Assembly (NCBI RefSeq): GCF_024713975.1
Contig: NC_091102.1
Span: 24,091,001 to 24,155,000 of the forward strand
Length of the DNA: 64,000 bases
Source: Paralichthys olivaceus
Lineage: Eukaryota > Chordata > Actinopteri > Pleuronectiformes > Paralichthyidae
Direction: 5' to 3'
This document shows positions 1 through 64,000 of the stretch, piece by piece. The stretch's first letter is position 1. The number at the start of each line of letters is the position of its first letter. Under the pieces are notes generated by a model. That model was not told where the DNA came from. It saw only the letters and a list, made by a program, of their open reading frames with translations, and did not search any database. The position numbers and the translations under genes are program-made.

Positions 1-280
1 CGGCTCACAGCTTATCCGGACGAGCCTGGATTTGCCTGTGACTACCGTCTCTGCCTGCGGACGTCTGTTTTAATTTAGCCGTGGCTCTCTGCTACTGTTT
101 GCTACAGTTTACTACTGTCTGCTTCGTGGTTTTAGAGGGAACTGCGTCACACACAGGTGCAGACTTCTTCATGCGATACCTGTCTTAGGCTCATGGAAAA
201 CACTGCCCCCTACAGGAGATGAACTGAGTGTCTAAATGACATATAAAGGGTTAGTGACCTGATTTTTTATGTGGGTTACA
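1..280 (-). repeat. 3' LTR of Ty3/Gypsy element (cut by window edge)
   Basis: Bases 1-280 match 7578-7857 with four substitutions that I can count. On the minus strand the LTR starts TGTAACCC at 280, directly after the polypurine tract. About 640 bp of it lie outside the window, judged from the complete copy at 6938-7857. The near identity of the two LTRs indicates a fairly recent insertion. Confidence 0.95.
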
Positions 281-3200
281 CCCTCCCTTCTCAAATCAGC
301 ATGAGTCCCTTCATGCTTATTTCGCTGGACTACAAGGGAACTGTCATCTCCCATAGTATCAAGGGCTCTATTAAAACTCTCCAAGAGGCTCTTGGCAAAG
401 GAGATTAAAGGCTTCCCTAACTCGTCATAGTAAAAGCGTTTTGGGGGCCTTCTCAACCTTTCAGACCGACGTGTGGTCAAGTCTGGGTCATCAATGTCTG
501 TGTCAATCAATTGTTCATCTTTCTCATTCTTGTCTTGGTCAACAATATCTGTGTCAGTCAATTGTCCATCTTTCTCATTCTTGTCTTGGTCAACAATGTC
601 TGTGTCAGTCAATTGTCCATCTTTCTCATTCTTGTCTTGGTCAACAATGTCTCTGGTTGGTTTTGAGTTTAGCCATTGACTTTCACCAATGACTTCACCA
701 TGTTCGAGTTCTTCCTGACACACCAAACTGTTATCACTGTCAGCAGTAGCCATGTTTCCTCTGTTCAGGTCTGGTTCAGTGGTATCATTTTCCATAGGGG
801 CTTGCTCAGTTGCAACCTCTGACTCCTCCAAAGCCGAGTCGGGAAGTATTTCACCCGTCTCTGCAAGCGATGTAGGAGAATTTCCAGCAACAAGTTCGCC
901 CTGTGGTTGGAAATTTGTGGGGTTGGCTAATGAACAGTCACCCTCTGCAGCTAAATTTACAGGGGAATGCTGTCCCCTGGGAAGCTCACAGACCTGAATA
1001 AACCTTTTCTCAGGAATGACAGACAAACGAACAGGACAATCACATGAGTCATCCTCAGACTCTGAGTAATCCTCTTGGGACTGAGACTGTCGACTCCTCG
1101 TTCTGGGGCGGCATACCTTTGGGTTGACCTGCTCAGGTTCCTCATCATCTATCAGATTACCACAAGGCAGCAAGTGATCCCTGTGCAGCGTTCGAGTGGG
1201 ACCATCTGCATTGATAGGCTGCACTGTATAAACTGGTAAGTCTCCCTTTCTCTTCAAGACTTTATATACAGTTGACTCCCACTTATCTGCAAGTTTGTGC
1301 TTGTTCCTTAACCGCAGGTTCCGTACAAGCACACGATCACCTTCTTGGAGTGTTGACTCCCTTACTACCTTGTCAAACCTACATTTGTTCCGTTCGGCGA
1401 CCTTTGCAGAATTTTTGGTCACAATTTGGTAGCTCTCTTCAAGACGGGCTTTCAGGTTCTTCACATATTGAGAGTGACTTTTGGGAGCTCCACCCTGAAC
1501 AGGTAAACCAAACGCAATATCTACGGGTAGCCTGGGTCGGCGCCCAAACATCAACTCATAGGGACTAAAACCCGTCACATCACTCTTTGTACAGTTGTAA
1601 GCATGAGTCAGCGGCTTGACATAATCACGCCAGTGACTCTTCTCTTTTTCTTTCAAGGTTCCTAACATGCCTAAGAGGGTCCTGTTGAACCTTTCAACAG
1701 GATTCCCTCGGGGGTGGTACGGGCTTGTGCGTACTTTTTTGATACCAGCAAGAGCACAGAGTTTGTGGATGAGCTGGGATTCGAAGTCCCTGCCTTGGTC
1801 ACTCAAGAGTCGCTCTGGAAACCCATAATGTATCAAAAACTGCTCCCAAAGACACTTAGCCACTGTTGTTGCTTTCTGATCCTTCGTTGGAATGGCAACA
1901 GCGAATTTCGTGAAGTGATCAGTTATAACTAAGATGTCTTTGGTGTTTTTACTGTCGGGTTCCAAGGACAAATAGTCTATACAGACTAGTTCCATGGGAC
2001 GTGTTGTTTGAATATTTACAAGAGGTTCAGATTTCTCCGGTGGTGTTTTCCTCCTTACACAACGTCCACATGATTTGATCTTGTTCTCTACATCCTTAGC
2101 CATCTTTGGCCAATAAAACCTTGAACGTATAAGGTCAAGAGTCCTGTCTAGACCCAGGTGTCCCATATCTTCGTGGAGCCAAGAGAGAATGGAGGACCGA
2201 AGAGACATAGGAACTACAAACTGGTAGGTGATGTCACCATCTGACCGACGGGCTCTGTAAAGGAGGTTATTTTTCAGTTCTAACCGCTTCCATTCTTTAA
2301 GCATCAGCTTAAGCTCCAATGAATCAGGGATAGGTTTGGGATTTGTCCCATTCCCAGATTCCAGCAGGTTAATAACCTTCCCAATGACTGGATCAGACCT
2401 CTGCTGATGTTGGAGATCTGCTTCACTAAATGTAGGTATGATGGAACAACCTAGTGCTTCTACTTCTCCATAAGCATCTGGTACTGCATCGGCATGCAAA
2501 GCCAGTGACTCTACCAAAGTGACAGAAGGTGAGTTACCATCGACCTCGCCAAGGAGGTGACGACTGCACAAAGCAGTGATTACGTCAGGTGGTAAGTCAA
2601 GGTGATCAGGAGAAGGGGAGAGATGATGAGAAGCAAACTGTTTCATTCGCTCTCTCTCCTCAAGGAATGCATCATCATCTGGCAGATCATCATGAGGTCG
2701 TCTGGAGAGACCGTCTGCATCTTGGTTGCTCTTCCCAGCCCTATACTTGATGTCAAAGTCAAAAGTGGAAAGAGCAGCCAACCAGCGATAGCTAGCAGCA
2801 TCAAGTTTAGCTGACTTCAAAATGTACGTCAACGGATTGTTATCTGTTACAACCGTGAACACATTCCCACAAAGATAGTCGTGACATTTTTCTACCACAG
2901 ACCACTTCAGAGCCAAGAACTCTAATTTGTGGGCTGGGTAACGTTTCTCACTGGAAGAGAGCCCTCTACTGGCGTAAGCTATAACACGCAGTTCACCATC
3001 TTGCTCTTGGTAAAGAGCGGCACCTAGCCCAGAAGTACTTGCATCGGTGTGAAGAAAATAAGGAAGTTTCGGATTTGCAAATCCAAGGACTGGTGCGGAA
3101 GTGAGCTTGTCTATGATTGTTTGAAACGCTTCTTGACAAGCCGGTGTCCATCGTTCGGCAAAGGGCTCTTTGGTGTTCAAGTACCCAGGAGAGGAAGGAG

Positions 3201-5121
3201 TTGACTTTCTGCCCTTCCTACATGGTGGATAACCACTGGTAAGGTCGTTCAAGGGTTTTACTATCCTGGAATAGTCCTTGACAAACCGGCGGTAATATCC
3301 TGCGAAACCAAGGAATGACTTGAGCTCACTAAGTGTGTTGGGACATGGCCAAGTGCGAAGGGCACTCACCTTGCCAGGGTCGGTCTCAACACCCTTGTTG
3401 GAGACAATGTGCCCTAAGTACCGCACAGAGTTCTGGAAAAAACGGCACTTTGATGGAGACAATTTCAAGCCATATTCCCGCAGTTGCTCAAGAACATGCA
3501 AAAGCCGTGTTTCATGTTCCTCTAGGGTGCTTGAAAACACGATGACATCGTCCAAGAAAACCAGCACTTCTTTCAGGTTAAGGCTACCCATACACCGCTC
3601 CATTAAGCGCTGAAAGGTGCTGGGGGCATTAGTGATACCCTGGGGCATACGATTGAACTCATAAAAACCCAGAGGGCACACAAAAGCAGTTTTAGGTTTG
3701 TCACATTCTTTCATTTCTATCTGGTAATACCCAGATTTCAAGTCCATTACCGAGAACCATTTAGATCCGGCAAGGGCTGAGAAAGACTCTTCAAGATGTG
3801 GAAGTGCATAAGCATCTCGGATCGTCAGGGAGTTCAACTTCCGATAGTCGATGCAAAGTCGGACATCGCCGTTCTTTTTCCGAACCACGACGATTGGCGA
3901 AGAGTAGGGTGATTCTGATTCGCGAATCACTCCTGCTGCCAGAAGCGTTTGTAGATGTTTCCTTACAGCTTCGTAATCATTAGGGTGTATTGGTCTAGAT
4001 CTCTGTTTGAAAGGTGTTTCATCTCTCAGGTGTATGTGATGTTTGACCTTGGATGTGTGCCCGAAATCTAGATCATGCTGAGCGAAAACGTCAGCGTAAG
4101 TGTTCAAGCTTTGTGTCATCCTCTCCTTCCACTCTTGTGGAAGAGGGGATTCCCCAAAGTCAAAGACAAGACCTGATTCGGTGGATTCAGAAGCTGACTG
4201 AGGAGTAACAGCACAACACCGAACAATGTTAGTGTTCTCGTGGGAAGCAGGTAAGTTGTCATGAACTGACGCAGCAGCATGAAGTTCAGCAATAACACAA
4301 CTACAAGGAAGTGTTACATCATGTTCATTTTCATTTCTTACCCACACAGGTAACTTGTAAGGATGTTCCTTGGGCATGCTAACAAGACAACACTCTACAA
4401 AGATACCACCCGGTAATGAGGAAGTACTAGGCTGTTCGACAATGACACATTCATCTGTAGTGTTAATCTTAGCATAACCCTCTAGAAGCACTTTCCCTTG
4501 CGCAGGTATCACTCTCTGTTCTCTGCCTTTCAGGGTCATCAAGCCGACTCTCCCAGTGGAGCTTACTTCCTTCCTGAGCTTCAGAGTATGAAGGATTTGT
4601 CTAAAGCCATAAACAGACGATAGATCATTGGGATTTTTTTCATGACAGTGCTCGTCATACATGACATCAAGTGTATTTGTCCCTATTAGTACAGGAAGTT
4701 CACAGTTGGAACGTATATCTGGAACAACCAACGCCAAAGTAGAGACTTCAGGCTCAGTTTCGACAAATGTCTTTGAAAACTTGAGGACAAGGGGAATATA
4801 ACCCAAGTAAGGAACTGTGGCACCACTAGCACCTTCAACATTAAGACCATCAATTGGTTGAATAGGATGTTCTGAGAGATAGCTGTTGTAGAAAGAAGTG
4901 GACACTGTGGTCACCTGAGACCCAGTGTCAAGAAGACAACTACACTCAACTCCTGCTACTGTGATGTAAGCAGTACATTTCTTCCCAACAAGTCCTCTTG
5001 GGAGCTTGATGTGATGTTCCAGGTTTTGAGAATGAATGGATGCTAGATCAGATGGATCAGCTTTGGGACATGCACGCTTGGTTTCAGTTCCTGTTAGTCC
5101 CTCAACAGGAACTGAAGTTAG
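232..5121 (-). CDS. pol: Gypsy pol polyprotein: protease, RT, RNase H, integrase (by -1 frameshift)
   Basis: The frame is open from the frameshift site at 5121 to a stop inside the 3' LTR (232), about 1,629 codons without a break. Domains in order: aspartic protease with DTGS at 4918-4929; reverse transcriptase with the catalytic FLDD variant at 3547-3558; RNase H beginning HTDAS; integrase with an HHCC zinc module (HEDMGHLG then CGRC) and a DDE core (CIDY, SDQGRDF, NPVERFNRTL); then a basic GPY/F-like module with ADKWES. The domain order protease-RT-RNase H-integrase is diagnostic of Ty3/Gypsy. The C-terminal tail is acidic and carries three 17-residue repeats. No envelope gene follows. The first ATG in this frame, at 4914, lies downstream of the protease active site, so translation as a gag-pol fusion is the sensible model. 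The element looks coding-competent, though activity is not shown. Confidence 0.95.
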   Translation of the reverse strand, partial: LTSVPVEGLTGTETKRACPKADPSDLASIHSQNLEHHIKLPRGLVGKKCTAYITVAGVECSCLLDTGSQVTTVSTSFYNSYLSEHPIQPIDGLNVEGASGATVPYLGYIPLVLKFSKTFVETEPEVSTLALVVPDIRSNCELPVLIGTNTLDVMYDEHCHEKNPNDLSSVYGFRQILHTLKLRKEVSSTGRVGLMTLKGREQRVIPAQGKVLLEGYAKINTTDECVIVEQPSTSSLPGGIFVECCLVSMPKEHPYKLPVWVRNENEHDVTLPCSCVIAELHAAASVHDNLPASHENTNIVRCCAVTPQSASESTESGLVFDFGESPLPQEWKERMTQSLNTYADVFAQHDLDFGHTSKVKHHIHLRDETPFKQRSRPIHPNDYEAVRKHLQTLLAAGVIRESESPYSSPIVVVRKKNGDVRLCIDYRKLNSLTIRDAYALPHLEESFSALAGSKWFSVMDLKSGYYQIEMKECDKPKTAFVCPLGFYEFNRMPQGITNAPSTFQRLMERCMGSLNLKEVLVFLDDVIVFSSTLEEHETRLLHVLEQLREYGLKLSPSKCRFFQNSVRYLGHIVSNKGVETDPGKVSALRTWPCPNTLSELKSFLGFAGYYRRFVKDYSRIVKPLNDLTSGYPPCRKGRKSTPSSPGYLNTKEPFAERWTPACQEAFQTIIDKLTSAPVLGFANPKLPYFLHTDASTSGLGAALYQEQDGELRVIAYASRGLSSSEKRYPAHKLEFLALKWSVVEKCHDYLCGNVFTVVTDNNPLTYILKSAKLDAASYRWLAALSTFDFDIKYRAGKSNQDADGLSRRPHDDLPDDDAFLEERERMKQFASHHLSPSPDHLDLPPDVITALCSRHLLGEVDGNSPSVTLVESLALHADAVPDAYGEVEALGCSIIPTFSEADLQHQQRSDPVIGKVINLLESGNGTNPKPIPDSLELKLMLKEWKRLELKNNLLYRARRSDGDITYQFVVPMSLRSSILSWLHEDMGHLGLDRTLDLIRSRFYWPKMAKDVENKIKSCGRCVRRKTPPEKSEPLVNIQTTRPMELVCIDYLSLEPDSKNTKDILVITDHFTKFAVAIPTKDQKATTVAKCLWEQFLIHYGFPERLLSDQGRDFESQLIHKLCALAGIKKVRTSPYHPRGNPVERFNRTLLGMLGTLKEKEKSHWRDYVKPLTHAYNCTKSDVTGFSPYELMFGRRPRLPVDIAFGLPVQGGAPKSHSQYVKNLKARLEESYQIVTKNSAKVAERNKCRFDKVVRESTLQEGDRVLVRNLRLRNKHKLADKWESTVYKVLKRKGDLPVYTVQPINADGPTRTLHRDHLLPCGNLIDDEEPEQVNPKVCRPRTRSRQSQSQEDYSESEDDSCDCPVRLSVIPEKRFIQVCELPRGQHSPVNLAAEGDCSLANPTNFQPQGELVAGNSPTSLAETGEILPDSALEESEVATEQAPMENDTTEPDLNRGNMATADSDNSLVCQEELEHGEVIGESQWLNSKPTRDIVDQDKNEKDGQLTDTDIVDQDKNEKDGQLTDTDIVDQDKNEKDEQLIDTDIDDPDLTTRRSERLRRPPKRFYYDELGKPLISFAKSLLESFNRALDTMGDDSSLVVQRNKHEGTHADLRREGVTHIKNQVTNPLYVI
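281..292 (-). other. Polypurine tract (plus-strand primer) of the Gypsy element
   Basis: On the minus strand the purine run GAGAAGGGAGGG abuts the TGTAACCC start of the 3' LTR. This is the expected place for the RNase H-resistant primer of plus-strand DNA synthesis. Confidence 0.85.
500..652 (-). repeat. Three tandem 51-bp repeats in the pol C-terminal tail
   Basis: Three consecutive 51-bp units (500-550, 551-601, 602-652) encode 17-residue acidic repeats of the form DIVDQDKNEKDGQLTDT, with a few substitutions in the C-terminal unit. The period is a multiple of three, so the frame is kept. Confidence 0.9.
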
Positions 5122-5127
5122 TTTAAA
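5083..5127 (-). promoter_or_regulatory. -1 ribosomal frameshift signal between gag and pol
   Basis: On the minus strand the heptamer T TTA AAC (5127-5121) sits in the gag frame directly before the gag stop TAA (5120-5118). After a 4-nt spacer comes a perfect 13-bp inverted repeat (arms 5104-5116 and 5083-5095) with an 8-nt loop. Pol lies in the -1 frame and is open from 5121. Slippery heptamer, short spacer and stable stem are the three parts of a known programmed -1 frameshift signal. No pseudoknot was sought. Confidence 0.9.
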
Positions 5128-6650
5128 TGATGTCTGTTTTGTTGTTCCCAGGCTTGCTGTTTCTGCCTGAACTCTTTCCGTTTTAGTTCAACCTGTTCAG
5201 GGTCTGGCTCATTACTGCAAGAAGGCGCAATATGCCCATCCTGCCCGCACTTGAAGCAATAGCCTGGTCGGGGTCTCTTTTCAGGTGCAGATTCACCTGG
5301 GGGTGGGGATTTTGGCTCAGCTGGGGTCTTTGGTTTGGGTCTTGTATTCTTATTTGGTTTAGTGGAAGACTGAACGGGGTTGCTACTCAAATATGTTTTA
5401 AGAGACGCTATCTGAGCTTGTAACTTAGCAATTTGCTGTTCTAATTTATTCGTGTCAACGGAAGGGGTCACAGAGGCTACAGTTGCCATGTCAGTATCAT
5501 CAGGGGTACAATCATTAACAGAAAGGGGGTTTGACTGAACTTTGGTCTTAGAAAACCCTAAGTGTTGTTTCATTCGGTTTGACTTAGCAGCTTGACGGTC
5601 TTCGTCTGTGCGTAACAGAAGGAGCAGCTCTGAGAATGAGGGAGGGTTAGTTTTCTTTTGCTCCAACTGTAAACTCGTGATTAAACTGTTATTCCAACAA
5701 CCCCTGCAAAACTGCTTGAGGAGCTGGCGTTCTGAGTCAACGGCCGCAATGCCACCTCGCTTAACCACTTTACTCAAGGCTGTCTGCAGTCGCTGTAGGT
5801 AGCTGGAAGGTTTCTCACCTGAGTTTTGATTTGTATTCAGAAACTGAGCAAAAAGCTCGTCTCCATCATCCACGGTGCCATATGCTGAATCGAGCAGACT
5901 GAGATAGTCATGGGTTCTGGAGTTAGGCCCAAGATGTTTAACAACATTGGCAGCGGGTGGAAGGAGGCTCTCTACTATTTTTCTGACTGTGAGTTTGTCA
6001 GACATGGAAGGATCAGCAAGATAGAAATCAACATTATTACGCCATGTATCATAGTCAGACTCTAGATTGGGACAGGGAGTCTTCCCAGAAAAACACCTAA
6101 GCTTTGTGTGGCCATGATATTGGGAAACCACGTCGCTACTCCTGATGACATGTTCGACTACTACCTTTTGGACTTCAGTGGGGGTGAGTTGTTCAGAGGA
6201 TAAGTATAAGGCTGGTTTCTTAGGTGAGGGTAATGCCTCTGCACCTACAATGAGTGAAATGGAGTCATGTTCATGGGAATGAGTTGAGTCAGTGACCACT
6301 TTAACAGGAGTTTGGGTCGGGTCAGTCACTACCTCTGCTGAGGTTATATCAGTGGTCAACTGAGGTCCATGATCAGTTTTAGACATATCTGGTTCGGCTG
6401 TTTGGGGTTTGGTAGACTCACGAATTCTGCTCAACTCTTCCATCAAAACCTTCTCAAAGTCAGCGCCACTTAGCTTAGCAACACCTTTCAGTTCAGCTAA
6501 GTAAGTGCGTGTCAAGGTTGAACCTTTATCAGCTGCATACAGGTCAGAGAGGCACTGAATGTGGTTAGTAACGTTTGGGTTACTAGTGGGTCGCCTGCAG
6601 GGCAAGGTGCTCTGCAGAAACTGTATGGTCTCACCTGACTTAAACTCCAC
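5118..6650 (-). CDS. gag: Gypsy gag with CCHC zinc knuckle, PNMA-like capsid
   Basis: The 510-aa ORF starts with MEFKSGE and ends NRHHLN just after the frameshift heptamer. Near the C-terminus lies one CCHC zinc knuckle, CFKCGQDGHIAPSC, as in nucleocapsid domains, preceded by a proline/lysine-rich stretch. The central region (KLRCFSG, then RKIVESLLPPAANVVKHL, and SSYLQRLQTALSKVVKRGG) resembles the capsid of the vertebrate PNMA family, which is known to derive from Ty3/Gypsy gag. Gag would bind and package the element RNA and build the capsid. The frame has no breaks. The assignment to gag is secure; the PNMA relationship is my reading by eye. Confidence 0.93.
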   Translation of the reverse strand: MEFKSGETIQFLQSTLPCRRPTSNPNVTNHIQCLSDLYAADKGSTLTRTYLAELKGVAKLSGADFEKVLMEELSRIRESTKPQTAEPDMSKTDHGPQLTTDITSAEVVTDPTQTPVKVVTDSTHSHEHDSISLIVGAEALPSPKKPALYLSSEQLTPTEVQKVVVEHVIRSSDVVSQYHGHTKLRCFSGKTPCPNLESDYDTWRNNVDFYLADPSMSDKLTVRKIVESLLPPAANVVKHLGPNSRTHDYLSLLDSAYGTVDDGDELFAQFLNTNQNSGEKPSSYLQRLQTALSKVVKRGGIAAVDSERQLLKQFCRGCWNNSLITSLQLEQKKTNPPSFSELLLLLRTDEDRQAAKSNRMKQHLGFSKTKVQSNPLSVNDCTPDDTDMATVASVTPSVDTNKLEQQIAKLQAQIASLKTYLSSNPVQSSTKPNKNTRPKPKTPAEPKSPPPGESAPEKRPRPGYCFKCGQDGHIAPSCSNEPDPEQVELKRKEFRQKQQAWEQQNRHHLN

Positions 6651-6937
6651 AATAGCAGTGTCTTTAAACTGAGCTTATGAACTGGTCACCTTAATTGTCC
6701 TTCCAATAGGACCGTACTGCCCTAAATATTCAATGACCTCATTGTCTATCGCTTCTCCAGTTAAACCGTCTACTAAGACAGAGTTAGGTATTTTCACATT
6801 TTCAGCCTCTATAACATCCATAATATCAACTACAACAAACACAATTTTCTAAATATGCAGTTCACTTTTTGTCAGTAAAAGCAAAAGAAATGTCAACTGC
6901 TCAACCATCAACTCCTCCTGGCTGGCTCGCCAAGTTT
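6651..6937 (-). other. Gypsy 5' untranslated leader
   Basis: This stretch between the 5' LTR and the gag ATG holds the primer-binding site and no long ORF. It is the expected place for a packaging signal, but none is recognisable by eye. Confidence 0.6.
6915..6932 (-). other. tRNA primer-binding site of the Gypsy element
   Basis: On the minus strand, five bases after the inner end of the 5' LTR, the sequence TGGCGAGCCAGCCAGGAG begins with the TGG that pairs with a tRNA CCA end. Position and start fit a minus-strand primer site. The tRNA species was not determined. Confidence 0.75.
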
Positions 6938-7857
6938 TGTGTAGCACCTTTGGTCCTGACTTTTAGGTTAAAGAGACATCACATCGCTCTAGGTCCGGTA
7001 TGAGTTGCACCAGGAATTTACTCACAAAAAGGAGTGGGTGTGGTTTGATTTGAACAGGTGACACTTTAATAACAATGCACAACAACAATAACATTGACAG
7101 CTTAGCTGTACTTTTATTTACCAAATGAGGCGTCACAAAAATAAAAAAGACACAAAATCAGAGTCCATTGAAGTTGAGCTCTCCAACTCAAGAAAGTTCA
7201 GTTCTGAAAAAGGGATCCAATTGTGTGGATGTTCTGTATCAATGTCCATTCAAGTATGTCATCCTAAATCTCTACTACCCGGATAGGTGAAGAGTGTGTG
7301 TGTCTTATCTGTTCTCAGAATGTGTGATTCACATGATCTGGAGTCTCAAGGTAGGTTCTGTGGCTGGCCACACCACATCTCCAACTCTCTCTCTCTCTCA
7401 GAATCGCTGGGCTGGGCTCGCCATCTTAATCGTCTCTCTCTCAGAATCGCTGGGCTGGGCTCGCCATCTTAATCGTCTCTCTATCTCTCTGATAGTTGAT
7501 CAGACTAGCACGAAACAAAAAAAACCAACCAGAGGTTCATCAAGCATGAATTCTCATAAAGGGGGGTTTATCCTCCTCGGCTCACAGCTTATCCGGACGA
7601 GCCTGGATTTGCCTGTGACTACCGTCTCTGCCTGCGGACGTCTGTTTTAATTTAGTCGTGGCTCTCTGCTACTGTTTGCTACAGTTTGCTACTGTCTGCT
7701 TCGTGGTTTTAGAGGGAACTGCGTCACACACAGGTGCAGACTTCTTCACGCGATACCTGTCTTAGGCTCATGGAAAACACTGCCCCCTACAGGAGATGAA
7801 CTGAGTGTCTAAATGACATATACAGGGTTAGTGACCTGATTTTTTATGTGGGTTACA
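6938..7857 (-). repeat. 5' LTR of Ty3/Gypsy element (complete, about 920 bp)
   Basis: On the minus strand it starts TGTAACCC at 7857 and ends GGTGCTACACA at 6938, with TG...CA termini. The outer 280 bp match the 3' LTR at 1-280. Inside are two copies of a 43-bp direct repeat (starting near 7399 and 7442) containing CGCTGGGCTGGGCTCGCC and flanked by CT-rich runs. The target duplication should start with TATAC on the right, but the left flank is outside the window. Confidence 0.92.
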
Positions 7858-7936
7858 TATACTTAACTCCTGGTAAATGTTTTAATACAGTTGTATACAT
7901 CTGCAAAAACCAATAAACAAAGTTTAAAAAAAAAAA
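7858..7936 (+). repeat. Probable 3' tail of an older LINE, ending in poly(A)
   Basis: A short stretch with AATAAACAAAG followed by about eleven A residues looks like a retrotransposon 3' end. The Gypsy element appears to have inserted next to or into it. Confidence 0.4.
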
Positions 7937-8298
7937 GTTATGCATGATAAACAAACTAAGGTCTGCAGAATGTGTTTGCAGCCAGGAAACATCCTAAGAG
8001 AGTGCCCTGAATTCCAGTGCCACAGATGCTGAGTTCAGGGGCACTATGCGAGAGAATGCGAAATCAAAATGGACAGCATAAAAGAAAAAAACGGAATAAA
8101 GGATGGGAAAGACGAAACCATGGAACTCGAGGGAATGGGAGGAGACGCGGAGGAGGAAAAGAGCAAGGGAGAAGTGGTGAGTGAGGACTCAGATGACAGC
8201 GACGGGGAGCACGGAGCAGCAGAGGAGACAGAGATGACAGCAGCGATGATGGTGTCAGTGGTGGAGGTAGCAGAGGTGATGGAGACAGCAGCGGTGAC

Positions 8299-8981
8299 TG
8301 TTGAGCTGAATCTCAGATTAGGATCTCAAAGAACTACACTTCCCAGAGTGCAGCAGCAGCAGCAAACCAGCTGCTAGTCACATGATCAATCATTGTCACT
8401 GATTTGGAGCACCTGAGAAGGAATGGACTTCTCAGTCATTCAAACAAAGAGAGAAGAAGCTCCAACTTCACTCATCGGTTCAGTCTAAAGACGCCAATGG
8501 TCGGTGAAATGTTTTATTTACTTTCATGATTTTTGCAATGCTGCTTGATATGTTCAAGTTTATGTTTAACTGCTGTGTAGATTAGTTAAGAAATGAATTG
8601 CAGCATTGAAGTCATTGATTTTGTGTTGAATGAGTTTGCACTAAGAAATATTTCATTTTGAGTTTGAAAATGTTAAAGTACAAGACACAAGAGGATAATA
8701 CAAGGTTAAAGGTGTTAAAATTATGTTAAATGTTAAAACTTTACTAAAAATGGAAAATTCATGAAATTAGATTTTTCTTTATTCCATTTAAAAGCTTAAG
8801 TAGTAAATTATTTTAAAATGTTTAATGTTTAAAAATGTAAACTTTTGTTTCTCTCTTTTATAGGTTTACAACCTAATTCATGAACAGACCAGTCAACTGA
8901 CAAAGAAAAATAAAGTGATTGAGTTGGAAATTTGAGTTGTCCTTGTGTCCTTTGGATGTTGAACAAGAGGAGGACTTGACA
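8299..8981 (+). mobile_element. Solo LTR (683 bp) inside LINE ORF1, duplication GTGAC
   Basis: The insert starts TGTTGAGC and ends ACTTGACA (TG...CA), flanked by GTGAC at 8294-8298 and 8982-8986. Removing the insert and one duplication copy (688 bp) rejoins the ORF1 frame exactly. An AATAAA near 8908 toward the right end suggests plus orientation. It is a solo LTR, presumably left by recombination between two LTRs. Confidence 0.87.
8333..8351 (+). promoter_or_regulatory. ZNF143/Staf-like site in the solo LTR
   Basis: ACTACACTTCCCAGAGTGC closely matches the known ZNF143 (SBS) consensus ACTACAnnTCCCAGnnTGC. It lies 34 bp from the LTR start, in the U3 region where promoter elements are expected. 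Binding is inferred. Confidence 0.5.
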
Positions 8982-9229
8982 GTGACGGAGACAACAGCGG
9001 TGAAGGAGAAGGAAAAGGCAACGGTGACAGCAGCTGCGGCAACTGAAGACGGAACGAGCGGAGGAAGGAGAGCCCATACCAAAAAGAAAGAAGATGAAGC
9101 TTAGAGCCAGAAAACAAACGACTCAGACATGGACATGGACTTAGTATCCAAAATCATGCAAATAAGGAAAAGACAGAATCCTCAGAGGTACCAGAGGCAA
9201 AATAAGAAAAGCAAAAACAAAAATAAATG

Positions 9230-10990
9230 AACATATCACTACTAATGAAAACAATCCTAACACTAAATGCTAGAGGGCTCAACAACAAATGGAAAAGACA
9301 AGACATATATGGAATGAGTGAGTACGACATAATGTGAATTCAAGAGACACACTGCAATGAAAGATGTGTGAATGAAGTAAAGAAAGAATGGTCAGGAGAA
9401 GTATACACTAACAATGGTGATGGGAAAGCAAGGGGAGTAGCAATATTAATAAAAAAAAAGGAGTGATAGAGAAAGTGAAGATGTGTGAGAATGATGGTGA
9501 AGGGAGGTTGATAGGGATCAAATTTAAATATATGAATGAAGAAATAAAACGTATAAATGTGCATGCAGCAAATACAGACAAGGAGAGAAAGGTGATGTTT
9601 GAACAAATGGGAGAAATGTGTGAAAGCAACAGTATAATAGTGGGTGATTTCAATGTATGGTGTGGAAAATTAGATGTTTCCAGAAAAATGAAATATAAAC
9701 ATGACTCATCAAGAGGGGTATTAGAAAAGATAAAAAGTGAGAAAAGATTGTGTGATGTGTGAAGAGACAGAAACCCAGAGGTGAAAGTATTCTCCAGAAA
9801 ACAAGTGGTGAAGGGTGAATTAAAACAAAGCAGAATAGACTTAGTATTAAGCACAAAGAAATTAGCAGAAACATTAGGTGAAATACAATACAAAATAACA
9901 CTCAGCGATCACATGATGCTAAAATTCACGCTAGGGCAAGAAACAAAGACGAGAGGAGGAGGGGTGTGGTGCTTGAATGGAGAGCTGCTCAAGGAAAAAA
10001 ATATAAAGAAGGTGAGAGAATACATAAAATGGGAGATGGATGAGAGAATGTATGAGGACAAATTAAATATTGAAAAATCAGAAATCATGTACATAGGAGA
10101 GAGCAGAGTAGGGGAAGAAGTCTAAAAAACTAAAAGAAAACAATGAATATATGAAGGTGTTAGGAGTGAACTTAGGGATTGAAGATAAAGAAGGGAGAGA
10201 TAGGCAGTATGAAGGGATAGTAAACAACATAAAAAAGACATTAGGAATGTGGGAACAGAGACGATTGAAATTGAAAGGGAAAGTGATAGTGGTAAACGTA
10301 TTAATTATGAGCAAATTAAAATATATAATGAATGTGCTGGATGTGCCTGAGCGAGTGTTGAAGGAAGTGGAGAGAATGGTGAGTGACTTTTTGTGGGATG
10401 GGAGGGGAGTGAGGATAGCCAGAGAAGTAATGGAAAATGACTGAGGATGGTGGGATGAAGCTAATTAATCTAGAAAGGAAAAAGAAAGCACTAAGGGTGA
10501 AAATGATGGTGAGGTTTAAAAAATAGGAGCGATCGTGTGTGGAAGGTTTTTCTGAGAGAGGCGATCAACAAGTGTGGAGGGTGTGGAGAGAGTGGAGTGT
10601 ATATGGAACTGAAAAAAGGCATGCTGAATGGAGTGGGAGATTTCTACAAAGAGCTGCTTGGAGCATGGGGTGAGTTTGTGAAATGTGTCAAGTATGAATG
10701 CAAAAATGTGAAACAAGTATGGGAACAACCAGTGTTTTTAAACCCAAAAATCACAGTTGACGGGGAAACAATATACAACAGGGTGATATGGAAAGCAGGG
10801 ATTAGAAAGTTGAGGGATCTAGTTTATGAGTATGTGCCAGGGTTCATGAGGGCTCAGATGGTGGTGGATGAGGTGAGAGAAAATGGTGATGAAATGTGGT
10901 TGGGTACAGCTTAGGGAGTGATAGAAAAAATTAAGAAGGCAATGCCGAAAGAATGGATGGATATGATCGAGAGAGAGACTGTGGTGAGGG
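9230..10990 (+). pseudogene. LINE ORF2 relic (endonuclease and partial RT), L1/Tx1 type
   Basis: The region starts with an endonuclease-like TILTLNARGLNNKWKRQ and IQETHC (9245-9360), continues with VGDFNVWCGKLD near 9640 and RIDLVLSTKK and SDHMML near 9835-9925, the conserved blocks of an APE-type endonuclease. After about 10060 it jumps to the C-terminal RT part: KLNIEKSEIMYIG, VLGVNLGIED, LKLKGKVIVVNVLIMSKL, SDFLWDGRGVRIARE. The catalytic RT core between them is deleted. Stops and frameshifts occur near 9337, 9467, 9760, 10123 and 10441. The wording of the conserved blocks fits the L1/Tx1 clade. Confidence 0.8.
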
Positions 10991-11700
10991 AAGAAAGAGA
11001 CACTGTTGCTGCTGTCCAGACACAGGAGGCTCCGGAAGAGATGGCAGCTGCCGCTGCAGTCGAGGCACAGGGGGCTCAGGAGAAGATGGCAATGGAATTG
11101 AATGCTGCAAGAAACAGCTCTCTGTCAGCTCTCCTGTTTTCTACTATGGATTATCCAATGCAACTAGTTGAGGACAATTTTCTTCTCCAAAATTCAGTTA
11201 AAATTAAAAAAAAAAGGATTAAAATGGTACTTCAAGCTCCTGAAGTGTGTTACAGTCTCCTATGTGTTTTAACCTGTAATGGAAATTTTACATTTGTGTA
11301 TGTTTAAATGCATGAGCAGACATGTATGTGGAGGACTGACCAAATGGTTAATCTAAAAAGGGTAACTTTAAGGTTTATGATGGTGGCTTAAGAGACTTGA
11401 GTTTTATGGCCTCGAGAAACCACAACTTTATGGTATCTTTTGGTATCTCTTATTGGGATCAAACACCTGGCGTCTCACAGGGGGGTCATCCACAGAACAT
11501 GTAAACAAAAGGACAAGATGTCTCCTCCACTGAGTGAAACTACAAGAGGGCAATAAAAACCTTTGCATGCTAAGTGGGAGCGGGCTGTGAGTTATAGGAA
11601 CACTGATTTTCTTATGTTCTTTGCTCATTTGTGCATGTCATTCAGGTGATGTGTACTGATGAGTCCATCTGCAGATGCTGAATTAAACTTTCAGAAAGAA
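10991..11700. other. Trailing sequence after the LINE relic
   Basis: An Ala/Glu-rich frame (to 11307) continues after the recognisable ORF2 part but matches nothing I know. From 11310 to 11700 I see no gene, RNA or clear repeat. Confidence 0.3.
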
Positions 11701-11737
11701 GTGTTTGACTTTGAGCTTGTTTCACAGAAATTGCCAC

Positions 11738-11889
11738 CACAATATCCAACCAGATGATTTTTCATTTATCCGACCACCTCTCGTTTATCTGACCAGACGT
11801 CATTGCTCCGACCATGTTTCTAATTTATCCAATCACATGTTGTATATCCAACCAGATTTTTTTTCATTTATCCGACCACCTCTCGTTTA
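11738..11889. repeat. 110-bp direct duplication in the motif cluster
   Basis: The block running from CCAACCAGAT to CCACCTCTCGTTTA occurs at about 11738-11785 and again at 11848-11889, with a spacing of 110 bp. Confidence 0.8.
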
Positions 11890-11936
11890 AAAAAATCTGG
11901 TTGAATATACAACATGTGATTGGATAAATGAGAAAC
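11816..11936. repeat. Long imperfect inverted repeat (48-bp arms)
   Basis: Arms 11816-11863 and 11889-11936 are reverse complements with only about two mismatches, around a 25-bp loop. The DNA could form a cruciform and the RNA a long hairpin. Confidence 0.85.
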
Positions 11937-12223
11937 CTTGGTGAGACAAACAAGGGGTGTTTGGATAAATTTACGAAGTGGGATGATTCAGACCTTTATG
12001 GATATTTTAAGGTCCTCATCAGTGCATAAAAGCAGAAGAGATCATTCTGTGCTTTGTTTCTCCTCAGAAACAGATCTCTGTCTGCTCGCTAAGCCTTAAA
12101 ATGATGGAGTACATGACAATGGTTGTCCGATGGTGCCTTGTGCCACAGCCTCACATCAATTTCCCCCCATCAGGTCTTGGGTGGAACATGAGCAGGTGGA
12201 ACTGTACAGAAAATGAGACCCAG

Positions 12224-12935
12224 CATTTGATAGTTATTTGCGCTCAGTCTGAGCGATGTGGTCAAGGCTGACGGTCGATTTGTTCCATCTTGTTTTGACA
12301 CAGCAGAAAAAAGGAATTACGTTAGATACGTCGTAGAGGTGGAACAGAGCAACAACGTCATCCTCACAGGTAATGTGATTCTGCATACTTGTATTGCAAA
12401 CGGTAATGTCAAAGACATCGGTGTAGAATTGTAAAAGTAATTTTGTTTTATAATGTTTTCTCATAGGTCCAACACGTGTCGAAGATGAGACGGACAATGA
12501 AACTGAGGAAGCTGTCACCCCTTCGCCTGTTTCTGCTGCTACCAGATTTCTGACTGTTGCCTGTCGTGTGGACATTTGTGTTGTCTGTCTTGTGTGAACA
12601 GCCTGGAAGACGCAGGTTCAGTCATGTGCAGTGTTTGCAGAACCAAAACATTCAAGTGGTTTGACATCAAGGGGTCCCAAGAATTGAATCCTGAATGTCA
12701 GGCATGCGGCAAGGTAAAAATTTGGCTTATCAAGTGTGGACATGTAACATGCACATGCAACAGCAGCAGATGTGTTGTCTGTGATAGCCTATCACAGAAC
12801 TTCGAAAGCTGTTTCCATCAACATCAGCATGAAAAGTCAGAGGTGAAATCCTTGAGGTTGTGGAAGCGCTTTATTGTATTTCTTTGTACATTTTGTGAGA
12901 ATAGCACATCCATTGTACATAACACAATGGTATAA
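12224..12935 (+). pseudogene. Spliced RING-like zinc-finger gene, broken
   Basis: An exon-like frame (about 12224-12370, LSLSDVVKADGRF through EQSNNVILT) ends at a donor AG|GTAATG. An acceptor near 12468 continues it with PTRVEDETDNETEEAV. Near 12540 the good frame changes: one frame ends at a TGA, the other reads DCCLSCGHLCCLSC, SVMCSVCRT, then a second cluster CQACGKV..KCGHVTCTC..CVVC. The two C-x2-C plus CGH clusters are RING-like zinc-binding patterns. A frameshift between acidic linker and finger would explain the break. RING proteins are usually ubiquitin ligases; that role here is inference. Its position inside the motif cluster suggests element cargo. Confidence 0.4.
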
Positions 12936-13067
12936 ATGACCAGAATAGATAAATAAACCGTTATAACAATGAGGCACTGTACATCTGTGAGAATAACACC
13001 ATTCATTGTACATGACACAATAGTATAAATGACCTGTAATAAATAAACCATTATAACAGTGAGACAC
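12892..13067. repeat. Tandem duplication, about 96-bp period
   Basis: Two copies of a block running from TGTGAGAATA through CATTGTACAT, ATAAATGACC, AATAAACC and ATTATAACA lie at about 12892-12977 and 12988-13067. Each has an AATAAA. Confidence 0.8.
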
Positions 13068-13434
13068 GCGTGTTGGATTCTATGTCGTTGTATGTAATAT
13101 GATGCCTCGGGGCCAGCCGAGTCATCCGCGGTCTGCAACTTCTCAAAAGAGCTCCCCTCAGGAACTTCTCAGCTTCTGTCTTGCTTTTGTGTAACAAAAA
13201 AATTGTATGGGAGATAAACTATCTTGGTTATTGGCAGAATGCCAGGTTTTCTTTTTGGTTGGATAAAGGGTGTGTGATTGGACAAAAGATGTGGTAGTAA
13301 AGAAAAGGAAGGATGAATGAAAAACTCTGGTCGGAGTAATGACGTCTGGTCGGATAAAGGAGTTTCTTTATTTATTTCCACATTTATTTATACAATTATT
13401 TACTTATTTATACTTAGGTCATTTCTCGTCCTCC

Positions 13435-14170
13435 ATACACTGAAGGAAGAGAGTGAGCATTCAAAAGACCATATGTAGTCAAAACTCTACTTTATCCGTG
13501 TCATTTCATTATGGCACTCTCAAAATGTCATATTTAGAGAGAGCGGTGAGTTTACTCAGCATCAGGGGAAAAAACTGTACAACCCTGACATAATTAATGA
13601 AGGAAATGATTGAAAATTCAAATATTTTTTTTTTCTTGCAATACTAGGACAAAATGACACCTTCAGTTTATTTTCCCTGCACAATAAAACAGTTGAAGGA
13701 ATTCCAGAGTGTCAATGGTCACAAAGCAACAAAACTGTGGATTATGGTGATGATTCTCTTTGCTGCCAGCAGATGGTGCTGTTGCTCCTGCTTCAGAGGA
13801 GACACATCTTGGAAAGAGCAGGAAAGACTGTTCATCAAAGAAAAAAAGAATATGGAACCCTCACATCATCACTGAAAGGTGAGAGTGAGCATTCATCAGA
13901 TTTGTTTCTAATCAAAACACTACTTTATTCATGTTTTATTAACATATCATTTTCAAATTGTCTTATTTGGAGAGAGCGATGAAAGAGCAGGGAGTTTACT
14001 CTGCATCAGGGAAACAACTGGAAATGAAACACTGACAATATTGCTGAAGGTCATTTTTGAAAATTGTAATGATTTTTTTCTTGCAACAATATGACAAAAT
14101 TGCACCTTGAGCTTGTTTTTCATGAACAATTGCAAAGCAATAGAACCATTGATGATGGTGATGATTCACA
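13435..14170. repeat. Diverged tandem duplication, about 431-bp period
   Basis: Blocks at 13435-13765 and 13866-14170 share GAGAGTGAGCATTCA, AGAGAGCG, GTTTACTC.GCATCAGGG, TTTCTTGCAA, GACAAAAT and GGTGATGATTC in the same order. No gene is seen in either copy. Confidence 0.7.
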
Positions 14171-14203
14171 TGTATAAAGGAGGTATTGTGGGTGGAGTCA
14201 ATC

Positions 14204-14230
14204 GCTTACGGCCATACCACCCTGAACACG
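14204..14230 (+). pseudogene. 5S rRNA 5'-end fragment
   Basis: The 27 bases from GCTTACGGCCATACCACC to GAACACG match the first 27 nt of vertebrate 5S rRNA. The match then stops, so the internal control regions are absent. It is a derived fragment, not a working 5S gene. Confidence 0.75.
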
Positions 14231-15098
14231 GCGCATGCGTTACAGTCAGGTGACACTATTTTGAATTTCACGGACGTTGAGCACCGCGGGTGACTCAGCT
14301 CCGTTCTCTTCTTTTTCCTTTTTTTCCCCTCTCCTGGACTTTTCAATGAGCAAACATATATAAATACAGCGAAGGACTGAGTGATAACATCAAACAAAAC
14401 CGAGTTTATACATGTCTGTCCGTGTCAACATCACATTAAACAACAATTTAAATCATATGGGTAAAAAAATAAAGATAGTCCTAAAATCTTGGACGAGATT
14501 CGAAACGACGAGTTGAAGCAGTTTGAGCTTCTGGCCTGATGACGATCTCATTACGCCATGGAGCCGCTGAAAAGTTCTGTGCGCTTCTCCTCAATCAAGC
14601 GCTTTTTACTCTATCAGGTGTATCACACCAGATGTGGTTTGAGGAACTGTAATGATTTCACCATTACCTCCTTCTAGCCTCTAGCAACCCCTGGTCTGGC
14701 CTCATGAACCTCTTCATCGCTTCACCCTGTTTGGCATGGTGTCCCTGAAGCTAAGTGTTCACAATGGTACCTTTTATTTGCTCTCCCCCGGTAAACTAAT
14801 CCACTGCATTTGCATTACAGTTCCACTCTCACACAGATGTGCCTGCTCTCTAGTTTTTCAGCAGGGACACAAGTCAAAGCGGCCCTGCTTTGCAAGGTAA
14901 GGCTCCTAACATTGTCCTTTTATTTCCAAAAGACAATCGTTGATTGTAACAATCTGACTCTCAGTTTGCAGCATCATCAATTGAACAAGTATACCTAGGG
15001 TTAGAGATGAACGCGTCTTGACAATGCTTTCTTGTTTTTAGGAATTTTCTGTCTCACACAATATGTGTATAAACATGTGTTTTCACTGAATGGAATCA
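14231..15098. other. No gene seen
   Basis: The stretch contains a pyrimidine-rich run near 14308-14345 and short ORFs only. I found no supported coding region, RNA gene or mobile element. Confidence 0.5.
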
Positions 15099-15103
15099 GT
15101 TAT

Positions 15104-15730
15104 TGTTACGTTTCCGTGTTTGCAGAAACAATAACGCTGACAATCAACAGAGAAAGAACTCAGAGTGGACGTGAGGCAGTCAAAGAAAAAAGGTTTATTT
15201 CCAATTTAAATGATGGTAAACAACAAACATAGGTTTGAAACATGTGGGGGAAGGAGGAACTGTGCGGGTTGTGCCAAACAGAATAAACAAAGAACAAAAT
15301 AGGGCCTAGCTCAACTCTATCTGTGAGAAAGAAAAATAACACAGAAGGCTTGACTATCTTATCTAAAAAAGTGTCTGAAACTAATAAAAGTACATCAGTG
15401 GCGACAACCCATAACCTAGTGTAAACAACAATTTCTTCCTACGTGTGAGAATGTTTAGGGAACCCCAGCCCTACCTCAGTTCAACCTCCCCACCACGAAC
15501 CTTCCTTGGTAGAAAGCAACCGAGGGAGAACAATGCAAAAGAGAGGCTTTTAAAATGGTGCCCTCTGTCTCTGATTGGCTACTTGGCTGGAGTGTGAGCC
15601 AATCCACAGATCTTCTGGAGCTCACAGGTGGCAGCCAATCTTCCACTTCTCACCTGCAGGACAAAGGGAGGAGAGAGCAAGGGAGAGAGAGAGACACCCG
15701 CACACACACACACACTCAATACACGTAACA
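15104..15730 (-). mobile_element. Solo LTR (627 bp), duplication GTTAT
   Basis: Termini are TGTTACGT and ACGTAACA, a perfect 8-bp inverted repeat. GTTAT lies on both sides (15099-15103 and 15731-15735). Read on the minus strand it has a TTTTAAAA box near 15550 and an AATAAA near 15193, so the LTR is in minus orientation. CA/GA-rich microsatellite lies near its right end. Confidence 0.92.
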
Positions 15731-15735
15731 GTTAT

Positions 15736-18700
15736 CTAAAGTAGAGTGAATGTGGATATTGACCTGTATAATTTGCCAGTGGCTCCTGTTATAAAGCTTC
15801 TGAACTGGTATCAACACTATTTCCATGTTTTCAACATATTAACCTCACTTCATCAGTCAAAGTTCACCAGCAGCAAAACACAGCAGCAAAGTTTGGATGA
15901 CTGTAGATTGAAATGCTGAAATAACGTCCGTAGTCTTGTTACTATTCAATGTGACGTTGCTAAACATCTACAGCCACATGCAGAGGACAAGATGGACAGG
16001 CCAGGCCAACAGTAAACTCATAAACAAAAACATTTATGTGCAAATGATTGGATATGATGATATGTGTTCACACCTTCTGAAGTTTGGGAGCAGTTTGTGC
16101 TGCCCACCACACACTATCCCACACTAAAGGCTTTAAACACTTCTGTTTCTGCGCTCGTGTGGTGATGCTTTAACAAGGTCTCCTTGGCAATAGAATAGAA
16201 AATGTTGGCCTAATTGGCGCTGGTCAATAAGTTTATTTTCGGCACATGCTTGGGTGCCTTTATTATAGCTCAGAGGGGTCTTGTATTCTCCCAGGGCCTT
16301 TGTGAGAAATTAAATGAAGAACACATTGTGCTAATGAAGCTGCAAAGGGAATATAAGAGAACGAGATCGATCAAAGGGAGAGTCTGTCAGTTTACTTTAC
16401 ATGTTGTGACTTGATTTTAAATTTCCTGCCGCACAGGATGTGGCCTCTACAAATCAACATATTTTGCTCTGTAATACATTCATTCTCATTTAGCATTCTG
16501 AGCGAACCGTGTGAAATGCTGGTGTCTGGTCACATTAGTCATGTGGACACAGCTTGCTCTGGAAGACTATAAATGAATATTATATGAATTGTTCCTGTGG
16601 TTTTCTCGGAGTGTAGCTTATATAATGGAACCACAACTCTCCTCAAGATATTTCCCTTCACAACTGATGGAAAAACAATTTAGCTGAAACCAGACTGATG
16701 TGATGTTAGTGGCGGTCCAAGACAGGAAACAGATGCTTTCTTTACAGAAGCATGAGGTGCAGGAGCTTCTGTTGATGCTTTAGATAGAGAAACAGATAGA
16801 ATCTGGTTAAAGAAGATCTGTCACTGTGAATTCTGTTTAATTCATAAATTCATGTGTTTTTTTTAACAGTCTGGGCTCAGTCTTGCTTCATTCAGAATCC
16901 CTGGACTGATTTGCTGGTATTAGCTTGATGTATATTTTGATAAAAAAATGTAATAGGTGACCTGACATCATTCATTTTTGAAACAAAGTCACGTAGTCAT
17001 TTTCACATGAAATCTGTTTTCTGAATAGAAAAACATCTTGTTTGAGGGTTATTGTGGTGGAAGAAGGGCTGATCATTTTGAATGCAAAGCCCTCCATTAC
17101 ATTACAAACATTTCTTTCAATCGAATAAACCATCTCCTTTATTACCCGAATACAGTCAGAGAAAAATAAGAGTTTAATTTCAGTCACTTATATTAATAAG
17201 GATTTAAAAACATATCCCATTTATTGTTTTAAAGTAAAACCTGAAAAGATGTTTAGATTGATTAAGCATCAAGTTACATTTTCTTGAATGCTGATGACAG
17301 TTCTACCAAAAGGTCCACAGGGGTTTTTATTTAGCAGCAGAGGATTCTTTTCGATTGCTCTGAGGAGAAGCCCCATAATGTTTTTAGAGAAACCATGGAA
17401 CCGTAAAACACTGTACATGCGTGTTGTTCGAAGAGTACGTGAGGTTGTCAGTTTTCTTTCATGGAACGACAAGAGTGCATGAGGATTTACCCAGGTTTCT
17501 TCCTGAAACAAGAGAAATGATTACATCATCATATAAATCCCACACACAGTGTCAGTAATTTAGCAAGCTATTACTATACTATGTAACTATTACAATGCAT
17601 GTTCAAGTCTTACTTTTTCAGAATAGTTTGTTTTTTTATTAGTTATTTAATACTATACTAATGGGGGGGTATATACCAGCGGGACCTTGATACACTGAGT
17701 CGGTGCTTCCTCTGATGACATCCCCTTATGTCAAATGGAACAAAAGCTTAAATTATGGAAACCCTAACACTTAAAATAAGATATTTAAACTGTACTTAAT
17801 AGAGAACAAAGGGATTTGAGGCTCTGCACTGTGGCTTTAAAGGTGCGTGAGTGTTGGCTCAGTGTGAAGATCCTCATTATACACAAGGTTAGACTACAGA
17901 GCAGAATACACAGTGAGTGTGGGATGTGAAAATGTCCCAATGTTCCATCAAAGATTATAAATCACATCCGTATATGGAGGCACAAAGGTGTGAAAAACAC
18001 AATCATTAAATATGTATCCGTTGGAAATGCATTCAGTTTGAAATCAAAGACTTTGAACAGAAAATAAAGTGTTTTTTTTTTGTTTAGTTTTTTTTTAAGT
18101 AACACAAGCGTGGCTGCACAGTCTGATTCATTTAATCTGGCCCTCCTGCAGGGAGCATGTTCCCCAGAGACACCGTCTGGGTTTGTTGGCTAATTGGGAT
18201 GATTTAACCAGAGAAATCTGTATGGGGGAGAGAGTCTGCCTTGCTGGAAGGAAACCAAACATTTACATGCTCATTATCATCTGTCAGCTCTCTAAAAAAA
18301 ACCATGGCCATCACAGGGTTATGGAAGTGTTGCTTAAGATCAACGCACATCTCTTACATGTTCCTTCACAAGTCAATGTCCACATCAGTTTTTATTTCAA
18401 GCTTACAGTCTGATATTCATTTCTACGAATCTCAAAGAGTATTTCATGTTAATATTTTGTACAGCATAATTAAATTCCACTGAATCCATGCTGGGAATTA
18501 CAGAACAAAAATAACAAAGTATTAGAGGGTTCCCCAAGGATCAGATTGTTTGCAAGCTAACAGGGAGAATTTTGACACAGTATTGAGATAAGGGGACACT
18601 AAAATTCATCTTATGTTTATTGTGAGTGAAATTTACCTACTACACAATGACTGGGTTTATAGGCACTTCTACACGTCTTTAATGACAAACTGGACATTCA

Positions 18701-19600
18701 ACAGCAGCTTCATTACACATCGTAGAAACAACGTCTATAGACCGCAATCAAATAATATTAGTGATTATCCAATAATATTAGTGGCTATAAGTGGCTATAC
18801 TGTAAATATGACTATGTACTTTTTGCCACAACAACAAAAATGAGACAGAAAAACATTATCTATAGTTAATAAAAAACACACATATATATATAGATATATC
18901 TATATTTATATAGATATAGACTGTGTAAATATCTATCTATATAAATATATATGTAATAATTGCAAAAGTATTACCTCATTGCTATGCTCCTGCAAACAGC
19001 AGTGTTTTTTTCATTCTTCCCAAACCAAATGGACATGGTGGCCAAACTGAGGTTTTCTCGACAGGAGATATAGAAAACCACATCAGGCATCAAAATCAAG
19101 GAAAATGAAAAGTTCCTTGTAGGGGGTTTAAATAATACCTGGTGAGTTGATTCACTGCAGCAACATCCTGAAGGCTACAACCATATGAAGCTTTTTCAAA
19201 AAGAAAAGGGCTGAATGCAACAAGGTGAAGCCGGAGGAGCCGGAGGAGGACAAGACTCCTGTTGATGAGTCAGGATGTGAGAACAAGCTCAGGCTGCTGA
19301 AGAAGCCGGCTCTTCTGCTGGGGAGTTGAGCTTAATGGTTCTAAAACAGCCTTTATAAAACAAGCATTTCCAGAGCACACTTCTGCGTATGATTAAAGCT
19401 GTGGAGACAAACCCACGATTGTAAACAATTACAGAGATAGGACAAGACAAAGACTGAAAGAGCTACAAGAGCACATAAGGGATAATGGAAGATAGATGTT
19501 TATTACATTATATTAAACTGCAATATGTGACAAATAGCAACATAATGCTGATCGATGTACATCTGTTATTGCATTGAACAGTGGCTGTAGCTGGTGTTCT
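15736..19600. other. Mostly non-coding; two exon-like ORFs of unknown identity
   Basis: On the minus strand 17269-17502 is open (EETWVNPHALLSFHERKL to ISIQENVT, then stop) and preceded by a good acceptor (CTCTTGTTTCAG), so it could be a terminal exon. On the plus strand 19189-19329 reads FFKKKRAECNKVKPEEPEED to a stop. Neither resembles a family I recognise. AT-rich near-palindromic repeats lie at 18880-18950. No other feature is supported. Confidence 0.3.
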
Positions 19601-19610
19601 GTTGTTCAAT

Positions 19611-19700
19611 TCAATTTCAATTCAATTTTATTTATATAGCGCCAATTCATAATTTACATTATCTCAAGGCACTTTACATTTAAAGGTCAAGACCTTAAAA
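19611..19700 (-). repeat. Fish interspersed repeat tail with (ATTCA)-type end
   Basis: CAATTCAATTTTATTTATAT followed by AGCGCCAATTCAT and ATCTCAAGGCACTTTACAT is a common fish retroposon tail. The same family occurs in opposite orientation at 26560-26660. Confidence 0.7.
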
Positions 19701-22700
19701 CAATTGTTGTGCTGTGTTGTGTGACTCAGTCCATATAGAATAATGAGCACAATCCAGCTCCTGCAGGATGGAATAGTGCATTCATGATTTGCTTTTGTTT
19801 AATCTCCCATTGTTTGGTATGTTGGTTAAATCTATGTGTAAAATAAATTATACAAAATACATGTTGATTATCTAATCATCGTGATAAAAAAAAAAGATGT
19901 TTGATTTTGGCTGGATAAAGCTGATTGCCTCTCTGAAATCAGTGGGACAGGAGAAGGAGAGAGGAGAAGAGAACTGGGGAGGTGAGGAAGATACAGGAGA
20001 GGTGAAGAAGAGGGAAGCATCAGACTGAACACAGTTAACACAGTTTATCATTCTTCATCACAGAGTGAGACGGAGGATCAATTTTAACTGAACAAAGCAA
20101 TGGCTACATACAGTCTAGAATATGGCTGCTTCATCACTATCAAGTCTCTTATGTTATCCTAGGGTTTTCCCCTGCTGCTGAGAATAAATATAATTATAAC
20201 ATTAAATGACAACTCAGATTGTACTGACTTCTTTTATAATCATGCTGTAAATCTCAGCCCAGAGATTGACCGGAGACTTGTTTTCATTTAACTCTGAAAT
20301 ATGTGTAAAATAAGTAAAAAATAATGTGCAAGATAAAGGGACAAATTAATAAATTAATATTTTAATGAAAAGTCTTAGTCTGCTGATAAAGGAAAAACAT
20401 TTTCCTCCAACCCCCAAAATGTCTCTTTTTCCAGGCGGGGATTCAGCTTTTTGACCTGTTGAAATAAGAGGCATCCTGTATTCTGTCTCTGTCAGTGAAC
20501 TTATCTGAGGATCCTTGGAAGAGACATTTTTGTGCAGTAAATGATCCACAATCCACTGAGAGCTAAACTGGAAGCAAAAAGAAAAACTGCAAAAACATGA
20601 AGGTATGAACTGACATTTATATCGAGGTAAACTAACACAACATGAACTCTTGTGGATCTAACTCAACATAATCAGTGTTATGTTGCGTTGGCAGTGCAAT
20701 AAATGAGTAAGATCATGATAACAGATGTTGATGGACCACCATCTAAATTTACTGCTATATTTACACATATATTTATATGTATGCTACAGTATATGGTATA
20801 CTTATATGTAAACAAGAACAAATTCATATGATTTACTACAAACATGACTAATTTGTTTAGAAATACATTTCTTGAGCCCACAAGATGAATAAATAAATAA
20901 AAGCCAAAAAAGCTTAATACAAATATGTTTCGATTTTCCCTCAAGTCATTTTTCACACCTATTTGCACAGTGTCCTGCTCTATTACTGCCAGCTCTTGTA
21001 CAACAATAAATTCATAATTTTATGTCCAGGAATCCCCAGTAAGATTCTGATGAAGCGTATTTACCTGGTGTTTTCCTCAAAATGTAAAACTCATGGATTA
21101 GATTCTTCTGTTTTCCTGCAAACATGGCTTATTGAACCTTTCACATCAATTCAAATATTTAGACCCTTGCCCTACTGTGGTGAGCCCCTTTTTTAAATGT
21201 ATCTGGAACACTCAGAAAAGAATTTTGATAATGCACTTATTGTCAAAACTAAGATTTCCTTGCAAGCAAGATATTGCAATAAATTAAATAAAGATTACAC
21301 ACAAACAAAAAATAGACATTTTTCTAAACTTTCCAGGATATTACTCCTAATGTCATCATGTTAGAGCAATCATATGTGATCAATACCCTTCTAATCCCCA
21401 TCACTACAGACAAAGTAATCTACCCACTCTGCCAGATGGTGGCATTTAATAACAAAAGAATGTTTCCCTCAGATCCAGTGGGATGGATTATAGCTCACCA
21501 CAAATCCATCACGTTCATCTGCTTCAGCTGTGTCCATTTGCACCAGCTTCTTCTTTTGTTTCTCTTTTCTTTACCTGTACAAAAGATTTAGTACAAACGA
21601 AAAGTCTTGTCAGTCAGTATAGTTGTGGTTGCTGCTTTTTCATGACTCACATGAATAATAGTCTCATGTGCTACACACTTATTCCATGTTTCTTTTTGTA
21701 ATTCCTTTTATTATTTATTACATTAAAAAATATTTGACGTTATCAGTTTACTACATGGTTGCGGGGTTGTTATTGATGTAGGACTCAGGTATGTATTGTT
21801 TTGATTATTTTATAAAGTTTACCCGACATTTGTCGGTTAAATTGAGTAAATGTACTTAGATGCCAACTGTTGATCAGATGGGTGTATCTGCAGCTTGTGC
21901 CTGACACACTGAGCAGGGCTGCCAGCTCTGTGCGATGGACGCTATGCTTTCCTCCCTCCAGATGGGCGAGAGGCTCTTGATAGCAACAAACTCTGACCTT
22001 GGGAGCAATCTTGGCATGCCACTTCCTCTTGTTGAGCAAAACGTGGATGATATTTCCCTCAGAAGAGCACATCTACTATTTGCATTGAGTGGCTGGACGA
22101 CGGCCAGACAGAGTAAATGTTATGTGGCCTGGGGGGGGGGGGGGGGGGCAGCTGGAGGCTCAGATGAATTGGACTGAAATGGGAAGCTGGGCTCTGATGA
22201 TGATAGCACATGGGATAACAAGGCAGCTCACTACACTCAGACAGACTGGCGGTGGATACCGATCTCTGTGGTGCTCAGCCAAAACATAATGATAATACCG
22301 TTTGAGAACAGAAAGCAAAGGGAGTGAATAAATTAATGATCAGAAACTAAATCTGTCCTTTGAACCAATAAATCTTGAGCTTGTTTTTTCTTAAACAAGT
22401 GTTAAAGTATCAGCGGCTGGCTAACTGCACTAACTGACTCAATGCATCTTCAACCTATGACCTCAAACTTTCTTAAGGATTTGAACATAATTCAAACTTC
22501 ATCTGCTGAAGATTATATAATATGAAAAACCACAGTACATTTACATTCTCTAATTTGCTGTCTGGACAGTTTAGGGACAGAATTATTTTAACTTCTGTTA
22601 TCCGTCAATCCAACTTAACCTCCTCCCTAAATATTTCTTTATATATTATATATATAGATAGATATATTTTCTATATATCATATTTGGGATTTGAACATAT

Positions 22701-23377
22701 GATGAATGCTGTTATTTGTAGGACAGTCTTGCTTGCATGTATTTCTTTATTGGTGGAGCTTTATAAGTGAAATTAATTGTATGCACATGATCCTGCAAAA
22801 TTAAATATGAAGGTAAGTTGATGAAACAACCATCACTTAATTCTAACTTTGATTGTGTTGTTTAAGTGTCAGCTGTGATTTGTCAGATCATTACAATTTG
22901 ACATTGAGGGGAAATAAAGGTCAATAATCAATATATCCTGTATTTGTATAGCATCTAAAAAAACATTGTAACAAATTAAAAACATGTAAATCTACTTTTC
23001 ACACATTTTTCTTATTGCAAAACCAAAATCTGCATTAAGAATTACAAAGAATTACAAAGATTTATTAGGGATTGCTCTGTGTTATTATGTTACTGTTAGT
23101 TTGTGGGACCAGTGTTTATGACCTCAGACTTATCACATAATTTTAACAAGTTTTGGGACAGCCAGGATCAGGTAGGCAAACAGATTATTAGGTTGCTTGT
23201 GTTAATGTCAAATGACAGATTTATAAACACACAGCTCAGCTGGCTGAGAGGAAGCATGTTTATGGAAATAGTAGTGGGCCAAAGACGGAGCCTTGAGGAA
23301 CACCATAATTAAAACAGGAGCTAGCATCTGCTTTGACAACAGAGAGCATTCTATTCAGTATTACATTAGTAGCTTTA
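19701..23377. other. No confident gene; candidate exon and poly(G) tract
   Basis: On the minus strand 20456-20567 reads FSSQWIVDHLLHKNVSSKDP and onward between an acceptor (TTTGCTTCCAG) and a weak donor (AG|GTCAAA). It may be an exon but is unidentified. GA-rich sequence lies at 19950-20020 and a run of 18 G at 22131-22148. The remainder shows only short ORFs and AT-rich stretches. Confidence 0.3.
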
Positions 23378-23632
23378 AGGCAATCAATCAATCAAATTGT
23401 ATTTGTAAAGCCCATATTCACAAATCACAATTTGTCTCATAGGGCTTTAACAAGGTGTGACATCCTCTGCCCTTAACCCTCAACAAGAATAAGGAAAAAC
23501 TACTAAAATAAACCCTTTAACATAGGAAAAAGAACGTAGAAACCTCAGAGAGAGCCACATGTCAGGGATCCCTCTCCCAGGACGGACAGAAGTGCAATAG
23601 ATGCCACGTGTAATGGCGAAAAATCAGCAAAA
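23378..23632 (+). repeat. Teleost interspersed repeat
   Basis: The run AATCAATCAATCAAATTGTA, then CATATTCACAAATCACAATT, ATAGGGCTTTAACAAGGTGTG and CCTCTCCCAGGACGGACAG is a very common fish repeat. Its class was not determined. Confidence 0.7.
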
Positions 23633-26239
23633 TAAGAGTATTTACAACATCGATTACATTAAGCACAATTGAAAGAATTGAGGAGTTATCCAGTTGTCTA
23701 GACAATGGGCATCACTTCATAGACAGATTGTTGATTATCGTGTCTGCAACAATAAACTTCATCTATGATACTATGTAAAACTAGGTGAATTAATTGTGTC
23801 ATGGTAAAAATGATTTTCTCCATTTTAAACTACAATCTGCTCACTTCAGCTCTGTATTGACACTGGGTGGATACCAGCAGTTTGTGCACACCGATCTTGT
23901 GTTTTCATTTTATTTCAAAAGGAAGTAAATGGCAGTTGACACTGAGTTGAAAGCTGCCATTCATTTCAGCTAAAGGAAGGGTAACTGTTAGTTGTGTTAT
24001 TGTTATTTCATAGTCGGGTGAATCTGAAGAGTATTCGGCTGTTGTATCTGACTGGGATACAATCATTGTGAATGGCAGCTGAACTGTGACAGTCACTGTC
24101 TGGTTGAGTCGCCGAGAAAAGCTGCAAGTGATAATGAGGAAACACCTTAATGAAAAATAAGAAAAGCTGATCTATTTAACTGACAGTTACAGTCCCTTTA
24201 ATTAATCAAGGTTCAAAATACTGTCAGGAAAAAAAATATGAGAGTGAAGGGAAGAAATGCTCAGATATATATTTTGTTCATCGACACATTGAATTAGTTT
24301 TTAATTTATTTAACCTTGCCTGTTTTCATCAGAACTGCCTCTCACTTGTGTTGTTGTTTCCTTCAGTATGACTGAATGTGTCATTAAAGAAAGTTGAGGA
24401 AGTAAAATGTGTGCTGAATTACTTTATATATACACCATTCAACTCAGTCAGAAATCCTTCTGAAGGCTATGTCCATTTTGCTAAAATGCATTTAAGTCAC
24501 AATTGTTGCTCCTCTCTGATTTTTGAAAGTCATATAAAAGATGTTGAATGGACTTCGCTAAAACGTAAAAACGTACATCACATGTAAATGTAGACTTTTG
24601 TTTTTCTTTTGCATCAATGCAATTTTTTTATTGTTTTATTTTCCTTATGCAATATCAACCACCAGCTCCGCAGGTCCATTGTCAATAGGTCTTTGGTCCC
24701 TAGCTTTGCATTCAACCCATATAAGTGTACTAGCAGTAAGTGTGCCTGACCTTTGTTGTCATGGTAACAATAATATGACCTATAGGAGAGTATTGGTTGC
24801 AGGCCGACCTTTATCATTATTGTAGCAATAAGGTACGGCCATGAGGTTTAGGGCCAAATATACTTAAGGTTTTGGGTTAAAATAAGTTTTTTCTTTACCA
24901 TCATGTTTAGAATACTAAATAAGGTAGTGGACCAATCATGGACTAATTAAAAAAAAGAAAAAAACTGGTGTCACACAGAAATAGAAAAGCAGTCCTGTGT
25001 TTTGTCAACCCATCCATCAATGTATAGTGATTCTATACCCATTTGTTTTGTTTTGCCTTCCTACTGTTCTGTTCTGATGAGCTGCATGTTTACAAAAAGT
25101 TAAGTAGCTGAGAGGATTCTCTGCATTTACATTGGAATAGAATGACCCCCCCTTGAAATTACTTCATTACGGTTTCTCATAAATTTTATGTGAAAAGCTA
25201 CTGGACAGTAAAATCTTAAAGTCCAGTAAAACATTACAAGATTTAGTATTTAAAGGTGAAATATATACGATTTCTCTGCCACCGAACATTGTTTCTTGCC
25301 TGAAGCGGGTGGTGCATGGTGATGGTCACTTGCCATAAGCTTCAGCCATCATTACAAGACAAGAACTGAATGAGAGACTGAATGCTACCATGACTCATTG
25401 CTAAACATAAGATTGGAGTGATAGAAATAGAAGTAAGACAATTATATGCTTTCTATAGTTGCACCGTTTCTGCTACAGATTAGTGACTCAACAGCTGTTA
25501 ATGCTGTAATGTTGGATGTGTATCATGCAGCCTCGTTTAAATGTATATTTAACAATGTCAAAGCCACCCTTGGACGTATCCAAGTAACAAAAAGTTTGCA
25601 AGAGAATTGTGCATCTGCTGCTGTGAGGCTCATCACATGCTTGTGTTGTGTGTATATCTGTAATTAGTCCATAATTACCAGTTAGGGTGTTTGACAGGAG
25701 AAAAGGTGAGACTGAGAGACCTTTATCAGCAGGGCATCTGCAAATGAGACAGCTTCACAATTAACTAGGGTCTTCTTCATTTCAGCTCCACCAAGTACCG
25801 CAGGATTTACATCAACTTTCTTTTTTACCAGGCTTTGAAACAAGTCAACAGGCAGAAAATCTCAATTAACTCTCTCAGCCGCCGTAATCGTCCCACAGAA
25901 AGCCCATCAACTCTGACCTGCTGTTAAATCAAGACACCCGCAGTTCCTCTTCTCATTAGAAATAAGAACAAAACAGGGTTTTTTTTGGAAGGCATGTCTG
26001 GTTCGTCAACTTGGAGAACAAAAAGTTGACAATTTCATTAAGAGCTGTAGAGTCCCAGCTCAGAACATTCCAAGCTCTGCTGGACAATGACTCAGTAAAT
26101 GAACTATTGGAGTGATTAAGTCAGTGAGGACCTTGCTGTTGCTGACCTTTGAGTGTGTGAAGAACTGCGGAGAAAAATGTGTGGGAGCTTTTGAAAGTGG
26201 CCTCACTTCTTGGACTGATATTGAGTGTGCGGTTTAATT
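23633..26239. other. No confident gene
   Basis: A minus-strand frame at 23905-24120 follows an acceptor-like ATCACTTGCAG and reads TVTVQLPFTMIVSQSD to a stop; it could be a last exon but matches no family I know. Nothing else is supported. Confidence 0.3.
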
Positions 26240-26462
26240 GCGGCTGTGGCTGAGGGGTAGAGCGGCCGTTCTCTAACCAGAATGCGGCGGTTTGATCACA
26301 GTCTTTTCCATTTGCATGCCGAAGTGTCCTTGGGCAAGATACTGAAGCCATAGATGCACTGTGTGAATGTGTGTGTGAATGCGTGACAGGTAATCTGTAC
26401 TGTAAAGCTCTTTGAATGGTCATCAAGACTAGAAAAGCGCTGTATGAATACAAACCCTTTAA
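26240..26462 (+). mobile_element. tRNA-derived SINE
   Basis: The left part has an A-box-like TGGCTGAGGGGT and a B-box-like GGTTTGATCAC, the pol III promoter of a tRNA-derived SINE. A body with TGTCCTTGGGCAAGATACTG and a tail with AAGCTCTTTGAATGGTC and AAAAGCGCTGTATGAATAC follow, as in widespread fish SINEs. Confidence 0.75.
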
Positions 26463-26559
26463 CATCAACTATAACATTTCACCAGCTAACCTAACTCAAG
26501 TCAAGTCAAAGACAATTTGGCAAATATATGAACATTAATGTCACAACTTGTTTAATTCA

Positions 26560-26660
26560 ATTTTAAGGACTTGACCTTCTATGTAAAGAGCCTTGAGATA
26601 ATGTATATGATGATTTGGTGCTATACAAGTAAAATTGAATTGAAATTGAATTGAATTGAA
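26560..26660 (+). repeat. Fish interspersed repeat tail with (TTGAA)n end
   Basis: GAGCCTTGAGATAATGTA, then TTTGGTGCTATACAAGTAAA and a TTGAATTGAA run match the repeat at 19611-19700 in reverse complement. Confidence 0.7.
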
Positions 26661-27421
26661 TCTTTCAGGCCAGTTACGACTCCAAGCTCTGTTATCTTCC
26701 TCTGCGTCTGATCATGTGATCGCAACTCGTCTCCATCTGATGCTGCAGCAGGATCGAGTTCCGACAGCGATTTCGCTGGTCATAGAAACTTCTTCTCCAG
26801 ACAGAAAACATGATAACATGATGGGGGACATTTTCCAGCTTCATATACGGGACACTGAAGTAACAAACTTTACTCGCGTTTCTCTCACTCAGACTGTTTA
26901 CAGGCTTGTTTTGAAGGCATGAATAGTGATTTTCCTGAATTGTTGTCACACTGATTCAGTCACATTGTCATTTGCTACTGTATTAAAATAACATATTCCG
27001 CTGGATTGTAAAAAATTCATAATTGTTTTTTTTATTTCATTATTTACATTTATGAGCATTTACCGCAGCAGTCGCCATCTTGACTCGCTTCATCAATGAG
27101 AATTTTCCGTCTACGCTTTCCTTTTTTTTAATTCATTTTTGCTGAGTCAATATTTTGTTGTTCAATAAGCTGGAAACTGTCCTGAAAGCTTTTCATAGGA
27201 CTGCTGTTCGCTCTCACGTGCACTGGTGGGGCTTGTGCCCTTCTAACCCGTCACCTCTTACATTAGTCACGCCTGCTGCATCTGAGGGCATCAGAAATAG
27301 ATGAACTGACGGCTCAGAGCACGAGGGAACTGACACAGTCTGAAGTGATATATCATATACTGTAAGTCATATCTCCACCAACATTCAATCAATTAATCTG
27401 CATCGCATCACACGCACACAA
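26661..27421. other. Left flank of the array; no gene seen
   Basis: This is unique sequence relative to the rest of the window. A plus ORF at 26656-26922 has no recognisable domain. Homology to the later units starts at 27422 (ATATCACTCCTATAAAAATG), so this marks the outer edge of the tandem array. No upstream eIF4G exons are seen here. Confidence 0.5.
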
Positions 27422-27662
27422 ATATCACTCCTATAAAAATGTTGGATTGGAAAAGCTCACTTTTCTGTGTTATGACCAGCAGAGGATGACTCCAACAGTA
27501 GTTTCTGTAGAAGTCTATGAGAAAATGATTCTCACTTGATTCATAATGTCAGTAAACATAAGGAGTTTTATGAGTTTATAAGGAGTTATCTCTAGTTTCA
27601 TGTCTTCTTAAATACAATATGATGTTCATTGTATAAAATTGCGGTCCATCTACAGTCAACTG

Positions 27663-27835
27663 TGGCCGTGAGAGCTCAATGTGCTACAAATGTAGAAAAC
27701 CATGCAAATAGAGAAAACACAATTCATCCATTTGACGACACATATGCTGCAAAAGGTCACAACACAAGCAAATACAGAAACTCTTAATTTGCAAGTGTTT
27801 TCTTGATTTGCAGTACGTTGAGCCCTCAACCGCCA
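27663..27835. mobile_element. MITE upstream of gene copy 1
   Basis: The ends TGGCCGTGAGAGCTCAATG and the reverse complement of the right end, TGGCGGTTGAGGGCTCAACG, form imperfect inverted repeats of about 38 bp that continue with CAAAT.AGAAAAC. It lies about 130 bp upstream of the TATA box. A clear target duplication was not found. The class (hAT-like) is a guess. Confidence 0.6.
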
Positions 27836-27967
27836 TACAAATACATCATAAAGCACTACATTAAAGGAATTTTTAGGGTTTATTGCTTTATTTATAGTTT
27901 AGTATAGTTTATTGTAGTTTAACTGCCTATTGATCAAAGCATCCTGTCCTGCCTTTGATCTTGACCC

Positions 27968-27975
27968 TATATATG
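27968..27975 (+). promoter_or_regulatory. TATA box of gene copy 1
   Basis: TATATATG lies 80 bp before the ATG and implies a transcription start near 28000 and a 5' leader of about 45 nt. The same position is TATATATA in copies 2 and 4. Confidence 0.65.
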
Positions 27976-28047
27976 TAGGCGGCAAGAAGCATCTGCATCA
28001 TATTTTCTGAAGGACCAACATAAAATATTCAACTTGAGACAGGAACC

Positions 28048-31000
28048 ATGTCAACTAGTACGAGATTAGATAGTGAACCACGTCCCTCTGAGCAGATCCA
28101 GAGGAAAGTCATCCCCTGGAAAGTGACAGCAGACTTGAAGCTGCACAAGGCTGAGAACCCCTGGGAGTCTTCAGTGAGGACAGGTGTTCACAGCTGCGCA
28201 AAGCCAGAGAACGATCCAGAGCACGTCAAGACCCAAGTGGTGTTCAAACTGTTCCGCGGCATCCTTAACAGAGTGACCCCCGAAAAGTTAGATATCCTGG
28301 TGAATCAGGTGACTGAACTCGACATCGACACCAAGGAGAGGCTGAGCGGAGTCGTAGAGCTCACCTTCGAAAAGGCCATCTCAGAGCCAAGTTTTTCAAG
28401 GGTCTATGCCAAAATGTGCCAAAGCCTCAAGATGGTAAGTATGGCCTTTTGAATTCTTTGAAATTAAGCCTGTGAATGTTTGTGTGTTGATATTTTAGCT
28501 TAGATAGTGACAAAAAGCCTTCAAGTGTGAGGAATTGGTTCAGAGAAGGAGCAAAATATGTGTCTGTGATCTACTAATAAGGACACAATCACTTTAATAT
28601 AATGATATGATAACCATGTCTGGTATATGTAACAGAAACGTGCTCCTGGATTGGTGTTTACCATTCAAGTCCTAGTTGACACATACCTCTACCAGGCTGA
28701 TGACATGAATTTAGTGCCATAGTTCTGGGCCAATGGTCAAAGTAATGGGATCGAGGAACTGAGAAGCCATTTGCACTACATAACCCGACCACACGTCCTC
28801 TCCTGTCCTGTTTTCTCTCTTTGCAGCTCACAGTCCACACCCCAGATGGACTGAAAGTCACTTTCAACAAGCTTCTGCTCCTACGTTGTCAAAAGGAGTT
28901 TGAGAAAGACAAAGATGACAATGAAATCCTGAAGAAGAAACAGGAGGAGCTGGAGGCTGCTTCAGGGGTACAGTAACGTATTAAGAACTACCAGTTGGGT
29001 TTTTCATTTATGCACAAAGGAAGTCATGGTGATTGAACTTGAGTGACTGATGGAGGGGATCCAAAGACAACCACATACTGTGAAAGCATTATGCAAAGAT
29101 GCTACAGAATCTTATCTATATTTGGAACTGTCATGTTAAACATCTGGGTTTTAGAGATATAAACTTAACTATCCCTCTGCTAAAGTTTCTTTTTCTTGAT
29201 CCATAATTTTTTCAACATCTTTCCCTGACAGGACCAGGAGAAGAAGCAGCTCACTGAAGAGTTAGAGGAGATTAAATACAAGGCCAAAAGGGAGTCTGTG
29301 AGTAACCTGAAGTTCCTCGGTGAGCTGTACAAACTTAAAATGCTCACAGATGGCATCGCGTGCGACTGCATTACCAAGCTGCTCAAGGACAATGATGAGG
29401 TGTCCCTGGAGTGCCTGTGCACCCTAGTGTCTGCCATCGGCAAGCAGCTAGAACTTGGGATAAGAAAGGTACAACACTCACAGTTACATATAGAGGAAGT
29501 GTGTGGTAGAGAGGAAATTAAGTTCACATGCATACTCATTACATGTATATTAGTTCTAATGAATGTGTAGCTGGATTAAGTTTTAATTTGTGCTTGTCTT
29601 CAGACTTGTTTGGACAAGTGTTTTGATCAGATGAAGCAGATTGTAACGGTGAAGAGTACCAGCAACAGGATCTGCTTCATGTTGCAGGATGTGCTTGAAC
29701 TTCGACTTGTAAGTTACAGAAGCAACACAAACCACAGATTTACACAAGGATATGCACTGGCAATCATGAGACAAATAAAGCAAAGTGCTTATGAATAGAA
29801 CCAATCAGATCACAATGATTGATGCAAGTCCATCAGTGCTGAGACCTGCTTTCAAAATTGTTATGCAAAGAAAATGAAAATGTCAGAACACATTCACTGA
29901 TCCACTGTGTGGACCACTATCAGCAAAATCTGACAAAGAATGTATTAGTTCAGCAGAATCAACAGAGCATTGCACCATATTACTTGGAAATATGATTCTA
30001 TGTCACATTGTGCTGATCATCCAACACTATCCTGTTTACTGAAGGATCAGTGGGTTTAATCATTTCTTACATTATTTGTCCTATCTTGTTCTCATTTATG
30101 TATTTTGTGTTCATGACTATAGGTATTATGTTGAATATGTTATCAGTCCCTTATTAATTAACATTTTATTTACATTTCACATAACTCATTTTCTTATTTC
30201 CGCTCTTCTAAGAAAGTATATATTTTCTGACGTCTAATATTCCTTGTTTGGGTCGATCTTGTCAAAAGTGGAACTGTTAGTAAAATATTTATCATTTATC
30301 ACCTGTGTCCTGCACTCTCCATCTCTCTCCCTTCCACCCATTACAGAACAAGTGGGTTCCCCGGCACAAGGACCAGGGCCCCAAGACCATTGGCGAGATC
30401 CGCAAAGAGGCTAATCTGGAGGGCCAGCGGTTCAACCAGCAGCCCCACCGACGAGAGCACCGATGGTTCAACCAGCAGCCTGACCGACGGGACAATCAAT
30501 GGTTCAACCAGCAGCCTGACCGACGGGACAATCAACGGTTCAACCAGCAGCCTGACCGACCGGACAATCAACGGTTCAACCAGCAGCCTGACCGACGGGA
30601 CAATCAACGGTTCAACCAGCAGCCTGACCGACGGGACAATCAACGGTTCAACCAGCAGCCTGACCGACGGGACAACAGAGAGTTCAATCAGCAGTCTGAT
30701 GGACGGGACAACCGACAGTTAAACCAGCAGTCCGACCGACAGAAAGGCCAGCAGTTCAACCAGCAGCCTGACAGACAAGTCGGTCGATGGTATCAGCACC
30801 ACAGCACCTTCAACTCCACCAAGCCCAGTTTGACGGAGGAACAGCTTGAAAAGAAGTCCAGCGCCATCATCAAGGAGTACCTGAACATCAATGACATGAA
30901 GGTACGCTGATGAGCAGTTGTTAGAAGAATGAAATGATACCTTTAGCACCACTTTCCTTGACAGTTCCTTACCTCATTTCCTGTGGCTGCTTCACAATAA

Positions 31001-33192
31001 AAGTCGCTGTGTAGTTTGCTGGGTGAACAGTTTTAATGTGAAGCGGTAGCAGCACTTTGACTTCTCGCAGTAATAGTTACAGTTATGACCGTTACACTGA
31101 AGTTTCTGTAAACATCATCATTTATCTCTGTCTGTGTTATGTCCCTCACTGTCCCAACAGGAGGCGCTGCAGTGTGTGCAAGAGTTGAAGAGCACTCAGC
31201 TGCTATTCCTTTTTGTGAGAAAAGGGCTGGAGTACACGCTGGACCGCAACGCCACCACCAGGGAGCGCATGGGCCTGCTGCTGCACCAGCTCATAAAGAG
31301 TGGCATCCTCCCACCTGAGCAGTACTGTAAAGGGTCAGTGTTGAGTTCCACAGAGGTTTCACAAAAACAAAACCAGCCAAATGCTAATTCAGTTGGAAAA
31401 TCTTCTTTTTGTCATCTTATTAAAAACCTTCAACTAGTTTTTTTTGTTTTTTTTTGTTAAATCTTCAAATACATATTGAGATGTGTGCTCTCTGTTTGTT
31501 CAGGCTTCAGGGAATCATCGAGGAAACTGAGGACCTGGCAATAGATATCCCCAAAATCTGGCTGTACCTGTCAGAGCTGCTCACTCCCATGCTCCTTGAA
31601 GGTGGGATCCCAATGGGAGTGCTTTTCAGGTAAGTAGCCAAAATAGAGAAGGAAAGTTTTTAATTTCTCATTCATTCACTGTTAATTTGTTCCTTGGTTT
31701 TGTCTCCAGGGAGATTTCAAAGCCTCTGATCCCTCTGGGAACAGCTGGAGTCCTGCTGGTTCACATCCTCAATGGACTGTGCAAAGCAATGGTGAGAACT
31801 GTCTCCATATGTGTCTCCTTATGTCCATTGTCTAGATTCTATGTAATATAATGATCAGTGGATGTGTTTATGAATCAGTCAGTAACTATGTGTATCTTCT
31901 CATCAGAGCCGTGAGAAGGCAGGTATAATGTGGAAGGAGGCCGGCCTCCGGTGGAAAGACTTCCTGCCCGAGGATGAAGACGTCCACAAGTTTGTGACAG
32001 AAAAGGTGAGAGGTCACTCTCTAGCTTCATCACCAACTGAAAGATGATCTGAAATTTCAACTATGCTTTTGAGATATTAACAGGTTTAGAAACTAGTACG
32101 AGTGAAAGTGGAATATTGGAGGAAACGTCAGTTCCTTTGAAACAAAAATAGAGAAGAAACTGAAGATGGGTCATGATTTAAACTCTGTGCCATCTTCTTT
32201 ATGGTCAACTCAAAGTTGACAGTTAGGTTTTGTTAAATATGGTGAATTACAAGTGGGGGGAGTGGAGGAACCAGGAGGTGCAAGACATGTTAAACATTAT
32301 GCCTCTGTCTATAGAATGTGGAGTTCACTCTGGGCAAGGAGACGAAGGAGAGTCAGAAGAAGAAGCTGAGCTCTGCAGAGCAGAAAAAGGAGCTGGACAC
32401 ACTGATTCAGGACGAGGCCGACAACCACACCATCGCTGATTGGATTGAGGTGTGTTCCTCCAGTTCAAATTCAATCTACAATCTGTTGTTGTTCTGGCTG
32501 AATGTTTCCTCTGCATGAGAGGACTGCAGCTGTTTTCTACATGTGCGTTAATAAACATGTTTGTGTGTAGAACAACCTGGATGAGCAGCAGACCTCCTCC
32601 AACACGTTCATCAGAACTCTGACGACCTGCATCTGCCAGTCAACAATCATCTGTAAGTCAAGTTCTTCACTTTCCTTATGAGAGAATATGGATAACAGAC
32701 TAAATATGATGAGGTGATGGTCCTGTCAGTGTTTAATGAAGCTTTCCTTTCTTTTACCTCAGCTGATGAAAACTACTACATTGTGGACCACGATCTGATG
32801 AGACAGCGAGCCACACTGCTGAAGAAATACCTGCATGATGAGGAGAAGCAGCTGCAGGCTCTCTCTGCCCTGCAGGTCCTGATGGTGCAGATGGATCACC
32901 CTAGCCGTGAGTCTCATTACTCATATATATATATTTTACTTTCAGACACCATGAATCTGTTTCTGTGCACAATGATTCTAATTTTTTGAAATATCTTGTT
33001 GTCCTCCCTTCATCAGAGCTGCTGCGGATGTTCTTTGACTGTCTTTATGACTTCGACGTGATCACGATCAGGACGTACTACAAGTGGGAGTTAAACAAGA
33101 ACCCCGGCGAGCAGCAAGGCAAAGATGTGGCCCTCCAGTCTGTTACTAACTTCTTCGCGTGGCTCCATGACTTGAAGGCTGCCAATCGCTGA
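28048..33192 (+). CDS. eIF4G-like translation initiation factor, copy 1 (13 exons, 813 aa)
   Basis: Exons: 28048-28434, 28827-28967, 29232-29468, 29604-29708, 30347-30901, 31161-31333, 31504-31629, 31710-31791, 31907-32005, 32315-32449, 32571-32652, 32763-32906, 33017-33192. All introns are GT-AG and phases agree, giving one frame of 813 codons. The start is in good context (GAACCATGT). Domains: MIF4G about residues 45-290 ([32 protein letters not shown]), then [16 protein letters not shown]; a 12-residue repeat block 317-436; MA3 about 447-560 ([20 protein letters not shown]); W2 about 640-810 ([27 protein letters not shown]). These are the eIF4A-binding and Mnk-type modules of eIF4G1/3. The N-terminal half with PABP site and eIF4E motif (YxxxxLL) is absent. 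Probable role: cytoplasmic initiation scaffold independent of eIF4E. It differs from copies 2-4 by EHV for EQV. Confidence 0.92.
30425..30784 (+). repeat. Coding minisatellite, 10 units of 36 bp (copy 1)
   Basis: Ten 36-bp units encode 12-residue repeats with consensus [12 protein letters not shown]. The outer units are diverged (PHRREH first; [10 protein letters not shown] and [10 protein letters not shown] last) and the inner ones nearly identical. It fills the linker between MIF4G and MA3. Confidence 0.95.
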
Positions 33193-33196
33193 AACT

Positions 33197-34002
33197 TAGG
33201 ACTGAACGATTAATAGAAATTTGATCACGATTTCGGCCTCTCACGCTCATAATCGAAGAAAAACGATTAATGTGCCGCCGCGCTGCCTGTATGCAAATTA
33301 CTGCGCTGTAAAGCAGAGTGAAGGCACCAGCTGCAGCAGTGAGTTTGTGGATCGATTGTGGAAAGAGCGATTGACAACATGGCAGAAAAGCAGCCCGAGC
33401 CTTTAGTTGAAAAGAAAAGTAGGGCAAGCTCGGTCATTTGGAGACATTTTGGCTTCAAATCGTTGGACGTAGAGCAGAAGGAGATTGTTTGCAAAGTTTG
33501 TTACACCGTCGTGTCTGCACCCCAGGGCAACACGACAAATATGTTTAACCATTTAAAGTTCAGCTATAAAGTGGTCTATGACAAAGTACTGACAGAGCAA
33601 AAGACCCAAAAAAGTGCAAGAGCGTCAACTTCAGCCACCGCAACACAGTCCTCCATTGAGGACACTCTTTCCAATGCCGCTCCATATCTCACCAGCTCCC
33701 GGCTGCAGCGAGAGATAACGGAGGCGGTGACGTTCATGCTAGCGAAGGACATGTGCCCCATCAGCACAGTTAGCAACCCAGGGTTCAAAACACTGGTGAA
33801 GACGATGGACAAGCGGTATGTGTTGCCATCCCGCAAACATTTCAGCAGAGTGGCACTGCCTGCTTTGTATGATAAATGTCGCGCTGAAGTTGAAAAAGAT
33901 ATCTCCACTGCCAATCAACAAATAATCGTGTTTATTAATCGTGATTTCAATAGGAATCAAAATAATCGGGATTATTGTTTTTCCCATAATCGTCCAGCCC
34001 TA
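33197..34002 (+). mobile_element. Internally deleted hAT element at the stop codon (copy 1)
   Basis: Ends are TAGGACTGAACGATTA and CATAATCGTCCAGCCCTA, imperfect inverted repeats, with an 8-bp duplication CTGAAACT at 33189-33196 and 34003-34010. An ORF from 33379 encodes a BED-type zinc-finger N-terminus (SVIWRHFGF, CKVCYTVVSAPQGNTTNMF, NHLKFSY) and runs into the right end; the second His of the finger is lost and the catalytic and dimerisation parts of the transposase are gone. The left duplication contains the TGA stop of the eIF4G-like gene, so the element now forms most of its 3' UTR. Confidence 0.93.
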
Positions 34003-34129
34003 CTGAAACTGACATCAAATTCTTATTTCCATCTTTTTCATCCATTCCTTCTCTTTTTTCCTGTGAACTGTCAGCAGAGGGTTCACTATCTATCTATCTA
34101 TTTTTTTTTTATGACAAATGGGAAATAAG

Positions 34130-34135
34130 AATAAA
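34130..34135 (+). terminator. Poly(A) signal of gene copy 1
   Basis: AATAAA lies about 120 bp beyond the hAT element; I see none on this strand inside it. The 3' UTR would be about 950 nt, of which about 810 come from the insertion. A short TATC microsatellite precedes it. Confidence 0.6.
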
Positions 34136-34192
34136 AGATGATGAACACATGCTGCAGGGCCTGAGTTAGTGTTTGCCTCTGATCCAGTTTCC

Positions 34193-34400
34193 TTTATTCA
34201 AGATTCAAGATTCAAAGATTTTATTATCAAATACACAGTGAACACACATTTCCCTATGAATTGAAATTCTTGTGCTGTCCTTTCTGGAATACCGACCAAA
34301 TTTACATAAGAATACAATATTTACATAAAATACAATAAGGCTATGAACATGTTGAAATTAGGCAGAAACAAGGCGAATGAGGTGAATAAGGTGAGGATTG
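34193..34400 (-). repeat. LINE-like 3' tail (unit 1)
   Basis: TTCAAGATTCAAGATTCAAAG then TTTTATTATCAAATACACAG and GAAATTCTTGTGCTGTCC is a common fish retroposon end, read in reverse. Class not determined. Confidence 0.5.
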
Positions 34401-34754
34401 TGCAAAACACTTCTCTCTGTCCCTCTGCCCCCCCCACATTCATTTATTTATTTTAATACATGTCAGTGACTATTTGTCCTCCCATAGTCTCTCTCTCTCT
34501 CTCTTTTTCTCTATCTCATTTCAGATATCTCTCACCCCGGAACTTCAGGACAACAACTTTTACCATTATTACTATTTTTAATTACAATATTTCAGTAATT
34601 AATTATTATATAAATTGTGCCTGTTATCACTAATAAATAATAGTCTTTACACTGTTGTTTACATTTTAACTAGTCAGATCTGATCACATCTATCACTCTC
34701 TCTTCTCTCCCCACTTTTCCATCCATCTCTCCTCTCCTTTTTCTTTGCTACCGG

Positions 34755-34866
34755 TCGAGGCAGATAAGCGCCCACACTGAGTCTGGTTCTAGAGGTTTCT
34801 CCCTGTTGATGAGGGAGTTTTTCCCTTCACAGTCTCAGAGTGCTGCTCATTGTTGAACTGTTGGTT
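34755..34866 (+). repeat. Common fish interspersed repeat (unit 1)
   Basis: GGCAGATAAGCGCCCACACT then CTGGTTCTAGAGGTTTCTCC and GGGAGTTTTTCCCTTCACAG is a frequent fish repeat of undetermined class. Confidence 0.6.
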
Positions 34867-34925
34867 TCTCTATTTAACCATGTCAGGATGTAGATGTTTT
34901 AATAGTTGGCCAGACTTAAAGGTGG

Positions 34926-35377
34926 TGTTACAGTTTTGTTGTGGCTGGACCCGGAAGCAGACACAGAGAGGAACAGTTTGTGAAATGAGTTTTTTTTTTA
35001 ATGAAAAGCTTGTGGCAGGCAGGCAACAGGCTGAAGGCTGGCTGAGGGTGAGCAGGAGCGAGGGCATGCGGGTTGAGCTCTGGCGATCCTGAGGCATGGG
35101 AAAAAAACAAAGTGAGTCACATGTACAAAAAACAAGCGAGGAGGTTCTTTTTCTAAGAAACACTACGAGTGAAGCTGAGAGTGTGAACCACAGGAGTGAC
35201 TGTAACAACCTGGCAAGGAGTGGAGGAGAGACCTGGGTATTTGTAGTGCTGGTGATGAGGATGATTGAAGCCAGGTGTAGAACTCATGCCAGGAGTAGAG
35301 ACCACACCCACGCACACCCGAGGAGGAAAAGGAGGAGGGACATAGAAAACACCATGGAAACGGCACAAGCCATGACA
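34926..35377 (-). mobile_element. Solo LTR (452 bp), duplication GGTGG (unit 1)
   Basis: TGTTACAG...CCATGACA is flanked by GGTGG at 34921-34925 and 35378-35382. On the minus strand it has a TACAAATACCCAGG box and an ATTAAA tail region, so it lies in minus orientation. Confidence 0.85.
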
Positions 35378-35382
35378 GGTGG

Positions 35383-37393
35383 AGTGAAAAGTCATCAGTT
35401 GTGGAGAGGAAGGGATGTGAGGAATAATGATGTATGGTTTTATGTAGTATCTCCAGGAAGACATTCAATGTGTTACACTTAGTTATTTATACAAAAAGTA
35501 TAACAACAAGTTGTATGACATTCAAAAAAGGGAGTGCTAGAAGGAGAACGTTGCCTGGATCCTTTCTCACCATCTCATAGCTGGCTACTGGAGGTCATGC
35601 CTGTTGGAATTAGTTTAAATCCCACTTCAGTGTGCCTGAGGAACATTTTTGTGAAACTCTCTGCATCATTTTGTGTAGAGAGTACAGAGGCATTTGTGTT
35701 TTATAGAACTACCTGCAACATATATCCACTAAGAGCTCCTCTCTGAGTAGCATTCGTTAATAGGAGGGAAATGTTAATTTTCAAAGCTCGACTCCCACAT
35801 GAAAAGGGATGATTTATTCTCTTTGCCTGCTCAGCCCGACAGATACTGGGAGGGGACAGTATCTGCGAGGCTTCAAGGAAGAGAGATTCCTTTTGTGACT
35901 TTATCATAGATTTACCGAAATGTGTGATGCCATGCTCCGGAGGTAGCACATTTGTTCTGTTTGCTTTATCTGTATTTCAGATGTGGCATCTTTGTTCTAT
36001 AGAGGAAGGGCAGGTGGATTGATCTGCCAAGAGGGAGAAAAGAGGGAATGCAAAGTCCCTCAGCTGTTAGAGAAACAGATCCTAGATGTGGGAAGGTTGA
36101 AGAGGAATGGGAATTTCTTTGATACAAATGCTCGTACGTATTTTAGGACCTGGCACACATAATACTACAGTGGGTACACATTCAGACACACAGGAAGTTA
36201 GCATGCTTTGGATACAGGATTTTACATCTTGGCCGGAGTATAGTACATTTTGGAATTCCATTTAAGTAACTGAATACCACCAATACATGCTGAAAACTTT
36301 AAGAAATCAATATTTGAAATCACCTTTTACACACAAGTATGAGTCCATCCTTACAAATTGGTTTATGATCTCTAAAGGATAACGTTATTCATTCTAAACA
36401 TGTGTAGACATGTAGTGGAACCTATGATTTCTTGCATTAAACTGAAAACGAAGTTTTAGTGAAATTTCTGAGAGAGCTGCTAAAATGTAGCTTTGAGCTG
36501 CTAAAAAATGTTGATACACACATCTGAATCATCCTCAGTTAATACTACGTGTTTAAAGCTACAGTGCTACGGACTTCAGTGTTTCCCCTCTGATTTGTTT
36601 TAGCAACGGGGACCAACCCCTCCAACTTATGAATAAACAAATACATAAACAAATAAATAGATAAATAATAAAATAAATCGTAATGTAATTATTTTGACAC
36701 TCTTCATACCAATGCACCAAGGCTTGTGTGCTGAAACACTCAGTAAGGTGGCCTTGCTTCCAGTGCAACCAGGCTCATTAATGAGAGATTTAGCTCCTCT
36801 GCTCTTTTCTAATCACTCACACGTACAATATGTATGCTCCTGGATAAACGGGGCGTCAGATCTTCTGCAACAACAAAGTTAAACACTGTTTTATGTCATA
36901 ATCTGCAGGAGGAATTTTTTTGGTGTGTGTGCGTGTCTGCCTGTCTGTTGCTCTTCACACAAACAAAAGTTATTTAGTTATTAATTGATGTTGAAGTGCA
37001 TGCATGCAAAATGGTGGACTATCAAATTGTATAAATACTTCTCATAAACTCTGGAGCGAATCAAACAAACACAAAGTAGGGTTCACTACTGTTCAGATCC
37101 TAATTACATCTAATTAGTGTTTATTGTAAATGTGTAAAGTGAGCACAGGTCAGTGGGGGAGTGAGGAGGGAGGACATGCAGCACTGTGCAAGGATACAGG
37201 ATTCATAAGGTGCATCTGCTCTGATCCTGAAGCAGCAGCTGCAAGAATTTTGAGTGGAGGGGGTACCCTTGACTTGCTATGTAAGTAGGATCTCAGAACC
37301 TAAAGTGCAGACACATGACAAAGGCAGATAATATAAACGTGAGCTACAATGGCACTCAGTAAAGTGCATACCTGCCAAGGCCCATCAGTCCCC
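35383..37393. other. Unassigned spacer of unit 1
   Basis: No gene, RNA or recognised repeat is seen. The sequence is nearly identical in units 2 and 3, but the small ORFs carry no domain that I recognise. Confidence 0.5.
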
Positions 37394-37397
37394 TTAA

Positions 37398-37763
37398 AGG
37401 TTCAGTGTGTACGATTTAGGTGAAAGGGATTTTTGGCAGAAATTGAATGTGAAATAATCCTTGTGATGTTTTCACTAGTGTGTTTCATCTAAATTGTATG
37501 AATTGTTGTTTTCTTTACCAGAGAATGAGCTCTTTATATTTAAATACTTTATATTTACATGGAGGGGGGTCCTCTCTGTGGAGGCAGCCGTGTTTTTTAC
37601 TGTCGTCCAAACTGGACAAACTAAAACCTTTTGAGTTTTCATGACAACTGAAGTTCACCACAGGTTCTCTCTCATGTTTGGAAGGAGAGGGTGAGGTGAG
37701 GAGTATTCAGCTGCAACATGAAACTTCACCACCAGATGTCACAAAATTCTACACACTGAACCT
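37398..37763. mobile_element. TTAA-flanked MITE (unit 1)
   Basis: Inverted ends AGGTTCAGTGTGTA and TACACACTGAACCT are flanked by TTAA (37394-37397 and 37764-37767). TTAA duplication is typical of piggyBac-type elements. No coding capacity. Confidence 0.85.
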
Positions 37764-38142
37764 TTAAATGCAACCCATGTAGATTTCAATTTTAATGAAT
37801 GATCACAAGCTTACAACAGCGTCTCAACTGATTCTACAAAAACACAATATTCCATTCTTTCTTTTTTTGCAGTGTTCCCTATAAACATGAAATCAGGGCT
37901 TTATATCACTCCTATAAAAATGTTGGATTGGAAAAGCTCACTTTTCTGTGTTATGACCAGCAGAGGATGACTCCAACAGTAGTTTCTGTAGAAGTCTATG
38001 AGAAAATGATTCTCACTTGATTCATAATGTCAGTAAACATAAGGAGTTTATGAGTTTATAAGGAGTTATCTCTAGTTTCATGTCTTCTTAAATACAATAT
38101 GATGTTCATTGTATAAAATTGCGGTCCATCTACAGTCAACTG

Positions 38143-38315
38143 TGGCCGTGAGAGCTCAATGTGCTACAAATGTAGAAAACCATGCAAATAGAGAAAACAC
38201 AATTCATCCATTTGACGACACATATGCTGCAAAAGGTCACAACACAAGCAAATACAGAAACTCTTAATTTGCAAGTGTTTTCTTGATTAGCAGTACGTTG
38301 AGCCCTCAACCGCCA
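38143..38315. mobile_element. MITE upstream of gene copy 2
   Basis: Same element and position as 27663-27835. Confidence 0.6.
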
Positions 38316-38447
38316 TACAAATACATCATAAAGCACTACATTAAAGGAATTTTTAGGGTTTATTGCTTTATTTATAGTTTAGTATAGTTTATTGTAGTTT
38401 AACTGCCTATTGATCAAAGCATCCTGTCCTGCCTTTGATCTTGACCC

Positions 38448-38455
38448 TATATATA
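38448..38455 (+). promoter_or_regulatory. TATA box of gene copy 2
   Basis: TATATATA, 80 bp before the ATG; copies 1 and 3 have TATATATG. Confidence 0.65.
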
Positions 38456-38527
38456 TAGGCGGCAAGAAGCATCTGCATCATATTTTCTGAAGGACCAACA
38501 TAAAATATTCAACTTGAGACAGGAACC

Positions 38528-41500
38528 ATGTCAACTAGTACGAGATTAGATAGTGAACCACGTCCCTCTGAGCAGATCCAGAGGAAAGTCATCCCCTGGA
38601 AAGTGACAGCAGACTTGAAGCTGCACAAGGCTGAGAACCCCTGGGAGTCTTCAGTGAGGACAGGTGTTCACAGCTGCGCAAAGCCAGAGAACGATCCAGA
38701 GCAGGTCAAGACCCAAGTGGTGTTCAAACTGTTCCGCGGCATCCTTAACAGAGTGACCCCCGAAAAGTTAGATATCCTGGTGAATCAGGTGACTGAACTC
38801 GACATCGACACCAAGGAGAGGCTGAGCGGAGTCGTAGAGCTCACCTTCGAAAAGGCCATCTCAGAGCCAAGTTTTTCAAGGGTCTATGCCAAAATGTGCC
38901 AAAGCCTCAAGATGGTAAGTATGGCCTTTTGAATTCTTTGAAATTAAGCCTGTGAATGTTTGTGTGTTGATATTTTAGCTTAGATAGTGACAAAAAGCCT
39001 TCAAGTGTGAGGAATTGGTTCAGAGAAGGAGCACAATATGTGTCTGTGATCTACTAATAAGGACACAATCACTTTAATATAATGATATGATAACCATGTC
39101 TGGTATATGTAACAGAAACGTGCTCCTGGATTGGTGTTTACCATTCAAGTCCTAGTTTACACATACCTCTACCAGGCTGATGACATGAATTTAGTGCCAT
39201 AGTTCTGGGCCAATGGTCAAAGTAATGGGATCGAGGAACTGAGAAGCCATTTGCACTACATAACCCGACCACACGTCCTCTCCTGTCCTGTTTTCTCTCT
39301 TTGCAGCTCACAGTCCACACCCCAGATGGACTGAAAGTCACTTTCAACAAGCTTCTGCTCCTACGTTGTCAAAAGGAGTTTGAGAAAGACAAAGATGAAA
39401 TCCTGAAGAAGAAACAGGAGGAGCTGGAGGCTGCTTCAGGGGTACAGTAACGTATTAAGAACTACCAGTTGGGTTTTTCATTTATGCACAAAGGAAGTCA
39501 TGGTGATTGAACTTGAGTGACTGATGGAGGGGATCCAAAGACAACCACATACTGTGAAAGCATTATGCAAAGATGCTACAGAATCTTATCTATATTTGGA
39601 ACTGTCATGTTAAACATCTGGGTTTTAGAGATATAAACTTAACTATCCCTCCGCTAAAGTTTCTTTTTCTTGATCCATAATATTTTCAACATCTTTCCCT
39701 GACAGGACCAGGAGAAGAAGCAGCTCACTGAAGAGTTAGAGGAGATTAAATACAAGGCCAAAAGGGAGTCTGTGAGTAACCTGAAGTTCCTCGGTGAGCT
39801 GTACAAACTTAAAATGCTCACAGATGGCATCGCGTGCGACTGCATTACCAAGCTGCTCAAGGACAATGATGAGGTGTCCCTGGAGTGCCTGTGCACCCTA
39901 GTGTCTGCCATCGGCAAGCAGCTAGAACTTGGGATAAGAAAGGTACAACACTCACAGTTACATATAGAGGAAGTGTGTGGTAGAGAGGAAATTAAGTTCA
40001 CATGCATACTCATTACATGTATATTAGTTCTAATGAATGTGTAGCTGGATTAAGTTTTAATTTGTGCTTGTCTTCAGACTTGTTTGGACAAGTGTTTTGA
40101 TCAGATGAAGCAGATTGTAACGGTGAAGAGTACCAGCAACAGGATCTGCTTCATGTTGCAGGATGTGCTTGAACTTCGACTTGTAAGTTACAGAAGCAAC
40201 ACAAACCACAGATTTACACAAGGATATGCACTGGCAATCATGAGACAAATAAAGCAAAGTGCTTATGAATAGAACCAATCAGATCACAATGATTGATGCA
40301 AGTCCATCAGTGCTGAGACCTGCTTTCAAAATTGTTATGCAAAGAAAATGAAAATGTCAGAACACATTCACTGATCCACTGTGTGGACCACTATCAGCAA
40401 AATCTGACAAAGAATGTATTAGTTCAGCAGAATCAACAGAGCATTGCACCATATTACTTGGAAATATGATTCTATGTCACATTGTGCTGATCATCCAACA
40501 CTATCCTGTTTACTGAAGGATCAGTGGGTTTAATCATTTCTTACATTATTTGTCCTATCTTGTTCTCATTTATGTATTTTGTGTTCATGACTATAGGTAT
40601 TATGTTGAATATGTTATCAGTCCCTTATTAATTAACATTTTATTTACATTTCACATAACTCATTTTCTTATTTCCGCTCTTCTAAGAAAGTATATATTTT
40701 CTGACGTCTAATATTCCTTGTTTGGGTCGATCTTGTCAAAAGTGGAACTGTTAGTAAAATATTTATCATTAATCACCTGTGTCCTGCACTCTCCATCTCT
40801 CTCCCTTCCACCCATTACAGAACAAGTGGGTTCCCCGGCACAAGGACCAGGGCCCCAAGACCATTGGCGAGATCCGCAAAGAGGCTAATCTGGAGGGCCA
40901 GCGGTTCAACCAGCAGCCCCACCGACGAGACAACCGATGGTTCAACCAGCAGCCTGACCGACGGGACAATCAACGGTTCAACCAGCAGCCTGACCGACGG
41001 GACAATCAACGGTTCAACCAGCAGCCTGACCGACGGGACAATCAACGGTTCAACCAGCAGCCTGACCGACGGGACAACAGACAGTTCAATCAGCAGTCTG
41101 ATGGACGGGACAACCGACAGTTAAACCAGCAGTCCGACCGACAGAAAGGCCAGCAGTTCAACCAGCAGCCTGACAGACAAGTCGGTCGATGGTATCAGCA
41201 CCACAGCACCTTCAACTCCACCAAGCCCAGTTTGACGGAGGAACAGCTTGAAAAGAAGTCCAGCGCCATCATCAAGGAGTACCTGAACATCAATGACATG
41301 AAGGTACGCTGATGAGCAGTTGTTAGAAGAATGAAATGATACCTTTAGCACCACTTTCCTTGACAGTTCCTTACCTCACTCATTTCCTGTGGCTGCTTCA
41401 CAATAAAAGTCGCTGTGTAGTTTGCTGGGTGAACAGTTTTAATGTGAAGCGGTAGCAGCACTTTGACTTCTCGCAGTAATAGTTACAGTTATGACCGTTA

Positions 41501-43597
41501 CACTGAAGTTTCTGTAAACATCATCATTTATCTCTGTCTGTGTTATGTCCCTCACTGTCCCAACAGGAGGCGCTGCAGTGTGTGCAAGAGTTGAAGAGCA
41601 CTCAGCTGCTATTCCTTTTTGTGAGAAAAGGGCTGGAGTACACGCTGGACCGCAACGCCACCACCAGGGAGCGCATGGGCCTGCTGCTGCACCAGCTCAT
41701 AAAGAGTGGCATCCTCCCACCTGAGCAGTACTGTAAAGGGTCAGTGTTGAGTTCCACAGAGGTTTCACAAAAACAAAACCAGCCAAATGCTAATTCAGTT
41801 GGAAAATCTTCTTTTCGTTATCTTATTAAAAAAATTCAACTAGTTTTTTTTTGTTTTGTTTTGTTAAATCTTCAAATACATATTGAGATGTGTGCTCTCT
41901 GTTTGTTCAGGCTTCAGGGAATCATCGAGGAAACTGAGGACCTGGCAATAGATATCCCCAAAATCTGGCTGTACCTGTCAGAGCTGCTCACTCCCATGCT
42001 CCTTGAAGGTGGGATCCCAATGGGAGTGCTTTTCAGGTAAGTAGCCAAAATAGAGAAGGAAAGTTTTTAATTTCTCATTCATTCACTGTTAATTTGTTCC
42101 TTGGTTTTGTCTCCAGGGAGATTTCAAAGCCTCTGATCCCTCTGGGAACAGCTGGAGTCCTGCTGGTTCACATCCTCAACGGACTGTGCAAAGCAATGGT
42201 GAGAACTGTCTCCATATGTGTCTCCTTATGTCCATTGTCTAGATTCTATGCAATATAATGATCAGTGGATGTGTTTATGAATCAGTCAGTAACTATGTGT
42301 ATCTTCTCATCAGAGCCGTGAGAAGGCAGGTATAATGTGGAAGGAGGCCGGCCTCCGGTGGAAAGACTTCCTGCCCGAGGATGAAGACGTCCACAAGTTT
42401 GTGACAGAAAAGGTGAGAGGTCACTCTCTAGCTTCATCACCAACTGAAAGATGATCTGAAATATCAACTATGCTTTTGAGATATTAACAGGTTTAGAAAC
42501 TAGTACGAGTGAAAGTGGAATATTGGAGGAAACGTCAGTTCCTTTGAAACAAAAATAGAGAAGAAACTGAAGATGGGTCATGATTTAAACTCTGTGCCAT
42601 CTTCTTTATGGTCAACTCAAAGTTGACAGTTAGGTTTTGTTAAATATGGTGAATTACAAGTGGGGGGAGTGGAGGAACCAGGAGGTGCAAGACATGTTAA
42701 ACATTATGCCTCTGTCTATAGAATGTGGAGTTCACTCTGGGCAAGGAGACGAAGGAGAGTCAGAAGAAGAAGCTGAGCTCTGCAGAGCAGAAAAAGGAGC
42801 TGGACACACTGATTCAGGACAAGGCCGACAACCACACCATCTCTGACTGGATTGAGGTTTGTTCCTCCAGTTCAAATTCAATCTACAATCTGTTGTTGTT
42901 CTGGCTGAATGTTTCCTCTGCATGAGAGGACTGCAGCTGTTTTCTACATGTGCGTTAATAAACATGTTTGTGTGTAGAACAACCTGGATGAGCAGCAGAC
43001 CTCCTCCAACACGTTCATCAGAACTCTGACGACCTGCATCTGCCAGTCAACAATCATCTGTAAGTCAAGTTCTTCACTTTCCTTATGAGAGAATATGGAT
43101 AACAGACTAAATATGATGAGGTGATGGTCCTGTCAGTGTTTAATGAAGCTTTCCTTTCTTTTACCTCAGCTGATGAAAACTACTACATTGTGGACCACGA
43201 TCTGATGAGACAGCGAGCCACACTGCTGAAGAAATACCTGCATGATGAGGAGAAGCAGCTGCAGGCTCTCTCTGCCCTGCAGGTCCTGATGGTGCAGATG
43301 GATCACCCTAGCCGTGAGTCTCATTACTCATATATATATTTTACTTTCAGACACCATGAATCTGTTTCTGTGCACAATGATTCTAATTGTTTGAAATATC
43401 TTGTCGTCCTCCCTCCATCAGAGCTGCTGCGGATGTTCTTTGACTGTCTTTATGACTTCGACGTGATCACGATCAGGACGTACTACAAGTGGGAGTTAAA
43501 CAAGAACCCCGGCGAGCAGCAAGGCAAAGACGTGGCCCTCCAGTCTGTTACTAACTTCTTCGCGTGGCTCCATGACTTGAAGGCTGCCAATCGCTGA
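38528..43597 (+). CDS. eIF4G-like translation initiation factor, copy 2 (13 exons, 787 aa)
   Basis: Exons: 38528-38914, 39307-39441, 39706-39942, 40078-40182, 40821-41303, 41567-41739, 41911-42036, 42117-42198, 42314-42412, 42722-42856, 42978-43059, 43170-43313, 43422-43597. The frame is intact to TGA at 43595. It is shorter than copy 1 by two residues in exon 2 (a 6-bp deletion changes KDKDDNE to KDKDE) and by two 12-residue repeats in exon 5. Exon 10 differs from copy 1 at [14 protein letters not shown] ([14 protein letters not shown] in copy 1). Domain layout and missing N-terminus are as in copy 1, so it should have the same scaffold role. Confidence 0.92.
40899..41186 (+). repeat. Coding minisatellite, 8 units of 36 bp (copy 2)
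   Basis: Eight 12-residue repeats, the shortest array seen here. The first unit has PHRRDN instead of the PHRREH of copies 1 and 4. Confidence 0.95.
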
Positions 43598-43601
43598 AAC
43601 T

Positions 43602-44413
43602 TAGGACTGAACGATTAATAGAAATTTGATCACGATTTCGGCCTCTCACGCTCATAATCGAAGAAAAACGATTAATGTGCCGCCGCGCTGCCTGTATGCA
43701 AATTACTGCGCTGTAAAGCAGAGTGAAGGCACCAGCTGCAGCAGTGAGTTTGTGGATCGATTGTGGAAAGAGCGATTGACAACATGGCAGAAAAGCAGCC
43801 CGAGCCTTTAGTTGAAAAGAAAAGTAGGGCAAGCTCGGTCATTTGGAGACATTTTGGCTTCAAATCGTTGGACGTAGAGCAGAAGGAGATTGTTTGCAAA
43901 GTTTGTTACGCCGTCGTGTCTGCACCCCAGGGCAACACGACAAATATGTTTAACCATTTAAAGTTCAGCTATAAAGTGGTCTATGACAAAGTACTGACAG
44001 AGCAAAAGACCCAAAAAAGTGCAAGAGCTTCAACTTCAGCCACCGCCACCGCAACACAGTCCTCCATTGAGGACACTCTTTCCAATGCCGCTCCATATCT
44101 CACCGGCTCCCGGCTACAGCGAGAGATAACGGAGGCGGTGACGTTCATGCTAGCGAAGGACATGTGCCCCATCAGCACAGTTTGCAACCCAGGGTTCAAA
44201 ACACTGGTGAAGACGATGGACAAGCGGTATGTGTTGCCATCCCGCAAACACTTCAGCAGAGTGGCACTGCCTGCTTTGTATGATAAATGTCGCGCTGAAG
44301 TTGAAAAAGATATCTCCACTGCCAATCAACAAATAATCGTGTTTATTAATCGTGATTTCAATAGGAATCAAAATAATCGGGATTATTGTTTTTCCCATAA
44401 TCGTCCAGCCCTA
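43602..44413 (+). mobile_element. hAT element at the stop codon (copy 2)
   Basis: Same insertion as in unit 1, duplication CTGAAACT at 43594-43601 and 44414-44421. The BED-type ORF starts at 43784. Six extra bases (ACCGCC) relative to unit 1 add Thr-Ala to the ORF. Confidence 0.93.
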
Positions 44414-44548
44414 CTGAAACTGACATCAAATTCTTATTTCCATCTTTTTCATCCATTCCTTCTCTTTTTCCCTGTGAACTGTCAGCAGAGGGTTCACTAT
44501 CTATCTATCTATCTATCTATTTTTTTTTTATGACAAATGGGAAATAAG

Positions 44549-44554
44549 AATAAA
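44549..44554 (+). terminator. Poly(A) signal of gene copy 2
   Basis: AATAAA about 130 bp past the hAT element, after a longer TATC microsatellite than in unit 1. Confidence 0.6.
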
Positions 44555-44609
44555 AGATGATGAACACATGCTGCAGGGCCTGAGTTAGTGTTTGCCTCTG
44601 ATCCAGTTT

Positions 44610-44815
44610 CCTTTATTCAAGATTCAAGATTCATTTTATTGTCAAATACACAGAGAACAGAGATGAATTGAAATTCTTGTGCTGTCCTTTCTGGAATACC
44701 GACCAAATTTACATAAGAATACAATATTTACATAAAATACAATAAGGCTATGAACATGTTAAAAATAAGGCAGAAACAAGGCGAATGAGGTGAATAAGGT
44801 GAGGATTGTGCAAAA
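44610..44815 (-). repeat. LINE-like 3' tail (unit 2)
   Basis: Same repeat as 34193-34400, with small deletions near its start. Confidence 0.5.
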
Positions 44816-45165
44816 CACTTCTCTCTGTCCCTCTGCCCCCCCACATTCATTTATTTATTTTAATACATGTCAATGACTATTTCACTTTGTCCTCCCATAG
44901 TCTCTCTCTCTCTCTTTTTCTCTATCTCATTTCAGATATCTCTCACCCCAGAACTTCAGGACAACAACTTTTACCATTATTACTATTTTTAATTACAATA
45001 TTTCAGTAATTAATTATTATATAAATTGTGCCTGTTATCACTAATAAATAATAGTCTTTACACTGTTGTTTACATTTTAACTAGTCAGATCTGATCACAT
45101 CTATCACTCTCTCTTCTCTCCCCACTTTTCCATCCATCTCTCCTCTCCTTTTTCTTTGCTACCGG

Positions 45166-45277
45166 TCGAGGCAGATAAGCGCCCACACTGAGTCTGGTTC
45201 TAGAGGTTTCTCCCTGTTGATGAGGGAGTTTTTCCCTTCACAGTCTCAGAGTGCTGCTCATTGTTGAACTGTTGGTT
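45166..45277 (+). repeat. Common fish interspersed repeat (unit 2)
   Basis: Same repeat as 34755-34866. Confidence 0.6.
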
Positions 45278-45336
45278 TCTCTATTTAACCATGTCAGGAT
45301 GTAGATGTTTTAATAGTTGGCCAGACTTAAAGGTGG

Positions 45337-45791
45337 TGTTACGGTTTTGTTGTGGCTGGACCCGGAAGCAGACACAGAGAGGAACAGTTTGTGAAATGAG
45401 TTTTTTTTTTTTTTAATGAAAAGCTTGTGGCAGGCAGGCAACAGGCTGAAGGCTGGCTGAGGGTGAGCAGGAGCGAGGGCATGCGGGTTGAGCTCTGGCG
45501 ATCCTGAGGCAGGGGAAAAAACAAAGTGAGTCACATGTACAAAAAACAAGCGAGGAGGTTCTTTTTCTAAGAAACACTACGAGTGAAGCTGAGAGTGTGA
45601 ACCACAGGAGTGACTGTAACAACCTGGCGAGGAGTGGAGGAGAGACCTGGGTATTTGTAGCGCTGGTGATGAGGATGATTGAAGCCAGGTGTAGAACTCA
45701 TGCCAGGAGTAGAGACCACACCCACGCACACCCGAGGAGGAAAAGGAGGAGGGACATGGAAAACACCACGGAAACGGCACAAGCCATGACA
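45337..45791 (-). mobile_element. Solo LTR, duplication GGTGG (unit 2)
   Basis: TGTTACGG...CCATGACA with GGTGG at 45332-45336 and 45792-45796; a longer poly(T) run than in unit 1. Confidence 0.85.
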
Positions 45792-45796
45792 GGTGG

Positions 45797-47792
45797 AGTG
45801 AAAAGTCATCAGTTGTGGAGAGGAAGGGATGTGAGGAATAATGATGTATGGTTTTATGTAGTATCTCCAGGAAGACATTCAATGTGTAACACTTAGTTAT
45901 TTATACAAAAAGTATAACAACAAGTTGTATGACATTCAAAAAAGGGAGTGCTAGAAGGAGAACGTTGCCTGGATCCTTTCTCACCATCTCATAGCTGGCT
46001 ACTGGAGGTCATGCCTGTTGGAATTAGTTTAAATCCCACTTCAGTGTGCCTGAGGAACATTTTTGCGAAACTCTCTGCATCATTTTGTGTAAAGAGTACA
46101 GAGGCATTTGTGTTTTATAGAAGTACCTGCAACATATATCCACTAAGAGCTCCTCTCTGAGTAGCATTCGTTAATACGAGGGAAATGTTAATTTTCAAAG
46201 CTCGACTCCCACATGAAAAGGGATGATTTATTCTCTTTGCCTGCTCAGCCCGACAGTTACTGGGAGGGGACAGTATCTGCGAGTCTTCAAGGAAGAGAGA
46301 TTCCTTTTGTGACTTTATCATAGATTTACCGAAATGTGTGATGCCATGCTCCGGAGGTAGCACATTTGTTCTGTTTGCTTTATCTGTATTTCAGATGTGG
46401 CATCTTTGTTCTATAGAGGAAGGGCAGGTGGATTGATCTGCCAAGAGGGAGAAAAGAGGGAATGCAAAGTCCCTCAGCTGTTAGAGAAACAGATCCTAGA
46501 TGTGGGAAGGTTGTAGAGGAATGGGAATTTCTTTGATACAAATGCTCGTACGCATTTTAGGACCTGGCACACATATACTACAGTGGGTACACATTCAGAC
46601 ACACAGGAAGTTAGCATGCTTTGGATACAGGATTTTACGTCTTGGCCGGAGTATAGTACATTTTGGAATTCCATTTAAGTAACTGAATACCACCAATACA
46701 TGCTGAAAACTTTAAGAAATCAATATTTGAAATCACTTTTTACACACAAGTATGAGTCCATCCTTACAAATTGGTTTATGATCTCTAAAGGATAACGTTA
46801 TTCATTCTAAACATCTGTAGACATGTAGTGGAACCTATGATTTCTTGCATTAAACTGAAAACGAAGTTTTAGTGAAATTTCTGAGAGAGCTGCTAAAATG
46901 TAGCTTTGAGCTGCTAAAAAATGTTGATGCACACATCTGAATCATCCTCAGTTAATACTACGTGTTTAAAGCTACAGTGTTACGAACTTCAGTGTTTCCC
47001 CTCTGATTTTTTTTAGCAACGGGGACCAACCCCTCCAACTTATGAATAAACAAATACATAAACACATAAATAGATAAATAATAAAATAAATCGTAATGTA
47101 ATTATTTTGACACTCTACATATCAATGCACCAAGGCTTGTGTGCTGAAACACTCAGTAAGGTGGCCTTGCTGCCAGTGCAACCAGGCTCATTAATGAGAG
47201 ATTTAGCTCCTCTGCTCTTTTCTAATCACTCACACGTACAATATGTATGCTCCTGGATAAACGGGGCGTCAGATCTTCTGCAACAACAAAGTTAAACACT
47301 GTTTTATGTCATAATCTGCAGGAGGAATTTTTTTGGTGTGTGTGCGTGTCTGCCTGTCTGTCGCTCTTCACACACACAAAAGTTATTTAGTTCTTAATTG
47401 ATGTTGAAGTGCATGCATGCAAAATGGTGGACTATCAAATTGTATAAATACTTCTTATAAACTCTGGAGCGAATCAAACAAACACAAAGTAGGGTTCACT
47501 ACTGTTCAGATCCTAATTACATCTAATTAGTGTTTATTGTAAATGTGTAAAGTGAGCACAGGTCAGTGGGGGAGTGAGGAGGGAGGACATGCAGCACTGT
47601 GCAAGGATACAGGATTCATAAGGTGCGTCTGCTCTGATCCTGAAGCAGCAGCTGCAAGAATTTTGAGTGGAGGGGAAACCCTTGACTTGCTATGTAAGTA
47701 GGATCTCAGAACCTAAAGTGCAGACACATGACAAAGGCAGATAATATAAACGTGAGCTACAATGGCACTCAGTAAAGTGCATATCAGTCCCC
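45797..47792. other. Unassigned spacer of unit 2
   Basis: Nearly identical to 35383-37393; no supported gene. Confidence 0.5.
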
Positions 47793-47796
47793 TTAA

Positions 47797-48162
47797 AGGT
47801 TCAGTGTGTACGATTTAGGTGAAAGGGATTTTTGGCAGAAATTGAATGTGAAATAATCCTTGTGATGTTTTCACTAGTGTGTTTCATCTAAATTGTATGA
47901 ATTGTTGTTTTCTTTACCAGAGAATGAGCTCTTTATATTTAAATACTTTATATTTACATGGAGGGGGGTCCTCTCTGTGGAGGCAGCCGTGTTTTTTACT
48001 GTCGTCCAAACTGGACAAACTAAAACCTTTTGAGTTTTCATGACAACTGAAGTTCACCACAGGTTCTTTCTCATGTTTGGAAGGAGAGGGTGAGGTGAGG
48101 AGTATTCAGCTGCAACATGACACTTCACCACCAGATGTCACTAAATTCTACACACTGAACCT
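47797..48162. mobile_element. TTAA-flanked MITE (unit 2)
   Basis: Same element as 37398-37763, TTAA on both sides. Confidence 0.85.
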
Positions 48163-48541
48163 TTAAATGCAACCCATGTAGATTTCAATTTTAATGAATG
48201 ATCACAAGCTTACAACAGCGTCTCAACTGATTCTACAAAAACACAATATTCCATTCTTTCTTTTTTTGCAGTGTTCCCTATAAACATGAAATCAGGGCTT
48301 TATATCACTCCTATAAAAATGTTGGATTGGAAAAGCTCACTTTTCTGTGTTATGACCAGCAGAGGATGACTCCAACAGTAGTTTCTGTAGAAGTCTATGA
48401 GAAAATGATTCTCACTTGATTCCTAATGTCAGTAAACATAAGGAGTTTATGAGTTTATAAGGAGTTATCTCTAGTTTCATGTCTTCTTAAATACAATATG
48501 ATGTTCATTGTATAAAATTGCGGTCCATCTACAGTCAACTG

Positions 48542-48714
48542 TGGCCGTGAGAGCTCAATGTGCTACAAATGTAGAAAACCATGCAAATAGAGAAAACACA
48601 ATTCATCCATTTGACGACACATATGCTGCAAAAGGTCACAACACAAGCAAATACAGAAACTCTTAATTTGCAAGTGTTTTCTTGATTTGCAGTACGTTGA
48701 GCCCTCAACCGCCA
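48542..48714. mobile_element. MITE upstream of gene copy 3
   Basis: Same element and position as 27663-27835. Confidence 0.6.
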
Positions 48715-48846
48715 TACAAATACATCATAAAGCACTACATTAAAGGAATTTTTAGGGTTTATTGCTTTATTTATAGTTTAGTATAGTTTATTGTAGTTTA
48801 ACTGCCTATTGATCAAAGCATCCTGTCCTGCCTTTGATCTTGACCC

Positions 48847-48854
48847 TATATATG
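48847..48854 (+). promoter_or_regulatory. TATA box of gene copy 3
   Basis: TATATATG as in copy 1, 80 bp before the ATG. Confidence 0.65.
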
Positions 48855-48926
48855 TAGGCGGCAAGAAGCATCTGCATCATATTTTCTGAAGGACCAACAT
48901 AAAATATTCAACTTGAGACAGGAACC

Positions 48927-51900
48927 ATGTCAACTAGTACGAGATTAGATAGTGAACCACGTCCCTCTGAGCAGATCCAGAGGAAAGTCATCCCCTGGAA
49001 AGTGACAGCAGACTTGAAGCTGCACAAGGCTGAGAACCCCTGGGAGTCTTCAGTGAGGACAGGTGTTCACAGCTGCGCAAAGCCAGAGAACGATCCAGAG
49101 CAGGTCAAGACCCAAGTGGTGTTCAAACTGTTCCGCGGCATCCTTAACAGAGTGACCCCCGAAAAGTTAGATATCCTGGTGAATCAGGTGACTGAACTCG
49201 ACATCGACACCAAGGAGAGGCTGAGCGGAGTCGTAGAGCTCACCTTCGAAAAGGCCATCTCAGAGCCAAGTTTTTCAAGGGTCTATGCCAAAATGTGCCA
49301 AAGCCTCAAGATGGTAAGTATGGCCTTTTGAATTCTTTGAAATTAAGCCTGTGAATGTTTGTGTGTTGATATTTTAGCTTAGATAGTGACAAAAAGCCTT
49401 CAAGTGTGAGGAATTGGTTCAGAGAAGGAGCAAAATATGTGTCTGTGATCTACTAATAAGGACACAATCACTTTAATATAATGATATGATAACCATGTCT
49501 GGTATATGTAACAGAAACGTGCTCCTGGATTGGTGTTTACCATTCAAGTCCTAGTTGACACATACCTCTACCAGGCTGATGACATGAATTTAGTGCCATA
49601 GTTCTGGGCCAATGGTCAAAGTAATGGGATCGAGGAACTGAGAAGCCATTTGCACTACATAACCCGACCACACGTCCTCTCCTGTCCTGTTTTCTCTCTT
49701 TGCAGCTCACAGTCCACACCCCAGATGGACTGAAAGTCACTTTCAACAAGCTTCTGCTCCTACGTTGTCAAAAGGAGTTTGAGAAAGACAAAGATGACAA
49801 TGAAATCCTGAAGAAGAAACAGGAGGAGCTGGAGGCTGCTTCAGGGGTACAGTAACGTATTAAGAACTACCAGTTGGGTTTTTCATTTATGCACAAAGGA
49901 AGTCATGGTGATTGAACTTGAGTGACTGATGGAGGGGATCCAAAGACAACCACATACTGTGAAAGCATTATGCAAAGATGCTACAGAATCTTATCTATAT
50001 TTGGAACTGTCATGTTAAACATCTGGGTTTTAGAGATATAAACTTAACTATCCCTCTGCTAAAGTTTCTTTTTCTTGATCCATAATTTTTTCAACATCTT
50101 TCCCTGACAGGACCAGGAGAAGAAGCAGCTCACTGAAGAGTTAGAGGAGATTAAATACAAGGCCAAAAGGGAGTCTGTGAGTAACCTGAAGTTCCTCGGT
50201 GAGCTGTACAAACTTAAAATGCTCACAGATGGCATCGCGTGCGACTGCATTACCAAGCTGCTCAAGGACAATGATGAGGTGTCCCTGGAGTGCCTGTGCA
50301 CCCTAGTGTCTGCCATCGGCAAGCAGCTAGAACTTGGGATAAGAAAGGTACAACACTCACAGTTACATATAGAGGAAGTGTGTGGTAGAGAGGAAATTAA
50401 GTTCACATGCATATTCATTACATGTATATTAGTTCTAATGAATGTGTAGCTGGATTAAGTTTTAATTTGTGCTTGTCTTCAGACTCGTTTGGACGAGTGT
50501 TTTGATCAGATGAAGCAGATTGTAACGGTGAAGAGTACCAGCAACAGGATCTGCTTCATGTTGCAGGATGTGCTTGAACTTCGACTTGTAAGTTACAGAA
50601 GCAACACAAACCACAGATTTACACAAGGATATGCACTGGCAATCATGAGACAAATAAAGCAAAGTGCTTATGAATAGAACCAATCAGATCACAATGATTG
50701 ATGCAAGTCCATCAGTGCTGAGACCTGCTTTCAAAATTGTTATGCAAAGAAAATGAAAATGTCAGAACACATTCACTGATCCACTGTGTGGACCACTATC
50801 AGCAAAATCTGACAAAGAATGTATTAGTTCAGCAGAATCAACAGAGCATTGCACCATATTACTTGGAAATATGATTCTATGTCACATTGTGCTGATCATC
50901 CAACACTATCCTGTTTACTGAAGGATCAGTGGGTTTAATCATTTCTTACATTATTTGTCCTATCTTGTTCTCATTTATGTATTTTGTGTTCATGACTATA
51001 GGTATTATGTTGAATATGTTATCAGTCCCTTATTAATTAACATTTTATTTACATTTCACATAACTCATTTTCTTATTTCGGCTCTTCTAAGAAAGTATAT
51101 ATTTTCTGACGTCTAATATTCCTTGTTTGGGTCGATCTTGTCAAAAGTGGAACTGTTAGTAAAATATTTATCATTAATCACCTGTGTCCTGCACTCTCCA
51201 TCTCTCTCCCTTCCACCCATTACAGAACAAGTGGGTTCCCCGGCACAAGGACCAGGGCCCCAAGACCATTGGCGAGATCCGCAAAGAGGCTAATCTGGAG
51301 GGCCAGCGGTTCAACCAGCAGCCCCACCGACGAGACAACCGATGGTTCAACCAGCAGCCTGACCGACGGGACAATCAACGGTTCAACCAGCAGCCTGACC
51401 GACGGGACAATCAACGGTTCAACCAGCAGCCTGACCGACGGGACAATCAACGGTTCAACCAGCAGCCTGACCGACGGGACAATCAACGGTTCAACCAGCA
51501 GCCTGACCGACGGGACAACAGAGAGTTCAATCAGCAGTCTGATGGACGGGACAACCGACAGTTAAACCAGCAGTCCGACCGACAGAGAGGCCAGCAGTTC
51601 AACCAGCAGCCTGACAGACAAGTCGGTCGATGGTATCAGCACCACAGCACCTTCAACTCCACCAAGCCCAGTTTGACGGAGGAACAGCTTGAAAAGAAGT
51701 CCAGCGCCATCATCAAGGAGTACCTGAACATCAATGACATGAAGGTACGCTGATGAGCAGTTGTTAGAAGAATGAAATGATACCTTTAGCACCACTTTCC
51801 TTGACAGTTCCTTACCTCACTCATTTCCTGTGGCTGCTTCACAATAAAAGTCGCTGTGTAGTTTGCTGGGTGAACAGTTTTAATGTGAAGCGGTAGCAGC

Positions 51901-54037
51901 ACTTTGACTTCTCGCAGTAATAGTTACAGTTATGACCGTTACACTGAAGTTTCTGTAAACATCATCATTTATCTCTGTCTGTGTTATGTCCCTCACTGTC
52001 CCAACAGGAGGCGCTGCAGTGTGTGCAAGAGTTGAAGAGCACTCAGCTGCTATTCCTTTTTGTGAGAAAAGGGCTGGAGTACACGCTGGACCGCAACGCC
52101 ACCACCAGGGAGCGCATGGGCCTGCTGCTGCACCAGCTCATAAAGAGTGGCATCCTCCCACCTGAGCAGTACTGTAAAGGGTCAGTGTTGAGTTCCACAG
52201 AGGTTTCACAAAAACAAAACCAGCCAAATGCTAATTCAGTTGGAAAATCTTCTTTTCGTCATCTTATTAAAAAAATTCAACTAGTTTTTTTTGTTTTGTT
52301 TTGTTAAATCTTCAAATACATATTGAGATGTGTGCTCTCTGTTTGTTCAGGCTTCAGGGAATCATCGAGGAAACTGAGGACCTGGCAATAGATATCCCCA
52401 AAATCTGGCTGTACCTGTCAGAGCTGCTCACTCCCATGCTCCTTGAAGGTGGGATCCCAATGGGAGTGCTTTTCAGGTAAGTAGCCAAAATAGAGAAGGA
52501 AAGTTTTTAATTTCTCATTCATTCACTGTTAATTTGTTCCTTGGTTTTGTCTCCAGGGAGATTTCAAAGCCTCTGATCCCTCTGGGAACAGCTGGAGTCC
52601 TGCTGGTTCACATCCTCAACGGACTGTGCAAAGCAATGGTGAGAACTGTCTCCATATGTGTCTCCTTATGTCCATTGTCTAGATTCTATGTAATATAATG
52701 ATCAGTGGATGTGTTTATGAATCAGTCAGTAACTATGTGTATCTTCTCATCAGAGCCGTGAGAAGGCAGGTATAATGTGGAAGGAGGCCGGCCTCCGGTG
52801 GAAAGACTTCCTGCCCGAGGATGAAGACGTCCACAAGTTTGTGACAGAAAAGGTGAGAGGTCACTCTCTAGCTTCATCACCAACTGAAAGATGATCTGAA
52901 ATTTCAACTATGCTTTTGAGATATTAACAGGTTTAGAAACTAGTACGAGTGAAAGTGGAATATTGGAGGAAACGTCAGTTCCTTTGAAACAAAAATAGAG
53001 AAGAAACTGAAGATGGGTCATGATTTAAACTCTGTGCCATCTTCTTTATGGTCAACTCAAAGTTGACAGTTAGGTTTTGTTAAATATGGTGAATTACAAG
53101 TGGGGGGAGTGGAGGAACCAGGAGGTGCAAGACATGTTAAACATTATGCCTCTGTCTATAGAATGTGGAGTTCACTCTGGGCAAGGAGACGAAGGAGAGT
53201 CAGAAGAAGAAGCTGAGCTCTGCAGAGCAGAAAAAGGAGCTGGACACACTGATTCAGGACGAGGCCGACAACCACACCATCGCTGATTGGATTGAGGTTT
53301 GTTCCTCCAGTTCAAATTCAATCTACAATCTGTTGTTGTTCTGGCTGAATGTTTCCTCTGCATGAGAGGACTGCAGCTGTTTTCTACATGTGCGTTAATA
53401 AACATGTTTGTGTGTAGAACAACCTGGATGAGCAGCAGACCTCCTCCAACACGTTCATCAGAACTCTGACGACCTGCATCTGCCAGTCAACAATCATCTG
53501 TAAGTCAAGTTCTTCACTTTCCTTATGAGAGAATATGGATAACAGACTAAATATGATGAGGTGATGGTCCTGTCAGTGTTTAATGAAGCTTTCCTTTCTT
53601 TTACCTCAGCTGATGAAAACTACTACATTGTGGACCACGATCTGATGAGACAGCGAGCCACACTGCTGAAGAAATACCTGCATGATGAGGAGAAGCAGCT
53701 GCAGGCTCTCTCTGCCCTGCAGGTCCTGATGGTGCAGATGGATCACCCTAGCCGTGAGTCTCATTACTCATATATATATTTTACTTTCAGACACCATGAA
53801 TCTGTTTCTGTGCACAATGATTCTAATTGTTTGAAATATCTTGTCGTCCTCCCTCCATCAGAGCTGCTGCGGATGTTCTTTGACTGTCTTTATGACTTCG
53901 ACGTGATCACGATCAGGACGTACTACAAGTGGGAGTTAAACAAGAACCCCGGCGAGCAGCAAGGCAAAGACGTGGCCCTCCAGTCTGTTACTAACTTCTT
54001 CGCGTGGCTCCATGACTTGAAGGCTGCCAATCGCTGA
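48927..54037 (+). CDS. eIF4G-like translation initiation factor, copy 3 (13 exons, 801 aa)
   Basis: Exons: 48927-49313, 49706-49846, 50111-50347, 50483-50587, 51226-51744, 52008-52180, 52351-52476, 52557-52638, 52754-52852, 53162-53296, 53418-53499, 53610-53753, 53862-54037. The frame is intact. Exon 2 keeps the DDNE form of copy 1. Exon 4 has TRLDEC where the others have TCLDKC. The repeat block has nine units. MIF4G, MA3 and W2 modules are all present and the N-terminal eIF4E/PABP-binding half is absent, as in the other copies. Confidence 0.92.
51304..51627 (+). repeat. Coding minisatellite, 9 units of 36 bp (copy 3)
   Basis: Nine 12-residue repeats; first unit PHRRDN as in copy 2, eighth unit with DRQRG as in copy 4. 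Confidence 0.95.
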
Positions 54038-54041
54038 AACT

Positions 54042-54853
54042 TAGGACTGAACGATTAATAGAAATTTGATCACGATTTCGGCCTCTCACGCTCATAATCG
54101 AAGAAAAACGATTAATGTGCCGCCGCGCTGCCTGTATGCAAATTACTGCGCTGTAAAGCAGAGTGAAGGCACCAGCTGCAGCAGTGAGTTTGTGGATCGA
54201 TTGTGGAAAGAGCGATTGACAACATGGCAGAAAAGCAGCCCGAGCCTTTAGTTGAAAAGAAAAGTAGGGCAAGCTCGGTCATTTGGAGACATTTTGGCTT
54301 CAAATCGTTGGATGTAGAGCAGAAGGAGATTGTTTGCAAAGTTTGTTACGCCGTCGTGTCTGCACCCCAGGGCAACACGACAAATATGTTTAACCATTTA
54401 AAGTTCAGCTATAAAGTGGTCTATGACAAAGTACTGACAGAGCAAAAGACCCAAAAAAGTGCAAGAGCTTCAACTTCAGCCACCGCCACCGCAACACAGT
54501 CCTCCATTGAGGACACTCTTTCCAATGCCGCTCCATATCTCACCGGCTCCCGGCTACAGCGAGAGATAACGGAGGCGGTGACGTTCATGCTAGCGAAGGA
54601 CATGTGCCCCATCAGCACAGTTTGCAACCCAGGGTTCAAAACACTGGTGAAGACGATGGACAAGCGGTATGTGTTGCCATCCCGCAAACACTTCAGCAGA
54701 GTGGCACTGCCTGCTTTGTATGATAAATGTCGCGCTGAAGTTGAAAAAGATATCTCCACTGCCAATCAACAAATAATCGTGTTTATTAATCGTGATTTCA
54801 ATAGGAATCAAAATAATCGGGATTATTGTTTTTCCCATAATCGTCCAGCCCTA
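54042..54853 (+). mobile_element. hAT element at the stop codon (copy 3)
   Basis: Same insertion, duplication CTGAAACT at 54034-54041 and 54854-54861; BED-type ORF from 54224. Confidence 0.93.
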
Positions 54854-54988
54854 CTGAAACTGACATCAAATTCTTATTTCCATCTTTTTCATCCATTCCT
54901 TCTCTTTTTTCCTGTGAACTGTCAGCAGAGGGTTCACTATCTATCTATCTATCTATCTATTTTTTTTTTATGACAAATGGGAAATAAG

Positions 54989-54994
54989 AATAAA
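54989..54994 (+). terminator. Poly(A) signal of gene copy 3
   Basis: AATAAA in the same place as in copies 1 and 2. Confidence 0.6.
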
Positions 54995-55043
54995 AGATGA
55001 TGAACACATGCCTGAGTTAGTGTTTGCCTCTGATCCAGTTTCC

Positions 55044-55245
55044 TTTATTCAAGATTCAAGATTCAAAGATTTTATTGTCAAATACACAGAGAACACACGT
55101 TTCCCTATGAATTGAAATTCTTGTGCTGTCCTTTCTGGAATACCGACCAAATTTACATAAAAATTCAATAAGGCTATGAACATGTTAAAAATAAGGCAGA
55201 AACAAGGCGAATGAGGTGAATAAGGTGAGGATTGTGCAAAACACT
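55044..55245 (-). repeat. LINE-like 3' tail (unit 3)
   Basis: Same repeat as 34193-34400, with a small internal deletion around 55160. Confidence 0.5.
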
Positions 55246-55593
55246 TCTCTCTGTCCCTCTGCCCCCCCACATTCATTTATTTATTTTAATACATGTCAAT
55301 GACTATTTCACTTTGTCCTCCCATAGTCTCTCTCTCTCTCTCTTTTTCTCTATCTCATTTCAGATATCTCTCACCCCGGAACTTCAGGACAACAACTTTT
55401 ACCATTATTACTATTTTTAATTACAATATTTCAGTAATTAATTATTATATAAATTGTGCCTGTTATCACTAATAAATAATAGTCTTTACACTGTTGTTTA
55501 CATTTTAACTAGTCAGATCTGATCACATCTATCACTCTCTCTTCTCTCCCCACTTTTCCATCCATCTCTCCTCTCCTTTTTCTTTGCTACCGG

Positions 55594-55705
55594 TCGAGGC
55601 AGATAAGCGCCCACACTGAGTCTGGTTCTAGAGGTTTCTCCCTGTTGATGAGGGAGTTTTTCCCTTCACAGTCTCAGAGTGCTGCTCATTGTTGAACTGT
55701 TGGTT
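55594..55705 (+). repeat. Common fish interspersed repeat (unit 3)
   Basis: Same repeat as 34755-34866. Confidence 0.6.
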
Positions 55706-55764
55706 TCTCTATTTAACCATGTCAGGATGTAGATGTTTTAATAGTTGGCCAGACTTAAAGGTGG

Positions 55765-56220
55765 TGTTACGGTTTTGTTGTGGCTGGACCCGGAAGCAGA
55801 CACAGAGAGGAACAGTTTGTGAAATGAGTTTTTTTTTTTTTTAATGAAAAGCTTGTGGCAGGCAGGCAACAGGCTGAAGGCTGGCTGAGGGTGAGCAGGA
55901 GCGAGGGCATGCGGGTTGAGCTCTGGCGATCCTGAGGCATGGGAAAAAAACAAAGTGAGTCACATGTACAAAAAACAAGCGAGGAGGTTCTTTTTCTAAG
56001 AAACACTACGAGTGAAGCTGAGAGTGTGAACCACAGGAGTGACTGTAACAACCTGGCAAGGAGTGGAGGAGAGACCTGGGTATTTGTAGCGCTGGTGATG
56101 AGGATGATTGAAGCCAGGTGTAGAACTCATGCCAGGAGTAGAGACCACACCCACGCACACCCGAGGAGGAAAAGGAGGAGGGACATGGAAAACACCACGG
56201 AAACGGCACAAGCCATGACA
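55765..56220 (-). mobile_element. Solo LTR, duplication GGTGG (unit 3)
   Basis: TGTTACGG...CCATGACA with GGTGG at 55760-55764 and 56221-56225. Confidence 0.85.
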
Positions 56221-56225
56221 GGTGG

Positions 56226-58217
56226 AGTGAAAAGTCATCAGTTGTGGAGAGGAAGGGATGTGAGGAATAATGATGTTTTATGTAGTATCTCCAGGAAGAC
56301 ATTCAATGTGTTACACTTAGTTATTTATACAAAAAGTATAACAACAAGTTGTATGACATTCAAAAAAGGGAGTGCTAGAAGGAGAACGTTGCCTGGATCC
56401 TTTCTCACCATCTCATAGCTGGCTACTGGAGGTCATGCCTGTTGGAATTAGTTTAAATCCCACTTCAGTGTGCCTGAGGAACATTTTTGTGAAACTCTCT
56501 GCATCATTTTGTGTAAAGAGTACAGAGGCATTTGTGTTTTATAGAACTACCTGCAACATATATCCACTAAGAGCTCCTCTCTGAGTAGCATTCGTTAATA
56601 GGAGGGAAATGTTAATTTTCAAAGCTCGACTCCCACATGAAAAGGGATGATTTATTCTCTTTGCCTGCTCAGCCCGACAGTTACTGGGAGGGGACAGTAT
56701 CTGCGAGTCTTCAAGGAAGAGAGATTCCTTTTGTGACTTTATCATAGATTTACCGAAATGTGTGATGCCATGCTCCGGAGGTAGCACATTTGTTCTGTTT
56801 GCTTTATCTGTATTTCAGATGTGGCATCTTTGTTCTATAGAGGAAGGGCAGGTGGATTGATCTGCCAAGAGGGAGAAAAGAGGGAATGCAAAGTCCCTCA
56901 GCTGTTAGAGAAACAGATCCTAGATGTGGGAAGGTTGTAGAGGAATGGGAATTTCTTTGATACAAATGCTCGTACGCATTTTAGGACCTGGCACACATAA
57001 TACTACAGTGGGTACACATTCAGACACACAGGAAGTTAGCATGCTTTGGATACAGGATTTTACATCTTGGCCGGAGTATAGTACATTTTGGAATTCCATT
57101 TAAGTAACTGAATACCACCAATACATGCTGAAAACTTTAAGAAATCAATATTTGAAATCACTTTTTACACACAAGTATGAGTCCATCCTTACAAATTGGT
57201 TTATGATCTCTAAAGGATAACGTTATTCATTCTAAACACGTGTAGACATGTAGTGGAACCTATGATTTCTCGCATTAAACTGAAAACGAAGTTTTAGTGA
57301 AATTTCTGAGAGAGCTGCTAAAATGTAGCTTTGAGCTGCTAAAAAATGTTGATGCACACATCTGAATCATCCTCAGTTAATACTACGTGTTTAAAGCTAC
57401 AGTGCTACGAACTTCAGTGTTTCCCCTCTGATTTTTTTTAGCAACGGGGACCAACCCCTCCAACTTATGAATAAACAAATACATAAACAAATAAATTGAT
57501 AAATAATAAAATAAATCGTAATGTAATTATTTTGACACTCTACATATCAATGCACCAAGGCTTGTGTGCTGAAACACTCAGTAAGGTGGCCTTGCTTCCA
57601 GTGCAACCAGGCTCATTAATGAGAGATTTAGCTCCTCTGCTCTTTTCTAATCACTCACACGTATAATATGTATGCTCCTGGATAAACAGGGCGTCAGATC
57701 TTCTGCAACAACAAAGTTAAACACTGTTTTATGTCATAATCTGCAGGAGGAATTTTTTTGGTGTGTGTGCGTGTCTGCCTGTCTGTCGCTCTTCACACAC
57801 ACAAAAGTTATTTAGTTCTTAATTGATGTTGAAGTGCATGCATGCAAAATGGTGGACTATCAAATTGTATAAATACTTCTCATAAACTCTGGAGCGAATC
57901 AAACAAACACAAAGTAGGGTTCACTACTGTTCAGATCCTAATTACATCTAATTAGTGTTTATTGTAAATGTGTAAAGTGAGCACAGGTCAGTGGGGGAGT
58001 GAGGAGGGAGGACATGCAGCACTGTGCAAGGATACAGGATTCATAAGGTGCGTCTGCTCTGATCCTGAAGCAGCAGCTGCAAGAATTTTGAGTGGAGGGG
58101 AAACCCTTGACTTGCTATGTAAGTAGGATCTCAGAACCTAAAGTGCAGACACATGACAAAGGCAGATAATATAAACGTGAGCTACAATGGCACTCAGTAA
58201 AGTGCATATCAGTCCCC
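56226..58217. other. Unassigned spacer of unit 3
   Basis: Nearly identical to 35383-37393; no supported gene. Confidence 0.5.
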
Positions 58218-58221
58218 TTAA

Positions 58222-58587
58222 AGGTTCAGTGTGTACGATTTAGGTGAAAGGGATTTTTGGCAGAAATTGAATGTGAAATAATCCTTGTGATGTTTTCACT
58301 AGTGTGTTTCATCTAAATTGTATGAATTGTTGTTTTCTTTACCAGAGAATGAGCTCTTTATATTTAAATACTTTATATTTACATGGAGGGGGGTCCTCTC
58401 TGTGGAGGCAGCCGTGTTTTTTACTGTCGTCCAAACTGGACAAACTAAAACCTTTTGAGTTTTCATGACAACTGAAGTTCACCACAGGTTCTCTCTCATG
58501 TTTGGAAGGAGAGGGTGAGGTGAGGAGTATTCAGCTGCAACATGAAACTTCACCACCAGATGTCACAAAATTCTACACACTGAACCT
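58222..58587. mobile_element. TTAA-flanked MITE (unit 3)
   Basis: Same element as 37398-37763, TTAA at 58218-58221 and 58588-58591. Confidence 0.85.
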
Positions 58588-58966
58588 TTAAATGCAACCC
58601 ATGTAGATTTCAATTTTAATGAATGATCACAAGCTTACAACAGCGTCTCAACTGATTCTACAAAAACACAATATTCCATTCTTTCTTTTTTTGCAGTGTT
58701 CCCTATAAACATGAAATCAGGGCTTTATATCACTCCTATAAAAATGTTGGATTGGAAAAGCTCACTTTTCTGTGTTATGACCAGCAGAGGATGACTCCAA
58801 CAGTAGTTTCTGTAGAAGTCTATGAGAAAATGATTCTCACTTGATTCATAATGTCAGTAAACATAAGGAGTTTATGAGTTTATAAGGAGTTATCTCTAGT
58901 TTCATGTCTTCTTAAATACAATATGATGTTCATTGTATAAAATTGCGGTCCATCTACAGTCAACTG

Positions 58967-59139
58967 TGGCCGTGAGAGCTCAATGTGCTACAAATGTAGA
59001 AAACCATGCAAATAGAGAAAACACAATTCATCCATTTGACGACAAATATGCTGCAAAAGGTCACAACACAAGCAAATACAGAAACTCTTAATTTGCAAGT
59101 GTTTTCTTGATTAGCAGTACGTTGAGCCCTCAACCGCCA
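58967..59139. mobile_element. MITE upstream of gene copy 4
   Basis: Same element and position as 27663-27835. Confidence 0.6.
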
Positions 59140-59271
59140 TACAAATACATCATAAAGCACTACATTAAAGGAATTTTTAGGGTTTATTGCTTTATTTATA
59201 GTTTAGTATAGTTTATTGTAGTTTAACTGCCTATTGATCAAAGCATCCTGTCCTGCCTTTGATCTTGACCC

Positions 59272-59279
59272 TATATATA
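59272..59279 (+). promoter_or_regulatory. TATA box of gene copy 4
   Basis: TATATATA as in copy 2, 80 bp before the ATG. Confidence 0.65.
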
Positions 59280-59351
59280 TAGGCGGCAAGAAGCATCTGC
59301 ATCATATTTTCTGAAGGACCAACATAAAATATTCAACTTGAGACAGGAACC

Positions 59352-62300
59352 ATGTCAACTAGTACGAGATTAGATAGTGAACCACGTCCCTCTGAGCAGA
59401 TCCAGAGGAAAGTCATCCCCTGGAAAGTGACAGCAGACTTGAAGCTGCACAAGGCTGAGAACCCCTGGGAGTCTTCAGTGAGGACAGGTGTTCACAGCTG
59501 CGCAAAGCCAGAGAACGATCCAGAGCAGGTCAAGACCCAAGTGGTGTTCAAACTGTTCCGCGGCATCCTTAACAGAGTGACCCCCGAAAAGTTAGATATC
59601 CTGGTGAATCAGGTGACTGAACTCGACATCGACACCAAGGAGAGGCTGAGCGGAGTCGTAGAGCTCACCTTCGAAAAGGCCATCTCAGAGCCAAGTTTTT
59701 CAAGGGTCTATGCCAAAATGTGCCAAAGCCTCAAGATGGTAAGTATGGCCTTTTGAATTCTTTGAAATTAAGCCTGTGAATGTTTGTGTGTTGATATTTT
59801 AGCTTAGATAGTGACAAAAAGCCTTCAAGTGTGAGGAATTGGTTCAGAGAAGGAGCACAATATGTGTCTGTGATCTACTAATAAGGACACAATCACTTTA
59901 ATATAATGATATGATAACCATGTCTGGTATATGTAACAGAAACGTGCTCCTGGATTGGTGTTTACCATTCAAGTCCTAGTTTACACATACCTCTACCAGG
60001 CTGATGACATGAATTTAGTGCCATAGTTCTGGGCCAATGGTCAAAGTAATGGGATCGAGGAACTGAGAAGCCATTTGCACTACATAACCCGACCACACGT
60101 CCTCTCCTGTCCTGTTTTCTCTCTTTGCAGCTCACAGTCCACACCCCAGATGGACTGAAAGTCACTTTCAACAAGCTTCTGCTCCTACGTTGTCAAAAGG
60201 AGTTTGAGAAAGACAAAGATGAAATCCTGAAGAAGAAACAGGAGGAGCTGGAGGCTGCTTCAGGGGTACAGTAACGTATTAAGAACTACCAGTTGGGTTT
60301 TTCATTTATGCACAAAGGAAGTCATGGTGATTGAACTTGAGTGACTGATGGAGGGGATCCAAAGACAACCACATACTGTGAAAGCATTATGCAAAGATGC
60401 TACAGAATCTTATCTATATTTGGAACTGTCATGTTAAACATCTGGGTTTTAGAGATATAAACTTAACTATCCCTCCGCTAAAGTTTCTTTTTCTTGATCC
60501 ATAATATTTTCAACATCTTTCCCTGACAGGACCAGGAGAAGAAGCAGCTCACTGAAGAGTTAGAGGAGATTAAATACAAGGCCAAAAGGGAGTCTGTGAG
60601 TAACCTGAAGTTCCTCGGTGAGCTGTACAAACTTAAAATGCTCACAGATGGCATCGCGTGCGACTGCATTACCAAGCTGCTCAAGGACAATGATGAGGTG
60701 TCCCTGGAGTGCCTGTGCACCCTAGTGTCTGCCATCGGCAAGCAGCTAGAACTTGGGATAAGAAAGGTACAACACTCACAGTTACATATAGAGGAAGTGT
60801 GTGGTAGAGAGGAAATTAAGTTCACATGCATACTCATTACATGTATATTAGTTCTAATGAATGTGTAGCTGGATTAAGTTTTAATTTGTGCTTGTCTTCA
60901 GACTTGTTTGGACAAGTGTTTTGATCAGATGAAGCAGATTGTAACGGTGAAGAGTACCAGCAACAGGATCTGCTTCATGTTGCAGGATGTGCTTGAACTT
61001 CGACTTGTAAGTTACAGAAGCAACACAAACCACAGATTTACACAAGGATATGCACTGGCAATCATGAGACAAATAAAGCAAAGTGCTTATGAATAGAACC
61101 AATCAGATCACAATGATTGATGCAAGTCCATCAGTGCTGAGACCTGCTTTCAAAATTGTTATGCAAAGAAAATGAAAATGTCAGAACACATTCACTGATC
61201 CACTGTGTGGACCACTATCAGCAAAATCTGACAAAGAATGTATTAGTTCAGCAGAATCAACAGAGCATTGCACCATATTACTTGGAAATATGATTCTATG
61301 TCACATTGTGCTGATCATCCAACACTATCCTGTTTACTGAAGGATCAGTGGGTTTAATCATTTCTTACATTATTTGTCCTATCTTGTTCTCATTTATGTA
61401 TTTTGTGTTCATGACTATAGGTATTATGTTGAATATGTTATCAGTCCCTTATTAATTAACATTTTATTTACATTTCACATAACTCATTTTCTTATTTCCG
61501 CTCTTCTAAGAAAGTATATATTTTCTGACGTCTAATATTCCTTGTTTGGGTCGATCTTGTCAAAAGTGGAACTGTTAGTAAAATATTTATCATTTATCAC
61601 CTGTGTCCTGCACTCTCCATCTCTCTCCCTTCCACCCATTACAGAACAAGTGGGTTCCCCGGCACAAGGACCAGGGCCCCAAGACCATTGGCGAGATCCG
61701 CAAAGAGGCTAATCTGGAGGGCCAGCGGTTCAACCAGCAGCCCCACCGACGAGAGCACCGATGGTTCAACCAGCAGCCTGACCGACGGGACAATCAACGG
61801 TTCAACCAGCAGCCTGACCGACGGGACAATCAACGGTTCAACCAGCAGCCTGACCGACCGGACAATCAACGGTTCAACCAGCAGCCTGACCGACGGGACA
61901 ATCAACGGTTCAACCAGCAGCCTGACCGACGGGACAATCAACGGTTCAACCAGCAGCCTGACCGACGGGACAACAGAGAGTTCAATCAGCAGTCTGATGG
62001 ACGGGACAACCGACAGTTAAACCAGCAGTCCGACCGACAGAGAGGCCAGCAGTTCAACCAGCAGCCTGACAGACAAGTCGGTCGATGGTATCAGCACCAC
62101 AGCACCTTCAACTCCACCAAGCCCAGTTTGACGGAGGAACAGCTTGAAAAGAAGTCCAGCGCCATCATCAAGGAGTACCTGAACATCAATGACATGAAGG
62201 TACGCTGATGAGCAGTTGTTAGAAGAATGAAATGATACCTTTAGCACCACTTTCCTTGACAGTTCCTTACCTCATTTCCTGTGGCTGCTTCACAATAAAA

Positions 62301-64000
62301 GTCGCTGTGTAGTTTGCTGGGTGAACAGTTTTAATGTGAAGCGGTAGCAGCACTTTGACTTCTCGCAGTAATAGTTACAGTTATGACCGTTACACTGAAG
62401 TTTCTGTAAACATCATCATTTATCTCTGTCTGTGTTATGTCCCTCACTGTCCCAACAGGAGGCGCTGCAGTGTGTGCAAGAGTTGAAGAGCACTCAGCTG
62501 CTATTCCTTTTTGTGAGAAAAGGGCTGGAGTACACGCTGGACCGCAACGCCACCACCAGGGAGCGCATGGGCCTGCTGCTGCACCAGCTCATAAAGAGTG
62601 GCATCCTCCCACCTGAGCAGTACTGTAAAGGGTCAGTGTTGAGTTCCACAGAGGTTTCACAAAAACAAAACCAGCCAAATGCTAATTCAGTTGGAAAATC
62701 TTCTTTTTGTCATCTTATTAAAAACCTTCAACTAGTTTTTTTTGTTTTGTTTTGTTAAATCTTCAAATACATATTGAGATGTGTGCTCTCTGTTTGTTCA
62801 GGCTTCAGGGAATCATCGAGGAAACTGAGGACCTGGCAATAGATATCCCCAAAATCTGGCTGTACCTGTCAGAGCTGCTCACTCCCATGCTCCTTGAAGG
62901 TGGGATCCCAATGGGAGTGCTTTTCAGGTAAGTAGCCAAAATAGAGAAGGAAAGTTTTTAATTTCTCATTCATTCACTGTTAATTTGTTCCTTGGTTTTG
63001 TCTCCAGGGAGATTTCAAAGCCTCTGATCCCTCTGGGAACAGCTGGAGTCCTGCTGGTTCACATCCTCAATGGACTGTGCAAAGCAATGGTGAGAACTGT
63101 CTCCATATGTGTCTCCTTATGTCCATTGTCTAGATTCTATGTAATATAATGATCAGTGGATGTGTTTATGAATCAGTCAGTAACTATGTGTATCTTCTCA
63201 TCAGAGCCGTGAGAAGGCAGGTATAATGTGGAAGGAGGCCGGCCTCCGGTGGAAAGACTTCCTGCCCGAGGATGAAGACGTCCACAAGTTTGTGACAGAA
63301 AAGGTGAGAGGTCACTCTCTAGCTTCATCACCAACTGAAAGATGATCTGAAATTTCAACTATGCTTTTGAGATATTAACAGGTTTAGAAACTAGTACGAG
63401 TGAAAGTGGAATATTGGAGGAAACGTCAGTTCCTTTGAAACAAAAATAGAGAAGAAACTGAAGATGGGTCATGATTTAAACTCTGTGCCATCTTCTTTAT
63501 GGTCAACTCAAAGTTGACAGTTAGGTTTTGTTAAATATGGTGAATTACAAGTGGGGGGAGTGGAGGAACCAGGAGGTGCAAGACATGTTAAACATTATGC
63601 CTCTGTCTATAGAATGTGGAGTTCACTCTGGACAAGGAGACGAAGGAGAGTCAGAAGAAGAAGCTGAGCTCTGCAGAGCAGAAAAAGGAGCTGGACACAC
63701 TGATTCAGGACAAGGCCGACAACCACACCATCGCTGATTGGATTGAGGTTTGTTCCTCCAGTTCAAATTCAATCTACAATCTGTTGTTGTTCTGGCTGAA
63801 TGTTTCCTCTGCATGAGAGGACTGCAGCTGTTTTCTACATGTTTGTTAATAAACATGTTTGTGTGTAGAACAACCTGGATGAGCAGCAGACCTCCTCCAA
63901 CACGTTCATCAGAACTCTGACGACCTGCATCTGCCAGTCAACAATCATCTGTAAGTCAAGTTCTTCACTTTCCTTATGAGAGAATATGGATAACAGACTA
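59352..64000 (+). CDS. eIF4G-like translation initiation factor, copy 4 (exons 1-11, partial)
   Basis: Exons: 59352-59738, 60131-60265, 60530-60766, 60902-61006, 61645-62199, 62459-62631, 62802-62927, 63008-63089, 63205-63303, 63613-63747, 63869-63950. Exons 12 and 13, with the end of the W2 domain, lie beyond the window. The visible frame is intact. Exon 2 has the 6-bp deletion of copy 2, but exon 5 has ten repeats with the PDRPDN unit and PHRREH start of copy 1, so this copy is a mosaic. Exon 10 has TLDKET where the others have TLGKET. Confidence 0.9.
61723..62082 (+). repeat. Coding minisatellite, 10 units of 36 bp (copy 4)
   Basis: Ten 12-residue repeats, closest to copy 1 (shares PHRREH and PDRPDN) but with QRF instead of QWF in the third unit and DRQRG in the ninth. 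Confidence 0.95.

Follow-up and report, generated by a model that had tools for sequence, protein, structure and literature searches.

A stretch of 64,000 nucleotides of Paralichthys olivaceus DNA (referred to here as the window) carries a tandem array of eIF4G-like genes. eIF4G1 is a core translation factor that is strongly constrained, and the locus raises the question whether this core factor has been amplified, or whether the array represents a gene of a different nature. The original prediction placed the starts of four head-to-tail units at positions 27422, 37903, 48302 and 58727, which proved correct to the base. All units are on the forward strand: a1 (27422..37902; 10,481 bp), which adjoins the left flank, a2 (37903..48301; 10,399 bp), a3 (48302..58726; 10,425 bp) and a4 (58727..64000), which is cut at the window end and goes on to C10:24160158, with unit a5 next outside. 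The units were indeed nearly identical, as 79 of 10369, 61 of 10396 and 16 of 5274 aligned bases (gaps excluded) distinguish the first unit from the second, third and fourth, respectively. The expectation that the array would run beyond the window and include more copies was also borne out. This array, C10a, comprises five genes and ends at C10:24168114, after four full units and unit positions 1-8000 of a5, and this last partial unit still contains a complete gene. A second array of four genes, C10b, begins 84 kb beyond C10a, and further copies are located on C4 (three), C17 (three) and C2 (one). This brings the assembled total to 16 copies, in all of which the 13-exon frame and every splice site are intact.

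The gene in unit a1 (28048..33192, forward strand) consists of 13 exons (28048-28434, 28827-28967, 29232-29468, 29604-29708, 30347-30901, 31161-31333, 31504-31629, 31710-31791, 31907-32005, 32315-32449, 32571-32652, 32763-32906 and 33017-33192) and ends with a TGA codon at 33190-33192. The encoded protein of 813 aa is identical in length and start to the RefSeq-named protein P0001 (813 aa); the flounder array genes already bear RefSeq names. The corresponding forward-strand genes in a2 (38528..43597) and a3 (48927..54037) encode 787 and 801 aa. That of a4 (59352..64000) is cut after exon 11 in the window, but is complete in the genome, with 811 aa. As predicted for each unit, the window genes are spliced through GT-AG introns and have an open frame. 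Exon 5 of the a1 gene includes a 36-bp tandem repeat (30428..30776, forward strand) that encodes a 12-residue linker repeat, the length of which varies among copies by whole 36-bp units. At the 3' end, a hAT-like insertion with a BED-finger ORF (33189..34010) is bordered on both sides by an 8-bp direct repeat, CTGAAACT (at 33189-33196 and at 34003-34010), 8-bp repeats being a mark of hAT elements, and the a1 stop codon lies inside the left repeat. This insertion is covered by the unit alignments in all 16 copies and is absent from an older paralogue on C12. Upstream of the a1 ATG, at a distance of 78 bp, a TATA-like sequence (27970..27977, forward strand) may serve as a promoter, and a match was present at the equivalent place in each of the nine C10 units scanned.

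The unit 1 protein contains MIF4G, MA3 and W2 domains in this order, with Pfam E-values of 5.8e-39, 1.3e-27 and 2.3e-9 that are all past the cut-offs, and its best sequence match is canonical eIF4G1 (E 3e-221). The same domain order is found in the canonical protein, as represented by human structures (6zmw, 8oz0, 1ug3) and the flounder gene on C11. An AF2 model predicts folded HEAT domains and a low-confidence linker at 322-450, and the best PDB matches are the C-terminal portion of eIF4GI and eIF4G HEAT1 with eIF4A. In the part of the C11 gene that was read, intron positions and exon borders are shared with the array gene, and this retention of introns at canonical positions rules out an origin as a retrocopy. 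In a tree of 54 rows, obtained by a quick method and carrying a long-branch warning, the array and C12 genes fall on a long stem within a teleost eif4g1 clade (24 rows, SH-aLRT 99); a placement of Synchiropus as sister of the flounder genes was flagged as a long-branch join and set aside. In contrast to the canonical gene, the array gene is without the N-terminal half and its YDREFLL-type eIF4E motif, and the 12-residue repeat forms its linker. It is also present in multiple copies, and the encoded protein evolves more quickly. The YxxxxL-phi eIF4E motif is absent from P0001 and P0002, but present at residue 498 of P0006, and the canonical eif4g1 on C11 covers this region. A tblastn search of the unit and the 27-kb left flank with the 1408-aa P0006 returned nothing before residue 580 at an E-value of 0.01, a threshold at which short diverged exons could escape; neither the eIF4E-motif exon nor the N-terminal PABP-binding region was found there, and the flank gave no eIF4G exon. 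Judged by its sequence, the array gene is not the core factor, but a paralogue of eIF4G1 that is truncated at the N-terminus and lacks the eIF4E-binding half. The original view of an amplified core initiation scaffold thus holds for the eIF4G-like identity of the domains, but the array consists of a truncated, fast-evolving paralogue and the canonical gene resides on C11. Of 202 canonically conserved columns in the MIF4G region, 74 are changed in the array and 103 across the whole family, and eIF4A binding can therefore not be assumed.

Other eIF4G-related proteins provide points of comparison. DAP5/eIF4G2 (p97) also has three HEAT domains and no eIF4E motif, and the array protein would likewise work without cap binding. 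However, the matches to DAP5/eIF4G2 (4iul, E 5e-32; 3l6a, E 3e-17) are far weaker than that to eIF4G1, and the array protein belongs to a different lineage, which rules out this identity; DAP5 is conserved and not known to be arrayed. The eIF4A inhibitor PDCD4 matches over MA3 only (best E 1.9e-7). This likeness would be compatible with competition for eIF4A, but PDCD4 has two MA3 domains and no MIF4G, whereas the array protein has one of each and also W2, so that it is not a PDCD4. Drosophila eIF4G2 is not known to form an array. This extra eIF4G paralogue is reported to have a specialised role in spermatogenesis (PMC4388691), which was tested experimentally, whereas the flounder array genes are known here from sequence.

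The dispersal of these copies may have different causes. The unit is present on four chromosomes at 97-100% identity, as might be expected if a transposon, a Helitron or a re-integrated circle carried the gene. We consider this highly improbable, because the sites share flanking sequence, which means that blocks and not units have moved. The left flank (1..27421) is common to C10a, C10b and C4, and to C17 over the 9.5 kb adjoining the array. Furthermore, each of the C10a, C10b and C4 arrays stops at internal position 8000, adjoining the same sequence, and the unit borders, as read by eye, show neither inverted ends nor a target duplication. A DNA transposon or Helitron was rejected on account of the shared flanks and the block structure. 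The same flanks bear on the possibility that the repeated copies are false duplicates created by the assembly. Between C10a, C10b and C4 they differ by 0.05-0.08% in the left flank, X (7.7 kb), and 0-0.04% in flank Y (7 kb), which is at or below ordinary heterozygosity. Units also pair up according to position (a4-b2, 0.06%; a5-b3, 0.08%; b4-c3, 0.06%), and probes at C10:24060001 and C10:24300001 match C4 at 100% (rounded), 144 kb apart. The C10b and C4 copies may therefore be uncollapsed haplotypes. In contrast, the C17 flank is 0.59% divergent and followed by downstream sequence of its own, the C2 copy has a junction unlike those of the other sites, and the units within C10a are 0.39-0.76% apart with repeat lengths of three kinds. 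Therefore, at least nine copies stand in the assembly, which is the lowest safe count when the seven copies of C10b and C4 are set aside. The worry about an artefact that accompanied the original prediction is answered by the different flanks for C10a, C17 and C2, but not for C10b and C4, and as an explanation of the array as a whole we regard it as unlikely. Concerted evolution between C17 and C10 is an unnecessary assumption, since flanks (0.59%) and units (mostly 0.4-0.8%) have diverged to about the same extent.

The original prediction took intact frames to indicate either use or a very recent origin, and each of these holds in part. Divergence among the 15 array units does not exceed 0.06-0.97%. 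Indels among the 16 copies are multiples of three in 4 of 4 coding cases versus 2 of 15 non-coding ones, and frame-changing indels number 0 in 2408 coding bases versus 13 in 4391 non-coding bases (one-sided p=0.003). Between the array and the C12 paralogue, which has an open frame itself, one of six exon indels changes the frame (4 bp at 33174), so that the last residues end differently; the corresponding rates are 1/2045 for exons versus 10/2665 (p=0.018 one-sided, 0.029 two-sided). In the same comparison, exons 1-4 together with the beginning of exon 5 differ at 112 of 938 positions (11.9%) versus 90 of 1432 (6.3%) in introns (p=2.6e-6), also when CpG is left out (81/860 versus 79/1398, p=9e-4), and intron divergence is 6.3% in each half of the gene. 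The pN is 0.123 in MIF4G versus 0.063 for introns (p=1.7e-6) and 0.157 in the N-terminus (p=3e-4), whereas constraint prevails in the W2 region (pN 0.062, pS 0.151, p=0.005). The dN/dS is 0.89-0.93 overall, as obtained with three methods, and 1.5-2.1 in MIF4G. It should be noted that the excess of dN over dS in MIF4G is not significant (p=0.2), and that MK tests gave no significance in any of five partitions. The exon-intron contrast covered six sequences and 15 pairs, of which the five with C1 were excluded, as exon 1 of C1 aligns only partly; eIF4G relatives at C16 and C2:5711020 and a match at C1:29914111 lie outside this set. Exons were more divergent than introns at p<0.05 in 8 of the 10 retained pairs, among which the rows for a1 and d3 are not independent. 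There was no exon excess for C12-C3 (p=0.5), the direction was reversed between the array copies a1 and d3 (p=0.22), and the C12-C15 excess is not significant without CpG (p=0.055). Altogether, the higher divergence of exons than introns relative to C12 suggests that the MIF4G domain has been under positive selection, but gene conversion from a diverged paralogue, if confined to exons, could produce the same excess.

These data can be weighed against the view that the copies are functionless passengers, in other words an eIF4G1 fragment under relaxed constraint, either in decay or released not long ago, that was amplified only because of its position in an unstable, repeatedly duplicated region. 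The closeness of the units would fit this view, as would the near-neutral ratio of 21 nonsynonymous to 9 synonymous variable codons among copies (p=0.27), the presence on C1, C15 and C3 of relatives that are broken or incomplete, and the many places matched by probes from the array neighbourhood. However, the frame is intact in 16 of 16 copies and open in the older C12 copy, both frame contrasts point to its maintenance, W2 is constrained, and drift alone does not produce exons that diverge faster than introns. We therefore regard passenger copies as a serious but rather doubtful explanation.

The explanation to which we give about an even chance is that the array encodes a truncated, amplified eif4g1 paralogue under changing selection, which would bind eIF4A and act independently of the cap, either as a side scaffold or as a competitor. 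As reconstructed from sequence comparisons, a partial eif4g1 copy that arose at the DNA level kept its introns, lost its 5' half, has its own ATG and founded a separate flounder paralogue family. Amplification occurred at two levels, namely of 10.4-kb head-to-tail units and of larger array-bearing blocks between chromosomes, though part of the latter may be haplotypes. The predicted product keeps the HEAT domains MIF4G, MA3 and W2, is devoid of the eIF4E motif and has a repeat instead of the canonical linker. Both the N-terminus and MIF4G appear to change faster than introns, although the frame is preserved nearly everywhere. The proteins, if made, would work by way of eIF4A. They might be cap-independent scaffolds but are perhaps more likely to be competitors, sequestering eIF4A or some other ligand of MIF4G. 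Positive selection, by a pathogen factor or germline conflict, has probably acted on the MIF4G surface, and the copy number may serve dosage or simply result from the instability of the duplicated region.

The proposed search of other fish, performed at the protein level, revealed separate truncated eIF4G1-like sets in the clingfish Gouania willdenowi (P0097, a 27-member cluster) and in notothenioids (P0023, P0062 and P0107, on a long stem), the members of which may be isoforms. As in the flounder, the sequences read are shortened and without the eIF4E-motif stretch, and the Gouania set, known here from proteins alone, is apparently also multi-copy. Unlike the flounder array proteins, both sets keep a canonical, NTVPIS-like linker motif. 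Gouania falls in the eif4g1a clade and the notothenioids on another eif4g1 branch, both apart from the flounder genes. No description of such an eIF4G expansion was found in the portions of the literature that were searchable. As to a possible opponent, one study names six surface residues of human eIF4GI HEAT-1 (897, 912, 914, 918, 919 and 939), among which a change at H918 hurt norovirus VPg binding most (PMC4703368). None of the five members of the flounder family that were examined retains the equivalent of H918, and 897 and 914 are changed as well, while 912, 919 and 939 are not. Three of six is no more than the background of 103/202, and VPg as a target thus finds no support. A broader and distinctly more speculative idea, which we think is probably wrong in at least some part, is that teleosts repeatedly trim eIF4G1, leaving the cap-independent half, which is then amplified, and that the flounder set consists of decoys or competitors of the core factor, with a MIF4G surface driven by an opponent such as an eIF4G-requiring virus factor or germline conflict. 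If true, core domains freed from cap binding, multiplied and evolving faster than introns would reveal the MIF4G surfaces that are under outside pressure, and would offer a natural experiment on the capabilities of an eIF4G without eIF4E. As for the array itself, it does not look like a set of additional core-factor genes, but like a new and quickly evolving offshoot of the translation machinery.

A BLAST comparison of the window with itself placed head-to-tail units at 27422, 37903, 48302 and 58727, the first of which differs from the second at 79 of 10369 aligned positions, from the third at 61 of 10396 and from the fourth at 16 of 5274. Each unit carries one 13-exon gene with GT-AG introns, and the product of the unit 1 gene has 813 residues with MIF4G, MA3 and W2 domains. 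A TATA-like match lies about 78 bp upstream of the ATG in all 9 units on C10, the contig of the window, a placement weakly suggestive of a regulated promoter. The eIF4G-like gene has its stop codon within the left target repeat of a hAT-like insertion (window 33189-34010), and in the array copies this transposon now lies directly behind that codon.

Across 588 Mb of genome (25 contigs), in which the window occupies C10:24091001-24155000, a 401-base probe (intron 4 and exon 5) matched 22 places, and exon 1 as protein gave 33 matches, 16 of them 98-100% identical; these counts are lower bounds. Five genes form the window array C10a (24118422-24168114) and four a second array on the same contig, C10b (24202466-24241716), with three further genes on C4, three on C17 and one on C2. 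All 16 copies have every splice site and an open frame (787-813 residues), and all 16 proteins are distinct. The RefSeq-named Paralichthys olivaceus protein P0001 (813 aa, from a cluster of 15) was assigned to C17, and P0002 (731 aa) to C12, which holds an older paralogue.

The arrays C10a, C10b and C4 all start at unit position 1 and end at position 8000 against the same downstream flank Y, while their upstream flank X is also found at C17. Probes gave the order Y-X-array-Y-X-array-Y-partial X on C10 and Y-X-array-Y-partial X on C4. Over 7.7 kb, X differs by 0.05% between C10a and C10b, 0.08% between C10 and C4 and 0.59% between C10a and C17; Y, compared over 7 kb, differs by 0-0.04%. In some cases units from different arrays match up by position, a4-b2 and b4-c3 each being 0.06% apart and a5-b3 0.08%. 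Probes from C10:24060001 and 24300001 find C4 at 100% (rounded) at sites 144 kb apart, the stretch between them being compared at probes and fetched pieces. The near-identity of C10a, C10b and C4 reflects either duplication in the very recent past or the separate assembly of two haplotypes. At C17 the array stops at unit position 10479 and runs into sequence that C10 and C4 do not share, and on C2 unit sequence is joined to this same C17 downstream sequence, which suggests that C17 is the older site.

The duplicated flank X includes an LTR retrotransposon (window 1-7857, minus strand) whose 280-bp direct repeats are 98.6% alike and enclose long open frames that encode reverse transcriptase, RNase H, integrase and a PNMA-like gag. 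At about 8000-12000 the window has a strong GC skew (0.31-0.35), unlike its remainder, and the open frames there look LINE-like by eye; a Pfam scan of one of them gave no match.

In the Sphaeramia eIF4G1 protein P0006, the part that aligns to the unit begins at residue 580, and no match to P0006 was found in the left flank. A 4 kb read of the canonical flounder gene on C11 covers the region of the eIF4E motif; most of its exons match P0006 at 82-91%, and it has exon borders in common with the array gene. The late start of the P0006 match and these shared borders show the array gene to be a partial copy made at the DNA level and not a retrocopy. In a 54-row tree, the array and C12 genes form one long stem within the eif4g1 clade, a Gouania set including a 27-member cluster falls in the eif4g1a clade, and truncated notothenioid proteins lie on a different branch. 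A second protein search added more short clusters from Gouania, with 3 and 2 members; the cluster counts come from protein databases and may include isoforms. Among the best 120 hits of the first protein search, no other species' protein was close to the flounder pair P0001 and P0002. No paper describing an eIF4G expansion in fish was found, as judged by titles and abstract starts.

Other eIF4G-like loci were also seen. An older paralogue at C3:6698001-6708000 (L033) carries a 12-residue repeat, QQYDRRDDQRVN, that has expanded independently; its middle exons gave no match in tblastn, which also showed a stop within the last exon. C18 holds a tandem set at 7155485, 7161176 and 7166660 (spacing 5.5-5.7 kb; stop-to-stop frames of 808-810 aa, 29% identity to exon 1), a 268-aa piece read from C18 contains a MIF4G fragment, and further matches lie at C18:6870531 and C24:11783725. 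Exon matches of 32-36% identity stand in tandem, about 3.3-3.4 kb apart, at C13:21817970-21824868 (three) and C17:20638343-20641976 (two).

The indel and divergence tests treat sites as independent. Among the 16 copies, frame-changing indels affect 0 of 2408 coding and 13 of 4391 non-coding bases (p=0.003). Between the array and C12, whose gene has a proline-rich linker and no hAT insertion, the figures are 1 of 2045 and 10 of 2665 (one-sided p=0.018), the sole coding case being a 4 bp indel at 33174, in the last codons. The frame is mostly protected. Exon and intron variation among the 16 copies showed no clear difference (32/2084 versus 62/2705, p=0.07).

Between the array and C12, 184 of 2045 exon positions outside the repeat and 167 of 2665 intron positions have diverged. 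Exons 1-4 with the start of exon 5 exceed the introns (112/938 versus 90/1432, p=2.6e-6), also without CpG (81/860 versus 79/1398, p=9e-4); exon 1 stands at 54/387 and intron 1 at 16/391. Replacement divergence in MIF4G is 0.123 versus 0.063 for introns (p=1.7e-6), in MA3 it does not differ from introns (p=0.16), and W2 is under constraint. Replacement over silent divergence in MIF4G was not significant (p=0.2), nor were MK tests. The C3-C12 comparison has no exon excess (106/932 versus 151/1444 for introns, p=0.5), which points to the array side. Of the canonically conserved sites in the N-terminus and MIF4G, 25 are altered only in the array and 14 only in C12, but in MA3 the counts are 1 and 14.

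The predicted structure of the product has folded HEAT domains and a low-confidence repeat linker (mean pLDDT 67.8, pTM 0.40), and its best matches are eIF4GI and HEAT1 bound to eIF4A. The product has MIF4G, MA3 and W2 and lacks the N-terminus. It would use MIF4G and MA3 to bind eIF4A, independently of cap and poly(A) factors, and so may act as a side scaffold or a competitor. In human eIF4G1 the stretch that binds eIF3 falls in the linker that is replaced in the array gene, which favours the role of competitor.
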